Below are positions 1-64,000 of a stretch of DNA of 64,000 nucleotides, in pieces. This DNA is from a bacterium. Its GTDB lineage: Bacteria; Pseudomonadota; Gammaproteobacteria; Pseudomonadales; Moraxellaceae. A program made the translations under genes and the position numbers. The notes beneath the pieces were generated by a model that was not told where the DNA came from, made no database searches, and worked only from the letters and a program-made list of their open reading frames with translations. The stretch covers positions 496,001 through 560,000 of the forward strand of contig JAQSDB010000002.1 of the NCBI GenBank assembly GCA_029945725.1. Direction: 5' to 3'. Positions within the stretch are counted from its first letter, which is position 1. Each line of letters begins with the position of its first letter.

Positions 1-175
1 GGTACCATCGCCAGGCGCATCTTGGCGGCCGTAAACGACATTTCCGGTCCACTGCGCCCCGGAGGCCATTCCGAGCCGCGAAAGCTCTGTATAAATACCC
101 GCCCTGCCGTGAGAAGCGCTCTCATGGCGGGCAGCGCTAGTACACTCTGCCCGCCATCAACGGAGATTTGCCCCT

Positions 176-586
176 TTGTTTTCCCTGAGCCAAAAGCAGC
201 GCCGCCGCTGGACACTACCGCTGGTAGTCGTCTTTCTGCTGCATTGGGGCTTTGGCATTGGCGCGGCCTCCGCCAGCTTTACCTGCCTGGAAGCGAACGG
301 GCAGATGACGCTCGAACTGGCCGACAAGCCCTGCCCGGAGGCAGGCCAGACCGACCCTCACCTCAAAGCCTGCGTAGACCTGCCCAACGATGATGGGCAT
401 CAGGATCACGAACCCAGCCCCAATCCTTTTGCCAAGCTCCCGGAGGCCAGCGCCCTCTTCCTGGTGACGGCTTTTCCCCGGCTGCCGCTGCCGACGGCCG
501 CCCCCGAGGCTTTCCGGCCTATTCTCGCGCCCCCTGCGACCCATCATCCCGCCGTCCTGCGAGCCACCACCGTTCTGCACATTTGA
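176..586 (+). CDS. Small exported hypothetical protein heading the metal-efflux cluster (CzcI-like)
   Basis: A 136-residue protein with a basic N-terminus, one hydrophobic segment (about residues 12-34) ending in an Ala/Ser-rich signal-peptidase-like site, then a short periplasmic part with two Cys and a His/Asp-rich stretch (GHQDHE). It sits 67 bp upstream of the czcC-type gene in the same direction. Small exported proteins of this kind (CzcI family) commonly precede czcCBA operons and are thought to affect metal response; that role is inferred from position, not from a clear domain. The start is a TTG preceded by a GGAG-like site near 160, so the exact N-terminus is uncertain. Confidence 0.6.
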   Translation: MFSLSQKQRRRWTLPLVVVFLLHWGFGIGAASASFTCLEANGQMTLELADKPCPEAGQTDPHLKACVDLPNDDGHQDHEPSPNPFAKLPEASALFLVTAFPRLPLPTAAPEAFRPILAPPATHHPAVLRATTVLHI

Positions 587-653
587 TGCTCTCCCGCTGA
601 CTGCCGAATGACAGGCCACCGGCCTGTGCCTTTGTCTTGCGTGGAGAGGATGT

Positions 654-2030
654 ATGTTCCGTTTTTCCCATCGTGTTTTATCCGCAGCCGTGCTGGCTGC
701 TTTGTCGGCTGGACCGGTTCGAGCCGATAGCACTGCCCCATTGAATGATTCGCCACACCGGTCGGCTCCGCCTGTCGCAGCGTCGACGGTTGCCGCGCCT
801 GCAAGCGCCGAGAGCGATGCCAGCGCGGCGGCGTCCCTGCGACGCTATATCGACGCCGTCCTGGAAGCCCATCCGGACATGAAAGCGGCCGACGCCAATA
901 TCGTGGCCGCCCAGGCACGTGCCGAGAGCCTGGATCGCCCCCTCTACAATCCCGAACTTGTCCTGGATGGTCAGCAGGCGCAAAGCGACAGCTATTCCGC
1001 CGGGCTGAACCAGACCATCGACATCTCCGGCAAACGCCGGGCACGGCGCCTGAGCGGGCAAAAGCAGCTGGAGCAGGCCCTGGCCGAACGTGAGGCGCTG
1101 CGCCAGCAACTGGCCAGCGACCTCGTGGCCGCGCTGGCCGACTACTACGGCAAACAGGCCGCCATGGGGCTGACGCAGCAGCGCCTCGACGTACTGAGCC
1201 GTTTCTCCACCATCATCGAGCGCCAGTACCAGGCCGGCGATATCGGCCTCTTGGACCGCAACCTGGGCAGTCTGGCACTGGCCGAAGCCGTCGCCCTCTC
1301 GGGTCGGGCCGAACTGGAGCAGTTACAGGCCCGTCGCGCCCTGGACGCGGTGACGCGCAACCCCCTGCGGGAGCCGCCCAGCCTGCCGGTGGCGCCGCCA
1401 TCGCCCGCCATGTTGCCAGCCAACTTTGACGGCCTGGCCCAGGCCTTGCCGCCCGTACGCGTCGCGGTGGCGCGAGCCGAGGCCGCCCAGGCCGAAGTGG
1501 ACGTCGCCCGCAGCAACAGCCATGCAGACCCTACCGTTGGGATTCGCGGCGGGCGGGAGAGCAGCGCCGGTGAATCCGCCACGGGCCTGATCGGCTTGCA
1601 GGTCAGCATCCCGCTCTTCGTGCGCAACAACTATCGCGCCGAGCAGAAAGCGGCGGCTGCCAGTGCCGATGTCGCGCGCATCGAGGCCGATGCCTTCTAT
1701 CAACAGAGCCTGGCGCGTCTGCACGCCAGCGCACGCCAATACCACGCCTCCTATGGCGCTTGGCAGCGCTGGCATTCGGCCTCGGGCACGCGCGTGGAGG
1801 ACGGTATCGAGCTGCTGGATAAGGTTTGGAAGGTGCGGGAAATCGGCACCTCCGACTACCTGGTACAGCTCAAGCAATTACTCGACGGCCGCGCCGCGGG
1901 CGAAGAACTCAAATATCAAACCTGGCGTGCATGGGCCGAATGGCTGGCCAGCTCCGGCCAATGGAGCACCTGGCTCACTCCATCGACTCCGTCTGCCCGC
2001 ACGTCGCTGCCCCTTTCTTCGGAACGCTAA
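654..2030 (+). CDS. czcC: TolC-family outer membrane protein of metal RND efflux system
   Basis: A 458-residue protein with a signal peptide (MFRFSHRVLSAAVLAALSAG, cleavage near residue 24) and the long alpha-helical, Ala/Gln-rich pattern of TolC-like outer membrane factors in two halves (about 65-250 and 270-450). It would form the outer membrane channel of a tripartite pump that expels divalent or monovalent heavy metals. It is followed after 2 bp by the adaptor gene and then by the RND pump gene, the usual C-B-A order. The ATG at 654 has a GGAGAGG ribosome site just upstream. The family is clear; the metal cannot be read from this protein. Confidence 0.88.
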   Translation: MFRFSHRVLSAAVLAALSAGPVRADSTAPLNDSPHRSAPPVAASTVAAPASAESDASAAASLRRYIDAVLEAHPDMKAADANIVAAQARAESLDRPLYNPELVLDGQQAQSDSYSAGLNQTIDISGKRRARRLSGQKQLEQALAEREALRQQLASDLVAALADYYGKQAAMGLTQQRLDVLSRFSTIIERQYQAGDIGLLDRNLGSLALAEAVALSGRAELEQLQARRALDAVTRNPLREPPSLPVAPPSPAMLPANFDGLAQALPPVRVAVARAEAAQAEVDVARSNSHADPTVGIRGGRESSAGESATGLIGLQVSIPLFVRNNYRAEQKAAAASADVARIEADAFYQQSLARLHASARQYHASYGAWQRWHSASGTRVEDGIELLDKVWKVREIGTSDYLVQLKQLLDGRAAGEELKYQTWRAWAEWLASSGQWSTWLTPSTPSARTSLPLSSER

Positions 2031-2032
2031 CC

Positions 2033-3157
2033 ATGAACATTCCTCATTTTTCCCGTTTACTGCTGGTCATTGTCATCAGCACCGCTCTTACCACCACCCT
2101 GACCGCCTGCGGCAAGGGAGAGTCCACGGCCGAACCGGCCACCAAAAATGCCGAAGCGGCAGCGCCGGCCGACAGCGTCGAGCTCAAGCCGGAAGCGGCC
2201 AAAATCGCCGGCATCCAGACCGAAACGATTTCCCTGCGCACGCTGGCCCGTACCGTCTCGGCCCCCGGCGAAGTGAAATCCAACAACTACCGGTCGGCCC
2301 AGATCACCCCGCGGGTGGCCGCACAGGTGGTGCGTCGCCATGCCAAGCTGGGCGACTCAGTCAAAGTGGGACAGCCCCTGGTCACGCTCAGCAGTGTGGA
2401 AGTGGCCGAAGCCCAAGGCGATGCCGTGGTCAAGGAGCGCGAGTGGGACCGCGTCCGCGAGCTGGGCGAGACCATCGTCGGCGCCCGCCGCTATCTCGAT
2501 GCCAAGGTTGCCGCCGAGCAGGCGCACGCCAAGCTCTCCGCCTATGGCCTGTCGCCGGCCGAGGCTGTGAAGGGCCAAGCCCTGGGGCAGTTCACGCTGG
2601 TGGCCCCTCGGGCCGGCACCATCCTCAGCGATGAATTTGTCGAAGGCGAACGCATCGAGCCCGGCCGGGTTCTGTTTCTGATTGCGGATGAATCCGCCAG
2701 CTGGGTCGAGGCCAATCTCTCACCAGCGGATGCCAGCCGGGTGATGCAAGGCAGCAAGGCCCGCGTGAAAGTGGATGGGCGTTGGCTGGATGGCGTCGTG
2801 ATTCAGAAACATCACCAGTTGAATGAAACCACTCGCACAATTCCGGTTCGTATAGAAGTTAAAACGCCGGGCGATCACATCCACAACGGCGAATTCGTCG
2901 AGTGCCGTTTGCAGATCGGCACGATAGAAAACGCCATGGCGGTACCCAACTCCGCCCTGTACCAAGGCACCGACGGGAGCTGGGCCGTCTTCGTGCAAGA
3001 GAGCGCCACGCGCTACAAACGCATTTCCGTAAAAATCAAGGAAGAGCTGGGTGAGATGACGGTAGTGGAAGGAATCGCTGCAGGCACAAAAGTGGTAACC
3101 CAGGGGGCATTTTATCTCAACTCTGAACTGGCCAAAGCCAGCTTCGGCGAAGAATAA
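2033..3157 (+). CDS. czcB: Periplasmic adaptor (membrane fusion) subunit of metal RND efflux pump
   Basis: A 374-residue lipoprotein: N-terminal hydrophobic segment with a lipobox ending LTAC (Cys26), then the barrel-sandwich (lipoyl-like) halves around residues 80-125 and 180-215 (FTLVAPRAGTILSDEFVEGE) and beta-barrel domains typical of HlyD/CzcB adaptors. It links the inner-membrane RND pump to the TolC-type channel. No long His-rich N-terminal extension is seen, unlike classic CzcB. The ATG at 2033 lies 2 bp after the stop of the upstream gene, and the pump gene starts 10 bp after this stop, so the three are one transcription unit. Confidence 0.9.
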   Translation: MNIPHFSRLLLVIVISTALTTTLTACGKGESTAEPATKNAEAAAPADSVELKPEAAKIAGIQTETISLRTLARTVSAPGEVKSNNYRSAQITPRVAAQVVRRHAKLGDSVKVGQPLVTLSSVEVAEAQGDAVVKEREWDRVRELGETIVGARRYLDAKVAAEQAHAKLSAYGLSPAEAVKGQALGQFTLVAPRAGTILSDEFVEGERIEPGRVLFLIADESASWVEANLSPADASRVMQGSKARVKVDGRWLDGVVIQKHHQLNETTRTIPVRIEVKTPGDHIHNGEFVECRLQIGTIENAMAVPNSALYQGTDGSWAVFVQESATRYKRISVKIKEELGEMTVVEGIAAGTKVVTQGAFYLNSELAKASFGEE

Positions 3158-3167
3158 GGAGCCCGCC

Positions 3168-6100
3168 ATGTTTGATGTGATTGTGAACTGGTCGGTTCGT
3201 AGCCGACTACTGGTAGTGCTCGGGTTGGTTGGCTTATTGGCGGCGTGTGCCTTGCTGATTCCCAAACTAAAGCTCGATGCTTTTCCGGATGTGACCAACA
3301 TCCAGGTCATCATCAATACCCAAGCGCCCGGATTGGCGGCCGAAGAGGTTGAGCAGCTCATCACCTTCCCGGTGGAATCGGTGATGTATGCACTGCCCGA
3401 CATCGCCGAAGTCCGCAGTGTGTCCAAAACCGGCCTGTCGGTAGTGACGGTGGTCTTCAAGGACGGCACCGACTTATATTTCGCCCGCCAACTGATTTTT
3501 GAGCGGCTGCAGGCGGCCCGCGAGCAGATTCCCGAAGGCGTCGGCGTGCCGGAAATGGGGCCGAATACCTCAGGGCTGGGCCAGGTATTTCAGTACGTCC
3601 TGCAGACCGATGATCCCCAGCAGTATGACGCGATGGCGCTGCGCAGCCTGAACGATTGGGTGGTCAAGCTGCTGCTGGCCCCCGTGCCGGGCGTCACCCA
3701 AGTGCTCTCTTTCGGGGGCGAGGTGCGGCAATACCAGGTTCAGGTCAATCCGGAGCGGATGCTGGCGCAGAAACTGATGATTGAAGACCTGACCACGGCC
3801 ATCGAAAACAACAACCGCAACGCCGGCGGCTGGTATGTGGATCGGGCGGCAGAGCAATTAGTGCTGCGGGGGGTAGGTTTTGTGCGCAGCGGCCAGGATG
3901 GCCTGCGCGATATCGCGAACATTCCGGTGAAAAGCTCAGAAGGGGTCTCGGTCAGGGTCGGCGATGTAGCCACCGTCGCGCTCGGCCCCGAAATCCGCCA
4001 GGGCGCCACCAGCATGAGTATCCGGGATGCCAACGGCAAGCCTAAGGTGCTGGGCGAGGTCGTGACCGGGATTGTGCTCAAGCGCATGGGCGCCAACACC
4101 AAGTCCACGATTGATGGCATCAAGGCCCGTCTGCCCGCCATTCAGAAAGCACTACCCCCGGGCGTGAAACTGGTGCCGTTCTACGATCAGTCCGATCTGG
4201 TCAGCAAGGCGGTGCATACCGTCACCAAGGCGCTGATGGAAGCGTTTGTGCTGATCGTCCTGGTGCTGGCACTCTTCCTGATGAATCTCCGCGCCACTCT
4301 GCTCGTGCTGATCTCCATCCCCATTTCCATCGGCCTGGCACTGGCCGCCATGGCCTATTGGGATGTGTCGGCCAACCTGATGTCCCTGGGCGGGCTGGCC
4401 ATCGCCATCGGCATGATGGTGGACGGCTCCGTGGTGATGATGGAAAACATCTTCAAGCACCTCTCCGAGCCGGACAAAGAGCACGAAGCCAGCGCCAAGG
4501 CACTGAATCCGGGTGATCCCGATCCCTTTGACTCCAAGCATGATCAACATGGCATGGCCATTCGCATCATGAATGCGGCACGGGAAGTGGGACGCCCGGT
4601 CTTCTTTGCCGTGCTCATCATCATTGTGGTGTTCACGCCCTTGTTCGCCCTTGAGGGTGTGGAAGGAAAAATGTTCCAGCCCATGGCCATTTCCATCGTG
4701 CTGGCCATGATCGCCTCGCTCATCGTGGCGCTGACTGTCATTCCGGCGCTTTCAACCTATCTCTTCCGCAGCAGCGTGAGGCATCGTGAAAGCCCGGTCA
4801 TGCCACCGCTGGAAACGCTTTACCGTCGCGTGCTGGATTGGGCCGTCGCGCGGCAGCGGATAGTGACCATCGCGGCGGCGTCCTTGTTCGTCGCGGCAAT
4901 GGCACTAGTGCCCTTCCTGGGCTCGGAGTTTGTGCCGGTTCTGGAGGAAGGCACTCTCGGCATGCGTGTCACGCTTGCACCTTCCGTCAATATGAAAACT
5001 GCTCTGGAAGTCTCCGACAAAATAGAGCGCCGACTGTTGGAAATTCCTGAAATTACTTATGCGCTTGATCGCATTGGCCGCCCCGAGCTGGGGGGTGATC
5101 CGGAAGATGTGTCCAATCTGGAATGGTATATCGGCGTAAAGCCTGCGGAGGAATGGAAGACTGTCCGTAACCGCACCGAAATGGAGGCATTGATAGGCGA
5201 GAAGTTGGCCGACTTCCCTGGCATTGCCGTCGGCTTTGGCCAGCCCATTGCCACTCGCGTCGATGAACTGCTATCAGGCGTACGCGCACAACTGGCGATC
5301 AAGCTGTTCGGTCCGGACCTCGATGTGCTCTCGCAAAAGGGTGCACAGATTGAAGCTTTGACACGGCGCATCAGTGGCACCAAAGATGTCGCGCTGGAAC
5401 AGATTGCCGGCCAGGCGCAGTTGGTGGTCCGCCCTAACCGGGAAATCCTGGCACGCTATGGCATTCCGGTCGCCAAGGTGATGGATCTGGTGTCCGACGC
5501 CATCGGCGGGAAAACTGCCGGACAGGTGATCCGTGGCAATGAGCGTTACGACATCTACGTTCGCCTGAATGAGCCCTTCCGCAACAGTGCGGAAGCGATC
5601 AAGGCATTGGTGCTGCAAGGTGAAAATGGCGCCACGGTGCGCCTGGGGGACGTGGCCCAAGTGGGCATCGAATCCGGTCCGCCGCAGATTCGCCGTGACG
5701 ATGTGCAGCGCCGCGTGGTGATTCAGGCCAATGTCGAAGGGCGCGACATGGGCAGCGTGGTGAAAGAGCTCGACGAGCGCATTGCCCGTGACGTCAAACT
5801 GCCTCCCGGCTATTCCGTGGTCTTTGGCGGCCAGTTTGAAAACCAGAAGCGCGCACAGCAAAAGCTGATGATCGTGGTGCCGCTCTCCCTGGCCATGATT
5901 TTCCTGTTGTTGTACTTCGCCTTTAGCTCCGTCGGCCAGGCGCTGCTCATCATGGTCAACGTGCCCTTGTCCCTGATCGGCGGCATCGTCGCGCTGTTCA
6001 TCAGCGGCCAGTATCTGTCCGTGCCCGGCTCCATCGGCTTTATCGCGCTGTTCGGGGTGGCGGTGCTGAACGGCGTGGTCATGGTCACTGCGATCAACCA

Positions 6101-6365
6101 GCGCCTAGAAGAAACGGGGGACGCGCTGCGCGCGGTGCAGGAAGGCGCGTTCTCGCGCTTGCGCCCGGTGTTGATGACCGCCTTTATCGCCGCCTTGGGG
6201 CTCATTCCCATGCTGCTTTCCCATGGGATCGGCTCGGAAATTCAGCGGCCACTCGCCACGGTGGTGGTAGGGGGATTGGTGTCGTCCACGCTGCTGACGC
6301 TGATCGTGCTGCCAGCCCTCTACCGCCGCTTCTCCCAAAAACTCATCATGAGTGATGACAACTGA
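3168..6365 (+). CDS. czcA: Heavy-metal RND efflux pump, CzcA/CusA family
   Basis: A 1065-residue inner-membrane proton/metal antiporter with the RND layout: TM1 near residues 13-33, periplasmic porter domain, TM2-6 (about 345-545), second porter domain, TM7-12 (about 870-1055). The TM4 motif with the proton-relay acid is AIAIGMMVDGSVVMMEN (Asp near 419). This resembles the AIAIGAMVD form of CusA/SilA-type pumps more than the DFGxIxDGA form of classic CzcA, so the czcA name is by operon and the substrate (Cu/Ag versus Zn/Cd/Co) is open. An AAGGAG site precedes the ATG. The divalent-metal exporter czcD follows 86 bp downstream. Confidence 0.92.
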   Translation: MFDVIVNWSVRSRLLVVLGLVGLLAACALLIPKLKLDAFPDVTNIQVIINTQAPGLAAEEVEQLITFPVESVMYALPDIAEVRSVSKTGLSVVTVVFKDGTDLYFARQLIFERLQAAREQIPEGVGVPEMGPNTSGLGQVFQYVLQTDDPQQYDAMALRSLNDWVVKLLLAPVPGVTQVLSFGGEVRQYQVQVNPERMLAQKLMIEDLTTAIENNNRNAGGWYVDRAAEQLVLRGVGFVRSGQDGLRDIANIPVKSSEGVSVRVGDVATVALGPEIRQGATSMSIRDANGKPKVLGEVVTGIVLKRMGANTKSTIDGIKARLPAIQKALPPGVKLVPFYDQSDLVSKAVHTVTKALMEAFVLIVLVLALFLMNLRATLLVLISIPISIGLALAAMAYWDVSANLMSLGGLAIAIGMMVDGSVVMMENIFKHLSEPDKEHEASAKALNPGDPDPFDSKHDQHGMAIRIMNAAREVGRPVFFAVLIIIVVFTPLFALEGVEGKMFQPMAISIVLAMIASLIVALTVIPALSTYLFRSSVRHRESPVMPPLETLYRRVLDWAVARQRIVTIAAASLFVAAMALVPFLGSEFVPVLEEGTLGMRVTLAPSVNMKTALEVSDKIERRLLEIPEITYALDRIGRPELGGDPEDVSNLEWYIGVKPAEEWKTVRNRTEMEALIGEKLADFPGIAVGFGQPIATRVDELLSGVRAQLAIKLFGPDLDVLSQKGAQIEALTRRISGTKDVALEQIAGQAQLVVRPNREILARYGIPVAKVMDLVSDAIGGKTAGQVIRGNERYDIYVRLNEPFRNSAEAIKALVLQGENGATVRLGDVAQVGIESGPPQIRRDDVQRRVVIQANVEGRDMGSVVKELDERIARDVKLPPGYSVVFGGQFENQKRAQQKLMIVVPLSLAMIFLLLYFAFSSVGQALLIMVNVPLSLIGGIVALFISGQYLSVPGSIGFIALFGVAVLNGVVMVTAINQRLEETGDALRAVQEGAFSRLRPVLMTAFIAALGLIPMLLSHGIGSEIQRPLATVVVGGLVSSTLLTLIVLPALYRRFSQKLIMSDDN

Positions 6366-6450
6366 CGCGTCCTGGCCGAGGTGTGCTGGCGATATTGCCA
6401 GCTCGCCTCCGGTTAACCACTTTTCATATTGGCTAAAAGGAGACACCGCA

Positions 6451-7353
6451 ATGGGACATGCACACAGCCACGGGGCACAGGCCCCGGAACGCAAGCTCTG
6501 GATCACGCTGGGCCTGACCGGCACGTTTCTGATGGTGGAAGCCACCGCCGGCTTTCTCACCCACAGTCTGGCCTTGCTGTCCGATGCCACCCATATGCTC
6601 ACCGACGTGGCCGCCCTCGGGATTGCACTGGCCGCCATCCGGATCGGACGCCGTGCCGCGGACCATAAGCGTAGCTTCGGCTATTACCGCTTCGAGATTC
6701 TGGCCGCCGCTTTCAATGCGGTGATTCTGTTTCTGGTTGCGCTCTATATTTTATTTGAAGCCGTACAGCGGTTTCGCCATCCTGCTGAAATTGCTTCCGC
6801 CCCGATGCTGGCCGTCGCGGTCATCGGCCTGGTCGTGAATCTGATCGCCATGCAGATGCTGCGGGATTCCAGCCAACAGAGCCTGAATGTGAAAGGCGCT
6901 TATCTGGAGGTCTGGGCGGACATGGTCGGATCGCTGGGCGTAATCGGCGCCGCGCTCATTATCCGGCTCACCGGATGGTTGTGGGTCGATACCGTCGTGG
7001 CCGTTGGCATCGGCTTCTGGGTGCTGCCCCGAACCTGGACCCTGCTGCGCGACAGCATCAATATTCTACTGCAAGGTGTGCCGGAAGCGTTTGACCTTGC
7101 CCTTATCGAAGCCGATATCAAGGTCATCCCCGGCATATTTGAAGTCCACGAATTGCATCTTTGGGCACTGACCAGTGGCCGTAATGTATTAACGGCCCAT
7201 CTCGTGCTGTCGCCCGAAACCAGCAGCGAGAAAGCAGTGCTACACGCGACCAGCAACATGCTGCGAACCCGCTACAACATCAGCAGCACAACCCTGCAGG
7301 TCGAACCGGTGGGGTTTCATCCTGACGAAAATGAAGAGGCGCATCGGCACTAG
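6451..7353 (+). CDS. czcD: Cation diffusion facilitator (zinc/cadmium/cobalt exporter)
   Basis: A 300-residue CDF transporter with a His-rich N-terminus (MGHAHSHG) and C-terminus (EEAHRH), six predicted membrane segments, and the paired metal-site motifs in TM2 (SDATHMLTD, about 44-52) and TM5 (LEVWADMVGS, about 151-160), followed by a cytoplasmic domain with HELHLWAL. It exports divalent metal from the cytoplasm in exchange for protons, complementing the RND pump. The ATG at 6451 is chosen because AAAAGGAG lies 8-14 bases upstream; the longer upstream frame has no such site. It is a separate cistron 86 bp after the pump gene, probably co-transcribed. Confidence 0.93.
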   Translation: MGHAHSHGAQAPERKLWITLGLTGTFLMVEATAGFLTHSLALLSDATHMLTDVAALGIALAAIRIGRRAADHKRSFGYYRFEILAAAFNAVILFLVALYILFEAVQRFRHPAEIASAPMLAVAVIGLVVNLIAMQMLRDSSQQSLNVKGAYLEVWADMVGSLGVIGAALIIRLTGWLWVDTVVAVGIGFWVLPRTWTLLRDSINILLQGVPEAFDLALIEADIKVIPGIFEVHELHLWALTSGRNVLTAHLVLSPETSSEKAVLHATSNMLRTRYNISSTTLQVEPVGFHPDENEEAHRH

Positions 7354-7468
7354 GCAATCGCGGGTTAGCGAGTGTGAGGCGAAAAGGCGCTAGCAAATAT
7401 TTTTCCAAGCCTGGGCCCTTGCACTTGGCGGCAAGCGCATATTCTCTACCCAAGAAGAAAACCTTATC

Positions 7469-7834
7469 TCACCGCTGCGCTTTCAGTCGCCGGCGCCAGA
7501 AGATGATCCATTGCACCTCCAACACGATGAGCAGCAGGAGCGCAAGCGTGAGCAGGATTCCCAATCCAATACCGGCTGCCAGTGCGTAAGGCATGACAGC
7601 CATGCTCCGCTTCATCATCTGCTCGCACATGTCCGCCATGCGCATCATGGCACCATCCATGCCGCCACTCGGCATCACTGCCTGGCGTTGCATGTAGCTG
7701 CTGTCCTGCGGATTGCCTGGTAATAGAGCCTCCGCCCGGCTGAGGGGCATTGTTGTCTCAGCCTGGGGTTGAGCGATAGAGGCTGACGATAGCAGCGTCA
7801 GCGCAAGAAACAGTGAACGCATTGCCACTTTCAT
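7469..7834 (-). CDS. Methionine-rich exported membrane-anchored hypothetical protein
   Basis: A 121-residue protein with an N-terminal signal peptide (MKVAMRSLFLALTLLSSASIA), a Met-rich middle section (GGMDGAMMRMADMCEQMMKRSMAVM) and one long C-terminal membrane helix (about 85-110) ending in basic residues. Met clusters in exported proteins of metal clusters often bind Cu(I) or Ag(I); that function is inferred. The start at 7834 is favoured by an AGGAGG site immediately upstream; the frame extends a few codons further without one. It faces the opposite way to the efflux genes and is not a recognised named family. Confidence 0.6.
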   Translation of the reverse strand: MKVAMRSLFLALTLLSSASIAQPQAETTMPLSRAEALLPGNPQDSSYMQRQAVMPSGGMDGAMMRMADMCEQMMKRSMAVMPYALAAGIGLGILLTLALLLLIVLEVQWIIFWRRRLKAQR

Positions 7835-7852
7835 GACGGTCCTCCTGATCAA

Positions 7853-8314
7853 AACACTCTCATCCTCCTCATCCGGCGATTAGCCACCCCGCGGCAGCAC
7901 TCCTGCCAATTGATTTCGCTGAGAAGAAAAGTCCGCCCCGCTACCAAAGCTAACTTTCGGCACGCGCACGCATCGATGAGAGTGTCAGCGTAGGCCGCTA
8001 AGTGGATGAGCGCTAAAACCTTCATGCGCGGGAGATCGAAGCAAGATAAGAAAAGCGGAAGATTAAAGCGGTAAAGAAATAATGCTGCGCTCAAACAGCT
8101 TATGTAATTCATCACCAAGGTCCTTGAGATAACGCCAATATGACATAAGTCTAACAAGTACATTACACCCACATTTACCCAACCAAGGTGCGGGCACCTC
8201 ATCCGGTGCATTTCTATACTGGTCCTTCCATTCAAGGTATCTGAGTGGCTGAACGAGGGAGCGTATCGCTGCAAAGCGGCCTCGCTTTGATGTCTCAATC
8301 AATGGAGAAAGGAC
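7853..8314. other. Intergenic region without a recognisable gene
   Basis: About 460 bases between the divergent Met-rich protein gene and the Cys-rich copper protein gene. No open frame with a convincing start, codon pattern or family resemblance is seen on either strand. It presumably holds the two divergent promoters; I could not pick out a certain metal-regulator palindrome. A good GGAGAAAGG ribosome site for the next gene lies at its right edge (about 8302-8310). Confidence 0.5.
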
Positions 8315-8692
8315 ATGGCCCATCAACAATTCGCCTCCTGCATCGAGGCCTGCAACACCTGCGCTGCTGAATGCGACCACTGTACGGTGGCCTGCCTTGA
8401 GGAAGACAATCCTAAACCGCTGGCCCGCTGCATCGCGCTGGATATCGACTGCGCACAGATCTGTCGTACCGCATCCGCCTACATGGCGCGTGGCAGCGAA
8501 CAAGTTGCCGCCGTGTGCGCGCTGTGCGCTGACATGTGCGATGCCTGCGCGGAAGAATGCGAAAAGCACCCCATGGAGCACTGCAAGCGCTGCGCGAAAG
8601 CCTGCCGGAGCTGCGCGGAGGAATGCCGGCGCATGACGCAACAGATGCTGCAAGTCACCACCACTTCGGCCTCAGCCCAGCCGGCCCACTAA
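8315..8692 (+). CDS. Cys-rich four-helix-bundle copper-binding protein (Csp/DUF326 type)
   Basis: A 125-residue protein carrying about 18 Cys arranged in CxxxC and CxxC pairs on successive helices (CIEACNTCAAECDHC, CALCADMCDACAEEC, CKRCAKACRSCAEEC). This spacing is that of the DUF326/Csp copper-storage proteins, whose four-helix bundles are lined with Cys that bind many Cu(I) ions. No signal peptide is visible, so it is probably cytosolic. The ATG follows a GGAGAAAGG site. Copper storage is established for the family; the role here is supported by the neighbouring metal-efflux genes. Confidence 0.88.
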   Translation: MAHQQFASCIEACNTCAAECDHCTVACLEEDNPKPLARCIALDIDCAQICRTASAYMARGSEQVAAVCALCADMCDACAEECEKHPMEHCKRCAKACRSCAEECRRMTQQMLQVTTTSASAQPAH

Positions 8693-8703
8693 ACGAGGAC
8701 GGC

Positions 8704-9596
8704 ATGATGGCTACCCCAGCGCTCTGGAAACGATCGGCGCGGTTGCGCCCTTGGCAACTGCTCGTGCTCACCACGTTGACGTCTGGGTTGTTGAGTCCCC
8801 AAGCCAATGCGGAAAACCATGACGCCATGGACATGACTCCATCCAGGAGCGCGATGGACCACGGCGGGCATCAGGGCATGCCACACGACATGATGATGCC
8901 GAGTCAATTCGGCCCGTATGCGATGACACGCGAAGGCTCGGGTACGAGCTGGCAACCGGAAGCCACGCCGATGCACGGGCTCATGTGGGAATCCGGTGAA
9001 TGGATGCTGATGGCCCATGGCTTTGCCAACGGCATCTACGATCACCAGGTCGGTCCGCGCGGCGACGACAAAACCTTCGTCAACAGCATGGGCATGCTGA
9101 TGGCCCAACGGCCTGCGTTAGGCGGCATGCTGGGCCTGCGTGCCATGGTGTCGCTGGACCCTACGATGGGAAAGCGCGGCTACCCGCTGTTGTTCCAAAC
9201 CGGTGAGACCGCCGATGGTGAGAATCCACTGGTGGACCGGCAACATCCCCACGATGCGTTTATGGAGCTGTCCATTACCCACAGCCATCCCGTTGGCAAT
9301 AACGGCGCGGTGTATGTGTATGCCGGCCTTCCCGGCGAACCCGCATTGGGACCGCCCGCCTTTATGCATCGCTTTTCCGGCCTGCGAAATCCCGAAGCGC
9401 CGCTCACCCATCATTGGCTGGATTCCACGCACATCACCTTTGGCGTGGTCACGCTGGGCGCGAGCCAGGGTCCTTGGAAATTGGAGGCGTCCTCTTTCAA
9501 TGGCCGTGAGCCGGATGAGAACCGCTGGAATATCGAAACACGTCAGTTCGATTCCTGGTCCGTTCGGCTTTCCTACAATCCCACGCCGAACTGGGC
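8704..9596 (+). pseudogene. Truncated Met/His-rich exported protein of metal-resistance cluster, cut by IS21 element
   Basis: The frame starts at ATG 8704 (12 bp after the copper-storage gene) with a signal peptide (cleavage near residue 40, LSPQANAEN), then a Met/His-rich segment (HDAMDMTPSRSAMDHGGHQGM) and a beta-rich part (PYAMTREGSGTSWQPEATPMHGL, DRQHPHDAFMEL). Proteins of this pattern occur beside copper/silver resistance genes and are probably outer-membrane or periplasmic; the biochemical role is not known to me. Authentic sequence stops at 9596, about residue 297 (NPTPNWAV), where the IS begins; the frame then runs 25 codons into the IS and ends at 9672. The 3' end is not found at the other side of the element, so the gene is broken and not simply interrupted. 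Confidence 0.82.
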
Positions 9597-9604
9597 TGTT
9601 GTTT

Positions 9605-9647
9605 TGCACTTAAAACTGACCCAGGGTTTGCATCTAAAATTGACCCA
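9605..9647 (+). repeat. Left-end multiple terminal repeats of the IS21 element
   Basis: Two 19-bp copies in the same orientation: TGCACTTAAAACTGACCCA (9605-9623) and TGCATCTAAAATTGACCCA (9629-9647). Together with the terminal TGTTGTTT they form the left transposase-binding end. Confidence 0.85.
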
Positions 9648-9668
9648 CCCTTTTGCGACTCAGTATAC

Positions 9669-10487
9669 CTAGGCGCCTGTGGATAAGTCGCCCGTTTCCG
9701 CCCCTGCCTCGGGTTCTGCCTTCTCCTCCTTCCGCTTCGCCGACCGCCCCTTCCGGGCCGTCACGCTCTCCTTGAACCGCCAGGACTCGTTGCCCGTTTC
9801 TACGATATGGCAGTGATGCGTTAGCCGGTCCAGCAGCGCCGTCGTCAGCTTGGCATCGCCAAAGACCGTGCCCCATTCCCCGAAGTTCAGATTACTGGTG
9901 ATGATGACGCTGGTGCACTCGTACAGCTTCGAGAGCAGGTGGAACAGCAGCGCCCCGCCGCTCTGGCTGAACGGCAGATAGCCCAGCTCATCCAGGATCA
10001 CCAGATCCACGTGCATCAGCCGATAGGCCAGCTGCCCCTGCTTGCCATTGGCCTTTTCCAGCTCCAGGGCATTGACCAGCTCGATGGTGGACAGGAAGCG
10101 CACCCGGCGACCATGACGCTGCACCGCCTCGATGCCGATGGCAGTGGCCAGGTGGGTCTTGCCGCTGCCGGGGCCGCCGATGAACACCACGTTCTGGGCG
10201 GTGGCCATGAATGCGCCGCCATGCAGTTTCTGGATCAGGGCCTGGTCCACCCGGGACTGCGTAAAGTCGAAGCCAGCCAGGTCGCGGTGCACCGGGAAGC
10301 GGGCCTGGCGCATCTGGTGCGCCAGGGACTTCACGGCCCGCTCCGCGGTCTCGGCCGCCAGCAGCTCGGCCATCAGGCGCTCCGGCTCGATATCGCTGTG
10401 GTGCATCTTGGCCACCATCTCCGGCCAGCACTGCGCCATGCCATACAGCTTCAGCGCCTTGAACTGGGTCATCAGCTCATTCGACAT
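9669..10487 (-). CDS. istB: IS21-family transposition helper ATPase IstB
   Basis: A 272-residue AAA+ ATPase with Walker [16 protein letters not shown] (about 103-117), Walker [13 protein letters not shown] (about 165-176) and the SNLNFGEW sensor segment usual for IstB. It stimulates target DNA capture by the IstA transposase. Its start overlaps the istA stop by 11 bp, so the two are translationally coupled. The C-terminal 30 residues are a low-complexity Lys/Glu/Ala tail. It appears intact. Confidence 0.95.
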
Positions 10488-11991
10488 GGGTCACCTCCGC
10501 GGCATCGCTCAGCGCATCGTAGCGCTGCACGTTGGGCAGCGACTCCACGCACAGGGCCAGTGGCGTCTCCGCCACCGGCAGCGCGCCCGGCGACTTCAGT
10601 CGCGCCAGGATATTCAGGATGTGCTCGCCACTGGGGCGCCCCGCGCTCAGCGCCAGTTCCACCGCCACCTGCACCGTCTCCACGCCATGCTCGGGGATAA
10701 CCGCCAGCACCTGCGCCATGAGACGGTCGCCACCCTCGCGCTTGAGAAGGTACTGCTGCAGTTGCAGGAAGGGCGCCGGCATGCCGGCGAAGGGCGCACC
10801 GTTGCGCAAGGCGCCCGGTTTGCGCTGGATGAGCGGAATGTAGTGCTGCCAGTCGTAAAACATCTGGTAGCGCTCGAAGCTGCGTACATGCCGCGCCACC
10901 TCGCGATTGTCCGCCACCAGCACCAGGGTATCGGGGTAGATGCGCAGGGTCAGCAGGTGATGGGCATGCTCCACCGGCACGCTGTAGTGGTTGCGCTGGA
11001 AGTGGATCAGGGCGGTGCTGGAGACACGCACGGTGCGCGCCACATAGCCATCGAAGGGACGCGGGCAGGGCATCAGTTGCGCGCGCTCGTCGTCCAGCGC
11101 CGCCGCCACCATCAGCTCCGGACAGTCCGGGTGGGGCATGACCGTCCAGGCCGCCTGGCACTCGCCCAGCAACCAGGCGTTGATCTCCGCCAGGCTGCCC
11201 CAGCGCCGATGCTGCAGCTCCTGGCCGAGTTGCCGGCGCCGGTCCTGCACGTTCTTTTCGACAATGCCTTTTTCCCAGCCGGCGGCCCGGTTGCAGAAGT
11301 CAGCCTCGAACAGGTAATGACTGCACATGGCCTGGAAGCGCGCATTGACGTTGCGCAGCTTGCCGGCGCCGACCTTGTCCACGGCCGTCTTCATATTGTC
11401 GTAAATGCCGCGCCGGGCAATGCCGCCAAAGGCGGCAAAGCCCCGCGCATGGGCATCGAACAGCATCTCGTGGCTTTGCTGCAGATAGGCCACCAGCAGG
11501 AAGGCCCGGCTGAAGGCGAGCTTGATATGCGCCACCTCCAGCCGCTTGCGCTGGCCGCCGATCGAGGCGTACTCGCAACTCCAGTCGAACTGGAAGGCCT
11601 CGCCCGGCTGGAAGCGCATCGGCACGTAGGCCTGGCGCTTCGGGGCCTCGTTCTCGGCCTGCCGGCACTGCTTGATAAAGGCCACGACCCGGTCGTAACT
11701 GCCGCTATAGCCCTGGGCCTGCAGGGTCAGGAACATGACGCGGATGGTGCGCCGGTCCCGCCGGGGGCGGTGGCTATCGGTCTTGAGCCAGCTGAGCAGC
11801 TGCTCCTTGTAGGGGTCCAGCACGCTGGGGGTGGTGCGTTGGGGGTACTGCGGCTCGGTCTCGTCCGGCCGCCGCAGCCACTCGCGCACGGTATTGCGGG
11901 ACAGACCGGTCAACCGCGCGATCTCGCGCAGCGGCAGATGGTCCCGGTAATGCATCCGCCTGATTTTGGCTAACATGCCCACGGTGATCAC
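10477..11991 (-). CDS. istA: IS21-family transposase IstA
   Basis: A 504-residue DDE transposase: N-terminal helix-turn-helix ([21 protein letters not shown], about 23-43), an integrase core beginning near residue 125 ([14 protein letters not shown], with the first catalytic Asp; [13 protein letters not shown] with the second Asp; the Glu near [15 protein letters not shown]), and a C-terminal beta-rich Mu-type domain (about 330-400). It cuts and joins the IS ends. The start ATG at 11991 lies just inside the right terminal repeats. No frameshift or stop is seen, so the element is probably competent. Confidence 0.95.
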
Positions 11992-12035
11992 TCCAATTTC
12001 CCCTGCTCAAAAAATGAACAGGGAGGACTGTTACG

Positions 12036-12088
12036 TGGGTCAGTTTTCGATGCAAATCAGGCCCTGAAGTGGGTCAATTTTGGATGCA
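12036..12088 (-). repeat. Right-end multiple terminal repeats of the IS21 element
   Basis: Two 19-bp copies, inverted relative to the left end: 12036-12054 (TGGGTCAGTTTTCGATGCA) and 12070-12088 (TGGGTCAATTTTGGATGCA). They match the left-end copies in reverse complement with 2-4 differences. Confidence 0.85.
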
Positions 12089-12096
12089 ATACAACA

Positions 12097-14173
12097 CTAT
12101 GACGCTCTTGGCCGCGCCGTGCAGGCTTCTACCAAAAAAACCATCGATCCCAACGCGCAGGTTGGTGACAGTGATTTTGTGCAAAGCACGACGTATGACA
12201 GTGCCGGTCGCCCGGAAACCACGACGTATCCCACCGGTTTTGGCTATAGAAATGTGTACAACGCCAATGGCTATCTGATTGAGGTTCGTCACATAACCAG
12301 CAATGCCCTGTACTGGAGCGCCACCAGTCGTGATGCCGAAGGCCATATCACCCGTGAAACGCTGGGCAATGGTCTTGTCACCGATCACAAGTACAAAGCC
12401 GACACCAGCTATCTCGATACCGTACAGACCGGTACCCTGAGTGGTGGCACGCTCACCGCGAGTGTGCAGAACGATGCCTACAGCTTTGATGGTATCGGTA
12501 ATCTGGTGACGCGCAGCCAGTACTTTGGCAGCACCAGCCTGACCGAGACCTTTATGTACGACAGTCTTAACCGTCTGAATAGCGCAACCGTACTCGGTGG
12601 TCCGCAAAAAACAGCGGCTTATGACGAGATTGGCAATGTCATCAACCGCTCCGATGTCGGCGATTACAATTACTCGGGATGCGGTGGTGCGCACCGCGCT
12701 TGCAGCACCGGTTTTTCCGGCCTGAACAGCTATGACGCCAACGGCAATATGCTGGGCAGTGATAGCCGAAGTCTCACCTGGACCAGTTACAACTACCCGC
12801 TGCAAATCACCCAGGGCTCAACTACCGAAAGCTTTCTCTATACGCCGGAGCGTGAGCGTGTGCGCCGTACCAGCGTGGAGGGTGGCCTGACCACCACCAC
12901 GGTATATCTCAATCCGCGTATTGATCTCGGCAATACCTTTGAAAAGACCTACAAGCCCGGCAATGTGATTGAGTACACGCATTACCTTTATGCTGGCGGC
13001 CAGGTCATTGGCAGTGTGGTGACTTCAAATCCGTCTAATCCAGCCGTGCCGGAAGTACGTTATTTCCATGTGGATCAACTGGGTTCCATCATGGCGGTAA
13101 GCAATGCCGCCGGCGTGGTCACCGAGCGTTTAAGTTACGATGCCTGGGGCAAGCGCCGCAATCCGGATAGTACTGATGATGTGTGCAGTGTCTTGCGTGG
13201 CCAGACCACTGTGCATGGCTATACCCAGCATGAACATCTGGACAGTATTGATCTGGTGCACATGAATGGCCGTGTGTATGACCCGGTGACAGGGCGCTTT
13301 CTGAGCGCCGATCCGAATGTGTTTTATCCGGAGAACATGCAGGATTTTAATCGGTACAGCTATGTGCATAACAATCCGCTGAGCTTTATTGATCCGAGCG
13401 GGTTTATGTATGAATTGGGCGACACTGCATTGAGTAATAACTATGTTCAGGATCTGAATACAAAAAGCTTGCTGAATCTAACTATCACTGCATCAATAAA
13501 TGCATCACAAATGACGAATTCATATGCCAAGGTGACTGTTTCAGGCTCCACTAGTCAGCCTGTGGTAGCGTCTAGTTCGAGTGGTGGTGCGAATGTGGTG
13601 GTGGGGACTGCTTCGGTAGGTTTGGCCGCTGCAGCACCTAGCGACTCGGGCGGTACGAAAGCATCTCCCCCCCCCTCTTTACTCTCTTCAAAAACCGCAA
13701 TTGGTGATAGTCGCTCGATTGCAATTGGAGAGATACTTATGCTGGAAAGGGAAGGAATGCAGATTAATGGGATTGATTCGGTTAAGGTTACTAATGGGGG
13801 TTGGTTTGGAATAGAGAGTCAAGTTATGACTCCTGATGGTAATATCTATGTGGGCACCAAGAATGAAGTGAATTTGGGTTGGTCTGAGGATTACTCGATG
13901 GGGTCAATTGATGATAGGTCGATTTTCGTGCACGAAAGTCAGCATTTGTATCAATCTTTGAATGATGGGTGTGATGTTGCCTGCATGGGCGTAAAGCGTG
14001 CATTTAATTCAAACTATGACTATGTGTATACGGAAGGGAAGCCATTCTCTAAGTATGGGCTGGAGGAGCAGGCTGAAATGGTTATGGATCGTTTCAGGCT
14101 CGAGAATGGTGCCAGTCATTGGAGGACCAATAAGTCAACATTGGATCAACTTAATTCAGTCATACCATTTTAA
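12097..14173 (+). pseudogene. Rhs/YD-repeat protein, 5' end removed by IS21 junction, with HExxH C-terminal tip
   Basis: The authentic sequence begins at the IS edge (YDALGRAVQAS) and keeps many YD repeats (YDSLNRLNSATV, YDANGNMLGSD), the beta-cage-closing core (RYFHVDQLGSIMAVSNAAG, RLSYDAWGKRR) and the conserved junction RYSYVHNNPLSFIDPSGF near 13350-13410. After this junction base composition shifts to AT-richer DNA and the protein becomes unrelated: a Ser/Ala-rich linker, then IFVHESQHLYQ (13925-13950), a zinc-metallopeptidase-type HExxH, with an EEQAE helix about 50 residues later. The N-terminal half (signal, early repeats) is missing, so the gene is not expressed in its native form unless by read-through from the IS. 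Tip exchange at this junction is usual for Rhs polymorphic toxins. Confidence 0.85.
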
Positions 14174-14184
14174 ATGAGACTAGA

Positions 14185-14637
14185 ATGAAAATAATGTTTG
14201 TTATTCCAATTTTAGCTATTATTTTTTTTGGGGCTGCAAGTGCGAACGTGCCGTGTGATTTATCAGTTTCGCAAGCTGCAATTGACAGGGGCGACTATCC
14301 GGAAGCATATCGGGAGCTTAAAAAGTGTCGAGAATTTAACTGTAAAAACTCTGTTGTATATGGCCAGCTTGCATATTTAGTTTCGATAGGTTTTGGGAGT
14401 TATGCATCAGAAAAAGAAAGATTTTCTGATGTCTTTTGGTTGTATTTGCACGCAGCAGTATTAGGTAGCGATGATGGAATTCGAGCCATAAAGAGTATAT
14501 TCAAAAGTGGTAATAGCTTGCTTGGGGTTGAAAAAAATTTGACAGCGGCTATGTGCCTAGAGCGCTTAGAAGGTAAAAGTAAAACCAGTGATGAAGTTAG
14601 AGCGTGTCTGCCAGAGCCATATGCGAAGCAAGCATGA
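14185..14637 (+). CDS. Small exported helical-repeat protein, candidate partner of the Rhs tip
   Basis: A 150-residue protein with a signal peptide (MKIMFVIPILAIIFFGAASA) and a helical, Cys-containing body (DRGDYPEAYRELKKC, FWLYLHAAVLGSDDGIRAIKSIF) that resembles Sel1/TPR-like repeats. It starts 11 bp after the Rhs stop and shares its AT-rich composition, which fits an Rhs tip plus neighbour acquired together. In polymorphic toxin loci the gene directly downstream is usually the immunity protein; a periplasmic location would suit a secreted peptidase tip. Function is inferred from position; no immunity family is recognised. Confidence 0.6.
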   Translation: MKIMFVIPILAIIFFGAASANVPCDLSVSQAAIDRGDYPEAYRELKKCREFNCKNSVVYGQLAYLVSIGFGSYASEKERFSDVFWLYLHAAVLGSDDGIRAIKSIFKSGNSLLGVEKNLTAAMCLERLEGKSKTSDEVRACLPEPYAKQA

Positions 14638-14762
14638 GACTAGGGCGGGCCATGGGAAGGATGTATGGACCTTTTTTGCATCTTGTATGTTTTTTGAGAG
14701 TATGTTGCGTGGGGTGTGCAGTACGTTTATTTTCCTGCGCGCTAATACGGGGGGAGAGTCTT

Positions 14763-15041
14763 TTGAAAATATTAACGATGGCTGGTGTGGCGGCAGGTTT
14801 GTGTTTGTCGTCGATGCAATTGCATGCCGATGCCATGGGGCGTGACATGGGCTTTGATGGTGAGCCCACGCAAGCGGGCGCAAAAACTCAGTCCATGCGC
14901 AGTGCCGCCCCCCCGTCTTCTGGCTATGTGGGCCTGTCCGAAACCTTGCCTGAAAACCCACAGTGCGCCTCGGGTGGTCAGGCCTGCGCAGAGAAGCCTC
15001 AGTCGGCTAACGATAAAGACAAGGCTACGCCTGCGCAGTAA
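14763..15041 (+). CDS. Small exported hypothetical protein upstream of secretion operon
   Basis: A 92-residue product read from TTG 14763 (GGGGGGAGAG site just upstream) or ATG 14778. It has a signal peptide (TMAGVAAGLCLSSMQLHADA) and a short disordered Pro/Ser/Gln-rich body with two Cys (NPQCASGGQAC). The composition after residue 30 gives no domain. It precedes the pseudopilin gene by about 150 bp and may belong to the same exported system. The longer upstream frame has no ribosome site and is rejected as the start. Confidence 0.5.
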   Translation: MKILTMAGVAAGLCLSSMQLHADAMGRDMGFDGEPTQAGAKTQSMRSAAPPSSGYVGLSETLPENPQCASGGQACAEKPQSANDKDKATPAQ

Positions 15042-15076
15042 GAAGTCAGGCAAGGTGTGTGGCCTCCCTGCGCACG

Positions 15077-15082
15077 TATAAT
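15077..15082 (+). promoter_or_regulatory. Candidate -10 box for the secretion operon
   Basis: A perfect TATAAT lies 113 bases upstream of the pseudopilin start in the only sizeable gap before the operon. The -35 region at the right distance is a poor match to TTGACA, so this is only a candidate. Confidence 0.3.
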
Positions 15083-15194
15083 TCTGGATGTGGTTCTGTC
15101 ATGTCGTCCGTAATTCCCGCGGGAGCATTCTCTGGTTGTACTCGGTGTGCGCCTATAGAATCGCCAGCTTTGCTGGGCTTTCGGGGTTAAAGGG

Positions 15195-15623
15195 ATGTCC
15201 CTTTCGGTATACAAAAACAGGCATCGTGGTTTTACCCTGCTGGAGTTGCTGGTGGTGCTGGTCATCATCGGTCTGCTGGCGGGTATTGTCGGGCCGCGCT
15301 TGTTCAAGAATGTCAGCAAATCCGAGATCACCACGGCCAAAGCCCAGATTGATTCCCTTGGCAAGGCGCTGGATCAGTACCGGCTGGATGTCGGGCATTA
15401 CCCGGCCAGCCAGGAAGGGTTGGCCGCACTGATGCAAAAGCCTGCCACCGAGCCCAACTGGAACGGGCCTTATCTCAAAAAAGCCGTGCCACTGGACCCG
15501 TGGGGCCAGCCCTACCAGTACAAGTTCCCCGGTGAAAAAAGCCCTGACTACGATCTTTCTTCCTTCGGCCCCGACAAGGCGGCCGGTGGCGAAAAAGAAA
15601 ACGCCGATATCGGAAACTGGTAA
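15195..15623 (+). CDS. gspG: Type II secretion major pseudopilin (GspG family)
   Basis: A 142-residue pseudopilin with the prepilin peptidase site HRGFTLLELLVVLVIIGLLAG (cleavage after Gly12, Glu at +5), an N-terminal hydrophobic helix, and the GspG-type C-terminal body: LDQYRLDVGHYPASQEGLAALMQ, NWNGPYLKKAVPLDPWGQPYQYKFPG and a terminal DLSSFGPDK calcium-site loop. It forms the pseudopilus that pushes substrates through the secretin. It is the first gene of a tight operon (5 bp to the next gene). Confidence 0.95.
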   Translation: MSLSVYKNRHRGFTLLELLVVLVIIGLLAGIVGPRLFKNVSKSEITTAKAQIDSLGKALDQYRLDVGHYPASQEGLAALMQKPATEPNWNGPYLKKAVPLDPWGQPYQYKFPGEKSPDYDLSSFGPDKAAGGEKENADIGNW

Positions 15624-15628
15624 GGCAT

Positions 15629-16819
15629 ATGGCCAGCTTTCAGGTACGGGGGCTTACGCCACAAGGACAATTGCAGGAACGCCTGCTGAGCGCCGGCAGC
15701 CAGGAAGAAGCCGGGCGCATTGCCCGTCAGGCGGGCCTTGAAGTGCTGGACATAAAAGCCGCCGGCATCAATGCACCGCTTGGCCGTTCCCGCCATCGGT
15801 TTGATCTCGCTCTGTTTTGCCATGAATTGATTGCGTTGCTGCGCGCCGGACTTTCACTGATCGAAACGCTGGAAACGCTGGCGGAACGTCAGCAGGAAGC
15901 GCAGCAGAATGATGTGGTGCTCACCGAACTGGTGCGCCGCATGCAGGAGGGCCGTTCGTTTTCCCATTCCCTCGAAGCCTTCCCCGCGCTTTTTCCGGAA
16001 TTGTTTGTGGCTTCAATAGCGGCGAGTGAACAGACCGGCGAAATGGTGGATGCGCTGGAGCGCTACCTGCGCTACCACGATCAGGTCAGTGTGATTCGCC
16101 AGAAAATCATCAGTGCCTCCCTGTACCCCGCCATGCTCCTGCTGGTGGGTGCGGGTGTGGGCCTGTTTCTGCTGTGCTTTCTGGTGCCGCGCTTCAGCCA
16201 TGTGTATGAAGGCATGGACACCAAACTGCCGCTGGCTTCCCGGCTCTTGATGCAGTGGGGCCTGTTTGCCGGAGAACATGCCTGGCTGGTAACCGGCGGC
16301 CTGGTGCTGATGGTGGTGTTGCTGGTGAGTGCCGTTCGCCACCCCGGCGTGCAGCGCCGCTTCATGTCGGCCCTGCAGCGCAATCGCTGGATCGGTGCGC
16401 AATTACGGCTCATGCAGCTCTCGCGTTTTTATCGTTCGCTGGGCTTGTTGTTGCGCGGGGGCATTCCAGCCATCAAGGCCCTGCGCATGACGCAGCCCCT
16501 GTTGTCGGGCGCCATGCAGATGTCTCTCGGGCAGGCCATTCAGGACATAACGCAAGGCAAAAGCCTGAGCGACAGCCTGCAGCGTTTTCAGCTCACCACG
16601 CCGGTGGCCCTGCGCCTGCTGCACGCGGGTGAGCGCAATGGCCAGCTGGCCGACATGCTGGAGCAGATAGCGGCGTTTCATGACAAGGAAGTGGGTCACT
16701 GGATTGACCGCTTTACGCGCCTGTTCGAACCGCTGCTGATGCTGTTTATTGGCGGCATCATCGGCGGGATTGTCATTCTCCTGTATTTGCCGATTTTCGA
16801 GCTGGCGGGGAGTCTTTAA
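15629..16819 (+). CDS. gspF: Type II secretion inner-membrane platform protein (GspF family)
   Basis: A 396-residue protein with two T2SSF domains (about 65-190 and 265-390), three membrane segments (about 165-190, 215-235, 365-390) and conserved motifs (ELIALLRAGLSLIETLE, FYRSLGLLLRGGIPAIKAL). It is the integral platform that couples the ATPase to pseudopilus assembly. It is separated by only 5 bp from gspG and abuts gspE, so it is part of the operon. Length is usual for the family. Confidence 0.95.
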   Translation: MASFQVRGLTPQGQLQERLLSAGSQEEAGRIARQAGLEVLDIKAAGINAPLGRSRHRFDLALFCHELIALLRAGLSLIETLETLAERQQEAQQNDVVLTELVRRMQEGRSFSHSLEAFPALFPELFVASIAASEQTGEMVDALERYLRYHDQVSVIRQKIISASLYPAMLLLVGAGVGLFLLCFLVPRFSHVYEGMDTKLPLASRLLMQWGLFAGEHAWLVTGGLVLMVVLLVSAVRHPGVQRRFMSALQRNRWIGAQLRLMQLSRFYRSLGLLLRGGIPAIKALRMTQPLLSGAMQMSLGQAIQDITQGKSLSDSLQRFQLTTPVALRLLHAGERNGQLADMLEQIAAFHDKEVGHWIDRFTRLFEPLLMLFIGGIIGGIVILLYLPIFELAGSL

Positions 16820-18508
16820 ATGAACGCGCCGGTTTTAAATGCGATGACCACGTTGACGGCCGCATTGATTGAAGAGGCAAAATCTTCGGCAGCCCTGCAG
16901 GGCGAGCCCTTGTTGCTGGCCTTGCAGCGCATCAGTGGCAGCAATCCTGAGGTGATGCTGGCGGCATTGGCCCGGTACACGAGTCTTGATGTGCTGAGTC
17001 TGGCTGAACTCGATGCCATGGCACCGGATTTCTCCGTGCTGGGGTATACGGAGTGCCTGCAACGCCAGTGCATTTTGCTGACGGATGCTGAAGGGCGCCG
17101 GGTATTTATCACGGCCAATCCGCTGGATGAAGCGCTCTACACCTGGGCCAGTTATAAAATCAGCGGCTACTTTCGTCTGGCGTTTACGCATCCGCTGGAA
17201 CTCAAAGCCTTGCTGTCCCGGCTGGAGGCGCACCAGCAGGCGCTGTCGCAACTGATTCGCCTTGATCAGACCGTTGCGCAAAACACCGATGCCGAAGAAA
17301 TCTCCCTGACCTCCATCGCGCAGGATGAAAGCCAGGTGGTGCGGCTGGTGAATTCCACGCTCTACGATGCGCACAAGAGCGGTGCCAGCGACATTCATTT
17401 TGAAAACACGCCACAGGGGCTGGTGATCAAGTACCGCATTGATGGCGTGCTCTCCACCTCACGGCATTTGCCGGATGTGGCACTGACCGGGCAGGTGATT
17501 TCCCGCATCAAGGTCATGGCGGAGCTGGATATTGGTGAAAAGCGCATTCCGCAGGATGGCCGCTTTTCAGTCACGATGAACGCGCGCGAGATTGATTTCC
17601 GTGTCTCCATCATGCCGGGGCTGTTTGGCGAGGATGCCGTTCTGCGTATTCTCGACAAGCAATCCCTGACGGCGGAGCTCAGCCAGCTCAGCCTGGATGT
17701 GCTCGGCATTGATGCGGAAACCCGCGACATCATCCGCCGCCTGGCCAATCAGCCTTACGGCATGTTGCTGGTCACCGGGCCGACCGGTTCCGGCAAAACC
17801 ACTTCGCTCTATGCCACGCTCAGCGAAATCAATCATGGCGATGACAAGATCATCACCATCGAAGACCCGGTGGAATACCAGCTGCCCGGCGTGCTGCAGA
17901 TTCCGGTCAACGAGAAAAAGGGCCTGACGTTTGCGCGCGGTCTGCGTTCTATTTTGAGGCATGATCCTGACCGCATTCTGGTGGGTGAAATCCGTGACAA
18001 GGAAACCGCGGAAATTGCCGTGCAGGCCGCATTGACCGGCCACCTCGTGTTCACCAGCGTGCATGCCAACAATGTGTTTGATGTGCTCAGCCGTTTCAGC
18101 CATATGGGAGTGGACCCCTACAGCTTTGTTACCGCACTGAACGGCATTGTGGCGCAGCGTCTGGTGCGCCTCATCTGCACGCATTGTGCGGAGCCTTATG
18201 TGCCAGACGATGAATTGTTGCAGCTCTCCGGCATTGAGCGCTCGGCCGTGGCGGGGCATGCGCTCCGGCACGGCAGGGGCTGCCCGCATTGCCGGGGCAC
18301 CGGCTACAAGGGACGCCGTGCACTGGCCGAGGTCTTGATCCTGAATGATCCGATGCGAGAGCTGATTCTCCAGCAAACACCGATAACCCGGTTGAAGGAA
18401 CTGGCGCGCAGCCAGGGCATGCGCTTTATGCGTCAGCAGGCGCTTGATGCCGTCCGCAACGGACAAACCACCTTGCAGGAAATCAATCGTGTCACGTTTG
18501 TGGAATAA
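16820..18508 (+). CDS. gspE: Type II secretion traffic ATPase (GspE/PilB family)
   Basis: A 562-residue secretion ATPase with an N-terminal N1E/MshEN-like domain, Walker A GPTGSGKTTSLYATL (about 320-334), Asp box TIEDPVEYQLPG, Walker B RILVGEIRDKETAE, His box LVFTSVHANN, and a C-terminal zinc site with paired Cys (ICTHC, CPHC). It powers pseudopilus extension from the cytoplasmic face. Its 3' end overlaps the next gene by 20 bp, indicating translational coupling. Confidence 0.95.
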   Translation: MNAPVLNAMTTLTAALIEEAKSSAALQGEPLLLALQRISGSNPEVMLAALARYTSLDVLSLAELDAMAPDFSVLGYTECLQRQCILLTDAEGRRVFITANPLDEALYTWASYKISGYFRLAFTHPLELKALLSRLEAHQQALSQLIRLDQTVAQNTDAEEISLTSIAQDESQVVRLVNSTLYDAHKSGASDIHFENTPQGLVIKYRIDGVLSTSRHLPDVALTGQVISRIKVMAELDIGEKRIPQDGRFSVTMNAREIDFRVSIMPGLFGEDAVLRILDKQSLTAELSQLSLDVLGIDAETRDIIRRLANQPYGMLLVTGPTGSGKTTSLYATLSEINHGDDKIITIEDPVEYQLPGVLQIPVNEKKGLTFARGLRSILRHDPDRILVGEIRDKETAEIAVQAALTGHLVFTSVHANNVFDVLSRFSHMGVDPYSFVTALNGIVAQRLVRLICTHCAEPYVPDDELLQLSGIERSAVAGHALRHGRGCPHCRGTGYKGRRALAEVLILNDPMRELILQQTPITRLKELARSQGMRFMRQQALDAVRNGQTTLQEINRVTFVE

Positions 18509-19268
18509 GCCGCGCCTGCGCGTTTATGTCGGGGACGATCATCTGGTCATGTGCCAACTGGGCGGACGCTGGCGCCCGCAGGTTATCCACAAGGAAAAGA
18601 TACGGTTTGAATCCGGGCAGACCAGCCGTGCGCTTGAGGCGCTGGAAGCCTGGCTGATCGCACATCCGCTGCAGGCAGACATCGAGTGTGTACTGGGTGC
18701 GGCACACGTGCGTTATCTGTTGCTGCCCTGGGATGCGCAGCTGGTGGATACGGAATTCCGGCAAACACTGGCGCACGCCCTGTTTGCGCGAAATTTTCAG
18801 GACGAGCCGGCACGCCATGAGGCGAGGTTTTCGCCTGCGCGTTATGGCCAGCCACAACTGGCGGCTTTTGTGGAAAAAGAGCTGCTGACCTCGCTTGATT
18901 TTCTGGCCCGGAAATTCAACGGCCGCCTCACCAGTGTGGAGCCGTTGCTGGTATCGGTATGGAACCGCTTTCGCCGGAAGCTGGAGAAAGAGCAGGGGAG
19001 TTTGCTGATTGCCGAATCAGGACGCTTGCTGGCGCTGCGTCATGACCATGGCGCGTTCACGGATGTGCAGTGGCGGCCGTATGCGGATGAAGAGCTTTTC
19101 GGCCGGCTTAAACAGTTGTCCGAGGCGGCGCCAGCCCGGATTTTTGCGCCCCTGCATGGCGAGCTCGCCATGAGTCTGCCGGCGAGCTGGCTGGCACTGG
19201 AGAGTGCCGAGGGCTTTTCCTCGCTGCGTGACGGCGAGTATGCCAGCGCCTTGTGCGGGGTGTGTTGA
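18489..19268 (+). CDS. GspL/PilM-like cytoplasmic scaffold protein of the secretion system
   Basis: A 259-residue protein starting at GTG 18489 (AGGA site 12 bases upstream, inside gspE). It begins with an actin-like strand pattern (RLRVYVGDDHLVMCQLG) and has no clear membrane helix. Position after gspE and before PilN- and PilO-like genes points to the GspL cytoplasmic domain or PilM equivalent, which links the ATPase to the inner-membrane ring. Sequence alone gives weak similarity, so the assignment rests mostly on gene order. Confidence 0.65.
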   Translation: MSRLWNKPRLRVYVGDDHLVMCQLGGRWRPQVIHKEKIRFESGQTSRALEALEAWLIAHPLQADIECVLGAAHVRYLLLPWDAQLVDTEFRQTLAHALFARNFQDEPARHEARFSPARYGQPQLAAFVEKELLTSLDFLARKFNGRLTSVEPLLVSVWNRFRRKLEKEQGSLLIAESGRLLALRHDHGAFTDVQWRPYADEELFGRLKQLSEAAPARIFAPLHGELAMSLPASWLALESAEGFSSLRDGEYASALCGVC

Positions 19269-19798
19269 TGGCCCGCCTTGAGATGGATTTTGCAGCACGG
19301 GAATCGTGGCCACGTCTGGTGCTGGTGTTGCTGGCATTGGGTCTTGCCGGCAGCCTGTACGCGATCTGGTTGCGTGATGATTTGCTGACTCAGCGTGATG
19401 CCCGGCAAGACGAGATCCGTCGCCTTGAACGTTCGCTCTCGCATCACCAGTTTTTCGGGACTTCCAGCACACGGCAGAACCCGAAGGCCGTGGCAGAAAC
19501 GAGGCGGCTGGTTATGGAATTGCAGCGCCCCTGGGAAGCCATGCTGAACTCCCTGCAAAAAGCGGCCAGGCCCGACATGCTGATCGTGCGCATACAGCCG
19601 GAATCGAATGCCAACCGCCTGCTGATCAGTGGCCAGGCCGACGACAACGAGGCTTTTCTCTCTTATGTCACGCGCCTGCGTGACGATGCGGCATGGCGCT
19701 CCGTGGAGCCCGTGAGTGAGGAGCGGGGCGCGGCCGTGTTTGTGCAGGGTAGCAAGCCCGTCAGTTTTCAGCTGGTGGCTGAATGGGGTGCGCCATGA
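19268..19798 (+). CDS. PilN/GspL-like bitopic assembly protein
   Basis: A 176-residue protein with a short cytoplasmic N-terminus, one membrane helix (PRLVLVLLALGLAGSLYAIWL, about 16-36), a coiled coil (RQDEIRRLERSLSHHQF) and a small ferredoxin-like periplasmic domain, the usual PilN layout. ATG 19268 overlaps the upstream TGA (TGATG). Expected to pair with the next protein to form the inner-membrane ring. Confidence 0.7.
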   Translation: MARLEMDFAARESWPRLVLVLLALGLAGSLYAIWLRDDLLTQRDARQDEIRRLERSLSHHQFFGTSSTRQNPKAVAETRRLVMELQRPWEAMLNSLQKAARPDMLIVRIQPESNANRLLISGQADDNEAFLSYVTRLRDDAAWRSVEPVSEERGAAVFVQGSKPVSFQLVAEWGAP

Positions 19799-20406
19799 AA
19801 AGCCGAATGAACCTGACGGGTTTGCGTTTTCCTGAAGTCCGGCAGTGGCTGCACTGGCAGTTTGCCCGGATGTGGGCCTCGCTGGGCGTGCTCGAATTGT
19901 TTGCACTGGCCTTGATGGCGCTTTGGCTTGGTGTGTCTGTGCAGGTGAATCAGCCCTTGCAGGCAGAAACGGTTTTGTTGAAGGCAAAAGTACAGGCATT
20001 GCAGGCGCGACAAGCAGCCGCAGTGATGCCGGGAAGTGCCCGTAAAACCGGTGCGGATATCAGCCAGGGGTTTACCGATTTTCTTCCCGCCGATACTCGG
20101 CGCGAAAAGCAGCTTGCCAGGCTCCATCAGCTGGCGGATCAACACGGCCTGCAACTGGCACGAGTGGATTACCGCATCGAAACAGTTAACGCACTGGCAG
20201 TGCAAAGACTGTCCCTGCGTTTAAGCATTCAGGGCGGTTATGCCCTGCAGCGGCAATTCATGCACGAGTTGCTGGTGGCCTTGCCCAATCTTGCGCTGGA
20301 GCGCATCAGCCTGGAAAAAACCGCCGGCCTTCCGGACAGCATGAACACGCTGCTGGATGCCAGCCTCTACTACCGGCCCGCGGCAGAGCGGAGTGCCCGC
20401 TTATGA
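19795..20406 (+). CDS. PilO/GspM-like bitopic assembly protein
   Basis: A 203-residue protein with one membrane helix (about 30-55, MWASLGVLELFALALMALWLGV), a coiled-coil region (QAETVLLKAKVQALQARQA) and a periplasmic domain ending near DASLYYRPA. This is the PilO/GspM layout. It overlaps its upstream neighbour by ATGA and its downstream neighbour likewise, so stoichiometric co-translation is likely. Confidence 0.68.
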   Translation: MKSRMNLTGLRFPEVRQWLHWQFARMWASLGVLELFALALMALWLGVSVQVNQPLQAETVLLKAKVQALQARQAAAVMPGSARKTGADISQGFTDFLPADTRREKQLARLHQLADQHGLQLARVDYRIETVNALAVQRLSLRLSIQGGYALQRQFMHELLVALPNLALERISLEKTAGLPDSMNTLLDASLYYRPAAERSARL

Positions 20407-20903
20407 AAGCCCCTGTTTCAAAACCCTTGCTGGCCGGTTTGCTGGCGACTTCCGTGCTCACGCTGATTGCCTTGCTGAAACCGGAAACGGACATTGCAGT
20501 CGAGCCGGATCTTGCACTGGTGGCAGAGCATCGCGACAGCCGTGCAACGGCAGAAAGCGGATCGGCAACGCCGTGGCTGCGTACGCTGCCGCCGCAACAC
20601 ATTGCCAGCCTGAACCAGGGTTTTGTGCCGCCAGCGCCACCACCACCGCCTCCCCAGATCGTATTGCCACCCCCTCCGCCGCCAAAGCCGGTGGCCCCCA
20701 ATCCTTCCTTCACCTATCTCGGCCGCATGATGCGTGACGACCGTGTCTATGTCTTTCTTGGGCGTGGCGAGGATGTTGAGGTCGTCGCTGTCGGTGATTC
20801 GGTTGACAGCAGCTGGCGGCTTGAAAGTGTGAGCGATACCGGTATCGGCCTGCGTTATTTGCCGCTGAACGAAGTCCGTCAGCTGGCCATGAGTGATAAA
20901 TAA
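20403..20903 (+). CDS. GspC/PilP-like protein with proline-rich linker
   Basis: A 166-residue protein: an N-terminal membrane anchor (about 8-22), a disordered segment, a striking proline run (about 78-99, PPAPPPPPPQ...PPPPPPKP), then a small beta domain (FTYLGRMMRDDRVYVFLGRG...VAVGDSVDSSW) resembling the HR domain of GspC/PilP that contacts the secretin N0 domain. It lies directly before the secretin gene, as PilP and GspC usually do. The family match is by architecture, not by strong sequence identity. Confidence 0.65.
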   Translation: MKAPVSKPLLAGLLATSVLTLIALLKPETDIAVEPDLALVAEHRDSRATAESGSATPWLRTLPPQHIASLNQGFVPPAPPPPPPQIVLPPPPPPKPVAPNPSFTYLGRMMRDDRVYVFLGRGEDVEVVAVGDSVDSSWRLESVSDTGIGLRYLPLNEVRQLAMSDK

Positions 20904-20906
20904 AAA

Positions 20907-23237
20907 ATGAGATTTTCAATCGTGCTGTTGATCCGGACCTGTGTGTGTTTGTTGCTGACGGCGCAGCTTTCCGGCTGTGCCACTTACTGGACCGAGCGCC
21001 GGGCCGACAAGCTGATTGCCCAGGGGCAGGCGGGCGAGGGCGTGAACCTGCTTCAGGATCTTTCCCGTAAAGACCCGACTGAATATCGCCTGAAATACAT
21101 AGGGGCACGTGACAAGGCCACGCGCGATTTGATGCAGCGGGCACAGCTGGCGCGGGCACAGGGCAGAACGGACGATGCACTGGCGGTGTATCAGGAAATA
21201 CTGACGTATGACCCGCAGCATGCCGATGCCCTGCACGGGCTTGAGGTGATTACCCGTGACCAGCGAAATACCCTGCAACTGGCCGAGACGAAAGCCGCGC
21301 TCGACAAAGGCGATCAAACCACCGCCCTGCAGTTGCTGAGTGAAATTCTTGCCGAGAATCCGTATCACCCCGAGGCGAGGCAGATCCGTCAGTCTATTGA
21401 ACAGCAGCGTAACCGCGAGATGCTGGCAGAACCCGTGCTCAAGGCATCGCTTAAGAAGCCGGTGTCACTGGAGTTTCGCAATGCCAGTATTCAGGCGATC
21501 TTCGAGGTGCTTTCCCAGTCGTCCGGGATCAGTTTCATTTTCGACAAGGATGTAAAAGTCGACGCCAGGACAACGCTTTTTGCAAAAAACACTTCGATAG
21601 AAGATGCGCTGAACCTGATCCTGCGCACCAACCAACTCAACCAGAAAGTCCTGAATGATTCTACCTTGCTGATTTACCCGGCTACCGGCGACAAGGAGAA
21701 GCAGTACGAGGATCTGGTGATGCGCACGTTCTATCTGGGCAATGTCGATCCCAAGAAAATGCAGGACATGGTACGCACACTGGTCGCACCAAAATCCATG
21801 TACGTGGATGAAAACCTGAAGATGCTGGTGGTGCGCGACAGTCTCAGTGTTATTGAAACCGTCGAGCGTTTGATTGGCGCCTACGATCTGGCTGATCCTG
21901 AAGTCACGCTGGAGGTCGAGATTCTGGAGGTGAGTTCCGACAGCTCTCTTAATCTGGGTGTCCAGTATCCGGATCAGGTAAAGGTCGGTGTGTTTGGTGC
22001 AGCCAACAAGTCGGGGCAGTTAACGGTTAATGAGCTGCAGAACATCAACAGCAAGAGCTTCCAGCTTTTCTTCCCCGATCCCCTGGCGGTGCTGAACCTC
22101 AAGCAAACCAGCGGCAAGGCCAGAACACTGGCCAATCCGCGAATCCGGGTCAGCAACCATGAAAAAGCCAAGGTGCTGGTCGGCGACAAGGTGCCGGTGA
22201 TCACGACCACCACGAACCAGACATCGAGTGCTTCATCAGAGTCGGTGAGCTATCTGGATGTCGGCCTGAAGCTTGAGGTGCAGCCTGAAATCCATGTGAA
22301 CAACGATGTGTCCATCAACATCAATCTGGAAGTCAGCAATATCGTCAAGGAAGTCAAATCGACGACAGGGCTGCTGACTTACCAGATAGGCACGCGTAAT
22401 GCGTCGACCACGCTTCGCCTGCGTGACGGCGAAACGCAGGTACTGGCCGGCCTGATCAAGGATGAGCAGCACGACAGTGCCTCGCACTTTCCCGGTCTTG
22501 GAAAAATCCCGTTTTTGGGCCGGTTGTTTTCCAACGAAACCAATACCAAGACAAAATCGGAAATCGTGTTGCTGATTACGCCGCATGTGGTGCGGTCACT
22601 GGCAACGCCAGCGGCCCATATACTTGAGTTTTCATCAGGCACCGGGTCCGAGGCATCGACGCATCCCTTGCGCCTGACACCCGCTGCCCGTTACAGCAAC
22701 GCAGATCAAAAGCTGCTGAACGGCGCCGTGTCATCCAGAACCGTCCGCAAATCCGCAACGGCAAGCCTGCCAACTGCCGTGCCGGTTTCTCCTGTCCTGC
22801 CCGCATCAGTGGATGAGGTGCCGGATGCGATGCAGCGCATTGATCCTGCCATCGCGAACATCAAGCTCGACATGGTGGCACCGGCCCAGATTCCGGTGAA
22901 CAAGGAGTTCACGCTGGCGCTCATGCTCAATAGTCCTGGCTTTGACGGGCTGGAATTTGATATTGCCTTTGATCAACCGGGTATTGAGCTGGTCCGGTCA
23001 ACACCGGTCGCCGCAACAGAATCCTTTGAGGCAAAGCAGAGCGAACAGGTTGTTCACGTCACCGTGGGGAAAATGCCGGCCAGCAGCAGTCCGCTGGTCA
23101 TGCTGACACTCAAGGCTTCTCAAATTACGGGGGCGCCGGTAACCATCGTCATGCACAGCGCGCAGGCACACAAAGGTGAGGATGTGTCACTGCTGGTTTC
23201 CACAGCCATGCCGCGTCAGCTCCAGATCACGCCATGA
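20907..23237 (+). CDS. gspD: Secretin lipoprotein with TPR region and C-terminal cohesin-like domain
   Basis: A 776-residue outer-membrane protein: lipobox LSGC (Cys24), TPR-like helices (about 30-165; QGRTDDALAVYQEILTYDPQHADAL), an STN/N0-type domain (about 190-255), N1 domain, then the secretin core with VGDKVPVITTTTNQT and LRDGETQVLAGLIKDEQ (about 430-560). After the core comes a Pro/Ser-rich linker and a beta domain (about 650-770; VNKEFTLALMLNSPGFDGLEFDIAFDQ) like cohesin/carbohydrate-binding folds. It forms the outer membrane pore. The C-terminal extension is unusual against standard GspD and would be surface- or periplasm-facing. Confidence 0.9.
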   Translation: MRFSIVLLIRTCVCLLLTAQLSGCATYWTERRADKLIAQGQAGEGVNLLQDLSRKDPTEYRLKYIGARDKATRDLMQRAQLARAQGRTDDALAVYQEILTYDPQHADALHGLEVITRDQRNTLQLAETKAALDKGDQTTALQLLSEILAENPYHPEARQIRQSIEQQRNREMLAEPVLKASLKKPVSLEFRNASIQAIFEVLSQSSGISFIFDKDVKVDARTTLFAKNTSIEDALNLILRTNQLNQKVLNDSTLLIYPATGDKEKQYEDLVMRTFYLGNVDPKKMQDMVRTLVAPKSMYVDENLKMLVVRDSLSVIETVERLIGAYDLADPEVTLEVEILEVSSDSSLNLGVQYPDQVKVGVFGAANKSGQLTVNELQNINSKSFQLFFPDPLAVLNLKQTSGKARTLANPRIRVSNHEKAKVLVGDKVPVITTTTNQTSSASSESVSYLDVGLKLEVQPEIHVNNDVSININLEVSNIVKEVKSTTGLLTYQIGTRNASTTLRLRDGETQVLAGLIKDEQHDSASHFPGLGKIPFLGRLFSNETNTKTKSEIVLLITPHVVRSLATPAAHILEFSSGTGSEASTHPLRLTPAARYSNADQKLLNGAVSSRTVRKSATASLPTAVPVSPVLPASVDEVPDAMQRIDPAIANIKLDMVAPAQIPVNKEFTLALMLNSPGFDGLEFDIAFDQPGIELVRSTPVAATESFEAKQSEQVVHVTVGKMPASSSPLVMLTLKASQITGAPVTIVMHSAQAHKGEDVSLLVSTAMPRQLQITP

Positions 23238-23707
23238 AAGCGTTACGGGGCTTTACGCTGATTGAGCTCATGGTGACTGTGGCACTGGTCGCCATTCTGG
23301 CATCAGTGGTGGCTCCGCTGGCACAGGTCAGCATGCAGCGCAGCAAGGAGCAGGACCTGAAGCTGGCTTTGCGCGAGATTCGCATTGGTATTGACGCCTA
23401 CAAGCAGGCCGTTGATAGCGGCCGGATATATCGTTCAGCGGATACGACAGGTTATCCGCCTTCGCTGGCGGCGCTGGTGGAGGGCATGCCGGACCTGAAA
23501 GACCCGAAAGGCCGCAAGATTTATTTTTTACGCCGTCTTCCCCGCGATCCCTTAAACAGTGATGAAAACCTGAAGGCAGATGCCACCTGGGGCAAGCGTT
23601 CCTATCGCAGTGATGCCGATGATCCCCGTGAAGGTGATGACGTGTATGACGTGTATTCCCTGAGTGAAAAAACCGGGCTCAACGGCCGCCCTTACCGGGA
23701 GTGGTGA
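23234..23707 (+). CDS. Type II secretion pseudopilin-like protein
   Basis: A 157-residue protein with prepilin site RGFTLIELMVTVALVAILASV (cleavage after Gly6) and a body with YPPSLAALVEGMP and a YDVYSLSEKTG segment, like GspG-type pseudopilins. It overlaps the secretin stop by ATGA. Its downstream neighbour is another pseudopilin, so these are minor or alternative pseudopilins of the same machine. Confidence 0.85.
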   Translation: MKALRGFTLIELMVTVALVAILASVVAPLAQVSMQRSKEQDLKLALREIRIGIDAYKQAVDSGRIYRSADTTGYPPSLAALVEGMPDLKDPKGRKIYFLRRLPRDPLNSDENLKADATWGKRSYRSDADDPREGDDVYDVYSLSEKTGLNGRPYREW

Positions 23708-23708
23708 C

Positions 23709-24086
23709 ATGCGTATAAACAACAAACGCGGATTCACCATGATCGAGCTGCTTGTCGTGCTGGCTGTTGTCGCCATGCTGCTCAGTCTGGTGGCGCCGCG
23801 TTATATGCGTCAGGCCGACAAGGCCAGGGAAGCCGTGCTCAAGGAAAATCTCTCGGGTTTGCGTGTGGCGCTTGACCAGTATTACGGCGACAAGGGCCAG
23901 TATCCCGAACAGCTGGATCAACTCGTGCAAGCGCATTATCTGCGCAAGCTGCCTCTGGACCCGATAACAGGGCAGAGCAGCTGGCAGCCCGTCATGATGG
24001 ATCAGGAGGGCCACAAGGCCGTTTACGATGTGAAAAGCAATGCGCCCGGTAACGGCATGGATGGCACGGCTTACAACACATGGTGA
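23709..24086 (+). CDS. Type II secretion pseudopilin-like protein
   Basis: A 125-residue protein with prepilin site KRGFTMIELLVVLAVVAMLLSL (cleavage after Gly7, Glu at +5) and a GspG-like body (LDQYYGDKGQYPEQLDQLVQ, LRKLPLDPITGQSSW). Start at ATG 23709, one base after the previous TGA; the longer frame upstream overlaps that gene without a ribosome site. Length is typical of short GspG homologues. Confidence 0.85.
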   Translation: MRINNKRGFTMIELLVVLAVVAMLLSLVAPRYMRQADKAREAVLKENLSGLRVALDQYYGDKGQYPEQLDQLVQAHYLRKLPLDPITGQSSWQPVMMDQEGHKAVYDVKSNAPGNGMDGTAYNTW

Positions 24087-24547
24087 CGCCCTTGAAGCAG
24101 CAGCGTGGTGTTGTCTACCTCTGGATGCTCTTCCTGGTGTTTTTGCTGAGCCTCGGGCTGGGAAAAACGCTGGAGGTGTATTCCACGTCCGTTCAGCGTG
24201 AAAAAGAAGCCGAGCTGCTTTATGTCGGCACTCTTTACCGCAACGCCATCAAGCAGTTTTACCTGAGCTCTCCCGGCAGCGTAAAAAAATATCCGGCCTC
24301 CCTTTCTGATCTTCTCAAGGATCCGCGCAGTCTCACCACGCGCCGCTACCTTCGCCAGCTTTATCCAGACCCGCTTACCGGCACCGCGTTTGTAGAGGTC
24401 ATGGCACCGCAGGGAGGGATATGGGGCGTGCGCAGCACGCTGGATAAGAAGCCGTTGAAAGAGGCGGGCTTTGACGACATCTACTTTGCGTTCACCCACG
24501 CCGATTCGTATCAAAAGTGGCAGTTCGTTTATGCGGGCGGGATGTAG
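24080..24547 (+). CDS. Pseudopilin-related minor protein, last gene of the secretion operon
   Basis: A 155-residue protein with an N-terminal hydrophobic helix (VVYLWMLFLVFLLSLGLGKTLEVYSTSVQREKEAELLYVG). The charge pattern recalls a prepilin, but the canonical G-[F]-T-L-x-E cleavage site is replaced (QQRGVVYLWMLF), so it may be a non-cleaved or divergent minor pseudopilin (GspK/J position). The body has YPASLSDLLKDPR and YPDPLTG, as in the neighbouring pseudopilins. ATG 24080 overlaps the previous stop by 7 bp. Confidence 0.75.
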   Translation: MVTPLKQQRGVVYLWMLFLVFLLSLGLGKTLEVYSTSVQREKEAELLYVGTLYRNAIKQFYLSSPGSVKKYPASLSDLLKDPRSLTTRRYLRQLYPDPLTGTAFVEVMAPQGGIWGVRSTLDKKPLKEAGFDDIYFAFTHADSYQKWQFVYAGGM

Positions 24548-24984
24548 GCCCAAAAAAAGAGATTGAGGTTTTACGCCCATAAACGGGTCTGATTCAGCAG
24601 CCTTTTAGACTTTCCTCATCAATCCGCATTAAGAAGGTAGTCGGTCAGTTCGTGACCAGCAGCTTGGCTATGTCCATATCCCTGTCGATAAAGTCATCAG
24701 CATATTTCTTTATTGCGGGTGGCCATTCGGCTCATCAAGCAGTCTGCCCTACCGTATTAATACGGATAGTTGATCTATTTTGGTCTTGCTAGACTCGCCG
24801 GGATGTAAAGGTGGGCTATTTGTTCCTCTTGGTTATAAGGCCGTTGCGGCTCTTTAACACCGGGATGCCCATATAGGGAGGTTGGTTTTGCAGGGATGTT
24901 CAACGGCTGCCTGGTTTTGGTGTCGTGTTGGCCCTGTCCCCCAGTCTCTGCATGATAAAAACAGACCAAGACAGGATGCAGTTG
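24548..24984. other. Intergenic region between secretion operon and giant-protein gene
   Basis: About 430 bases without a convincing gene on either strand. The run CCCAAAAAAAGAG directly after the operon is not preceded by a clear hairpin. The region is AT-richer than the operon and probably contains the promoter of the giant-protein gene, but I could not pick a consensus promoter. Confidence 0.5.
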
Positions 24985-27900
24985 ATGGCGCTTTGGGGAC
25001 AACATGCTCGCGTACGCTGGGCCATTGTGGGGTTGCTGGCTTTTTCAGGGGTATCCGCAGCCCTTTCACTGAATCCTGATGTACAGCGTGGGCTTGTTTG
25101 GCTAGAAGCCAAGGTTACCGCTACTGGCGCTATGGCTGGGGAAGATGCCTCCATCGCCACACCTCTCCAGAACCGTGATGAAGCCCTTCGTACACTCCAA
25201 CTGCTTTCCTCTGGCAATGCTGCTTTGGTGGGAGTTATAGGCACTGAAGACACGTCCTCCACTGAGTATCTGGCGCGTCAGGCATTGAGTCTTGGTGGGG
25301 CAGGCACGGATGTGAGCGTTCAGTTGTCGGCCTTGGTGGCACGTCAAAACAGTGATGGTGGTATTGGCAGCAAGAGCAGTGCTCTGGATTCGGCATGGGC
25401 CCTGGCTGCGTTGTCACAGCAACCCGCTCAGTACAGTAATGCCATCGCGGGACTCGAAACTTATCTGTTCGGCCAACAATGGCAGGATGGCGGTCTTGCC
25501 GGGTTGAGTGATGCGTCTCGTATTGAAGCCAGTAGTCTGATGCTCTTGGCTCAGCAGGCATTACCAGCCAGTCTGGATGTCCGGAACTCAATGAACAAGC
25601 TGTCTGCCTGGTTGTCGCAGCTACAACGCGCCGATGGTTCCTGGGGGGGGGATCTTTATCTAACGGCATATGCTTTGGCGGCGTTAACACCGGTTTCAGC
25701 CGACAGTGCCCAGCAGCAGAGTGCCGCCAGCTTTTTGAAAGGGCAGCAGGGTGTGAATGGGGACTGGAACAATGATCCCTTTATTACCGCCGTGATCCTG
25801 AGGGCGCTTTCACAAACCTCTGTTGATGGCACGGGGTCCACGACTTCCGTGACAGGCCAGATTCTTTCTTCCTCTGGCAATCTCCCGCTTTCTGGCGTTT
25901 CCATTGCAGTGGATGGCACCGCCACTGCGATCATGACTGATGCTCAGGGAAAATTTGTTCTGACCGGGCTTGCCAGCAGCAACCACAATTTCTCCTTCTT
26001 GCTGGCGGGTTATCAGCCTCGCATCATCAGCGCTACTGTGCCTGCACTAGGTTCACTTGATCTTGGCGTGATGCTGCTGTCTCCGATGGCAGGATCCAAT
26101 ATCCTAAGCGGCTATATCTACGATGTAGATTCCCAGCAACCTCTTGCCGGAGCCACGGTAACTGTAGCCTCCGTTCCTGCCATCACTGTACAAACTGATG
26201 CCGCAGGCCATTATCAAATCAGTAATATCGCTGCCGGTACCTTTTCGCTGATGGCCACTGCAGGTGGTTATACGGTACAAAACTATGCCGTTACCGTTGC
26301 CAGTGGCAGCAATTTGCTGCATTTCAAGCTGCGCAAGCAGAGCAATCCGACCCCTTTACCTACCGGCCCCGCTACCTTGAGTGGACAGGTAGTAACGCTT
26401 GGTTCCGGCCAGGCAATCTCCGATGTACAGATTCTGGTAAACCAGCAGGTGATTGCCAGTAGCAATGCCAGCGGCAATTTTTCGCTCAGCTTTTCGGCAG
26501 GCACTTATCAAATTGATTATCAGAAGGCGGGTTTTCTTACGCTTACGCAACAAGTCAGCGTGACCGAAGGCTCCGTCGTGTCCATCGGACAAGTAGCTCT
26601 GACTCCGCAGCGTACAACGACACGTCTGTCGGGCATCGTGCGCGATGCTCAAACCCAGCAAGTTTTGCCGGATGCCGCAGTGCAAATCATTGATGGCGTC
26701 ATGTCTCGCGCAGACCAAAACGGTCATTACGTACTCGATAACCTGAGCGGTACACAATTCGATGTGCGTGTCAGTGCCACCGGGTACAACAGTGAAACCA
26801 CCCGCTTGGGTGTCAGCTTTCCAGGTGAGGTGACTTACGATTTTGCTTTGGCCGCACAGGCCAGCCAGGGTGTGCAGATTGCTCCTCTGGGTGTGGCGCC
26901 TGCCACTGCAGGCTTGCATGCCGATGTACTTGCTACCACCAGTTACCAGAATACGGGCACCGAAGACGCCATGCTGGTTTCGACGCTGCAACTGCTGGAT
27001 GCCAACGGGCAGGTGGTCTCGGCAGCAGTGGCCTATGCCAACGCAACGGACAGTATTCCCCTTGGTACGTTTACGCTGGCTGTCAATGAGAGCAAACCGG
27101 TGTTTTTCCGCTGGAATAGTGGTCAGTTCCCGCCCGGTCGTTATCAATTGGTCGCCCGTGCCAGTGCGGCAGGTACGATTTCGCGCAGCAATATTTTAGG
27201 TACTGTACTGGCTGAGCGATCTGGAAGCCTCACACTCACGGCCAAAGAGCATTTTGCGGGATCTATTACCGCTACACCGCCCGTGCAACAAGCTGGCAAT
27301 GTACAGCCGGTACATCTTACGGCTGTGGTTCAGAACGACGGCAATGTAGCCTCGTCCTCTCGTCAATTTTCAGCACGCCTTGATGATGAGAAAACAGGAG
27401 CACCAGTCACCACGCTAACAGCTACAGTCTCGGCTCTTCCCGTAGGTCAGCTGGCGAGTGTGAATTTCGGGAGCTGGTCACCAGCGGCACCGGGTAGTTA
27501 TCACGTGACATTGCTGAACGAAGCAAATGAAACGATTGGCAGTCCGTCACGTGTTTATATAGGCGATGCCGCCAAAGGTTTTTTCACGGTCAATAAAGTC
27601 GTGGTGCCGACAGGCAACCAGATCGTGAAGGGTTACGTGGCACTTTCCGGTGTCGACCCGGTTACGGGTGAGATCACGGACCCGATGGCGCCGTTGATCA
27701 AGGCCGCAATCCAGAAGGCCGTGTCTTATAACGACACAAACGCTTCTGCATGGGTGAGCTACAACGGGTGTGCGGGTTGTCACATTGCATCACAGGCCAT
27801 CGTGGGCGGTGAAACCAATAATGGCCTCGCCAATTACGATGCACAGAAAAGAAGTCAGGTCATCGGCAAGGTGGTTTCTACCTTGCATCCAGAGGATGGC

Positions 27901-30900
27901 TATTTCGATGACAATGACCCGTATTTCAAATCGCAAAGTACCCTTAGCTTTTGGGGGCTGATGAATGTTCAGAATAATGCGTCATTGGCGGGAACCTATG
28001 CTTCGGCAGCAAAGTATCTACTTTCCTTTCAGGAGCAGAGCGGTGAGTGGGGGTCAGATGATCCCAATACCGGGCAATGGTGGGCCAACTCACTTGCTGC
28101 AACGGCGCTAAATGTTGATTCTCTTGTTCGATACACAGACTTTATTAACAAGAATCAGCCGGCCTCTTTTTATTGGACGTTTCCATTTACTCAATACGGC
28201 CAGTCTTTTACGTGTCCGTGCAGCCTGACTCTGGACGCTGATAAAAATCTGTATGTCACGCATGTGAATGAAGGAATCCTCGAGAGAGTGAGTCCTGATG
28301 GTACTCGGCAGACATTGTTGTCGGGCTATCCGGACATGCGCAATGTATTGGTGCGAGCCAATGGGGATATTTACGTTGGCATGGCCAATGGTCTTGTTAA
28401 GCGATCCGCAAACGGATCGGTAAAGGTCATTGGCAATGTTCGTGTCATAGATGTTGTTGAGGCTCCCAATGGCAATATTTTTGCAGCATCGTATAACAGC
28501 GGCACCATTTACACCGTTGTTAACGATCAGCTCGTTTATTATGTTAATGCCCCGAATAACCATCATATTGCGGTTGGCCATGACGGGAACTTGTATTACA
28601 CGACCTGGGGCGACGGCATTATTGTCAAAGTAAGCCAGAACAAGGCTCTGTCCGTTGCCGGACGCTATCCCCGTGGCGCTTATCCCTATCAGCTTTTGCA
28701 GTATCCGGATGGTAGATGGGCGGTTTCGGGTATGGCTGGCATTTATCTCATGAGTGAGGATTTTTCATACACCATTCAGAGAGTGACGGCGCAAGAGTCA
28801 TATGGAATGGCGATGGTTGATGGCGTACTGGTTTACGCCCCCAGCGAACCAGGTAGTCTGATGCAATACTCGCAGGGTGGTATGCCTGCGATGTTTGGAA
28901 TGCCTGCTTCTATTGCCCCCTCACTTGCCAAGGCAAAAACCTGGTTATTGCAGAACTCTGAACCAACCAGTCTGGGAACACAGCGCAAGACCATGGCGTT
29001 GATCGGCTTGGCATCACTGGAAAATTATTTTGCAGGGGCGGCAGACCCAGCGATCAAGACAAGAATGCAGGAACTGGATGCTGCATTGCGATCCCTTCAG
29101 AATACTGACGGTGGGTGGGGGATTTATCCTGGCTGGGGGAGTGATCCGTTAGTAACGGCGCAAGTGGGTTATGCGCTCGACAAGCTCAATCCGTCACCCG
29201 ATGATCCTGCCGTCCAAAAAGCGATTCAGTGGATATTGTCTCAGCAAGCGGCAGACGGTTCCTGGCATTCCGCTCAGATGATGACCAATGTCGCAGCGAC
29301 CACATGGGTAGCGATCTGGTTGCCGATTGCGCTCAATCGCGTGGGCGGCATTGATACTGATCTGCATTTGAGTTTCCCGTCGGGTATTCATCTGGCGAAT
29401 CCTTCGGTGGCGCCCGCAGATTCATTTGCAAATACCGATGGCAGCACTAACTACCATTGGAATTTCCTCGGGGTTACCGCGAACGGACGCAATATCAATT
29501 TTGATCTGACCCTCGATAACCTGTTGCCCAATGAGCAGCGCCCTGTGGCGGCTGAGGCGCATTTGGCGTTTAACAACTCATTCACAAATAGCCGGGTAAC
29601 TGCGCCGTTGGCTATTCCTGTTGTCAGCGCCAGTAATGGTCTTAATCTCAGCCTGAACACGGATCAAAACAGCTACGGCGCAAATACGCCGGTTGTTATT
29701 GCGGCTGGCGTTGGCAATACCGGTGCGGTTTTGCAGGATGGCAGTGTGCATCTGTGGGTATATGCACAAGACGGTACACAGGTTGCTGATCTTGGTATTC
29801 AGAGCTTTACGGGGCTTGCATCATCTACTCAGCAGGCATTGAGCGGCGCGTGGAATACGGCAACCTTGCTGCCCAATGCCTACTACGTGCAGGCGACGCT
29901 GTATGACAGCAACGGCCAGCAGGTGGGCACCGCACGCAAGGATCTGGTGATTGTCTCCTCCAGTGCCACCGGCCATCTATTGAGCGGCCAGGTGACGACG
30001 GACAAAGGCAGTTACGGTGCGCTCGACAGGGTGCATGTCACAGACCGCATCGCCAATCTCACTACCAATACTCTCGTCGGCAATCTTCAGTTGCAGACCA
30101 CAATTACATCGCCTGCCAATCTGGTCGTGTGGAGTCACCAGGACTCCGTGAGTCAATTGGTGGCGGGTGGGCTCAAGGACTTTGCGTTTGATGTGCCGGT
30201 GGCAAATGCGCCAGCGGGTGTTTACACGGTAAGTCTGCAGGTGACTGATAGCAGTGGTGCGGTACAGGCGCAGTCGAGCACGAATTACGCGGTGTTCTCA
30301 TCAGCCGCTAATGGTGCTGGCCTCGGTGGTACCTTGGCGCTTGCGCGCAGGACGCTGGTTCCGGGTGAGACGCAGACCATCAGCATGACGCTCAATAATC
30401 AGGGTAATGCTCTGATCAATGCGTTGCCGGTTACGGTCAGCATAGTGGATCCGGTTAACAATCTGGTGGTGGCGCAGTGGCAAGATACGGTTCCTTCGTT
30501 GGCGGTGGCCGGTACGGCTAATCTCTCGCATACCTGGGTGACGCAAGGCGATTATGGTCGCAATCTGGTTGCCGTGCTGACGACCGGAATTACTGGTACC
30601 CGTGCGTTGGCCCAGAGTGTGTTCTCGTTAGCAAAGCCATCATTGACACTGACCTATGCCTCCAACAAGCCTCTCTACGATGTGAACGAGTCTGCCTTGT
30701 TAACGGCTGCTGTGGTGAGTGGCGTAAATCTGCCGCTCACTGATCTGAGCGTGGTGCAGCAAATCAAGCGGCCCGATGGCACAGTATTGTGGCAGTCCAC
30801 GCAGACGGGGCAGCTACTAGCGGCATTGGGTTCTCTGACACGGCAAGACCCGGTTGCACTTGGTCGCAGCGCAGCGGGTAATTACACCGGGACCTTGTCC

Positions 30901-32703
30901 GTGCTCGACAAGCAGGGCGTATTGCTCACACAAACGACTACGGTTTTTGAGATTCGCTCAACGGCTCTCACCGGTGCCGGTCTGACCGGCAGTGTGAGTG
31001 CGGTGCCGGCAGAGTTGCCACAAGGCGAAACCGCTGTCCTCGGTATCAATATAGGTAATCAGGGCAATGCAGATCTCGTAAATCTACCCCTGCAGGTCGT
31101 GGTCAAGAATGTTGCCACCGGGCAGGTCGTCAAGCAGTTTGATATGACGGTTGCTTCGTTGCTGCAGTCAACGGTGTTTACGCAGGCCTTTAACTGGGTG
31201 CCGACCGATGCGGCCGGAACGGTCTATGACGTGAAATTGCAGGCCACGGTGAATGGCGCTGCACTTCTTCTTGCCGAAACTGGTTTCAAGGTAGCCGCGT
31301 TGCCTATCAAGTTTGGTGTTGACTCACATTGGGGCGGTCAGAGCCGTGTGCTCGTTTATCTCAACTGCCATCCGGATTGGCAGCTCAGTTGCAGCGGCTG
31401 GAAGTATGGCGACCACAAGGATCCCTGCTTCGTGACACGTAGCACAACCTTGAGCAAGTACCTGAATCAGCTAGGCGTGCCGTATCAGATTGTGACGGAA
31501 CAGGAAGATTTCCGTCGCGAGCTGCGCAGTGGCCGTTACAACAACTATTGGCTCTTGGGTGCAGTGGAAGCCGTGCCACATAACTTGCTTGAGGAAGTGC
31601 GCGAGGCCGTTTTCCGTGGTGACACGCTGGTAGTCGATGGTGGTTTGCAGCGCTGGGACAATCATGATTTTTACCCGATGCTGGGTGTGCAGTACCGGGG
31701 CTACCTCACGTTTAGTGACCAGAAGGCTACGTTCAAGGCCCCTGTATATGGTGCTGCCATGAGCCCCTTTGGCCCGCAGCAAACAGCGGGCAAGCCCCTG
31801 TTCCTGCAGTCTTATGGCAGTGGTCGTGTAACGGCCACTTATGACGGTAACAAGTGCACCAAGGTCGACTTTGCTGACATGTTGTTTGGTTTTTCATGGA
31901 AGAAACCCGCCACTTATCCTGCGGCGATAACCAATACTTTTGGCAAGGGTAAAACGCTGACCTTCGCCTTTGATGTGATCGATAGTCTGCCGGCGCTCAC
32001 GGCAGCACCTGCCTGGACGGAGATGCTGCGCGAAAGCATCGCCTTCACTCAGCCACTGGACATGATGACCACATCCCTGGTGCCGGGCGATTACCAGCGT
32101 TACAGCCTGACTGTAACGAACCAGGCCAAGGCCGCCAGTCTGGTGGCTACGATGACGTTGCCGGCCGGTAGTGTGCTGGTAAATACCCAGCCCGCATCTG
32201 TTACCAATGCAAACGGCAGCCTGAGCTTTACGTTTACCTTGCCAGAGAGTGGCGTGCAGGTACTGGACGCGGGTTTCCGTGTGCCGGTGACGGCAGGCAA
32301 TTACCCGGTGACAACGACATTGCGAGTGGCGGGTAGCACTGCAGATTACGGCAGCTATACCAGCACGCTGGGTGTTCTGGACACAGTAAACCGGGCCAGT
32401 CAGGCGCGGACCAGCATCAGTTCTTTGCCGATTCCATTCCTGAGCCTTGATCGCACGCGGCAGACGCATGCCTTGATGCAATACGACCTTGCCATGCTGC
32501 ATTACAACCTTGGCAAGTACTGGGTCGCGATTGATGAGTTGGCGGAAGTGGGTGAGGAACTTGGTACGTTCACGCAGACAGACACAAGCAACGCACGTGT
32601 GAATATGGATCTGTTGTTGCGGGATTGGGAAGGGCAGTGGTGGCGTGCTTGCGCCACAACAAACGGCCCGTCCGGGTCATTGCTGGGGAGGTGTGGGCCA
32701 TGA
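24985..32703 (+). CDS. Giant exported mosaic protein (terpene-cyclase-like toroids, beta-propeller, CARDB-type domains)
   Basis: About 2572 residues with an N-terminal signal (VRWAIVGLLAFSGVSAALS). Domains in order, residues from ATG 24985: alpha-toroid repeats with QW-like motifs (about 60-280; QRADGSWGGDLYLTAYAL), three or four CarboxypepD_reg-like beta domains (about 286-620), CARDB-like beta domains (about 630-910), a CxxCH motif (CAGCH, 929-933), toroid repeats again (GEWGSDDPNTGQWWANS), a beta-propeller-like block (about 1075-1305), the rest of the toroid (DGGWGIYPGWGSDPLVTAQ), a long array of CARDB/Big-like repeats (about 1460-2110), a glutamine-amidotransferase-like fold (about 2110-2355; VLVYLNCHPDW), and a final beta domain. 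ATG 24985 has an ACAGGA site 8 bases upstream; 24925 and 24952 are alternatives. No single enzyme function can be assigned; it is probably a secreted or surface protein handled by the adjacent secretion system. Confidence 0.85.
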   Translation: MALWGQHARVRWAIVGLLAFSGVSAALSLNPDVQRGLVWLEAKVTATGAMAGEDASIATPLQNRDEALRTLQLLSSGNAALVGVIGTEDTSSTEYLARQALSLGGAGTDVSVQLSALVARQNSDGGIGSKSSALDSAWALAALSQQPAQYSNAIAGLETYLFGQQWQDGGLAGLSDASRIEASSLMLLAQQALPASLDVRNSMNKLSAWLSQLQRADGSWGGDLYLTAYALAALTPVSADSAQQQSAASFLKGQQGVNGDWNNDPFITAVILRALSQTSVDGTGSTTSVTGQILSSSGNLPLSGVSIAVDGTATAIMTDAQGKFVLTGLASSNHNFSFLLAGYQPRIISATVPALGSLDLGVMLLSPMAGSNILSGYIYDVDSQQPLAGATVTVASVPAITVQTDAAGHYQISNIAAGTFSLMATAGGYTVQNYAVTVASGSNLLHFKLRKQSNPTPLPTGPATLSGQVVTLGSGQAISDVQILVNQQVIASSNASGNFSLSFSAGTYQIDYQKAGFLTLTQQVSVTEGSVVSIGQVALTPQRTTTRLSGIVRDAQTQQVLPDAAVQIIDGVMSRADQNGHYVLDNLSGTQFDVRVSATGYNSETTRLGVSFPGEVTYDFALAAQASQGVQIAPLGVAPATAGLHADVLATTSYQNTGTEDAMLVSTLQLLDANGQVVSAAVAYANATDSIPLGTFTLAVNESKPVFFRWNSGQFPPGRYQLVARASAAGTISRSNILGTVLAERSGSLTLTAKEHFAGSITATPPVQQAGNVQPVHLTAVVQNDGNVASSSRQFSARLDDEKTGAPVTTLTATVSALPVGQLASVNFGSWSPAAPGSYHVTLLNEANETIGSPSRVYIGDAAKGFFTVNKVVVPTGNQIVKGYVALSGVDPVTGEITDPMAPLIKAAIQKAVSYNDTNASAWVSYNGCAGCHIASQAIVGGETNNGLANYDAQKRSQVIGKVVSTLHPEDGYFDDNDPYFKSQSTLSFWGLMNVQNNASLAGTYASAAKYLLSFQEQSGEWGSDDPNTGQWWANSLAATALNVDSLVRYTDFINKNQPASFYWTFPFTQYGQSFTCPCSLTLDADKNLYVTHVNEGILERVSPDGTRQTLLSGYPDMRNVLVRANGDIYVGMANGLVKRSANGSVKVIGNVRVIDVVEAPNGNIFAASYNSGTIYTVVNDQLVYYVNAPNNHHIAVGHDGNLYYTTWGDGIIVKVSQNKALSVAGRYPRGAYPYQLLQYPDGRWAVSGMAGIYLMSEDFSYTIQRVTAQESYGMAMVDGVLVYAPSEPGSLMQYSQGGMPAMFGMPASIAPSLAKAKTWLLQNSEPTSLGTQRKTMALIGLASLENYFAGAADPAIKTRMQELDAALRSLQNTDGGWGIYPGWGSDPLVTAQVGYALDKLNPSPDDPAVQKAIQWILSQQAADGSWHSAQMMTNVAATTWVAIWLPIALNRVGGIDTDLHLSFPSGIHLANPSVAPADSFANTDGSTNYHWNFLGVTANGRNINFDLTLDNLLPNEQRPVAAEAHLAFNNSFTNSRVTAPLAIPVVSASNGLNLSLNTDQNSYGANTPVVIAAGVGNTGAVLQDGSVHLWVYAQDGTQVADLGIQSFTGLASSTQQALSGAWNTATLLPNAYYVQATLYDSNGQQVGTARKDLVIVSSSATGHLLSGQVTTDKGSYGALDRVHVTDRIANLTTNTLVGNLQLQTTITSPANLVVWSHQDSVSQLVAGGLKDFAFDVPVANAPAGVYTVSLQVTDSSGAVQAQSSTNYAVFSSAANGAGLGGTLALARRTLVPGETQTISMTLNNQGNALINALPVTVSIVDPVNNLVVAQWQDTVPSLAVAGTANLSHTWVTQGDYGRNLVAVLTTGITGTRALAQSVFSLAKPSLTLTYASNKPLYDVNESALLTAAVVSGVNLPLTDLSVVQQIKRPDGTVLWQSTQTGQLLAALGSLTRQDPVALGRSAAGNYTGTLSVLDKQGVLLTQTTTVFEIRSTALTGAGLTGSVSAVPAELPQGETAVLGINIGNQGNADLVNLPLQVVVKNVATGQVVKQFDMTVASLLQSTVFTQAFNWVPTDAAGTVYDVKLQATVNGAALLLAETGFKVAALPIKFGVDSHWGGQSRVLVYLNCHPDWQLSCSGWKYGDHKDPCFVTRSTTLSKYLNQLGVPYQIVTEQEDFRRELRSGRYNNYWLLGAVEAVPHNLLEEVREAVFRGDTLVVDGGLQRWDNHDFYPMLGVQYRGYLTFSDQKATFKAPVYGAAMSPFGPQQTAGKPLFLQSYGSGRVTATYDGNKCTKVDFADMLFGFSWKKPATYPAAITNTFGKGKTLTFAFDVIDSLPALTAAPAWTEMLRESIAFTQPLDMMTTSLVPGDYQRYSLTVTNQAKAASLVATMTLPAGSVLVNTQPASVTNANGSLSFTFTLPESGVQVLDAGFRVPVTAGNYPVTTTLRVAGSTADYGSYTSTLGVLDTVNRASQARTSISSLPIPFLSLDRTRQTHALMQYDLAMLHYNLGKYWVAIDELAEVGEELGTFTQTDTSNARVNMDLLLRDWEGQWWRACATTNGPSGSLLGRCGP

Positions 32704-32819
32704 GCACATCCCCTTCCAGGAGCGACTCTCTCTGTACTGTGCAAAGAGGATCAGGGAGCGATACAAAATCTGCTCTCAGCAAAACAACACCGGTAAAAGC
32801 ACATCAGGAAAATAACGGC

Positions 32820-35800
32820 ATGAAGCAGCGGCACAAAGGTCAGCAGCGCATCAAGGCGCTGATTGAGGGTACACAGTTGTTTGGCTCGTTTGCCAGACGA
32901 AGCATTACCCTTCTGGTGCTGACCTCCTACCTGGCGCTGCTCAGCGCGCCAGCCGCTGCTGCAGTACGTCAGGAGGTGTTTGGGCGCCCGAAACCCTTGA
33001 CCGAAAACAGCATCACGTCCAGTGAGCTGTCCACGATGCGTGAATCCATGCGCCAGTTTCGTCTGGAGCAACGCCTTGCCGCCAGTACCCCGGAAACTGT
33101 CACCGACAAGCTGAAGAGTCTTTTTACCGACAGCCCCAAAATAAAGGCCCAACGCACACTGGCCGATAGCCTGATCGCTTCCAAAGCCCGGCTTTTGAGC
33201 GAAGCTGCCGAGCAGGATCAATCCCTTGCCGCTACGCGGGCTGATCTACTGAAAAAGCATTTGCCGGCCAGTATTCTGGCTCGTCACGATGCGGCGGTAA
33301 AAACCATTGCCACGCGCCGTGCCGATCTGCTCTCCACCCTGGATCAATTGCAACAGGCTCAAGGTAAAGACAGCGCTGATCAGCGAGAGCAGAAACTTAA
33401 CGATCTGGATAAAAAGCTTGAGCAGTGGGGAGGAGCCAAGTCCGCCAAAACGGATTTCAAGCATCTGCCCTGGGGAAGTCCGAGCAGTAAGGTGCGTGCG
33501 CCACGTGACAACAAGTTTGCGTATCTCTCTCATCTGGAGATGTTCGGCATTGAGCCTGTTCGGGTCGCCTATGCTGGTCATTTACCGGTACCGCCAGGCA
33601 CCACGCTGCCTGTGCTGCCCAATATCGGTGAAGTCGTGCAGCCGGCCGATTTAAGCCAAAACGAAGACATAAAATTCACCGCCGCCATTCGCGCCAAGGC
33701 CCTGGAGCTGCACCACAACCCTGCCGAGATTTATCGCTGGGTGCACGACAACATCGAATACATTCCCACCTACGGCTCCATTCAAGGCGCGGATTACGCC
33801 CTGCAAACCAGGCGTGGCAATGCCTTTGATACTGCGAGTCTGCTGATTGCCTTGCTGCGCGCCAGCAATATCCCCTCACGTTATGTGTACGGCACCATCG
33901 AAGTGCCGATTGATCAGGCCATGAACTGGGTCGGGGGTGTGACAAGCCCTGATGCTGTACTTAATTTGATGGGGCAGGGTGGCATTCCCTCGGTCGGTCT
34001 GACGCAGGGCGGAAAAATCACCGCCATTCAAATGGAGCATGCGTGGGTAGAAGCTTTTGTGGATTTTGTGCCCAGTCGAGGCACCAAAAACATCACGCCC
34101 GATACCTGGGTTCCGCTGGACGCCAGCTTCAAGCAGTACACCTACACACAAGCGCTGGATCTGAAAACTGCCGTACCCTTCGATGCGAATGCATTGGTCA
34201 GTGATGTTAAAACCGGTGCTACGGTTGATGAGCAAAACGGTTATGTGCAAAACCTGGATCAAAGCAAAATCCAGACGGCACTCACCACCTACCAGGCGCA
34301 GGTAAAAGATTACCTCACCACGCAACAACCGAATGCCACAGTAGGCGATATTCTCGGCACCAAAATCATCAAGCCCAATGCCACGGCACTGTTAAGTACT
34401 GTGCTGCCGACCAAATTGGTGGCGGTGGCGGGGGATTTTCAGGAACTGCCGAGTACGATGCGGCATTATTTTAATTACACGGTGTACAGCGACAGCGTCA
34501 GTCGCGACACCGACAGCCCCACCATTCAGAAAAAACTCAGCCTGCCGTATCTCGCCGGAAAAGCCCTGGCACTTTCCTTCAAACCCGCCACGGCCGACGA
34601 CGAAGCCACCATCAACAGTTATTTGCCCAAACCCCATGCCGACGGCACACCGATTGACCCGAGTGAATTGCCCAGCTCCTTGCCCGGTTATTTAATCAAC
34701 GTGACCCCGGAATTAACGGTGGATGGACAAACCATTGCCACGGGCGACGCACAAGCCATCGGCAGCGACGCCATCACCCGCGCCAGCATCACCTCACCCA
34801 ATTCCAGCCTGAGTGAGGTCACCAGCGAGAATGTGATTACGGCAGGGGAGTATCATGCGATTGGGATTGATGGTCAGGGCCTGAGTGCCGCGCAACTCGC
34901 GCACTTAAAAACGCAACTCGAAGCGACTAAACAAAAGCTGGAAAGCCAGCAGCTCGATGCCCTCACCAAGCACGATTTGACCGGGGCTATTTTACAAACC
35001 GGCGTGCAAAGTTATTTCGCCACCAACGACGTGCAAGACCAGATCGCCGCCCGCGCCGGCAGCACCGTCACCAATCGCCTGCCCAGTTATGGCAGTTTCA
35101 GCAGCACGCTGAGCACAAAATACAGCTGGGGCGTACCGAAAAGCGTCAGCGCCTCGGGCGTGACCATGGATATTGATCACTTGACGGCAGGCTTGGTGGA
35201 TAAAACCAATAACACCCAAAAGGGCGTGGCATTTCAGCTCGCCAGTGGCAACCGCATGAGCGCCAATGAACATCTGGTGCCCGAACAGTTGTTCAGCACC
35301 GAAAGCCAAAAGGCCGAAGGCGTTTCTGCGGTAAAAGCCTTGCAGATAGCCGCACAGCAAGGCCAGCGCATCTACACCATCACGAAAGCTAATGCGCAAA
35401 ACGCGATTCCCGAGCTAACGCTGAATCAATCCACCAAAAATGAGATTGCCAACGCCGTCAACGCGGGTTATCAAGTGACCACGAGCCAGGGCAATATCAG
35501 TTATGCAGGGTGGACGGGAGCTGGGTATATTATTCTTGACCAAGAGACCGGGGCGGGGGCTTATAAGATTAGTGGCGGGGAGAATGGGGCGAAAAACATA
35601 CTAAAAGCGCTTGATAGTTTTTTGATGGTCTTTGGTCCGTACAGCACTTTTAAGGCTTGGGCTTTGCTTGGCAATGCTGCTGGTGAGTCATTCGGGAATT
35701 TCTTTGCTCTTATTGGAATTACTCTTGGGATTTTTGACATTGTTGGAAGATGCGCTGGCGCCGGACAGGATGTCGTTATTCAAATTCTTGTTCCGTATGT

Positions 35801-36002
35801 AATGATGAATCTTTTGGCGCTTATTATTATGGCGTCTTTGTCATTGAGTTTCTTTGTTGCAATCGCGGTCGGTATTTTACTCGATAGAATGATTTCTTCT
35901 CTTAAGGAGTCCCTGATTGATGGGCATGGTTGCAATCCGCCACTAAGTCAGCGCGCTAGAGAGTTCAATTATTCCATTGCGCTTCTTGGGGGTAGATTAT
36001 GA
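32820..36002 (+). CDS. Large transglutaminase-like exported protein with variable C-terminal membrane tip
   Basis: About 1060 residues with a signal peptide (SITLLVLTSYLALLSAPAAAA, cleavage near residue 43), a coiled-coil region (about 110-210) and a transglutaminase-like core (about 295-440): IYRWVHDNIEYIPTYGS, RRGNAFDTASLLIALLRAS, MEHAWVEAFVDF and WVPLDASFK. His and Asp positions of the papain-like triad are present, but the expected Cys is replaced in GNAFDTA, so catalysis is doubtful. A helical segment (about 687-722) is duplicated downstream. The last ~170 residues after GAYKISGGENG are AT-rich, hydrophobic and unrelated in composition (three or four membrane helices). ATG 32820 follows an AGGA site; the longer frame overlaps the giant-protein gene. 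Such proteins usually neighbour Rhs genes. Confidence 0.85.
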   Translation: MKQRHKGQQRIKALIEGTQLFGSFARRSITLLVLTSYLALLSAPAAAAVRQEVFGRPKPLTENSITSSELSTMRESMRQFRLEQRLAASTPETVTDKLKSLFTDSPKIKAQRTLADSLIASKARLLSEAAEQDQSLAATRADLLKKHLPASILARHDAAVKTIATRRADLLSTLDQLQQAQGKDSADQREQKLNDLDKKLEQWGGAKSAKTDFKHLPWGSPSSKVRAPRDNKFAYLSHLEMFGIEPVRVAYAGHLPVPPGTTLPVLPNIGEVVQPADLSQNEDIKFTAAIRAKALELHHNPAEIYRWVHDNIEYIPTYGSIQGADYALQTRRGNAFDTASLLIALLRASNIPSRYVYGTIEVPIDQAMNWVGGVTSPDAVLNLMGQGGIPSVGLTQGGKITAIQMEHAWVEAFVDFVPSRGTKNITPDTWVPLDASFKQYTYTQALDLKTAVPFDANALVSDVKTGATVDEQNGYVQNLDQSKIQTALTTYQAQVKDYLTTQQPNATVGDILGTKIIKPNATALLSTVLPTKLVAVAGDFQELPSTMRHYFNYTVYSDSVSRDTDSPTIQKKLSLPYLAGKALALSFKPATADDEATINSYLPKPHADGTPIDPSELPSSLPGYLINVTPELTVDGQTIATGDAQAIGSDAITRASITSPNSSLSEVTSENVITAGEYHAIGIDGQGLSAAQLAHLKTQLEATKQKLESQQLDALTKHDLTGAILQTGVQSYFATNDVQDQIAARAGSTVTNRLPSYGSFSSTLSTKYSWGVPKSVSASGVTMDIDHLTAGLVDKTNNTQKGVAFQLASGNRMSANEHLVPEQLFSTESQKAEGVSAVKALQIAAQQGQRIYTITKANAQNAIPELTLNQSTKNEIANAVNAGYQVTTSQGNISYAGWTGAGYIILDQETGAGAYKISGGENGAKNILKALDSFLMVFGPYSTFKAWALLGNAAGESFGNFFALIGITLGIFDIVGRCAGAGQDVVIQILVPYVMMNLLALIIMASLSLSFFVAIAVGILLDRMISSLKESLIDGHGCNPPLSQRAREFNYSIALLGGRL
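34877..34981 (+). repeat. Parent copy of a 105-bp direct repeat inside the transglutaminase-like gene
   Basis: This coding segment (LSAAQLAHLKTQLEATKQ and onward) recurs 1731 bp downstream at 36608-36712 with about eight differences, nearly all synonymous. Confidence 0.9.
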
Positions 36003-36448
36003 ATTTATTATTTATTATAGGGCTGGCTGTATCGTTGTGGCTAATGGTCTCTGGCGGTAGAGTTTTATTTCTTACATTCAGGTCTGAGTGGTCTGAGGTT
36101 GAGCCTGGCTCAATGGATGTTCGGCTGAAGTTGCACTCTAGTGGAATTTATGGGACTAAAACTTATAGGCCATTTGTAAAATATACTTACGAGTTTATGG
36201 GTGCGGCATACTCTTCTGATAGATATGCATTTTCGGAGTCTGAAGACTCAGGGGATGAAAATATTGTACGAAAAATATGTGCAGACTTGGTAAGTAATAA
36301 AACAATGATCCATGTCAACAAGGGTAATCCAAGATTATCTGTACTAAAGCTTCGTGACGCGAAAAGCTCAGTTAGCCAGGCTTTCGCCTTCGTTATTGGT
36401 GGGTTTCTGATATTTACTTTCGTCTTGTTTTTTTGGGTTGGTTATTGA
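35999..36448 (+). CDS. Small membrane protein, DUF3592-like
   Basis: A 149-residue protein with a membrane helix at each end (about 3-27 and 127-147) and a beta-rich middle (TYRPFVKYTYEFMGAAYSSDRYAF, MIHVNKGNPRLSVLK) matching the DUF3592 pattern. It overlaps the stop of the transglutaminase-like gene by 4 bp (ATGA) and shares the low GC of that gene's variable tip, so tip and small protein probably travel as a pair. An immunity or partner function for the tip is inferred from this arrangement only. Confidence 0.68.
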   Translation: MNLLFIIGLAVSLWLMVSGGRVLFLTFRSEWSEVEPGSMDVRLKLHSSGIYGTKTYRPFVKYTYEFMGAAYSSDRYAFSESEDSGDENIVRKICADLVSNKTMIHVNKGNPRLSVLKLRDAKSSVSQAFAFVIGGFLIFTFVLFFWVGY

Positions 36449-36607
36449 CGGTTGATGAAAATAAAACATTCCGAAATTGGTGAGTGCGGGATGATCCAGC
36501 TGCTCACTACCGACGGCCACTGGCGTTAAATAATGAAAGCGCAGCCTGATTCAAATCAAAAATTAATAGGGCACCCTTGAATAAAGGGGTCGGAGTGAAT
36601 TAATTCC

Positions 36608-36712
36608 GGGCTTGAGTGCCGCGCAACTCGCGCACTTAAAAACGCAACTCGAAGCGACTAAACAAAAGCTGGAAAGCAAACAGCTTGATGCACTGACCAA
36701 ACACGATTTGAC
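36608..36712 (+). repeat. Displaced 105-bp copy of the transglutaminase-like coding segment
   Basis: Matches 34877-34981 with about eight mismatches, seven of them silent (one Gln to Lys). The frame reads LSAAQLAHLKTQLEATKQ and continues to LTAKKGGRRD before a stop at about 36740. It lacks a start and its flanks are unrelated, so it is a remnant of a former tip junction. Confidence 0.9.
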
Positions 36713-36919
36713 TGCAAAAAAAGGGGGGCGGAGGGATTAAACTTTGACCAGTACTTTGTGGTAGGAAGGAGCTTCTGCAGGAAGCAAGGTGGGGTGGCAC
36801 GGAGTGCCAAGGCGTACGCGTTTATATATAGTGACTTTTTCCGCCACTTGGTTCGAATAGGTAGTAGTCAAGAGGCCTTCTTTGAGTCATAAAATTATCT
36901 GGTTTTATCTTGAGTTGCC

Positions 36920-36956
36920 CAAGGATTATCACCGCATCACGCGGTGATAATCCTTG
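36920..36956. repeat. Perfect 16-bp inverted repeat with 5-base loop
   Basis: CAAGGATTATCACCGC pairs fully with GCGGTGATAATCCTTG around the loop ATCAC. There is no T-run after it, so it is not a typical intrinsic terminator; it may be a REP-like element or a protein-binding palindrome. Confidence 0.6.
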
Positions 36957-37010
36957 CCTAGATCAGTGGGTATTTTGGCTTTGCTTGTTGCTGTTTTGAC
37001 GTTTGGCTAA

Positions 37011-37187
37011 GTGAATTGTAATTCACCGATATTGATGGTCTTTGCTTTTGCATCAGTTCTCTTGGTTGGGATATGGTCTCTTACACTAAGATGTAAAAAG
37101 TGGGGGCGCTTGTTATATGACCCTCACACGAGTATGTCGTATTCTTTTTCGAAGCATTGCAGAAATTGTGGAGCTTCAGTTGATTAG
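37011..37187 (+). CDS. Tiny membrane protein with zinc-ribbon-like Cys pairs
   Basis: Reads 58 residues from GTG 37011 or 50 from ATG 37035. It has one membrane helix (VFAFASVLLVGIWSLTL) followed by a short tail with RCKKWGRLLYD and HCRNCGASVD, a split zinc-ribbon-like pattern. No strong ribosome site is seen, so it may be the surviving end of a displaced cassette gene. Family not recognised. Confidence 0.4.
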   Translation: MNCNSPILMVFAFASVLLVGIWSLTLRCKKWGRLLYDPHTSMSYSFSKHCRNCGASVD

Positions 37188-37466
37188 TTACTCAGCAACT
37201 TTTTGTTTGTAGAGCCTATCGATAGCATTTAGCTCCTTGTTCATCTGCTGCTCCCTTAACTTCATCGACTGCAACGTTTTGGCACACAGCGCGAGCTCAT
37301 CCAGCTGGCCCATGGTTAGCGTAAAAGGATTGTCTATCCATTTCTGCGCAATGCGCGAACATGCCATGGCATCAAACTGATAGGCCGCTGATGCAGGAGC
37401 GGCATCGGTGGCATGGGTTATCTGGCTAGCCAGCAGGATCACGGCGGCAATAATGTATGTCTTCAT
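37188..37466 (-). CDS. Small exported hypothetical protein
   Basis: A 92-residue protein with a signal peptide (MKTYIIAAVILLASQITHA) and a helical body with two Cys (MACSRIAQKW, LALCAKTLQS) and a coiled C-terminus. Good start context: AGGAAGAAACCCC precedes the ATG. It is the leftmost gene of the integrative-element-like block and reads in the same direction as the next four. Function unknown. Confidence 0.6.
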   Translation of the reverse strand: MKTYIIAAVILLASQITHATDAAPASAAYQFDAMACSRIAQKWIDNPFTLTMGQLDELALCAKTLQSMKLREQQMNKELNAIDRLYKQKVAE

Positions 37467-37594
37467 GGGGTTTCTTCCTGAATTTGTCTTTAAAGGTGAA
37501 ATGCCTGGACGCGCCTCTGCGCTGCGTGATGTGGGCGCAGTGCCGGAGGCGGTGGGCGTGGGTTGTGGGTGTAACGGGGTGCAGTGCGTTTGAA

Positions 37595-38542
37595 TCAGTG
37601 GGCGGCTTTCAGCTTGGCGGGGGGTGGGTTGGCCACGATTTTCTTGCCGAGTTTTTCTTTCAGGCTGGGGCCTGTGGTTCGGGGTGAACCTGTTGTTGTG
37701 ACATCGGCAGCGGACTCGCCTTCGGTAATGCGCTCATCGGCGTCGGTGTAAAACTCCTCCAGGATTTCGGTAACTTCCTCTTCAGCAAACTCAAAGGCCG
37801 CATTCCCGAATCCCTGGCGGCTGGCTTCATCCAGCGCCATCTGGTCAATGCCGACTTCTTTACGGCGAGCGTCTGTGGCTCTTGCTTCCTTAATGGCGCC
37901 TTCCAAAGTCTTTCCTTCCCGAATGGTCAGGTCGACGTAGTAGATCGGCGCTCGATGGCTTTGCGTTGTTCTTTTGCCACGCAGTCGCAATTCCAGCGGC
38001 AGGCAGGCAAGCAAATTCCCCGAAATCGCCTGGTAATAACTGAGCCGTGCCGCGAGGGTGCGAATGCTGTTAAAACCCGTGGTCCTGAAAATGAACGTAC
38101 CCAGTTCATCGTCATCGCCAATCTTCACGTTCAAGCGCCCGTAGGGTTTGCAGGCGCCACCCTTGGCCAGCTCGCAGCGATCTGGTGAGGGGCAGGGCAA
38201 TGTCTCGACACCTGTCGTCAGGTAACGACGGCAGGTATCTCCATTGCCAACGCACAATGGGCGGCCACTGTTCCGGTCGAACAGGCTGTACTCGGCCCGC
38301 AGGTTAAGATCGGTGTCGTTGAACAGCATCCGGACCGGGATGGACCGAAGCTTGCTATTGCCGGTGGCTTTTCGGAGTTCTTCATCCAGAGGGTGTGCCA
38401 CCCAGCCTTCACGGGTTTGCACCTGTGAGGTAATGGTGAACTGGTCGTCTTTTTCCGGCAGGCGCTTGCCGTTCTTTTCGACCACGTGGCCAATACTGAT
38501 GCGCCCCAGAATGGGCGGCGTGATAGCGAGACCTTTGATCAT
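37595..38542 (-). CDS. Phage/ICE-type 'hydrolase or metal-binding' protein (recombination-directionality-like)
   Basis: A 315-residue protein beginning MIKGLAITPPILGRISIG, with a central four-Cys segment (LCVGNGDTCRR, LPCPSPDRCELAKGGAC, about 98-133) likely to bind a metal, a GTFIFRTTGFNSIRTLAARL core, and an acidic, low-complexity C-terminus. This family travels with YqaJ exonuclease, RadC-like and DUF932 genes in integrative elements and has been annotated as a recombination directionality factor or hydrolase; the biochemical role is not settled. It is preceded by a terminator-like hairpin after the upstream exonuclease gene. Confidence 0.7.
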   Translation of the reverse strand: MIKGLAITPPILGRISIGHVVEKNGKRLPEKDDQFTITSQVQTREGWVAHPLDEELRKATGNSKLRSIPVRMLFNDTDLNLRAEYSLFDRNSGRPLCVGNGDTCRRYLTTGVETLPCPSPDRCELAKGGACKPYGRLNVKIGDDDELGTFIFRTTGFNSIRTLAARLSYYQAISGNLLACLPLELRLRGKRTTQSHRAPIYYVDLTIREGKTLEGAIKEARATDARRKEVGIDQMALDEASRQGFGNAAFEFAEEEVTEILEEFYTDADERITEGESAADVTTTGSPRTTGPSLKEKLGKKIVANPPPAKLKAAH

Positions 38543-38561
38543 GGTGGTTCTCCAGGGAAAT

Positions 38562-38614
38562 AAAAAACGCCCCGTTACCGCATGCCAAAAATGGCGCGCA
38601 GCTGCTGGGGCGTT
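38562..38614 (-). terminator. Intrinsic terminator-like hairpin, minus strand
   Basis: Stem AACGCCCC (38566-38573) with GGGGCGTT (38607-38614), an inner stem in the loop, and a T-run on the minus strand. It lies between the YqaJ gene and the gene that follows it in the direction of transcription. Confidence 0.65.
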
Positions 38615-38638
38615 GTTGGGTATGTGTGGGTGAACGAA

Positions 38639-39637
38639 TTACGTGTTGATCAGAAACCGGCGGCTGCCGGGTTTGGCAAGGGGGTATTGCTTCAACAATG
38701 TCGGCTGTTCTTTCAGCAGCGTGGCGACATCAAGACCTAGCCCGTCCTTGCTGCGCTTCCAGGACACATCACCTGCTTCAAAGCGCGCACGGCTGGCATC
38801 ACCCATTCGCTCCTGAATGCGCTGTTTGAGCTCAGCCTCACGCTGTTGTTGGGCAGCCAGGGCATCTCGCACGGACAGCAGCTCGGTGAAGGTGGCGCTC
38901 ATGACTGCGTCATGTGAAAGATCCACCGTGTTCCCAGCATCTCTGGGATAGAGATATTGCAGGGCATGCCCTGCAGACTCCGACCCATCCGCTGGCGGTG
39001 GGGTATCGGTTTCCACGTATGCCCAGAATCGCCGCTCCAGCTCGATCAACCGGGCAATGAGCTCATCGTCACGATCAATCCGGTAAATCCGGATTTCCTG
39101 ACCGCAAATCAGCACGCAGACATCGGCCGCCGCCTTGCCGGTGACGGCAAGCTGATGCTGTACCTGGCATTGCACGTATTCGGGTACGCCGTTCTTCCAC
39201 AAACGAGAGCCAAACTCCCCGGCGGTTTTGCACTCTAGGATTTGCACATCACGGACCCCGATTACTTCACGATCAATGTTCGCCAGCATCCATGCCTTGT
39301 CCTGATCAGGGTGTTGCAGGACCGCATTGATACGGCGCACGCGATTGCCGCTGCGCCTGGTGTAGTGCTCGGCCACGATGGGTTCCAGCAATGTCCCCCA
39401 GTACATGGGCGATTCATCATCGTTGGGATCAATCGTGGGGATCTCGGCATCACGACCGGTTTTGATCAGCCAGAGTTCCAGGGCGGATTGGTAGGGATTC
39501 AAGCCAACGGCAGCAGCGGCATCACTGCTGCCAATGCCGCGTTTACGGATACGCAGCCATTCATCACGGCTCATGTCCTTGGTGGAGACCAGCCGCAAGG
39601 CCGGGGGTGCAGAGGTTGCTGCAGAGGAAGGTCGCAT
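38639..39637 (-). CDS. YqaJ-family viral recombinase/exonuclease
   Basis: A 332-residue nuclease. MSRDEWLRIRKRGIGSSDAAAAVGLNPYQSALELWLIKTGR is the YqaJ N-terminal signature; EPIVAEHYTRRSG, DREV and the catalytic QILECKTAGEF (E-x-K of the PD-(D/E)XK fold, about residue 133) follow, with VQCQVQHQLAVTG later. It resects dsDNA for recombination in phages and integrative elements, typically with a partner annealing protein. No RecT/Beta homologue is seen next to it; the DUF932 gene at 44.7 kb belongs to the same kind of element. Confidence 0.9.
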   Translation of the reverse strand: MRPSSAATSAPPALRLVSTKDMSRDEWLRIRKRGIGSSDAAAAVGLNPYQSALELWLIKTGRDAEIPTIDPNDDESPMYWGTLLEPIVAEHYTRRSGNRVRRINAVLQHPDQDKAWMLANIDREVIGVRDVQILECKTAGEFGSRLWKNGVPEYVQCQVQHQLAVTGKAAADVCVLICGQEIRIYRIDRDDELIARLIELERRFWAYVETDTPPPADGSESAGHALQYLYPRDAGNTVDLSHDAVMSATFTELLSVRDALAAQQQREAELKQRIQERMGDASRARFEAGDVSWKRSKDGLGLDVATLLKEQPTLLKQYPLAKPGSRRFLINT

Positions 39638-39663
39638 GCTGAATACTCCATTTTTAGGGAAGA

Positions 39664-39698
39664 TAAAAAAGGCCCGGCCGGTTTCCCGGTCGGGCCTT
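39664..39698 (-). terminator. Intrinsic terminator-like hairpin, minus strand
   Basis: A 13-bp stem (AAGGCCCGGCCGG with CCGGTCGGGCCTT, 39669-39698) around TTTC, with a T-run on the minus strand. Located between the RadC-like and YqaJ genes. The same hairpin sequence recurs at 40246-40271. Confidence 0.8.
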
Positions 39699-39736
39699 AT
39701 GTCTGGGTGAATGAGTGGACGGGTTGGTGGGGTGGC

Positions 39737-40225
39737 TTACAGCCATCCGCGTTCTGCAAAACTGACGGAGGCGGTGCCAGCGACGATCACGTGATCCAGC
39801 ACGCGCACATCAATCAGCTCCAGGGCTTTGACGATCCGTTCCGTGATCTGACGGTCAGCCGAAGAGGGTTCCGGTATGCCGGAGGGATGGTTGTGATACA
39901 GGATGAGAGCGGCGGCATTTTGCTGAATGCAGCGCTGCACGATGACGCGGGGGTAGACGGAGGCCGAGTCGATCGTTCCCTGAAACAGTTCCTCATTGCC
40001 GATAAGCCGGTGCTGGCTGTCCAGGAACAGGGCACCCACCACTTCGTGAGGACGGTCAGCCAGTTGCAGGCAAAGATACTGCCGCGTGCTGTGGGGGCTG
40101 CTCATGCTTTCACCCCGCATGAACCGCTGGCTAATGATCTCGGTCGCAAAATCCAGAACATCATCGGTACTAAACTGACGGCGGGCGATGTATTTACCAT
40201 TGGGTTTGGCTTCAAATACTTTCAT
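39737..40225 (-). CDS. radC: RadC-like JAB-domain protein
   Basis: A 162-residue protein of the RadC/JAB family with the metal site HNHPSGIPEPSSADRQITERI (H-x-H-P-S-G plus S-x-x-D, about 118-138) and the upstream Glu-containing strand. It lacks the N-terminal HhH domain of chromosomal RadC, as do most mobile-element RadC proteins. Despite the name a repair role is not established; JAB peptidase-like activity is possible. Start at 40225 is set by AGGAAAAC upstream and by the family N-terminus (MKVFEAKPNG). Confidence 0.88.
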   Translation of the reverse strand: MKVFEAKPNGKYIARRQFSTDDVLDFATEIISQRFMRGESMSSPHSTRQYLCLQLADRPHEVVGALFLDSQHRLIGNEELFQGTIDSASVYPRVIVQRCIQQNAAALILYHNHPSGIPEPSSADRQITERIVKALELIDVRVLDHVIVAGTASVSFAERGWL

Positions 40226-40240
40226 GGTGTTTTCCTGAAT

Positions 40241-40271
40241 AAAAAGGCCCGGCCGGTTTCCCGGTCGGGCC
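40241..40271 (-). terminator. Intrinsic terminator-like hairpin, minus strand
   Basis: Stem GGCCCGGCCGG (40246-40256) with CCGGTCGGGCC (40261-40271) and a T-run on the minus strand, directly in front of the RadC-like gene. Nearly identical to the hairpin at 39669-39698. Confidence 0.8.
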
Positions 40272-40304
40272 TGATGAGGTGATGAAGTGATGAAGGAAGG
40301 GTGA

Positions 40305-40721
40305 TCAGGAGGCTTTGCCCATAAGCAGGACTTGTGGCGTTGTCGTCTGATCAAAGAACGCATCAATCAAGCGACGGATTTCTGCGTTGATGAGTTCCCG
40401 TGTCGGCACTTCCCCGTTGTGCGCCAGCAGGTAATCCCCGATGTATGTCCCCAGGGGCGAAATAACCTCGTACTCAAAAACTCCCGGAAAATCACAGTCC
40501 TCGGCTTCCCACTTGCGGGAGATCTCGGCCCAGACTTCCGGCAGATGAATGCAGGCGGCAATGATGAGCTCAATGCAGCCTTGGCCCCAGCTATCCAGGA
40601 TGGCGCGGGTACGCTGGGTTTCGGGGGCCAGCAGGCCCTCGTAGATGAATCCGCCCCACACGGAGGCGACAACGGCAGGCAAGGGGATGCCTGACTCTTC
40701 TTTCGTGGCTACGGTGTGCAT
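40305..40721 (-). CDS. Hypothetical protein of the integrative-element block
   Basis: A 138-residue soluble protein (MHTVATKEESGIPLPAVVASVWGGFIYEGLL) with no signal peptide or membrane helix and several Trp/Cys residues in the middle. I do not recognise the family. ATG 40721 follows GAGGACC. It is the first of the minus-strand series and is followed by a terminator-like hairpin before the RadC-like gene, as its neighbours are. Divergent from the NYN gene. Confidence 0.6.
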   Translation of the reverse strand: MHTVATKEESGIPLPAVVASVWGGFIYEGLLAPETQRTRAILDSWGQGCIELIIAACIHLPEVWAEISRKWEAEDCDFPGVFEYEVISPLGTYIGDYLLAHNGEVPTRELINAEIRRLIDAFFDQTTTPQVLLMGKAS

Positions 40722-40742
40722 GGTTTGGTCCTCATTAAAAAT

Positions 40743-40778
40743 GAAAAACCCGGCGGGGCGATGGGCCGGGCCGGGTTT
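40743..40778 (-). terminator. Terminator-like hairpin upstream of the minus-strand series
   Basis: Inverted repeat AAACCCGGC/GCCGGGTTT (about 40745-40777) with TTTTTCAT on the minus strand. It stands in the leader of the hypothetical gene starting at 40721, so it would act as an attenuator if transcription starts upstream of it. Confidence 0.5.
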
Positions 40779-40850
40779 GTGTCGTGGTGAAAGCAGGGTG
40801 GCTTTGCTACTGTGATCGATGATTTTGGTGTGACGGGTGGGTGAGGGTTG

Positions 40851-41663
40851 ATGAGAAAAATCGGGATTTATGTTGATGCCAGCAATATCGGCATGAACGG
40901 TGGCCATGGGATGCGTTATGACATCCTGAGAGAGCTCGCCTGCCGTGCAGGTGGCGATCCGCAGCGGCTGAATGCTTATGTCGCCTACGATGAAGAAAGA
41001 GCGACGGGTGACCAGTTCTATCGCAACAAAATGCATGGCTACTATGCCGCATTGCGTGATCAGGGCTTTCGCCTCTCAATCAAGAAGGTGAAGCGCTTCA
41101 AGGATGAAAACGGCGAGGAGACCAAAAAATCCAATGCGGATCTGGATATGGCCGTGGACCTGCTGACCGAAAGTGATCGACTGGATTCCGTATTGATTGG
41201 CACGGGAGATGGCGATTTTGTGAATGTCGTCAAGGCACTGCAAACCCGGGGGGTGCGGGTGGAGATCGTGGGCTTTGACAACGTGTCAGCAGAGTTAAAG
41301 GCAGCGGCTGATCAGTACATCAATGGCTGGATGATTCCGGAGCTGGTACCGACGGTGACGCAGGATGTTGGTAGACGAGATACCCGCTGGGGTGAGATGG
41401 GCACTCGTGTCCGGGGCCACTGTTCCCACTTTGATGCCCAGAGAGGGTTTGGCTTCCTGCAATACTTTGCGGCGATGCCAGATACCCGGATCATCACCCG
41501 CGACATTATGAAATCAGCATGGTTTCACGTCAGAGAAATAGCTGACGTCGAGTTGTCCCGCAAGCTGCCCAACCGAAGCCTCATCCTGGAGTTTGAGCTG
41601 GCGCCGGCAAAAGAGGATCAGAAGGAGCCGATTGCAAAAGGCATTGTTGCTGTTGGCGCGTAA
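40851..41663 (+). CDS. NYN-domain nuclease fused to a cold-shock-like domain
   Basis: A 270-residue protein. The N-terminal half is a NYN (PIN-like) RNase domain: RKIGIYVDASNIGMNGG with the first Asp, NADLDMAVDLL with catalytic acids (about 98-108), and LIGTGDGDFVNVVKALQ. The C-terminal part (about 185-265; GHCSHFDAQRGFGFLQYF, WFHVREI, KGIVAV) matches the cold-shock/OB pattern with a GFGF RNA-binding strand. A structured-RNA nuclease is therefore likely. Start ATG 40851 with GTGAGGG upstream. Divergent from the hypothetical gene at 40721. Confidence 0.82.
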   Translation: MRKIGIYVDASNIGMNGGHGMRYDILRELACRAGGDPQRLNAYVAYDEERATGDQFYRNKMHGYYAALRDQGFRLSIKKVKRFKDENGEETKKSNADLDMAVDLLTESDRLDSVLIGTGDGDFVNVVKALQTRGVRVEIVGFDNVSAELKAAADQYINGWMIPELVPTVTQDVGRRDTRWGEMGTRVRGHCSHFDAQRGFGFLQYFAAMPDTRIITRDIMKSAWFHVREIADVELSRKLPNRSLILEFELAPAKEDQKEPIAKGIVAVGA

Positions 41664-41672
41664 GTCGTTGGC

Positions 41673-41882
41673 GTGAGATTGCACAGGAGTGACGCGCATG
41701 CACGTAGGGATATCTGGAAGGATGTCCCGAACAATGCACGATGGTGGGCCGTTGATGCCAATGGAGAAACCCATTGGTTTTGCGGCCCCAATGTTACCGC
41801 TTTCACGGGCTTCTGGTTTTCAGAACCCCTGCCGGCCCCGGACTTTAGGTTCAGGGGGGGATTGGCGTGTCAGCCTGACTGA
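41673..41882 (+). CDS. Small phage-like hypothetical protein
   Basis: A 69-residue protein from GTG 41673, 9 bp after the NYN gene. The core (IWKDVPNNARWWAVDANGETHWFCGPN) has the W...AxWWAxDAxGxxxWF pattern of small phage and mobile-element proteins. No function known. No strong ribosome site, so translational coupling to the NYN gene is likely. Confidence 0.5.
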   Translation: MRLHRSDAHARRDIWKDVPNNARWWAVDANGETHWFCGPNVTAFTGFWFSEPLPAPDFRFRGGLACQPD

Positions 41883-41905
41883 ACGCCCAGGCATCGGCGC
41901 CTAAA

Positions 41906-41935
41906 GAATACTTATAGTCCGTGGCACTAAAGGCA
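41906..41935 (+). promoter_or_regulatory. Controller-protein (C-box) operator upstream of the C-like regulator gene
   Basis: AATACTTATAGTCCGTGGCACTAAAG-type sequence: the core ACTTATAGTC followed by CGTG is the same as published Esp1396I-type C-box operators as I remember them (ACTTATAGTC-CGTG). It lies 64 bases upstream of the regulator ATG. A second, less perfect half (GCACTAAAGGC) follows. Confidence 0.6.
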
Positions 41936-41982
41936 TCACGCCCCAAAGATTAAGCACCCCGTATTACGTGCAAAGTCTCTTC

Positions 41983-42192
41983 ATGTCCGATCCCAAGAAG
42001 CTCTTCGGTGCCAAGGTGCGCCAAGTCCGAAAGGAGTTTGGCTGGTCTCAGGAAGAGCTCGCTGACGCCTGCGAGCTTGATCGTACCTACATTGGCGGTA
42101 TTGAGCGGGGAGAGCGCAATGTCTCCTTGCTAAACATTGCCAAGATTGCCCATGCCCTCAAGGTCAAAGCCAGCAGCTTGATCGATTTCTGA
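41983..42192 (+). CDS. XRE-family controller (C) protein-like regulator
   Basis: A 69-residue single-domain helix-turn-helix protein: [57 protein letters not shown]. The [14 protein letters not shown] recognition region is the hallmark of restriction-modification C proteins (C.Esp1396I has DRTYISGIERNSRN as I recall it). Matching C-boxes flank the gene. No restriction endonuclease or methylase gene is near, so this is a solitary C protein, probably self-regulating and acting on the downstream promoter. Confidence 0.78.
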
Positions 42193-42246
42193 ATCCCTCC
42201 CCTGTCTCGACCCACTCGTTACATCCAGCATGTGCCTCCCCGATTA

Positions 42247-42280
42247 GATACCTATAGTCATCATTGATACTTATAGTCAT
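42247..42280 (+). promoter_or_regulatory. Second C-box operator, double copy, upstream of the lipoprotein gene
   Basis: Two direct copies of ATAC(C/T)TATAGTC at 42248-42259 and 42267-42278, spaced 19 bp apart, one helical repeat-and-a-half like dual C-protein operators. It lies downstream of the regulator gene and about 185 bases before the lipoprotein start. Confidence 0.65.
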
Positions 42281-42464
42281 AATCGCCTGCGCATGGACCA
42301 CCGCCTTACTGATGGCCCTCTGGCTGCTTACCTCCTGATTTCCAGGGTCGACGATATGCGCCCTTTTGGGAGGCTGCGGCTTGCGAAATCACTTGTGGTT
42401 GGTGAGTGGCGTCTCGAAAGCGCATGCCGCCTTGAATCTCTACGAAGCTCAACAGGGGAAGAAA

Positions 42465-44537
42465 ATGAGCAAAGAAACAACCTATGGAAAATATGTAGGA
42501 GTCGCCGCACTGGCACTTCTGCTGTCGGCATGTGGAGGCGGCGGTGGGACGGCTACGGGAGGGCCAGCTGCCGGAACCTATTCAGCCTCAAGCGGCGTCG
42601 CCCAAAAAGGCCCGCTCAAGCAAGGTTCTACTGTCACCGCCCAGGAGCTGGACAGCAGTCTTTCACCCACAGGTGCCCAATACACATATCAGGTGACCTC
42701 TGATCTGGGAACTTTCTCACCCACCTCCGCATTCGGCAGCCGGTATATCGACGTAAGAGCGAACGGATATTATTTTGATGAGGTAGCAAATGGCATTTCG
42801 GTCAGCACCATTACCCTGAATGGGTTGAGTGATTTGTCGAGTGACACGGTACTGAACGTCAACTTGCTCACCACATTGGCGTATCAGCGTATTAAAGCGC
42901 TGGTTCTCAATTCCCATATGACGGTCTCTGCGGCACGAGTGCAGGCAGAATCCGAAGTATTGGCGGCTCTTAATATTCGGGGCATTGGTAATTACGGCAG
43001 CTTCGGCGCACTGGATCTCAGCAAGGGCACTGATGGTGACAAGGCGTTAGCAGCCGTCTCCAGTCTTTTTGTTTATGGCAATTCGTCGGGCCAGTTGAGC
43101 GCGATGATTGCCAGCTTTCAAAGTGATATTGCAGATAACGGCGTCATTGATTCGTCAGTCACCAAAGCGGCATTGCTTGCAGCTGGAAAAGGCCTGAATC
43201 CCGCGACGGTCGCTGCAAACCTTACCAGCAAATACGCTTCTCTCGGCGTGACGTACACCGCTGCTGATATCAGTAACTGGATTGATCGAGACGGCGATGG
43301 GGTGGTTGGCAAGTACAAGTACACTGCGGCTAATGTCACGCCATCTACCGCCTACACTTCTACGCCCTATGTAGTCACGGCGGTTGATAACGGAGCTACG
43401 TTTTCGGTTACGGCCGGAACCCTGTTGGTCAACGGAGTTGTGTCAGGCACGAGTGCCATCGTAAACACGGGCGACTCACTGACCATTTCATTGATTTCGG
43501 GTGCTGGTGTTGCATTCCCTGTCAGTAGTTATCTTAACAGTGGCACAAAACACGTCGCCAAGTTCACCGTGGGTGAAACTACATTGGCGCTTTTGGCAGG
43601 AGGTCTAACTTCCGGTCAGGCAGATGGGCAGGGCGCCGCTGCAGGCTTTCATCGCACATTTGGCATGGTGCTGGATGCTCAAGGGAATCTCGTGGTGGCC
43701 GATCAGTTTAATGCCGTGGTTCGCAAGATTACTCCGGCAGGAATGGTTACCACCCTTGCAGGTTTGGCAGGACAAGGTGGGTATGTGGATGCTCAGGGGG
43801 CGGCGGCTCGATTTGGTATGCCCTTGGAATTAGCCATTAATACATCGGGTAATATCTTTGTGGGAGACAGCGAGGCAGGATCTAATCCCAAAATCCGTCA
43901 AATTGACTCGCAAGGAAATGTCACTACGTTTTACACAGGAGCCGGTTCTCCACTAGGATTTGACAGTAACCAAAACCTCTATTTCTTAGACTCTGACGGA
44001 GCGACGTACAGTGTACTCAAAAAAATAGATTCTCTGCTAAATGTCACTAAGGTTGCAGGTAATGGATACGGCAACGTTGATGGCGATGTGTCTACGGGGC
44101 AATTCAGCTCTATTGCACAGATAGCGGTTGCTGCAAACGGTGACATTTATTTCGCAGATTATAGGGCGAATACGATTCGGAAAATAACACCCGCTGGCGT
44201 AATATCAACGATTGCCGGGGCGGCCGGTGCTACTGGTTCAACCGATGGTCCTGGCGTTGATGCACGATTCAACTCCCCTAGCGGCATCGCTATTGATGGT
44301 GCGGGCAACTTATATGTCGGCGACGCCGGTAATAATACCGTGCGAAAGATCACTCCTGGTGGTGTGGTGAGCACCGTAGTGGGTCAGCCGTATCAAGCGA
44401 CTGGTGACGGCAAGCTTGAGCTTGGTGCTTTGCCGGGTTTTCTGAATTATCCGGAAAATCTCTTGTTATCAGGCAATACGCTTTACATAGGCGTGGCTAA
44501 CGCCGTGGTCGTGGTGGATATTCGCAGTTTTCCATAA
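42465..44537 (+). CDS. NHL-repeat beta-propeller lipoprotein
   Basis: A 690-residue lipoprotein: signal and lipobox LLSACGGGGG (Cys23), a beta/helical region (about 45-300), an IDRDGDGVVGKYKY calcium-loop-like motif (about 265-280), an IPT-like beta domain and an NHL propeller (about 375-690) with repeats such as NLVVADQFNAVVRKITPAGMVTTLAG and NLYVGDAGNNTVRKITPGGVVSTVVG. Anchored in the outer membrane, it may bind a surface ligand. Start at ATG 42465, preceded by AGGGGAAG; upstream in-frame sequence lacks a signal. The C-box pair upstream suggests control by the C-like regulator. Confidence 0.85.
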   Translation: MSKETTYGKYVGVAALALLLSACGGGGGTATGGPAAGTYSASSGVAQKGPLKQGSTVTAQELDSSLSPTGAQYTYQVTSDLGTFSPTSAFGSRYIDVRANGYYFDEVANGISVSTITLNGLSDLSSDTVLNVNLLTTLAYQRIKALVLNSHMTVSAARVQAESEVLAALNIRGIGNYGSFGALDLSKGTDGDKALAAVSSLFVYGNSSGQLSAMIASFQSDIADNGVIDSSVTKAALLAAGKGLNPATVAANLTSKYASLGVTYTAADISNWIDRDGDGVVGKYKYTAANVTPSTAYTSTPYVVTAVDNGATFSVTAGTLLVNGVVSGTSAIVNTGDSLTISLISGAGVAFPVSSYLNSGTKHVAKFTVGETTLALLAGGLTSGQADGQGAAAGFHRTFGMVLDAQGNLVVADQFNAVVRKITPAGMVTTLAGLAGQGGYVDAQGAAARFGMPLELAINTSGNIFVGDSEAGSNPKIRQIDSQGNVTTFYTGAGSPLGFDSNQNLYFLDSDGATYSVLKKIDSLLNVTKVAGNGYGNVDGDVSTGQFSSIAQIAVAANGDIYFADYRANTIRKITPAGVISTIAGAAGATGSTDGPGVDARFNSPSGIAIDGAGNLYVGDAGNNTVRKITPGGVVSTVVGQPYQATGDGKLELGALPGFLNYPENLLLSGNTLYIGVANAVVVVDIRSFP

Positions 44538-44595
44538 CGTGGGATCGTTCGCTGTGATGGGCTGATGGCTCATTGCAGGGATGTCCTTAACCTGA

Positions 44596-44630
44596 AAAGC
44601 CCGACTGAGTTCATGGCTCAGTCGGGCTTT
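44596..44630. terminator. Bidirectional intrinsic terminator
   Basis: Perfect 14-bp stem AAAGCCCGACTGAG (44596-44609) with CTCAGTCGGGCTTT (44617-44630), loop TTCATGG. It separates two convergent genes, with T-rich runs on both strands. Confidence 0.9.
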
Positions 44631-44651
44631 ATGTCGTGGTGAGCCTGGTCG

Positions 44652-45611
44652 TTAGGCCACCATCAGCAAGGCCTGATCCAGCGCCTTTTGTTTCAGGGAA
44701 GCGCCTTGTCCGAACCATGCGGAATCCAGCCGGTGATCAGTACTGCGCGCACGGCGCTCATGATCCACAAACTCTGTCACGGCATTCAACAAGCCAAACG
44801 CCGTTCCCTTGGAGGACGCCAAATCAGAGCCTTTGCCACGACCCTCAAACAGCGAGAGGGTTTTGGTCAAGGCACTTTCATTGGTGGCGCCAGCCGCCTT
44901 GTTGTTGTGATCGGTAAAAACTCGCAGGAAGTAATTCTGCACTTCCGAGTGCTTCATCTTCCGCTCACTCAAGGCCTTCATTCGGTACATGAAGTCATCC
45001 CAGGAAGACACCGAGATGCCGAGCTGCTTTTTCACAGCCTGCGCATCAAAGCTCGTGTTGTGCGGCACTTTCACCACACCACGACTATTATCCAGGGCAA
45101 CGGCCAGGGTGTTGTTGCAGACGACGCGGATGCTGGTGAATTGCGCGGTGGTCGCCAGCGTCCCATCACAAGCCGTGGCGAGCAGGACGTAGGCATTGCT
45201 GACGTCATTACCCTTGAGGGCGGAGGACTGCCCAGTCTTTGCCAGTGCCCAGATCTTGCGACCTCCTTTTAATACCCCTGCTGTTTCCAGCTCAAAGCCG
45301 GAGACTTCCGTGAGGTCACGGTAGAACTCCAGGATTTCACGAGGCTGTACTACGCGGTAACGCTGGCTGACGACCGATAGCGGGGCATTGGTGTCCGAGC
45401 GGAACAACACCTTGTTATCGGGGAAGGACATGATGGCACCTAGAGTGCCGGCGCTTTCGGTGACATAACGAACCGGGGTTTCACGAATGTCCCAGTCCAT
45501 GCCGGCCTGCTTCGCCCAGACCTCAAGCGGCTGACGGGTAGTGAGTTGATTACCGAGTCCGTGCCACGGGGTGGCGCCAACAAAGGCCATTGTTTCTACG
45601 AGATGTGCCAT
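44652..45611 (-). CDS. DUF932 protein (element-borne, phage/plasmid-like)
   Basis: A 319-residue protein with the DUF932 signature: MAHLVETMAFVGATPWHGLGNQL at the start, LFRSDTNAPLSVVSQRYRVVQPREILEFYRDL, VLLATACDGTLATTAQFTSIRVVCNNTLAVAL, and GLLNAVTEFVDHERRARSTDHRLDSAWFGQG. The family is common in phages and integrative elements next to YqaJ and RadC-like genes; function unknown, a DNA-recombination role is suspected. Start at 45611 with GAGGAAAACCCC upstream. Confidence 0.88.
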   Translation of the reverse strand: MAHLVETMAFVGATPWHGLGNQLTTRQPLEVWAKQAGMDWDIRETPVRYVTESAGTLGAIMSFPDNKVLFRSDTNAPLSVVSQRYRVVQPREILEFYRDLTEVSGFELETAGVLKGGRKIWALAKTGQSSALKGNDVSNAYVLLATACDGTLATTAQFTSIRVVCNNTLAVALDNSRGVVKVPHNTSFDAQAVKKQLGISVSSWDDFMYRMKALSERKMKHSEVQNYFLRVFTDHNNKAAGATNESALTKTLSLFEGRGKGSDLASSKGTAFGLLNAVTEFVDHERRARSTDHRLDSAWFGQGASLKQKALDQALLMVA

Positions 45612-45745
45612 GGGGTTTTCCTCTTTTATAGGGGGTAGGCACGTGACAATGCCGCCAGCAGAAAACTGCCGGAGCGAAGACAAGTGCGAAGGGGATAAAA
45701 CGAATGAGATGGAGCGGTGCGGTGATGCAGCGGTGTGACGGGTGT

Positions 45746-46078
45746 TCAGAGATCCTGTTGGCCGAAGGTGTGGTAGCAGTGCAGGCAGTAATAGTTGTCG
45801 AGAATGTTGTCGTCGATAACCTCACCGAACCGGGCACCGGCTGCGCCGCCAGCAACGCCCCCCAACAGACCCGCGATAATGGCGCCGGCCAGGCTGCCAA
45901 TAATGACTCCACCAGGACCGCCAACGAGTCCTGCGAGAGAGCCGATTTCAGCACCCGACAAAATCCCGGTAACGCCACCCGTGGCTCCGGCAAGGGAGCC
46001 CAGCGTACAGCCGGTCTTCTTGCCGTAATTGTGGGTGCCAATGCGATCGGACTGACAGGCCGGGCAATTTATTAACAT
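45746..46078 (-). CDS. Gly-zipper membrane protein with N-terminal Cys pair
   Basis: A 110-residue protein: a zinc-ribbon-like start (LINCPACQSDRIGTHNYGKKTGC), a Gly/Ala-rich double membrane segment with glycine-zipper pattern (about 30-85), and a C-terminal NYYCLHCYHTF with a second Cys pair. The paired CxxC at both ends may close one zinc site across the membrane segment. ATG 46078 is chosen because GAGGAAG precedes it. Function unknown. Confidence 0.6.
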   Translation of the reverse strand: MLINCPACQSDRIGTHNYGKKTGCTLGSLAGATGGVTGILSGAEIGSLAGLVGGPGGVIIGSLAGAIIAGLLGGVAGGAAGARFGEVIDDNILDNYYCLHCYHTFGQQDL

Positions 46079-46091
46079 GAGACTTCCTCCT

Positions 46092-46259
46092 TCAGGGCTC
46101 TGTGGTTGGTGGTTGATCACGCGTTGTAGTCATTTCTGCTTGAGCCTCCTTTTTGACCAGCTTGATGTAACGAGACAGGCCCATGGCGGAAAGCGCGCCC
46201 ATCACAAAGGCAATGGCAAAGGCCGCCAGGTGTTCGATCGGGGATTGATACGAGGACAT
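46092..46259 (-). CDS. Small single-pass membrane protein
   Basis: A 55-residue protein (MSSYQSPIEHLAAFAIAFVMGALSAMGLSRYIKLVKKEAQ...) with one membrane helix, a basic patch after it and an unstructured C-terminus. CCGGAGACGTC upstream gives a usable ribosome site. It resembles the next gene (FAIAFVMGALSAMGLSRYIK against ILIAYFSGVLSALSLSALLRK), so the two are probably paralogues. Confidence 0.5.
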   Translation of the reverse strand: MSSYQSPIEHLAAFAIAFVMGALSAMGLSRYIKLVKKEAQAEMTTTRDQPPTTEP

Positions 46260-46295
46260 GACGTCTCCGGAAACGGTGGTTATGTGTGAAGGGGA

Positions 46296-46610
46296 TCAAG
46301 AGGGCCTGGTAGGCATCCTGGAAGAAGGGCGACCGAGAAAGGCCCAGCTGGCGGAGCAGATGAGGCGTGCCGTGGCGTGGTCCCGATTTGGCTGCGCTGA
46401 CGGCATATCAGGTACGGTTGGCGTGGATTCTTCTCTGCGTGGTTCTGCATTTGCGGGAGCTGGTGTCGCAGTCGGGACTTCCTGTGAGATTTTGGCTTCT
46501 TCGCGAATTTTACGAAGGAGGGCGGACAAGCTGAGGGCAGAAAGGACGCCGCTGAAGTAGGCGATGAGAATGGCAGCAAGGCCATGTCGACGAGAAGGAT
46601 GGATAGGCAT
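46296..46610 (-). CDS. Small single-pass membrane protein with Pro/Ala-rich tail
   Basis: A 104-residue protein from ATG 46610 (AGGAGTTCTT upstream). One N-terminal membrane helix (GLAAILIAYFSGVLSALSLSALL), a basic segment and a low-complexity Pro/Ala/Glu-rich tail. Similar helix to the 55-residue neighbour. No function known. Confidence 0.5.
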   Translation of the reverse strand: MPIHPSRRHGLAAILIAYFSGVLSALSLSALLRKIREEAKISQEVPTATPAPANAEPRREESTPTVPDMPSAQPNRDHATARLICSASWAFLGRPSSRMPTRPS

Positions 46611-46638
46611 AAGAACTCCTAGCGGTCGTGAGGCAAAC

Positions 46639-46678
46639 AAAAAGCCCCGCCACCCCAAAGGGCAGCAGGGCATCGGGG
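46639..46678 (-). terminator. Candidate terminator-like hairpin, minus strand
   Basis: GC-rich imperfect hairpin (GCCCTGCTGCCC...GGGGTGGCGGGGC on the minus strand) followed by TTTTTGTTTG. It stands in the leader of the membrane-protein gene starting at 46610, as the other hairpins in this block do. Confidence 0.4.
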
Positions 46679-47077
46679 GAGGTTCAGGTCGAGTTGGATG
46701 AGCCTTTGTGGGGAAGACTCACCTCGATGATATGGATCTGAAAAATTCTGGAATGGAGGAGAGTGGCCGAGATTGGACGACTATGAAGGGAAAGGGTTGC
46801 GGCTATTACGGATATGGCCAGTAGCGATCACGTTCTGAACGTTCTGGCGCGGTTGCAGGCGCCAAGTGCAGGCTTTGTATGAGTAGATGTGGATTGCCCG
46901 CATTATGAAAACACTTCACAGCACTATTAACGGCTCTCAATGCCTATCAATCTTGATGCTAATTCATTGATTTACCGTGATATCTAATTAAGTCGTTCCT
47001 ATCCTTGGCTTTCAGGGGCTCTCAATGAAACTCACCCCGAATTTCACCCCCACTAGCACCCCAAAAGAGCCAAGATT
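46679..47077. other. Intergenic region before the integrase remnant, with an 11-bp direct repeat
   Basis: About 400 bases without a supported gene. GGCTCTCAATG occurs at 46932-46942 and again at 47017-47027, 85 bases apart, close to the integrase start, and may mark integrase-binding or attachment sequence. A stretch near 46760 (GAGTGGCCGAGATTGG) recalls the 5' end of a tRNA but has no matching anticodon arm or 3' end. Confidence 0.4.
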
Positions 47078-48050
47078 ATGGGCAGCATTCGATTAACTGC
47101 TGTTGCTGTAGAGAAGCTGATTCCGCCGCAAACAGGACGCAAAGAGATTTATGACGCTGATGTGCCTGGTCTGGTTCTGCGGCTGTCATCCTCCGGTGCG
47201 AAAGGCTGGTCCTTTACCTACCGAGTGGATGGTCTGCCTCGTCGCCTAACCTTAGGCTCTTATCCGGGCGTTTCTTTAAAGTTGGCGCGCGAGCGAGCAC
47301 GAGATGTGCGTGCAGCCGTACAGCGGGGCGAGGACCCTGTGCAGGACGCGGAAGCGTGAAGAGGAAGAGCGCCACCTAAACAGCTTTGCTTCCTGTGTTC
47401 ATCAGTACATAGAGCTATATGCCAAACGCCGGCAAAAGTCTTGGAAAGATACCGAGCGTGTTTTTAGGAAGTATGCCCTGCCAGTCTGGGGTGAGCGCCC
47501 CATTAAAGAGATTCGGCGAAAGGATGTTGTGCAGCTTCTAGACAAGGTAGTGGAAGTCGCGCCACACCAAGCTAACCGCCTGCGAATATGTCTGTCGCGC
47601 ATATACAAATGGCTTATCGAGCGAGAGGTTGTTGAGACCAGCCCTATTTTGGGAGTGGCGCCTCGGATCAAGGCGCGTGCCCGCAGCCGTATGGATGAGG
47701 ACGATGAGCCAATAACCTCTTGCATAGTTGCTTGTGATGAGGAGGGTAGGGCTCGTCCGTTGGCAGGATGGCTCGCTAAGGCAGTCAAGGTTTTGCGAGA
47801 CTTGAGGGATTCTATTGCGTATGAAAGTGGTGGAAATCTGATCGCTCACCTTACAGATATTCCACTCTCGTCATATCATGATCTTTGGTATAGCGAGCGA
47901 CCCAACGATAAAAAAGACACTGTTCGCAAGAATGCGCGCCGCCAGCTGGAGGATTTGCATCGAAAGGGGCTAATTGAGTGGAAAGGGAAAGAGCATCCCA
48001 TACGTCTCTTGCCTGCTTTTAATGGCGTTACAATTGAGTTGGAGTCATAG
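47078..48050 (+). pseudogene. Tyrosine integrase (DUF4102 type), frameshifted and with catalytic domain replaced
   Basis: Residues from 47078 (MGSIRLTAVAVEKLIPPQTGRKEIYD, GLVLRLSSSGAKGWSFTYRVDG, RLTLGSYPGVSLKLARERA) are the DUF4102 arm-binding domain. Around 47353-47357 one extra base shifts the frame (EDPVQD then DRKREEEERHL in the next frame). The second frame gives the core-binding domain (YAKRRQKSWKDTERVFRKYALPVWG ... RLRICLSRIYKWLIERE). Near 47690, after KARARSRMDEDDE, where the R-H-x-x-H-Y catalytic domain should begin, the sequence switches to an unrelated segment (RPLAGWLAKAVKVLRDLRDSI ... RRQLEDLHRKGLIEWKGK), apparently the tail of another protein with winged-helix-like character. 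The integrase cannot be active. Confidence 0.82.
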
Positions 48051-48145
48051 TTGCGGTCTAGTCTCCGATTTTTGGGGGGGAACTGAGGTCGGCAAGAGTC
48101 AGGCATTATTTCTTGGTTGATATTTCCCGAAAACATGAGCCTCCA

Positions 48146-49063
48146 TTAAGGCGCTGGGCTTTTATAGCCAGGCGCTAACTTTGCGGTTTCTACTCCATAC
48201 AGAGCAAGATAGTTCTTTAGCCATAAGCGCACGGCATCATTGCTGCCATCTTCTGCGGCATCTGGCCCAATGCTGTGCTCAGGTGAACAGTCCACCGCCC
48301 ACTGTCTTAAGAAGTAGCCAGCAAGACTGGCGCGCACATTGACATATAAGTGTCGATTTTTCATTCCATAGTCAGTGGCAATAATTTCTTGATGCTTACT
48401 TCCTGGGTGGGGAACGATTTCAAGCTCAACTATCCGATTCCACTGGTGGTCATTAATGCTCAACTCATGGTCGTGTACTGGAGACGAGCCTATCTCTACA
48501 GGATGTCTAATGCGTGTTAGGACAAAGTCAGTAAAACGCTTTCGTCTTCTATCAAACGCACGCACATGCCATCGGGCACCAGTATTTGCCAGTGCATGAG
48601 GCACTATTTCTCTTTCAGTTTTTCCGCTGGAAAATGAGCTGTATTCGACATAAACAACCCGCCTTTGATGAATTGCCCGGGAAATGATGGCGATTGCCTC
48701 AAGTGAGGGTGTATTCAACTGGTGAGGTATCTCACACGGAACTAGAGGGCGGAAATTTTGATTCGAGCCTTCGCCGAAGCCCTGACAAAGCGCGGAAAAG
48801 ACCCGTTCAACGGGATGGGGAAACAAGGGTGAGAAGTTTGGATCTGGCCTGTATGCCTTGGTGCTTCCATCCAGGGTGATGCGCCCGCCCCTCTCTTTGT
48901 ATTTTGAAATGTCGCGGCTTGCGGCGGCTTCTTTCACCTTAAACTGCTCAATGATGTCGGTCCTTCGGACCTCCCCCAAGAAATAGGCTCGGAAGTCAAT
49001 AAAAGCCAAGCGCTCAAGTTGGCTTTGGCTTACTTCAGTACGGCCATCATCCGCGACAGGCAT
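48146..49063 (-). CDS. WYL-domain transcriptional regulator (CapW/BrxR-like)
   Basis: A 305-residue protein with an N-terminal winged helix (LAFIDFRAYFLGEVRRTDIIEQFKVKEAAASRDISKYKERG), a WYL domain (about 125-200; AIIISRAIHQRRVVYVEYSSFSSGKTEREIVPHALANTGARWHVRAFD) and a C-terminal WCX-like domain. This layout is that of BrxR/CapW regulators, which repress phage-defence operons and respond to a ligand at the WYL site. It is divergent from the operon that starts near 49.2 kb. Start at ATG 49063 fits a TTTGGAG ribosome site. Confidence 0.85.
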   Translation of the reverse strand: MPVADDGRTEVSQSQLERLAFIDFRAYFLGEVRRTDIIEQFKVKEAAASRDISKYKERGGRITLDGSTKAYRPDPNFSPLFPHPVERVFSALCQGFGEGSNQNFRPLVPCEIPHQLNTPSLEAIAIISRAIHQRRVVYVEYSSFSSGKTEREIVPHALANTGARWHVRAFDRRRKRFTDFVLTRIRHPVEIGSSPVHDHELSINDHQWNRIVELEIVPHPGSKHQEIIATDYGMKNRHLYVNVRASLAGYFLRQWAVDCSPEHSIGPDAAEDGSNDAVRLWLKNYLALYGVETAKLAPGYKSPAP

Positions 49064-49150
49064 CGTTACTCCAAAGGCAGTGGGGCTTTTGGGGCACCCT
49101 ATCACCATGCGACGAACGGCGCAATACGATACGTTGACCATATCATTTTA

Positions 49151-49165
49151 ATACTGTTACAGTAT
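49151..49165. promoter_or_regulatory. Perfect palindrome, candidate operator of the WYL regulator
   Basis: ATACTGT-T-ACAGTAT, a perfect 7-bp inverted repeat around one base, in the divergent region between the WYL regulator gene and the defence operon. BrxR/CapW repressors bind such palindromes at their own promoters. Confidence 0.55.
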
Positions 49166-49169
49166 CTAA

Positions 49170-49454
49170 ATGGATGTTTTGGGGGGCTGGCTACGACCAC
49201 AAACCCATCCCACTAATGATGAGCACTGTAATGGTGCAGTCCGGAGTCGCAGCCAGCGCCAGATGCCTTCTGGTCATTGGGTTAAGCGTGACGCTATCAC
49301 CGGCCGCTTCATTCGTATCCCAGACAAGCCCTCCTTTAAGGGGGCAATCAAAGAGAAGCGAGGGCAGTCATGGCAAATGCAAGGGCTCATGCCGTTGGGG
49401 CGGCAACAACGGTGGGGATTGGTCTCTGGCTTGAAGAACAAGCTCGAGGGGTAA
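49170..49454 (+). CDS. Possible small protein with TGRF motif, overlapping the YdjM-like gene
   Basis: The frame contains MPSGHWVKRDAITGRFIRIPDKPSFKG, a pattern like small hypothetical proteins ending in RDAxTGRFxxx. Starts at ATG 49170 (no ribosome site) or ATG 49263. Its last ~28 residues lie over the YdjM-like gene in another frame. May be a true small gene or a remnant. Confidence 0.3.
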   Translation: MDVLGGWLRPQTHPTNDEHCNGAVRSRSQRQMPSGHWVKRDAITGRFIRIPDKPSFKGAIKEKRGQSWQMQGLMPLGRQQRWGLVSGLKNKLEG

Positions 49455-49741
49455 ATACGGCGACCCCCTATGTCGGCACTGGTCTGGCAGCCTTTATGGG
49501 AAGCCTGCCTGATCTGATGGAGCCCGCTCACCACCCACATCATCGGCAGTTTTTCCATGGCGTCACCTTCGCTGTGGGGCTGGGATACGGCCTGTACCGG
49601 CTGTACCGGTGGACTCCGGAGGAGGACTGGGAGCGACTTTTGCGCTTTGTCGGACTCGTCGCTGGTGGGGCCTACTTAACCCACCTGGCCATGGATGCCA
49701 CTACGGCACACTCCATTCCCTTGCTCGGGAAGCTCAGCTAA
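49370..49741 (+). CDS. YdjM/DUF457-like membrane metal-dependent hydrolase
   Basis: A 123-residue membrane protein starting MANARAHAVGAATTVGIGLW, with GSLPDLMEPAHHPHHRQFFHG (about 44-64) carrying the Asp/His metal-site pattern of the YdjM/DUF457 family (D-x-x-x-P...HHR...H), and a C-terminal LAGGAYLTHLAMDATTAHSIPLLG with another His-x-x-x-D. Substrate unknown. GAGGGCAGTC precedes the ATG. It is the first well supported gene of the operon and stands 39 bp before the MBL gene. Confidence 0.78.
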   Translation: MANARAHAVGAATTVGIGLWLEEQARGVNTATPYVGTGLAAFMGSLPDLMEPAHHPHHRQFFHGVTFAVGLGYGLYRLYRWTPEEDWERLLRFVGLVAGGAYLTHLAMDATTAHSIPLLGKLS

Positions 49742-49780
49742 CACCCTGTTTTTCGGCCCACTACTATTAACGAGCCCATC

Positions 49781-50929
49781 ATGACCCACCGCATTACCTT
49801 CTACCCCGTCGGCAATGGTGATACCAGCCAGATCCTTCTGACCGGCGGACGCCGCATCCTGATGGACTACCGCCACCAGAAGGCCGGCGAGGATGACTTT
49901 TATCCTGTGATCGACCTCAAGGCACGCCTCCAGAGGGAGCTCAAAGAGGCCAACCGCGACTACTTCGACGTCGTCGCTTTCACCCACGCAGACTTGGACC
50001 ATATCTGCGGGAGCACGGACTTCTTTGAGTTGCAGCATGCCCAAAAATACCAAGGCGAAGGGCGCATAAAAATTCGTGAGCTCTGGATGCCGGCTGCGAT
50101 GCTGCTTGAAAGGCCAGAGCGGGACCAGCTCAGTGATGAGTTCGCCATTTTGATGCGGGAGGCAAAGTATCGGCTACTTGAGGGGAATGGTATCCGTGTA
50201 TTTTCCAAGCCGCCGGCGCTCATGGACTGGCTGAAGCCAGAGCTCGAAAAAAGGGGGGAATCAGCAAATGCCCGTGATCACTTGTTTGTGAATGCAGGCA
50301 CCACAGTTCCGGGATTCTCCCTTGGCGCCGATGGTGTCGAGTTCTTTTGTCACTCCCCCTTTATCAAGCACTGTGAGGGAGGAGATATCATCCGCAATGA
50401 TGCCGCCCTTATCTTCAATGTTCGCTTCAGCGTGAATGGCCACGAGTATGACTATCTTGCTGTTGGCGATGCTGAATGGAGCGTTATCGAGGATATCGTC
50501 AATATCAGCCGCTACCATGGCAACGATGATCGGTTGGCATGGGATCTGTTCAATATTCCCCACCATTGTAGTTATTTCGCCCTCAGCGATAACAAGGGGA
50601 AAGACGAAACCGACCCCAAACCGCTGGTAAAAGAGCTACTTCTGATGGGTAGGGAGGAGTCCTATCTGGTGAGCTCCAGTCGCCCGATCCCAGATAATAA
50701 GGATGCCTACCAGCAGACACAGCCACCACATGTGCAGGCGAAGAAAGCATATCAGCGGTATCTTCGAGAAGTGAGGGGGCGGAAATTCTTGGTCACCATG
50801 GAAGAGCCCAACGAGAACAAGCCTGAACCTCTTGTCTTCGAGGTAACCTATGGCGGCGTGAGCTGGAAGAAGTCTGCGATGGTGGGGGCGGGGGGCTTGG
50901 CGGCAGCAGCGCCTGCACGGGCGGGTTGA
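49781..50929 (+). CDS. Metallo-beta-lactamase-fold protein with Gly-ended flexible tail
   Basis: A 382-residue MBL-fold protein. FYPVGNGDTSQILLTGGRRILMDYR at the start, then the metal motif FTHADLDHICG (H-x-D-x-D-H, about 67-75), DAALIFNVRFSVNGHEYDYLAVGDAEW (Asp ligand, about 228), and NIPHHCSYFAL (His ligand). The C-terminus after GGVSWKK is a short Ala/Gly tail ending ARAG. It is adjacent to an E2-E1-JAB fusion gene. MBL proteins have been noted next to such fusions in comparative surveys of prokaryotic ubiquitin-like systems; the substrate is unknown, and the tail could be the acceptor of E1 activation (inference). Confidence 0.87.
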   Translation: MTHRITFYPVGNGDTSQILLTGGRRILMDYRHQKAGEDDFYPVIDLKARLQRELKEANRDYFDVVAFTHADLDHICGSTDFFELQHAQKYQGEGRIKIRELWMPAAMLLERPERDQLSDEFAILMREAKYRLLEGNGIRVFSKPPALMDWLKPELEKRGESANARDHLFVNAGTTVPGFSLGADGVEFFCHSPFIKHCEGGDIIRNDAALIFNVRFSVNGHEYDYLAVGDAEWSVIEDIVNISRYHGNDDRLAWDLFNIPHHCSYFALSDNKGKDETDPKPLVKELLLMGREESYLVSSSRPIPDNKDAYQQTQPPHVQAKKAYQRYLREVRGRKFLVTMEEPNENKPEPLVFEVTYGGVSWKKSAMVGAGGLAAAAPARAG

Positions 50930-50934
50930 GTGTC

Positions 50935-53187
50935 ATGACGTTGCACACCTTTGATCATATGGAGCTGGCGCCGGAAAACTGGCGACCGGCTTTTTCCAGA
51001 ACAGCCGGATTACTTGCGGCGCTGGACGCTGAAGCAGACTTTGAACTGATTGAGCGGCGGTTCCTTGCGGAGGAGGGCCAGGTGGTCCGGGAGTGCCTCA
51101 TCGTCGACGTGGCCTGCGACGGGGTTCCCAAATTCAACCGTTCCGGCATCCGGTATCGAGAACGCTTGGCGCTCGTCATTAGTTCAGACGAGCGCTGTCT
51201 GGTGGAGGCCTATGTCCTGCGGGCAGACTTCCCCGTGCTTCTTCATATGAACGGTACCCCACCAGGCCACCCCCTGAGCTTGTGCCTGTACTTTGGGTCA
51301 GCCTCTGCTGTGCTACGCACTTGGACGTCTCCCAAGTTCTTGCGGCGTATCCAATGGTGGCTCACAGAGGCCGCACATGAAACGCTGCATGCTGCGGATC
51401 AGCCGGTAGAGCAGCTCTTCTATTTCACCCGGCATGAGCTGGTGTTGCCGCATGATTTCGCCGCCCGATGCCTGCAGCCGGACACGGAATTCCGCATTAC
51501 GCAATGGGAGCGGCGTCCCAACGGTGAGCAAACTCTGGTGCTACAGGCGGTTTCTCCAGGCCTAGTGCTGCCAGGTCATGGCATTTCAGTGATTGCACTG
51601 AACTTGGCCACAGTGGTTCATGGGCCGATAGAGCGGGTTCCTGCCACGCTGGGTGCGCTGGACGAAGCCATGGCACGACGGGGTGTCGACCTATTTACGC
51701 AGCTTCGTCAGGCTTTCATTGACCGCATGCCGGCAGATGGCCTGGCCCGCCCAGAAAAAGATCACCTAGTTGTGCTCGTTCTGCGCATTGCCATTTCCCG
51801 ACTTGAGAACGGGCCGCCTGAGAAGGAGCAGTACCAGGCCTTCATCTTTAGCTCGAAGCGTCTAGAGCTGGGCAAGCTGATCGGCGCCTATATCGAACAC
51901 GAGAATCTCTACTACATCGACAGCCTGCTGCAGCAACCGGATGTCAGCGTGACAGCTTATTGGCGGGCAGAAGTCTTAGACGCCGTTGACATATTGTTCT
52001 TCAACGGCGCGAGCCAGGCACGCCGGCAGTCAGGAATCGCCGATGCAGGCCCCCAAGGAGTGCTGGTCGGGGCCGGCGCCCTGGGTAGCGCCCTGCAAGA
52101 CATCTGGAGTCGTTCGGGATGGGGACAATGGCACGTCATTGATAATGATCACATCAAGCCGCATAACCTGGTGCGTCACAGGGCTTATGCTCACCAGGTG
52201 GGGCGCCCAAAGGTTGACGTCTTGGTGGAGCTTCATAAAGCGATAACCCAAGGCGCGGTGCCGATAACAGCTATCAATGCAAATGCTTCGGCCATGGAGC
52301 CGCCGGTATTGGAGGTCTTGCAAGGTGCGCACCTTGTGGTGGATGCCTCAGCGAGCTTGGATTTTCCTCGTGCCGCCAGCCGACAGGATCGGGTGGGGCG
52401 GCATACTTCGGTCTTCATTACTCCAGACGGGAATGGTGCGGTACTGCTTGCTGAGGACGAGGCCCGGCAAATCCGCCTGGTGACTCTGGAAGGCCAGTAT
52501 TACCGGATCATCATCAACGAAGCTTGGGGGCTGCATCATTTGACCGGACACTTGGGTACTTACTGGAGTGGTGCAAGCTGTCGGGACATCTCCTACTCAT
52601 TGCCGTACTCCCGCGTGCTGGTCCACGCCGCCGGCCTAGCAGAGCAGATCCAACAGCTCGGTTCGCAGGCGGAGGCCTGCATCAAGGTTTGGCAGCGCGA
52701 TCCTAGCACTGGAGCTATAGCGCTACATGAGGCTCCCGCCATGCCAGTACGCCAGCTGCGTTATGGAGAATTGACGGTCATTCTGGATCAGGGGCTGGAA
52801 CAAAAGCTGTTCGCGATGCGGGCACAGCAAGTGCCAAATGAGACCGGAGGTATACTGCTGGGCTACCACGACCTGATAGAAAAGATTTTGGTCATCGTAG
52901 ACGCATGCCCGGCACCGGCAGACAGTGTCTCTACGCCCATCACGTTCCAGCGTGGCACCGACGGCGTTTCAGAGCGAGTCGATGAGGTTTCGCGTCTCAC
53001 GGCGAATATCGTGAGCTATGTCGGTGAGTGGCATAGCCATCCGCCTGGGGTTCCGGCATCGCCCAGCAAAGATGACATCCTGCAATTGGTTCAACTGGCC
53101 GTGGGCATGGCAGAGGACGGGCTACCTGCCATCTCATTGATCGTTAGTGAAGACGATATTCGCATCTTTCAGGGGGAGGTGCTGTGA
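50935..53187 (+). CDS. E2-E1-JAB fusion protein (ubiquitin-like conjugation/deconjugation enzyme)
   Basis: A 750-residue triple fusion. N-terminal E2-like domain with LCLYF (candidate catalytic Cys117) preceded by GTPPGHPLS and followed by RTWTSPKFLRRIQWWLTEAAHETLH. Middle E1/ThiF domain with ATP-binding GVLVGAGALGS (about 375-385), DNDHIKPHNLVRH (Asp403) and a possible thioester Cys in GASCRD (Cys549). C-terminal JAB/JAMM metalloprotease domain with ETGGILLGYH (Glu636), EWHSHPPG (His700, His702) and PSKDD. Together they would activate, conjugate and remove a protein tag. Separate Cap2 (E2-E1) and Cap3 (JAB) do this in CBASS; here all three are one chain and no CD-NTase is present. Alternative start TTG 50926 overlaps the MBL stop. 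Confidence 0.9.
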   Translation: MTLHTFDHMELAPENWRPAFSRTAGLLAALDAEADFELIERRFLAEEGQVVRECLIVDVACDGVPKFNRSGIRYRERLALVISSDERCLVEAYVLRADFPVLLHMNGTPPGHPLSLCLYFGSASAVLRTWTSPKFLRRIQWWLTEAAHETLHAADQPVEQLFYFTRHELVLPHDFAARCLQPDTEFRITQWERRPNGEQTLVLQAVSPGLVLPGHGISVIALNLATVVHGPIERVPATLGALDEAMARRGVDLFTQLRQAFIDRMPADGLARPEKDHLVVLVLRIAISRLENGPPEKEQYQAFIFSSKRLELGKLIGAYIEHENLYYIDSLLQQPDVSVTAYWRAEVLDAVDILFFNGASQARRQSGIADAGPQGVLVGAGALGSALQDIWSRSGWGQWHVIDNDHIKPHNLVRHRAYAHQVGRPKVDVLVELHKAITQGAVPITAINANASAMEPPVLEVLQGAHLVVDASASLDFPRAASRQDRVGRHTSVFITPDGNGAVLLAEDEARQIRLVTLEGQYYRIIINEAWGLHHLTGHLGTYWSGASCRDISYSLPYSRVLVHAAGLAEQIQQLGSQAEACIKVWQRDPSTGAIALHEAPAMPVRQLRYGELTVILDQGLEQKLFAMRAQQVPNETGGILLGYHDLIEKILVIVDACPAPADSVSTPITFQRGTDGVSERVDEVSRLTANIVSYVGEWHSHPPGVPASPSKDDILQLVQLAVGMAEDGLPAISLIVSEDDIRIFQGEVL

Positions 53188-54362
53188 CTGAAGCAAAGGC
53201 GCCGCCAATTGCATTGGCTCTTTCAGGGGGCGGTATCCGTGCAATGGTCTTTCATCTGGGTGTTCTCAAATGCCTGGCAGAGCAGCGATTACTCGAGCGA
53301 GTAAGCAATGTATCTACAGTGTCTGGCGGCAGCTTGATACTAGGGCTTCTGCTTCAAGAGGCCGGGATGAAGTGGCCGACATCATCACAGTACCTGGAAG
53401 ATGTACTTCCGGCATTGCAGCAAAAACTCTGCACGCGTGGTTTGATGGGGGGCATGCTTCGTCAGCTATATCACCCTCGCAACTGGCGCTTTCTGGCCTC
53501 GCGCGCAAATCTAGTGGCTGGCGCTTTGCGCGAAGAGTGGGGTATTGCTGGTTGTCTTGCGGATCTGCCTGAAATTCCCGAATGGTCAATCAATGGAACG
53601 ACCGCTGAGACAGGTAAGCGCTTTCGTTTTAAACGTGATGATCTTGGCGACTACGTGTTGGGCTATGCTGCTGCGCAATACTTTCCTTTGGCAGAAGCGA
53701 TTGCTGTCTCTGCTGCCTTCCCGGGGGGAGTCGGGCCACTAGTCATCGACTCGTCTGATTATGAGTGGCAGAAACGCGGCTGGTTGGAGTCGCGTGATTC
53801 GGCAAAGCCCGTCCGGCTCCCTTACGCCAAGTTGCATCTTTATGATGGTGGGGTCTACGACAATTTGGGGCTTGAGCCTTTCTTTGATGCAGGAAAGGGC
53901 CAACTTAAAGCGGTTCTTGCCGCGAGTACGGCGATCATTGTTTCTGACGCCGGCGCGCCACTATCCAGAGGGTTTTCCTATTTCAGAATGAATCCGTGGC
54001 GCATGAAGCGGGTGGCCGACATCATGTCGGACCAGTCGCGTGCGTTGCGTGTGCGCACCTTCGTGAGCTATTTGCAGCGTGATCTTGGACGAGGCTCTTA
54101 CCTATATATCGGCGAGCCTGTCAGTAATACCTCGCCATGCACCTCTGCGGGCTATGCCGCTGAATTTCCCACGACCCTCAAGTGCCTCAATCGGCTAGAG
54201 TTTGAGGCACTTGTATCACATGGTTATCTCGTGGCTGCAAAAAACCATAGCTTGTTCGGTCTGACCGGAGAGGTCTCGTTACCCTTTGCAGGCTTGGGTA
54301 CACCGCCAAGAGGAGGAGCGGTAGCGGAGGTCGCCATGACTCAGCAGAATGAGAGAGCATAA
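53184..54362 (+). CDS. Patatin-like phospholipase, probable effector of the defence operon
   Basis: A 392-residue patatin-family acyl hydrolase. Oxyanion-hole motif LSGGGIRAMVFHLGVL (about 13-28), nucleophile Ser in STVSGGS (about 44-50) and DGGVYDNLGL (about 216-225) with the catalytic Asp. No signal peptide, so it acts from the cytosol on membrane phospholipids. GTG start overlaps the fusion-protein stop by 4 bp (GTGA). Patatins are known CBASS effectors (CapV); here the upstream activator is a conjugation enzyme and not a cyclase, so the activation route is open. Confidence 0.88.
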   Translation: MTEAKAPPIALALSGGGIRAMVFHLGVLKCLAEQRLLERVSNVSTVSGGSLILGLLLQEAGMKWPTSSQYLEDVLPALQQKLCTRGLMGGMLRQLYHPRNWRFLASRANLVAGALREEWGIAGCLADLPEIPEWSINGTTAETGKRFRFKRDDLGDYVLGYAAAQYFPLAEAIAVSAAFPGGVGPLVIDSSDYEWQKRGWLESRDSAKPVRLPYAKLHLYDGGVYDNLGLEPFFDAGKGQLKAVLAASTAIIVSDAGAPLSRGFSYFRMNPWRMKRVADIMSDQSRALRVRTFVSYLQRDLGRGSYLYIGEPVSNTSPCTSAGYAAEFPTTLKCLNRLEFEALVSHGYLVAAKNHSLFGLTGEVSLPFAGLGTPPRGGAVAEVAMTQQNERA

Positions 54363-54431
54363 GCTAATGGCCCTTGCATGGCTTACTGGTGAGTCCTAGC
54401 CATATTTTAATTAGATGGAAGAGAGAAGTTC

Positions 54432-55391
54432 GTGAAAATTGAGCTGAAGGTTGTTCCCACAAGATTTCGGGCGTATCAGCTGGGCGAGCCAGGCTCATCC
54501 TTTTCCTACTTTGCGGGTGATCACTTCACGCTCATCGAAGCTAGGCTCACGGAAAGAAGTTATGAATCACTTCTGAGCGAGTTAATGTCATGCGGAAAAT
54601 CGACAATCGACACCCTTCATATTACAAGCTGGGACCAGGATCACTGCAGCTTCAAGGAGCTGCAGGAAATCCTGCATGTGCTAAAGCCAAAGAAGATCGA
54701 ATACCCTGGCTATGACCATGACTCAGATAACTGTGGTAACTGCCTAGAGGAAATTATTCGATATCAGAATGAGCGGAAGAGAATGGCGCTTGCCATGGAG
54801 GCAAGAAGGATAGATCCCCCGTACGTTAATGGTTTGGACTCTGCTAAACACCTCGGTTACTCGGATATCTTCTATCATCCGAGAGAGTTTTATGGGGGCT
54901 CCAATGATAACTCTACAGTGAAGCTCTTCAGGAGTGGGATGTTCAACGTAGCCAGCCTTGGTGATATTGAGCACGCAAACATCGGCGCAATGCTGAGAAG
55001 GTGCCGTACATTCAAGAGCGAGGTTGATATTCTATTGCTGGCACATCATGGAGCGAAAAATGATGTGAACTCGAAAAGTCTGTTTCGGGTTGTCCGCCCT
55101 GCGATAGCCGTATGCTCCAGTGATTATGACAATCAATATGGTCATCCCCATGACGATGTGAGGAGCGCCCTGGACGGGCTTGATATACTTACCTTGACCA
55201 CTAAGAGAGGTGATGTATTGATCGAGTCCATTCCCAATCACCGGAAGGAGTATCGGGTAACGGATTTAATAAGTGACTCGACGAGGGTTTCTGCACGGGA
55301 AGTGTTTGTCAGCAAGAAATTTCACCTCTTGAGCATGAACCAGGACTCTATTAGAAATCGAGTCTTGCCAGGGTTCAAAGGGCTCAAGTAA
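54432..55391 (+). CDS. Second metallo-beta-lactamase-fold (ComEC-like) protein of the operon
   Basis: A 319-residue protein with an MBL-type order: TLHITSWDQDHCSFKEL (H-x-x-x-W-D-Q-D-H, a variant of HxHxDH, about 61-75), GDIEHANIG, LLLAHHGAKND (about 198-208) and GHPHDD (about 236). These match ComEC/Rec2-type MBL hydrolases, but the first motif has lost one His. Start GTG 54432, about 70 bp after the patatin gene. It may process nucleic acid or a nucleotide signal; no substrate is evident. Confidence 0.75.
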   Translation: MKIELKVVPTRFRAYQLGEPGSSFSYFAGDHFTLIEARLTERSYESLLSELMSCGKSTIDTLHITSWDQDHCSFKELQEILHVLKPKKIEYPGYDHDSDNCGNCLEEIIRYQNERKRMALAMEARRIDPPYVNGLDSAKHLGYSDIFYHPREFYGGSNDNSTVKLFRSGMFNVASLGDIEHANIGAMLRRCRTFKSEVDILLLAHHGAKNDVNSKSLFRVVRPAIAVCSSDYDNQYGHPHDDVRSALDGLDILTLTTKRGDVLIESIPNHRKEYRVTDLISDSTRVSAREVFVSKKFHLLSMNQDSIRNRVLPGFKGLK

Positions 55392-55448
55392 CCAGTATTA
55401 GTGCGGCAATGAAGTGCGCAATTCGGTCTCTTCCTCAAAGAGCTAGAA

Positions 55449-55474
55449 AGTCCGCTATATGCGGGCTTTTGCTT
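55449..55474 (+). terminator. Intrinsic terminator of the defence operon
   Basis: Stem AGTCCGC (55449-55455) with GCGGGCT (55461-55467) around TATAT, followed by TTTTGCTTTT. It ends the run of genes from 49370 to 55391. Confidence 0.7.
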
Positions 55475-55605
55475 TTAGATCGCTATTAATTGCGGGTTCT
55501 ACGCATCGCCATGGTGGGAATCATCACTTAGTCTGTGGGTACGAAAATGGTTATCAATGTCCAGGATGAGACAGTTGAGCCTCATTTCCAGCATCAAGGT
55601 TGATT

Positions 55606-56190
55606 ATGTCTAATATGAAAGTCTTGCTAGCGATAGAGAATCGTGGAAAAGCGGTACCGTACGAGTCTGAGAAGCACAAAGACTCAGAGAATTATGGGTT
55701 CAAGGCGTTGAAAGGCCGTATGGCTGAGGCTGAGGAAGTTCCAGAGGCGAAAGGCTTTGCTGAAATCATATCGATCTTGAAGTCTATAAATGAGGAGGCA
55801 TCCCCATTCTTTTCTGTTGGATGCGAGAAGTCATTTAATAAATCCAAAGATGGATATTGGGCGAAGGGATATATTGAGTTCTCCTTTAACTACAAGGAGC
55901 TGATTATAGATGCTGTCCAATACTTTCCCTTATTTTTTCATTTCCATCGTTATGTGGAAGATTTCGCCAACTCAAATTCAGTGCAATTTCTATGGGAACT
56001 CCAGCCGGCTCATTTTATAGAGGCTGACGTTGATGGGTTTACTGTCTGTGTATGGATTACTACGGGAGAGCTGAAAACTCTAGATGCGGCAAGAGCATTG
56101 TGGCTTTCCGCAGTAAAGAGCCTGGAGGGCTACTTATTAACCGTTGGGCGGCCGCGCCGGGGAACGGAAATCTATGCGCATAATACCTAG
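55606..56190 (+). CDS. Hypothetical soluble protein, partner of the nuclease-like gene
   Basis: A 194-residue protein (MSNMKVLLAIENRGKAVPYE) with no signal or membrane helix, a mixed alpha/beta pattern, and aromatic segments (AVQYFPLFFHFHRYVEDFANSN). I do not recognise the family. It precedes the PD-(D/E)XK gene by 150 bp in the same direction and has similar low GC. Start ATG 55606; TTG 55600 is the alternative. Confidence 0.6.
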   Translation: MSNMKVLLAIENRGKAVPYESEKHKDSENYGFKALKGRMAEAEEVPEAKGFAEIISILKSINEEASPFFSVGCEKSFNKSKDGYWAKGYIEFSFNYKELIIDAVQYFPLFFHFHRYVEDFANSNSVQFLWELQPAHFIEADVDGFTVCVWITTGELKTLDAARALWLSAVKSLEGYLLTVGRPRRGTEIYAHNT

Positions 56191-56340
56191 GATTGGCATT
56201 GATTTTTTTTGTCTATTCCCATTCAGGGGCGCCAAATAGAGCGCAATCAATTACTCGACTGGATTGCGGCGCGACAAGAAATTTAGACGAGAAGGTTGGG
56301 TTTTTCGCTTTATGTTAATTAAGTATTTAGAGAAATTAAT

Positions 56341-58038
56341 ATGGACCAATTTTTTTCGGGTAAGCTCGATATAGAAACGTTTTTGTTGTCAAAGAGATTG
56401 GAGCTGCTCTCAGGCGATAATGTTAACATTTTGAAGAGGATACAGGATTATTCTGGTGTCGAAGAATTTAACGAAGCAGAGGTGAGATCCTACGTTATTG
56501 ACCCGATATTACGAGTACTCGGTTATGACAAGGGGACGCCATTTTCGACAAGTCTGGAAAATCACTTGCTGTTTCTGGGGCAAAAGCGTCGATCTGACTA
56601 TCAGATTCACTTGTGGAAGGAAAACTTTTGGCTTCTGGAGGCGAAAAGACCTCAAGTTGGCGCTGCATCATTCGATTACGAAGATTTCTCGCAGGCATTG
56701 GAGTACTCAGTGCACCCCACTGTTAATGCTGCTTTGATTGTCTTGTGTGATGGATTGAAGCTGGAAATATTCGATCGTGAGGTTAGTGTCGAGAATCCCG
56801 TTCTTCATATCGAAATAAAAAATCTTGTCGATGAGTTTGACAAGGTGCGTGTAATACTTGAGCCAATGCAAGTTTGGTTCTTTCAGAAGAGACGTATTAT
56901 GCGTCTTCTTGATCGTGTCTTTGATAAAGAGTTCGTAATGAGTAGGGTAGATGAATTCTCTGACCTGCTGCAACGAAGGCTTTCTGGAAAGCGAAATATA
57001 GTTATTGATAACTTCAGGAGAATGATAAAGCCTGATTCTGAAGAGCAGCGGGAGATGGCCGCGACGGCGTCACTGTCAGAGCTTACGGAGCTCTACATGA
57101 TGTTTGATCTTCCTGCCCCCATCGACCACACGGTGAATATGCGGCTAGTTGAGCTCAGTGTGCCAAGCAGTTTCAACGTCATGTATAAGATATTTCCGGA
57201 TTCTCCAAGGCCTGTAAACGACTGCTTCATGTCACAGTCTGCTGCGTATCTCGTCGCTTTGGCTGAAAAGCGCGATACCGTGGAGTGGCTTCCGGCATGG
57301 TTGGCTCATGGAAAGCAGAGCGGTGCAGAGCTGGAGGTATCAATTAAGTATCTGCTTGACCAGTGCCTTACCTATTTCCAAGATTATGAGCCATACCGAC
57401 TTGTGCTTCTTGCCGCCTCGTCGATCTGGCGCATTGCTAAGCTCAACACCATCACTAATGATGGAAATCAGAGGCTCGGCACGGAGTTGCATGCGATTGC
57501 CCGCTTTACGCTGCCCGAGGTTTCATGGGCTCAAGTGGTAGCCTCGCCTGCAGGGCAGCTCACCAATATCATCGACACTCAAGCGAGTGCTGCCTTGAGC
57601 TCCTTTGTTTCGAGGAATAAGGCTGAAAATGGCAGCTTCCGAACGGAGTCAGCAAAGCTTCAACTCAAGAGCTATTGGGAGTTGGAAAAGAAGATTCTTT
57701 CAGGAATACCTAATTACAAGGCGCTGTTGGCGGAAAGGTCGCTTGGAGAAATGCGGATGATCGAGTGGTCAAGCGTCACTTATGATAATTTGGGGCACTC
57801 GATGATTGCCAGGCTACACAGATTTCCGAAATGGAAGAGCTACCTTATGGCAGAAAGGCGTGAGCTTGTGGAGCAAGTAGCGTCTACAGGCTCATGGGCT
57901 GCAAGAGAGTGGCTTGGCATTGCGAGAGAAGATAAATACGAAGCGATGGCTGATGAGCAACTAGCTGACCGTTTCTTTCTCGGTGACGCTGACACATTGC
58001 GTGCTATACGCCAGTGGTATCGGGGACATAAGTCTTAG
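56341..58038 (+). CDS. Type I restriction HsdR-N-like PD-(D/E)XK nuclease domain protein
   Basis: A 565-residue protein. Residues about 40-145 match the HsdR N-terminal nuclease domain: FNEAEVRSYVIDPILRVLGYD, RRSDYQIHL with the catalytic Asp, and WLLEAKRP with the E-x-K pair. The remaining ~400 residues are helical (DRVFDKEFVMSRVDEFSDLLQRR; LAERRELVEQVASTGSWAAREWLG) and unrelated to the helicase that follows in real HsdR. This is a stand-alone nuclease with an unknown sensor or regulatory part. No methylase is nearby. Confidence 0.8.
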   Translation: MDQFFSGKLDIETFLLSKRLELLSGDNVNILKRIQDYSGVEEFNEAEVRSYVIDPILRVLGYDKGTPFSTSLENHLLFLGQKRRSDYQIHLWKENFWLLEAKRPQVGAASFDYEDFSQALEYSVHPTVNAALIVLCDGLKLEIFDREVSVENPVLHIEIKNLVDEFDKVRVILEPMQVWFFQKRRIMRLLDRVFDKEFVMSRVDEFSDLLQRRLSGKRNIVIDNFRRMIKPDSEEQREMAATASLSELTELYMMFDLPAPIDHTVNMRLVELSVPSSFNVMYKIFPDSPRPVNDCFMSQSAAYLVALAEKRDTVEWLPAWLAHGKQSGAELEVSIKYLLDQCLTYFQDYEPYRLVLLAASSIWRIAKLNTITNDGNQRLGTELHAIARFTLPEVSWAQVVASPAGQLTNIIDTQASAALSSFVSRNKAENGSFRTESAKLQLKSYWELEKKILSGIPNYKALLAERSLGEMRMIEWSSVTYDNLGHSMIARLHRFPKWKSYLMAERRELVEQVASTGSWAAREWLGIAREDKYEAMADEQLADRFFLGDADTLRAIRQWYRGHKS

Positions 58039-58276
58039 GGCTATTGCTTTCTTTCGGTGCAGTGGCGGGCGTCGTTCGAGAATAGTCGGGCGAGTCGCCC
58101 GTCGTTGAGAAGGTCGTCTAGTACAGGAGCTATCAATTCCTTATGAGCATCTTTTCGCATGTTCTCCGTCCATATTTCCGAGCGATGCTGATTGCTTAAT
58201 TCCACTTTTGGTTAGAAGTGGTCGCTATATTCTCTGGATGCAGTGTCTGGTGGCGGCTAGCGCGATTCAAGCGAGG

Positions 58277-59080
58277 TTATTTGGAGTGAGGATTGACCGC
58301 AGCTAAGACATCCCCAGCCAAAGTGGCCAACTTCTGTGATCTTTTCTTTTTTAGGGTGTTTGCAGCAAGCGAGTGCATGAAAAATTCACGATACTCATTC
58401 CAGTCAACGTTCGTGAAATAATCTTTTAGCTCGTCGACGTCACTATCTTCTAGCCCATCTGGACGTATTGAGCGGAGCTGTATTATTTCCTTATAGGATC
58501 GCTTTGCATCCGAAGTCTCGTAGTACTCATCTACAAAGTTTTCATAATCAATCCAGCGAATTTTACCGCCGTGATTATTGACGATATCCGCTATGTTGTT
58601 TTGTAAATCTTGATCACTTTCTAGCTGCTCAAAGGCATTGATGATTGGGGTGAATATTGCGTCAATCATCTGCCAGGAGCGATGCCCCATTAAAACAAAC
58701 CAAAGCACAAGTCCACGTGGAACCCGCATGCCGTTCTTTGAAATATCGTCGTCAATCTTGGATGGAGACTCTGCTTCGAAGTGCCCTTCAAGTTTAAGAC
58801 CCGGATTGGCTTTGATTGCTGCGACATGTTTGTCGGCCTCAACAAGGATTTCGCTGGGTGATAGCTGAAGAGATTCGGCAATGCGGAATAGGTGGGAGAC
58901 TGTACAGACGGTTTTTCCAAATTCCAGTTTTCCGTAGGGGCCAGGAGTGATGCCTATGCTTTTAGCCAAGGCAGCTCGGGTTCCCAGTCCAACCTCCCGG
59001 CCTCTCGTTTCTCGCAGATACGTAATTGTGGAACCCACTAAGTCTGAATAGGAGATTCGAACAGGCTTGTCGTTGATCAC
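58277..59080 (-). CDS. XRE-family transcriptional regulator
   Basis: A 267-residue protein. The N-terminal domain (about 10-75; YLRETRGREVGLGTRAALAKSIGITPGPYGKLEFGKTVCTVSHLFRIAESLQLSPSEIL) is a helix-turn-helix of the XRE type. The C-terminal ~190 residues are helical with an acidic stretch and no named domain. It is convergent with the nuclease-like gene. May control it or an adjacent small gene. Confidence 0.7.
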   Translation of the reverse strand: MINDKPVRISYSDLVGSTITYLRETRGREVGLGTRAALAKSIGITPGPYGKLEFGKTVCTVSHLFRIAESLQLSPSEILVEADKHVAAIKANPGLKLEGHFEAESPSKIDDDISKNGMRVPRGLVLWFVLMGHRSWQMIDAIFTPIINAFEQLESDQDLQNNIADIVNNHGGKIRWIDYENFVDEYYETSDAKRSYKEIIQLRSIRPDGLEDSDVDELKDYFTNVDWNEYREFFMHSLAANTLKKKRSQKLATLAGDVLAAVNPHSK

Positions 59081-59254
59081 GGCTGGTCACTATTCCCTGT
59101 TTAGAAGTGTGCAGGATCTTACTTTGCCGCTACAGATGGTTGCAACGCCAGATATTGCTTTACTAGACATAGCACATTGTGCAATATCCTTTGGTGCAAG
59201 GCTGAGACTCCTGCTTGGCCCATGCACTCCATTAACTGTTATGAGGTAACAACC

Positions 59255-59395
59255 ATGATGTCAGAGATACTGCAGCTCCTTCTTCAGATGTTCCCGCAGC
59301 TCCAGGCGGTCGTAGATGTCTTTAATGCAGCCATGAATCTGCTGCTGAGCATTGCGAGGGCGGATTCTCAGTTCCGTGCGATTAGCAGCTACTGA
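59255..59395 (+). CDS. Small hydrophobic peptide
   Basis: A 46-residue frame (MMSEILQLLLQMFPQLQAVVDVFNAAMNLLLSIARADSQFR) from ATG 59255 or 59258 with GAGG 8 bases upstream. Amphipathic and hydrophobic throughout, as in small membrane-active peptides. No family seen. Confidence 0.4.
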   Translation: MMSEILQLLLQMFPQLQAVVDVFNAAMNLLLSIARADSQFRAISSY

Positions 59396-59472
59396 AGATT
59401 TGGCGTGAAGGGGTCCTGATTGCCGGAGATTAGGGCAACGTTATAGGCAGGTTTTTTATGAGGAGGGGATAA

Positions 59473-59649
59473 ATGGCGTGGTTCAGGGCTGCCTCGTCTG
59501 CAGCGAGGTGGTCCTATTTTGTATGGCTAGGGATTGGGGCTGTTCCGATCTGTTATGGAGCGGCGGTTTTTAGGGGGGGGCTCTCAATAGATACTAGAGG
59601 GCTCCGAGGGGTGATTACGGGAATTGCTTACTCTGCTAGTGATTCGTAG
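59473..59649 (+). CDS. Small membrane protein with strong ribosome site
   Basis: A 58-residue frame (MAWFRAASSAARWSYFVWLGIGAVPICYGAAVF...) with AGGAGGGG just upstream of ATG 59473. One membrane helix (about 14-32) and a short basic tail. Ends at TAG 59649. Family not recognised. Confidence 0.45.
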   Translation: MAWFRAASSAARWSYFVWLGIGAVPICYGAAVFRGGLSIDTRGLRGVITGIAYSASDS

Positions 59650-60021
59650 GGGATCCTGCATTCACTGCGAAGATGTCCGTGGTCGTCCGTCAATGATCGT
59701 TAAAATCCAGTAAATCAGTGTAGGTTTTAGTGTAGGTTTTCTGGGTTATATATTTAACTTATTGATAATCATAAATAACACACCAATGCATCATGGGGGT
59801 GTGATCGCTAAGGCTGTCCGTGCTCATGGATACGGTCTGTGTTGGTGTCGATGTCGTTGCGGGATCAAGCGCCGGATGATACGGAGTGCTGGCGATGGGA
59901 ACCAGCCTGTGTGATATGGCGCACGGCTTTTTGCGCCTTTGTTGGCTGGCTGCTCCCCGTATTAGCGTTTATGGTGGCCCCTTTCCTGGCTCAGCATTCT
60001 CCACGACGGGGTTTCCCTTTC
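59650..60021. other. Intergenic region at the right edge of the island
   Basis: About 370 bases before pncC. It contains GTCCGTGGTCGTCCGTCAATG near 59680 and a tandem repeat at 59717-59740; then an AT-rich stretch (59745-59790). No confident gene. Likely the junction between the accessory island and the conserved recA region. Confidence 0.5.
59717..59740 (+). repeat. Tandem 12-bp repeat, candidate integrase arm-type sites
   Basis: AGTGTAGGTTTT occurs twice in direct tandem (59717-59728, 59729-59740), downstream of TCCGTCAATGATCG. Tandem short repeats next to such sequence are seen at integrase attachment sites of DUF4102-type islands; no intact integrase is near. Confidence 0.45.
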
Positions 60022-60516
60022 ATGACTGAAGACATTACTGATCTTGCGAGTCGCGCCGGCGCTGCCTTGCGTGCAGCCGGCGCGACAGTGGCCACTGCGG
60101 AGTCGTGTACGGGGGGCGGCATTGCCGAGGCGATTACCCGTATTGCCGGCAGCTCAGCCTGGTTTGAGCGTGGCTGGGTGACGTACTCCAACAAGGCCAA
60201 ATGCGTGGAGCTGGGCGTGCTGCCGGAGGTGATCCGGGTGGACGGCGCCGTGAGCGAAGGCGTGGTTCATGCCATGGCTGAGGGGGCCCGCAAGCGCGCC
60301 GGTACGGATTGGGCAGTAGCCGTCAGTGGTGTGGCCGGTCCCGATGGCGGCTCGCCAGAGAAGCCGGTAGGCACTGTCTGGCTGGCCTGGGCAGGCCCCG
60401 ATGGGGTGCAGACCGAGTGCCATCAATTCGCGGGTGACCGGGCATCAGTGCGCCACCAAACCATAATACGGGCATTGCAAAGCCTGCTTGAGCAGATGGG
60501 TGTTGCCACTGCCTGA
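60022..60516 (+). CDS. pncC: Nicotinamide-nucleotide amidohydrolase (CinA C-terminal type)
   Basis: A 164-residue protein. ATVATAESCTGGGIAEAITRIAGSSAWFERGWVTYSNKAK is the CinA C-terminal signature with the catalytic Ser in ESCTGG; AVSGVAGPDGGSPEKPVGTVWLA follows. It deamidates nicotinamide mononucleotide in the pyridine-nucleotide cycle. It is the usual left neighbour of recA in gammaproteobacteria. ATG 60022 is chosen by the family start; the frame extends upstream without a ribosome site. Confidence 0.93.
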   Translation: MTEDITDLASRAGAALRAAGATVATAESCTGGGIAEAITRIAGSSAWFERGWVTYSNKAKCVELGVLPEVIRVDGAVSEGVVHAMAEGARKRAGTDWAVAVSGVAGPDGGSPEKPVGTVWLAWAGPDGVQTECHQFAGDRASVRHQTIIRALQSLLEQMGVATA

Positions 60517-60532
60517 AGGCTGTGCCACGATA

Positions 60533-60548
60533 CTGTACGCATGGACAG
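60533..60548 (+). promoter_or_regulatory. LexA box (SOS operator) of recA
   Basis: CTGTACGCATGGACAG matches the gammaproteobacterial SOS consensus CTGT-N8-ACAG exactly. It lies 61 bases upstream of the recA start. Confidence 0.85.
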
Positions 60549-60608
60549 CACGTCCGGTACGAAATGCCTGAAACGTAACGCAAGCTGAATAAACATGAGG
60601 ATTCAATG

Positions 60609-61652
60609 ATGGACGAAAACAAGCAGAAGGCGCTTTCCGCCGCACTTTCCCAGATCGAAAAGCAGTTCGGTAAGGGCTCGGTCATGCGTCTGGGTGACCA
60701 TCCACCTCCTGGTGCCATTCCGTCCATCTCTACCGGCTCCCTCGGTCTTGATATTGCTCTGGGCATTGGCGGTCTGCCGCGCGGCCGCATCGTGGAAATC
60801 TACGGTCCTGAGTCTTCCGGCAAGACTACCCTGACCTTGCAGGTGATTGCGGCCTGCCAGCGTGCAGGTGGCACGGCAGCTTTTGTTGATGCCGAGCACG
60901 CGCTTGATCCCAACTATGCCGGCAAGCTTGGTGTAAATGTTGAAGATTTGCTGGTGTCGCAGCCTGATACCGGCGAGCAGGCTCTGGAAATCACCGACAT
61001 GCTGGTGCGCTCGGGGGCTGTCGATGTCATCGTGATCGACTCCGTCGCTGCACTGACTCCACGCGCCGAAATTGAGGGTGAAATGGGTGACTCCCATATG
61101 GGCTTGCAGGCCCGTTTGATGTCCCAGGCCCTGCGCAAGATCACCGGCAACATCAAGCGCTCCAATACCCTGGTGATCTTCATCAACCAGATTCGTATGA
61201 AGATTGGCGTGATGTTCGGTAACCCTGAAACCACCACGGGCGGTAATGCACTCAAGTTCTACGCCTCCGTTCGCATGGATATCCGCCGTATCGGCGCGGT
61301 TAAGGAAGGCGAGGAAGTGGTGGGTTCTGAAACCCGCGTCAAAGTGGTCAAGAACAAGGTGGCCCCTCCCTTCAAGGAGGCGGAGTTCCAGATTATGTAT
61401 GGCCATGGCATTAACCGTTTGGGGGAAGTGGTTGATCTGGGTGTGAAGCTCGGTCTTATCGACAAGTCCGGTGCCTGGTATGCCTATCAGGGCAGCAAGA
61501 TCGGCCAGGGCAAGAGCAATGCCTGCAAGTATCTTGAAGAGAACAAGACCATTGCCCAGGACATCGAGAAGCAGATTCGTGAACAGTTGATTGGCGATGT
61601 GGTCCCCGCTGTAGAAGAAGATCTGGGCGCTTATGACGAAGCGGACGTCTGA
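60609..61652 (+). CDS. recA: Recombinase A
   Basis: A 347-residue RecA with N-terminal [29 protein letters not shown], Walker [12 protein letters not shown] (about 66-76), [14 protein letters not shown]1 [22 protein letters not shown] and L2 [27 protein letters not shown], and acidic C-terminus. It catalyses strand exchange and activates LexA self-cleavage. Start could be ATG 60606 or 60609; the latter gives the family start with GAGG 8 bases upstream. Regulated by the LexA box upstream. Confidence 0.98.
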
Positions 61653-62157
61653 GTCTGCCCGGCGCAGGGCTGATCCACAGGATGGCTCCGCGCCTGCAGC
61701 GCCGAGCCGGGGGGCTTTGTGGGGGCAGGCTCTTGCCATGCTTACACGCCGTGACCATTCACGGCAGGAAATCTCCCGGAAGCTCCTTGAACAAGGCGGG
61801 CAGGCTGATCTTGTCGTTGCGTTGCTGGATGAGCTCGTTGAGCGCGGTTTGCAGTCGGATATCCGTTTTGCAGAGGTTTTTGTCCGCAGCCGCGCCGAGC
61901 GCGGTTGTGGTCCACGCTCAATCATGGCGGATCTGCGGAGCCGGGGTGTCGACAGTGAGCTGGTTGAGGCTGCTCTGCAGGCAAGCCCCTACGACTGGCA
62001 GCAACAGGCCAATATATTGCGCGAGAGGCGCTTTGGCAGGGCAGTACCGGTAGAAATGAGGGAAAAGGCCAGACAATTGCGCTTTTTGCAGTATCGGGGT
62101 TTTAGTGGCGCTCAAGCCGGCAAGGCCTTGCGCTGCGATCCCCCCGAAGATTATTGA
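61633..62157 (+). CDS. recX: RecA modulator RecX
   Basis: A 174-residue protein of the RecX family with three-helix repeats ([74 protein letters not shown]). It limits RecA filament extension. Its ATG overlaps the recA 3' end by 20 bp, so it is translated after recA read-through. The N-terminal 25 residues are low complexity. Confidence 0.95.
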
Positions 62158-62169
62158 CTCCTGGGAACT

Positions 62170-62192
62170 GGGCCGCTCATGCGGCCCTTTTT
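62170..62192 (+). terminator. Intrinsic terminator after recX
   Basis: Perfect stem GGGCCGC (62170-62176) with GCGGCCC (62181-62187) around TCAT, followed by TTTTT. Ends the recA-recX transcript before alaS. Confidence 0.9.
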
Positions 62193-62243
62193 CTTCCCGC
62201 CGAAATCCTTCGTTTTGCCCTACGAATCAGGCGGTTATGCCGC

Positions 62244-62249
62244 TATAAT
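62244..62249 (+). promoter_or_regulatory. Candidate -10 box for alaS
   Basis: A perfect TATAAT (within CCGCTATAATCCGCGG) lies 62 bases before the alaS ATG, after the recX terminator. The expected -35 position has no good TTGACA match. Confidence 0.45.
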
Positions 62250-62310
62250 CCGCGGTCTTTTCAAGCTGCCCACCTCTTTTTGAACCGGGCAGCCACGCCC
62301 GGAGCCCTGC

Positions 62311-64000
62311 ATGAAAAGCGCCGCCATCCGCGAAGCCTTTCTCCGTTTTTTCGAAGAAAAGGGCCACACCCGTGTGGCCTCCAGTTCGCTGATTCCAGTC
62401 AATGATCCCACCCTGTTGTTTACCAATGCGGGGATGAATCAGTTCAAGGATTGTTTTCTTGGGCTCGACAAGCGCAGCTATACGCGCGCTACCTCTTCAC
62501 AAAAATGCGTACGCGCCGGTGGAAAGCATAACGACCTTGAAAACGTGGGTTATACCGCGCGTCACCACACTTTTTTTGAAATGCTGGGTAATTTCAGCTT
62601 TGGTGATTACTTCAAGCAGGATGCGATTCATTACGCGTGGGAGTTTCTGACTTCGCCGGGCTGGCTGAACATTCCCCGGGAAAAACTTTGGGTCACGGTT
62701 TACGCCACTGACGATGAAGCGTATGCGCTTTGGCTGAATGACGTGGGGGTACCGGCAGAACGTATTATCCGTATCGGCGATAACAAGGGTGCGGCCTATG
62801 CATCTGATAATTTCTGGGCTATGGGTGATACCGGTCCTTGCGGACCCTGTACGGAAATTTTCTACGATCACGGTGCCGGGATTGCAGGTGGTCCGCCGGG
62901 CTCGCCGGATGAAGACGGTGATCGTTACATTGAAATCTGGAACAATGTTTTCATGCAGTTCAACCGTACCTCTGACGGTGTGCTGCATCCATTGCCGGCA
63001 CCGTCCGTAGATACCGGTATGGGGCTGGAGCGTATTTCAGCGGTGATGCAGCATGTGCATGCCAACTATGACATTGACCTGTTTCAGTGTTTGTTGAATG
63101 GAGCGGCGGCGGCGATTGGTTGCCAGAATGAAAATCAGGCTTCCTTGAAAGTTGTCGCTGACCATATTCGTTCCTGCTCCTTTCTGATTGCTGACGGGGT
63201 TGTGCCATCGAATGAAGGTCGTGGTTATGTGCTGCGTCGCATCATTCGCCGCGCCTGCCGTCACGGCAACAAGCTGGGCGCCAATGGTCCGTTTTTCTAC
63301 AGGATTGTGGCGGCTCTTGCGGCGGAAATGGGTGAAGCCTACCCGGAGTTGAAGGCACAGCAGGCGCAGATTGAGCGCACGCTGAAAAACGAGGAAGAAC
63401 AGTTTGCCAAGACTCTGGATCAGGGGCTGAAAATTCTCGAACAGGATTTGGCCGATCTCAAGGGTAATGAGATTCCTGGTGAAACGGCTTTCCTGCTTTA
63501 CGACACCTATGGCTTTCCGCTTGATCTCACGGCAGATATTGCGCGTGAGCGCGGCCTTGCGGTTGATGATGCTGGCTTTGAAAAATGCATGGCAGCACAG
63601 CGTGAACGCTCACGCGCCTCCTCCAGTTTTGATCTCGACTACAACACGCTGATCAAGGTTGAGGGTAATACTCGTTTCCAGGGCTACGAGGGAACGACGG
63701 GACAGGGGCGTGTTATTGCCTTGTTCAAGGGGGCCGACAGCGTTGAGGTATTGAGCGAAGGCGAGCAGGGCCTTGTCGTTCTGGATGCTTCGCCTTTTTA
63801 CGCCGAAAGCGGCGGTCAGGCCGGTGATGCCGGCTATCTTGATACGGGTAGTAACCGTTTTGAAGTGCGCGATACCACCAAAGCCGGGGGGGCTCATTTG
63901 CATCACGGACTGGTGACGGTAGGTGTTGTGAAAGTGGGCGACAGTGTGTCAGCTCAAGTAGATGCTGCGCTGCGCGCCAACACGGCACGCAATCATTCTG
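62311..64000 (+). CDS. alaS: Alanyl-tRNA synthetase (N-terminal part, runs off the window)
   Basis: The frame from ATG 62311 stays open to the window end (about 563 codons). It has the AlaRS catalytic core: [52 protein letters not shown] and the downstream NHS of the editing-domain HxxxH at the very end. It charges tRNA-Ala with alanine and clears mischarged products. GGAGCC precedes the ATG. It is the standard right neighbour of recX. The 3' half is outside the window. Confidence 0.97.

What the first reader, a model, noticed from the sequence alone, without database searches (positions are those of the whole stretch)
14763..36448. A type II secretion-like machine next to its probable giant exported substrates
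Seen: a complete-looking G-F-E-L-N-M-C-D operon with extra pseudopilins, then a 2570-residue exported protein, a 1060-residue transglutaminase-like protein and a small membrane protein, with Rhs just upstream. All three large proteins carry export signals or belong to exported families. Inference: one module moves large mosaic proteins across the outer membrane, with Rhs-like and transglutaminase-like tips as effectors. The PilMNOP-like genes and cohesin-bearing secretin set it apart from standard T2SS.
Basis: partly seen in the sequence, partly recalled or inferred. Interest (0 to 1): 0.75.

Follow-up and report, generated by a model that had tools for sequence, protein, structure and literature searches.

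The report
Secretion machine with swappable toxin cargo
A Moraxellaceae bacterium carries a second secretion machine beside a giant exported protein and its partner, which looks like an antibacterial toxin carrier with a replaceable tip and its own antidote gene; related bacteria keep the machine but swap the cargo, which makes the machine a candidate exporter for a class of toxins whose exit route is unknown.

Summary
Window 15195-24547 is an 11-gene type IV filament-superfamily machine (GspG-F-E, PilM-N-O-P-like genes, TPR-secretin-cohesin, three pseudopilin-like genes). It meets the GspG cut-off but not those for GspD, PilQ or MshL; 17 of 18 genomes checked also have a canonical GspD. The giant (24976-32703) and TGase-like protein (32820-36002) are a fixed pair: among 348 Moraxellaceae genomes both occur in the same 9, adjacent in 9 of 9. 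Pair and machine coexist in 5 and are adjacent in 5 of 5, in three orientations; the other 4 pairs have no such machine. The TGase-like protein is not an enzyme: its active Cys is Ala/Ser in 10 of 10. It is conserved to about residue 920, then ends in a hypervariable hydrophobic tail followed by a small membrane-protein gene: a polymorphic toxin with candidate immunity. Other Moraxellaceae machines carry Rhs, SpvB or RTX giants; Rhs cores lie near 6 of 7 tested (expected 0.34). The window's own Rhs is an IS21-truncated remnant. Export by this machine is inferred, not shown.

The parts
15195..15623 (+). gspG-like major pseudopilin
   Evidence: TIGR01710 176.1 bits, cut-off 88.85; PF08334
15629..16819 (+). 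gspF-like inner-membrane platform
   Evidence: PF00482; TIGR02120 260 bits, below cut-off 424
16820..18508 (+). gspE/pilB-like ATPase
   Evidence: PF00437; TIGR02533 494 bits, below cut-off 630
18444..19268 (+). PilM / cytoplasmic-GspL-like protein
   Evidence: no sequence family; AlphaFold model pLDDT 89.8; Foldseek PilM 5e-11 and GspL 8e-10
19253..19798 (+). PilN-like
   Evidence: PF05137 weak, E 0.0024, below cut-off; conserved place in the operon
19783..20406 (+). PilO/GspM-like
   Evidence: profile A5 hits a PilO chain at 6e-7
20403..20903 (+). PilP/GspC-like (TM, Pro-rich, small C-terminal domain)
   Evidence: weak profile hit to PilP chains, E 0.058
20907..23237 (+). lipoprotein-type secretin with N-terminal TPRs and C-terminal cohesin-like domain
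   Evidence: PF00263, STN, TPR; below GspD, PilQ and MshL equivalogue cut-offs
22845..23234 (+). cohesin-like domain of the secretin
23234..23707 (+). pseudopilin 1
   Evidence: PF07963
23664..24086 (+). pseudopilin 2 (true start probably near 23709)
   Evidence: PF07963
24080..24547 (+). pseudopilin-like 3, no N_methyl hit; a GspK-like role is inferred
   Evidence: conserved place
24976..32703 (+). giant exported protein: toroid, CarboxypepD_reg x4, CARDB, MG2, C-terminal region conserved with relatives
32820..36002 (+). TGase-fold toxin carrier (catalytic Cys replaced), 1060 aa
   Evidence: PF01841
35589..35999 (+). hypervariable hydrophobic tail: candidate membrane-active toxin tip
35999..36448 (+). 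small membrane protein, DUF3592-like (below cut-off): candidate immunity
   Evidence: PF12158 E 2e-4; two hydrophobic segments
36605..36712 (+). displaced 108-base copy of a TGase-carrier segment (92.6% to 34874-34981)
12080..14173 (+). 5'-truncated Rhs remnant
   Evidence: TIGR03696; truncation at the IS21 end
14185..14637 (+). small gene with a signal-peptide-like start: candidate immunity of the Rhs remnant (inferred)
   Evidence: translation; no Pfam family
9597..12099 (.). IS21-family element (istB 9669-10487, istA 10477-11991)
   Evidence: PF01695, PF22483; 2503 bases identical to a second copy

Best explanation
The locus is a T2SS-like machine of the type IV filament superfamily with a two-gene polymorphic toxin system as its likely cargo. 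Proposed steps: (1) Sec exports the giant and the TGase-fold carrier to the periplasm (leaders seen; inferred). (2) The pseudopilus, driven by the GspE-like ATPase on a PilM-N-O-P-type platform, pushes them through the TPR-secretin-cohesin channel (inferred from anatomy and linkage). (3) Outside, the giant serves as stalk or adhesin and the dead TGase fold as a binding or anchoring module (inferred). (4) The hypervariable hydrophobic tail of the carrier enters and damages the envelope of competing bacteria (inferred), and the producer is protected by the small membrane protein encoded next (inferred). Shown here: the architecture, the constant pairing of giant and carrier, the hypervariable tail plus small gene, the lost TGase Cys, and repeated adjacency of machine and pair. 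Machines of the same family elsewhere sit beside other large exported proteins (Rhs, SpvB/TcdB-like, RTX) and exoenzymes, so the machine seems to be retained while cargo is exchanged.
For: Giant in 9 of 348 and carrier in 10 of 348 Moraxellaceae genomes (one of these ten, G293, a fragment only): the same nine, adjacent in 9 of 9. Machine in 12 of 348; both in 5, adjacent in 5, hypergeometric P 2e-6 without correction for relatedness. Orientations: co-directional (G000), divergent (G012), convergent (G155, G203, G214). In a GspG+F+E tree the pair-bearing machines need at least 4 gains or losses on starred branches, so this is not one undisturbed inherited block, though one old gain with repeated losses is not excluded. 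The window's nearest machine in that tree (G004, 77% identical) has RTX 2568 aa plus TGase-Rhs 2062 aa in the same downstream place. Rhs cores within 20 kb of 6 of 7 machines, expected 0.34, P 1e-8; 0 of 20 other secretin places in the same genomes have a listed Rhs core that near (list lacks 1 core of G005 and 3 of G007, and contig ends limit some places). Carrier identity in 40-residue blocks is 0.42-0.56 over residues 521-920, then 0.30, 0.15, 0.11, 0.04; hydrophobic segments in 10 of 10 tails and 0 of 59 length-matched body segments. In the 8 loci with downstream DNA a small hydrophobic ORF follows: 92-198 aa with two or three segments in 7, and in G155 a 43-aa then a 76-aa ORF. Displaced carrier cassettes in G059, G358, G293 and the window.
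Against: 4 of 9 pair-bearing Moraxellaceae genomes (G049, G054, G059, G358), and G067 outside the family, have no such machine at the thresholds used. All of these have canonical GspD, which could be the exporter. Among the 80 genome-contig loci only 20 carry an Rhs, YD, SpvB or TGase tag, 8 of them TGase alone (many contigs short), and some machines lie beside TpsA/TpsB pairs, which have their own transporter, or beside ordinary exoenzymes. One of 12 Moraxellaceae machines (G099) has a TonB-plug protein and an M16 peptidase as its large upstream neighbours; another (G007) shows no cargo on an 18.5 kb contig. With-machine carriers are not one clade either (3 changes, 2 forced). IS and recombination genes nearby allow a genomic-island explanation. 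Toxicity, immunity and secretion are untested. Glycine zippers are not enriched in the tails.
Confidence: 0.6

Rival explanations
1. Island effect: giant, carrier and Rhs genes accumulate in the same variable region as the machine and leave the cell by the canonical T2SS or another route; the machine has other substrates.
For: Canonical GspD over cut-off in 17 of 18 genomes, including all pair-bearing ones. The pair occurs without the machine in 4 of 9. An RDF-like (Gp3) gene and a YqaJ gene lie near the pair in G000, G203 and G214. IS21 next to the Rhs remnant. TpsA/TpsB next to some machines.
Against: Adjacency is found in separate places of the machine tree and in three orientations. Other secretin places in the same genomes have no listed Rhs core within 20 kb (0 of 20).
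Confidence: 0.27
2. The machine builds a type IV pilus or MSHA-like filament rather than secreting proteins; the giant is an adhesin that happens to be nearby.
For: PilM-N-O-P-like platform genes; machine proteins other than GspG below T2SS equivalogue cut-offs.
Against: The major subunit meets the GspG model, 176 against 88.85 bits; no second (retraction) ATPase among the eleven genes; some relatives lie beside exoenzymes such as a chitinase with CBM5/12 and an astacin-lectin.
Confidence: 0.08
3. The TGase-fold protein is not a toxin: the variable hydrophobic tail is a membrane anchor or an antigenically variable surface domain, and the next gene is unrelated.
For: Tails hold one to four hydrophobic windows; Pfam found only Transglut_core in the window's whole protein.
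Against: Hypervariable tail plus small hydrophobic ORF in 8 of 8 visible loci and displaced carrier cassettes is the layout of polymorphic toxins; inactive N-terminal TGases in such toxins are described (PMC3482391, section 19).
Confidence: 0.12

Closest known systems
Polymorphic toxins with inactive N-terminal transglutaminase domains (Zhang et al. 2012, PMC3482391)
   Same: Leader, TGase fold that has lost its Cys, variable C-terminus; small gene after the tail and displaced cassettes (layout of polymorphic toxins, partly recalled).
   Different: The paper says the dead TGase is followed by RHS repeats and lists the route as 'T2SS/Sec-dependent' with no signature genes in the neighbourhood. 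Here no RHS match was found in the carrier, it is paired with a giant partner in 9 of 9, and a T2SS-like machine adjoins 5 of 9.
Type II secretion system (Gsp/Xcp/Pul)
   Same: Major pseudopilin GspG, GspE, GspF, secretin.
   Different: Secretin, ATPase and GspF below equivalogue cut-offs; platform of PilM-N-O-P type; TPR and cohesin modules on the secretin; coexists with a canonical T2SS.
Geobacter/Pelobacter Pul (OxpG) system, called an atypical T2SS
   Same: A second T2SS-like system beside the Gsp system, needed for secretion of the multicopper oxidase OmpB (passage in PMC3543383).
   Different: Not compared by sequence here; no toxin-type cargo is mentioned in the passages read.
Membrane-depolarising toxins with membrane immunity (EsxX, TspA of T7SS; Tse4, Tse5 of T6SS)
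   Same: Hydrophobic C-terminal toxin region; for EsxX and TspA, immunity by membrane proteins (passages of PMC12744356).
   Different: Different carrier and export route; tails here show no glycine-zipper enrichment.
Two-partner secretion / CDI (TpsA-TpsB)
   Same: A giant exported protein encoded beside its outer-membrane exporter.
   Different: No TPS domain was found in the window's giant or carrier; TpsA/TpsB pairs lie near some betaproteobacterial machines.

Membership tests
Canonical T2SS | major pseudopilin of the GspG type | tested here: met
   TIGR01710 176.1 bits, cut-off 88.85
Canonical T2SS | secretin GspD equivalogue | tested here: not met
   TIGR02517 175.9 bits, cut-off 351.35; also 162 bits
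Canonical T2SS | GspE and GspF equivalogues | tested here: not met
   494 of 630 and 260 of 424 bits
Canonical T2SS | GspC with HR domain and one-piece GspL | tested here: inconclusive
   platform split as PilM/PilN/PilO/PilP-like; PilP hit only at E 0.058; the PilM-like fold resembles both PilM and cytoplasmic GspL
Canonical T2SS | secretion of folded proteins through the secretin | not testable with these tools
   needs a mutant and a secretome
Canonical T2SS | prepilin peptidase in the genome | not tested
   none identified among the eleven genes; the rest of the genome was not searched for it
T4aP / MSHA pilus | PilQ or MshL and PilB equivalogues | tested here: not met
   PilQ 156 of 284, MshL 117 of 250, PilB 479 of 676 bits
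T4aP / MSHA pilus | retraction ATPase in the operon | tested here: not met
   one ATPase among the eleven genes
Polymorphic toxin system | conserved carrier with hypervariable C-terminus | tested here: met
   10 homologues aligned
Polymorphic toxin system | small gene immediately after the variable tail | tested here: met
   8 of 8 loci with downstream DNA, of 10; in G155 the first ORF is only 43 aa
Polymorphic toxin system | displaced cassettes | tested here: met
   G059, G358, G293 and window 36605-36712
Polymorphic toxin system | toxicity of the tail and protection by the small gene | not testable with these tools
   needs expression in a laboratory strain
Inactive-TGase polymorphic toxins | loss of a catalytic residue | tested here: met
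   Ala or Ser in the Cys column in 10 of 10 carriers, His and Asp kept; Cys kept in 3 of 3 aligned TGases that sit in machine operons (L103, L127, L132)
Inactive-TGase polymorphic toxins | TGase followed by RHS repeats | tested here: not met
   no RHS match in the window's carrier; RHS follows in relatives L038, L128 and L061
Cohesin | cohesin fold | tested here: met
   pLDDT 95.5, Foldseek TM about 0.78 to the top cohesin
Cohesin | a dockerin partner among the window's cargo | tested here: not met
   no dockerin match in giant, carrier or Rhs at E 0.1; weak Dockerin_1 hits beside FG-GAP repeats in SpvB-like cargo of other genomes

The most novel reading that the evidence does not exclude
This is a dedicated exporter for polymorphic toxins within the T2SS branch of the type IV filament superfamily: a machine kept across Moraxellaceae and Betaproteobacteria whose adjacent giant toxin cargo is exchanged, which would supply the missing machine-level signature for the toxin class so far labelled only 'T2SS/Sec'. 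The giant and the dead-TGase carrier would be a new two-gene toxin type (stalk plus tip carrier with membrane-active tips), and the secretin's cohesin module would help choose or hold the cargo.
Probability: 0.4. Interest if true: 0.78.

Novelty: new variant of a known kind. Interest (0 to 1): 0.66.

Why it matters
It also defines a giant-plus-carrier toxin pair with candidate immunity genes that can be tested in laboratory strains.

Tried and rejected
Rhs at 12080-14173 as an exported effector: rejected; it starts at the end of an IS21 copy, and the first 543 residues of its Agitococcus homologue have no match in the window. TGase as an active enzyme: rejected. Canonical T2SS or MSHA membership: cut-offs not met. 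Glycine-zipper tip: not enriched over shuffles. A cohesin-dockerin link to the window's own cargo: no dockerin found. PDB sequence searches for the PilM-like protein gave nothing and for the TGase carrier one weak TGase-like chain. The TGase domain alone is uninformative, being present in 91 of 97 relatives. Literature searches for this link showed no paper describing it in their listings; the listings were capped and the library lacks most subscription journals, so this is weak evidence of novelty. Greedy longest-ORF calling picked wrong strands in GC-rich loci and was replaced by homology-weighted calling.

Rows dropped: the secretin tree has 84 rows: 78 of the 80 genome-contig loci (L058 and L060 are the same loci as L042 and L040), five Moraxellaceae loci and the window. 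The whole-genome Rhs count used 38 of the 80 loci, chosen for length over 21 kb, without L057 and L060; 4 of 38 hold an Rhs core inside the locus, 0.50 expected, P 0.0013; Rhs cores that lie just beyond a locus end were not counted. The tree (25 rows) lacks G002 and L067, whose gspF or gspG was not called, and G012's GspG is cut by a region end; four of its Moraxellaceae rows have unusual composition and two rows are long. Of the order-level carriers only G067 was aligned; G071 and G073 were fetched but not analysed further. The secretin-tail lengths (42 of 71 at 173-242 residues, 29 at 15-116) are lengths only, and short ones may partly be artefacts of ORF calling.
Full report
WHAT IS THERE. 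Eleven tightly packed co-directional genes at 15195-24547 encode GspG, GspF and GspE-like proteins, PilM-, PilN-, PilO- and PilP-like platform proteins, a secretin and three pseudopilin-like proteins. GspG meets its curated model; the secretin, GspE and GspF fall below the cut-offs of the T2SS, T4P and MSHA equivalogues listed. The PilO-like protein matches a PilO chain by profile (E 6e-7) and the PilP-like one only weakly. The PilM-like protein has no sequence match, but its model resembles PilM and cytoplasmic GspL about equally. The secretin is lipoprotein-like with N-terminal TPRs, and its last 130 residues model as a cohesin fold (pLDDT 95.5; top Foldseek hits cohesins). The cohesin module is probably optional in the wider family: of 71 secretin tails measured, 42 are 173-242 residues and 29 are 15-116 (length only).

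THE PAIR. About 400 bases downstream is the giant (toroid, CarboxypepD_reg, CARDB, MG2), then the TGase-fold carrier and a small DUF3592-like membrane protein. Among 348 Moraxellaceae genomes the giant was found in 9 (E at most 1e-15) and the carrier in 10 (E at most 1e-40); the tenth, G293, has only a fragment. The nine are the same genomes, with the giant directly upstream of the carrier in 9 of 9. I therefore treat them as one two-gene system.

THE CARRIER IS A POLYMORPHIC TOXIN BY LAYOUT. Ten carriers (nine from the family plus G067) were aligned. Mean pairwise identity in 40-residue blocks is 0.10-0.45 in the first 280 residues, 0.42-0.81 from residue 281 to 920, then 0.30, 0.15, 0.11 and 0.04 (numbered from 32787). 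A conserved junction is followed by tails of 111-205 residues. All 10 tails have hydrophobic segments, against 0 of 59 body segments of equal length (first 90 residues left out). A small ORF with hydrophobic segments follows in the 8 loci where DNA is available: 92-198 aa in seven, a 43-aa and then a 76-aa ORF in G155; in G054 and G358 the contig ends. The catalytic Cys column holds Ala or Ser in 10 of 10, with His and Asp kept, whereas three TGases that belong to betaproteobacterial machine operons (L103, L127, L132) keep Cys. Partial 3' cassettes of the carrier lie in arrays in G059 and G358, alone in G293, and as a 108-base copy in the window. This matches the inactive-TGase class of polymorphic toxins described by Zhang et al. 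2012 (PMC3482391; passages including Table 1, and section 19, read), except that there RHS repeats follow the TGase.

IS THE LINK TO THE MACHINE REAL? A profile of seven secretins found the machine in 12 of 348 Moraxellaceae genomes (E at most 1e-60). Five hold both machine and pair: G000, G012, G155, G203, G214. In all five they are adjacent: downstream and co-directional in G000, divergent from gspG in G012, convergent in the other three. The chance overlap gives P 2e-6, not corrected for relatedness. In a GspG+F+E tree (25 rows) the pair-bearing machines require at least 4 gains or losses on starred branches, and with-machine carriers require 3, of which 2 are forced. So the adjacency is not one undisturbed inherited block; repeated gain, or one old gain with repeated cargo loss, are both possible, and the three orientations favour repeated rearrangement. 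The window's closest machine in that tree, G004 (77% identical), carries an RTX protein of 2568 aa and a TGase-Rhs protein of 2062 aa in the same place. Other Moraxellaceae cargo: SpvB plus Rhs (G012, inserted between the secretin and pseudopilin genes), FG-GAP/SpvB plus Rhs between two gspG copies (G019), Rhs (G005), two Rhs proteins (G120), Ig-type 1303 aa plus Rhs (G002). In all, 10 of 12 machines have such neighbours; G099 has a TonB-plug protein and an M16 peptidase as its large upstream neighbours, and G007 sits on a short contig with housekeeping-like genes downstream.

CONTROLS. Rhs cores are few in these genomes (1 to 9 each). For the seven machines known at that stage, 6 have an Rhs core within 20 kb, 0.34 expected, P 1e-8. 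Twenty other secretin places in the same seven genomes have no listed Rhs core within 20 kb, though one core of G005 and three of G007 are not listed and contig ends were not checked. In 38 of the 80 genome-contig loci the excess is weaker: 4 of 38 within 10 kb, 0.50 expected, P 0.0013. Overall 20 of the 80 carry an Rhs, YD, SpvB or TGase tag, 8 of these TGase only. Others adjoin a GH18 chitinase with CBM5/12, an astacin with a lectin domain, an S41 peptidase, a 5'-nucleotidase, a heparinase-like enzyme, or TpsB and TpsA. The enzymes fit a general T2SS-like exporter of folded proteins; the TpsA/TpsB and RTX neighbours have other known routes (recalled), so adjacency alone does not prove export.

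AGAINST. Four of nine pair-bearing family genomes (G049, G054, G059, G358), and G067 outside the family, have no such machine at the thresholds used, and all have canonical GspD. Mobile-element genes lie close: IS21, and an RDF-like gene with a YqaJ gene next to the window's pair and near the pairs of G203 and G214. An island effect is therefore a serious rival.

The Rhs is truncated at an IS21 end and shows no leader. The TGase has lost its Cys and is the carrier, not the effector. The operon is not a complete standard T2SS. The linkage itself, and the TPR-secretin-cohesin architecture, hold.

VERDICT. Best reading: a T2SS-like machine with exchangeable exported cargo, here a two-gene polymorphic toxin with a candidate membrane-active tip and candidate immunity. 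The toxin layout is well supported; export by this particular machine is likely but unproven. New variant of known kinds.

Noticed in passing
window 37595-41663: Recombination-directionality-factor-like (Gp3), YqaJ, RadC-like JAB and NYN genes downstream of the pair; Gp3 and YqaJ homologues also lie near the pair in G214 (L145) and G203 (L173), which suggests a shared integrative element.
   Followed up: partly
window 9597-12099: IS21 element 100% identical over 2503 bases to a copy at G000:C2:487286-489788; the Rhs remnant begins at its right end.
   Followed up: yes
L045 1871-2293 and 10695-11117 (G019): Two gspG copies with the same match statistics flank a FG-GAP/SpvB 1012 aa gene and an Rhs 1308 aa gene, as if the pseudopilin gene travels with the cargo.
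   Followed up: no
L095, L100, L089, L093, L104, L107: Nitrosospira/Nitrosovibrio-type and Rhodoferax machines are followed by ESPR-TpsA genes (Pfam for L095 and L100, TpsB for L095; the others by N-terminal sequence only); L095 also has a PEP-CTERM protein there.
   Followed up: partly
L103, L106, L117, L132, L067, L047: In one machine clade a roughly 300-350 aa TGase-domain gene sits shortly after the pseudopilin genes; L103 and L132, and L127 of the same clade, keep the catalytic Cys. It may process or crosslink cargo.
   Followed up: partly
window 27769-27783 (giant ORF residues 949-953): A CxxCH haem-binding-type motif inside the giant.
   Followed up: no
window 13400-14170: The C-terminal part of the Rhs remnant holds an HExxH motif, as in metallopeptidase-type toxin tips (read from the translation; no Pfam family reached its cut-off).
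   Followed up: no
L063, L070, L077, L135: Four contigs of metagenome-assembled genomes titled Bordetella parapertussis carry this machine in two separate tree positions; the record titles are probably wrong.
   Followed up: no
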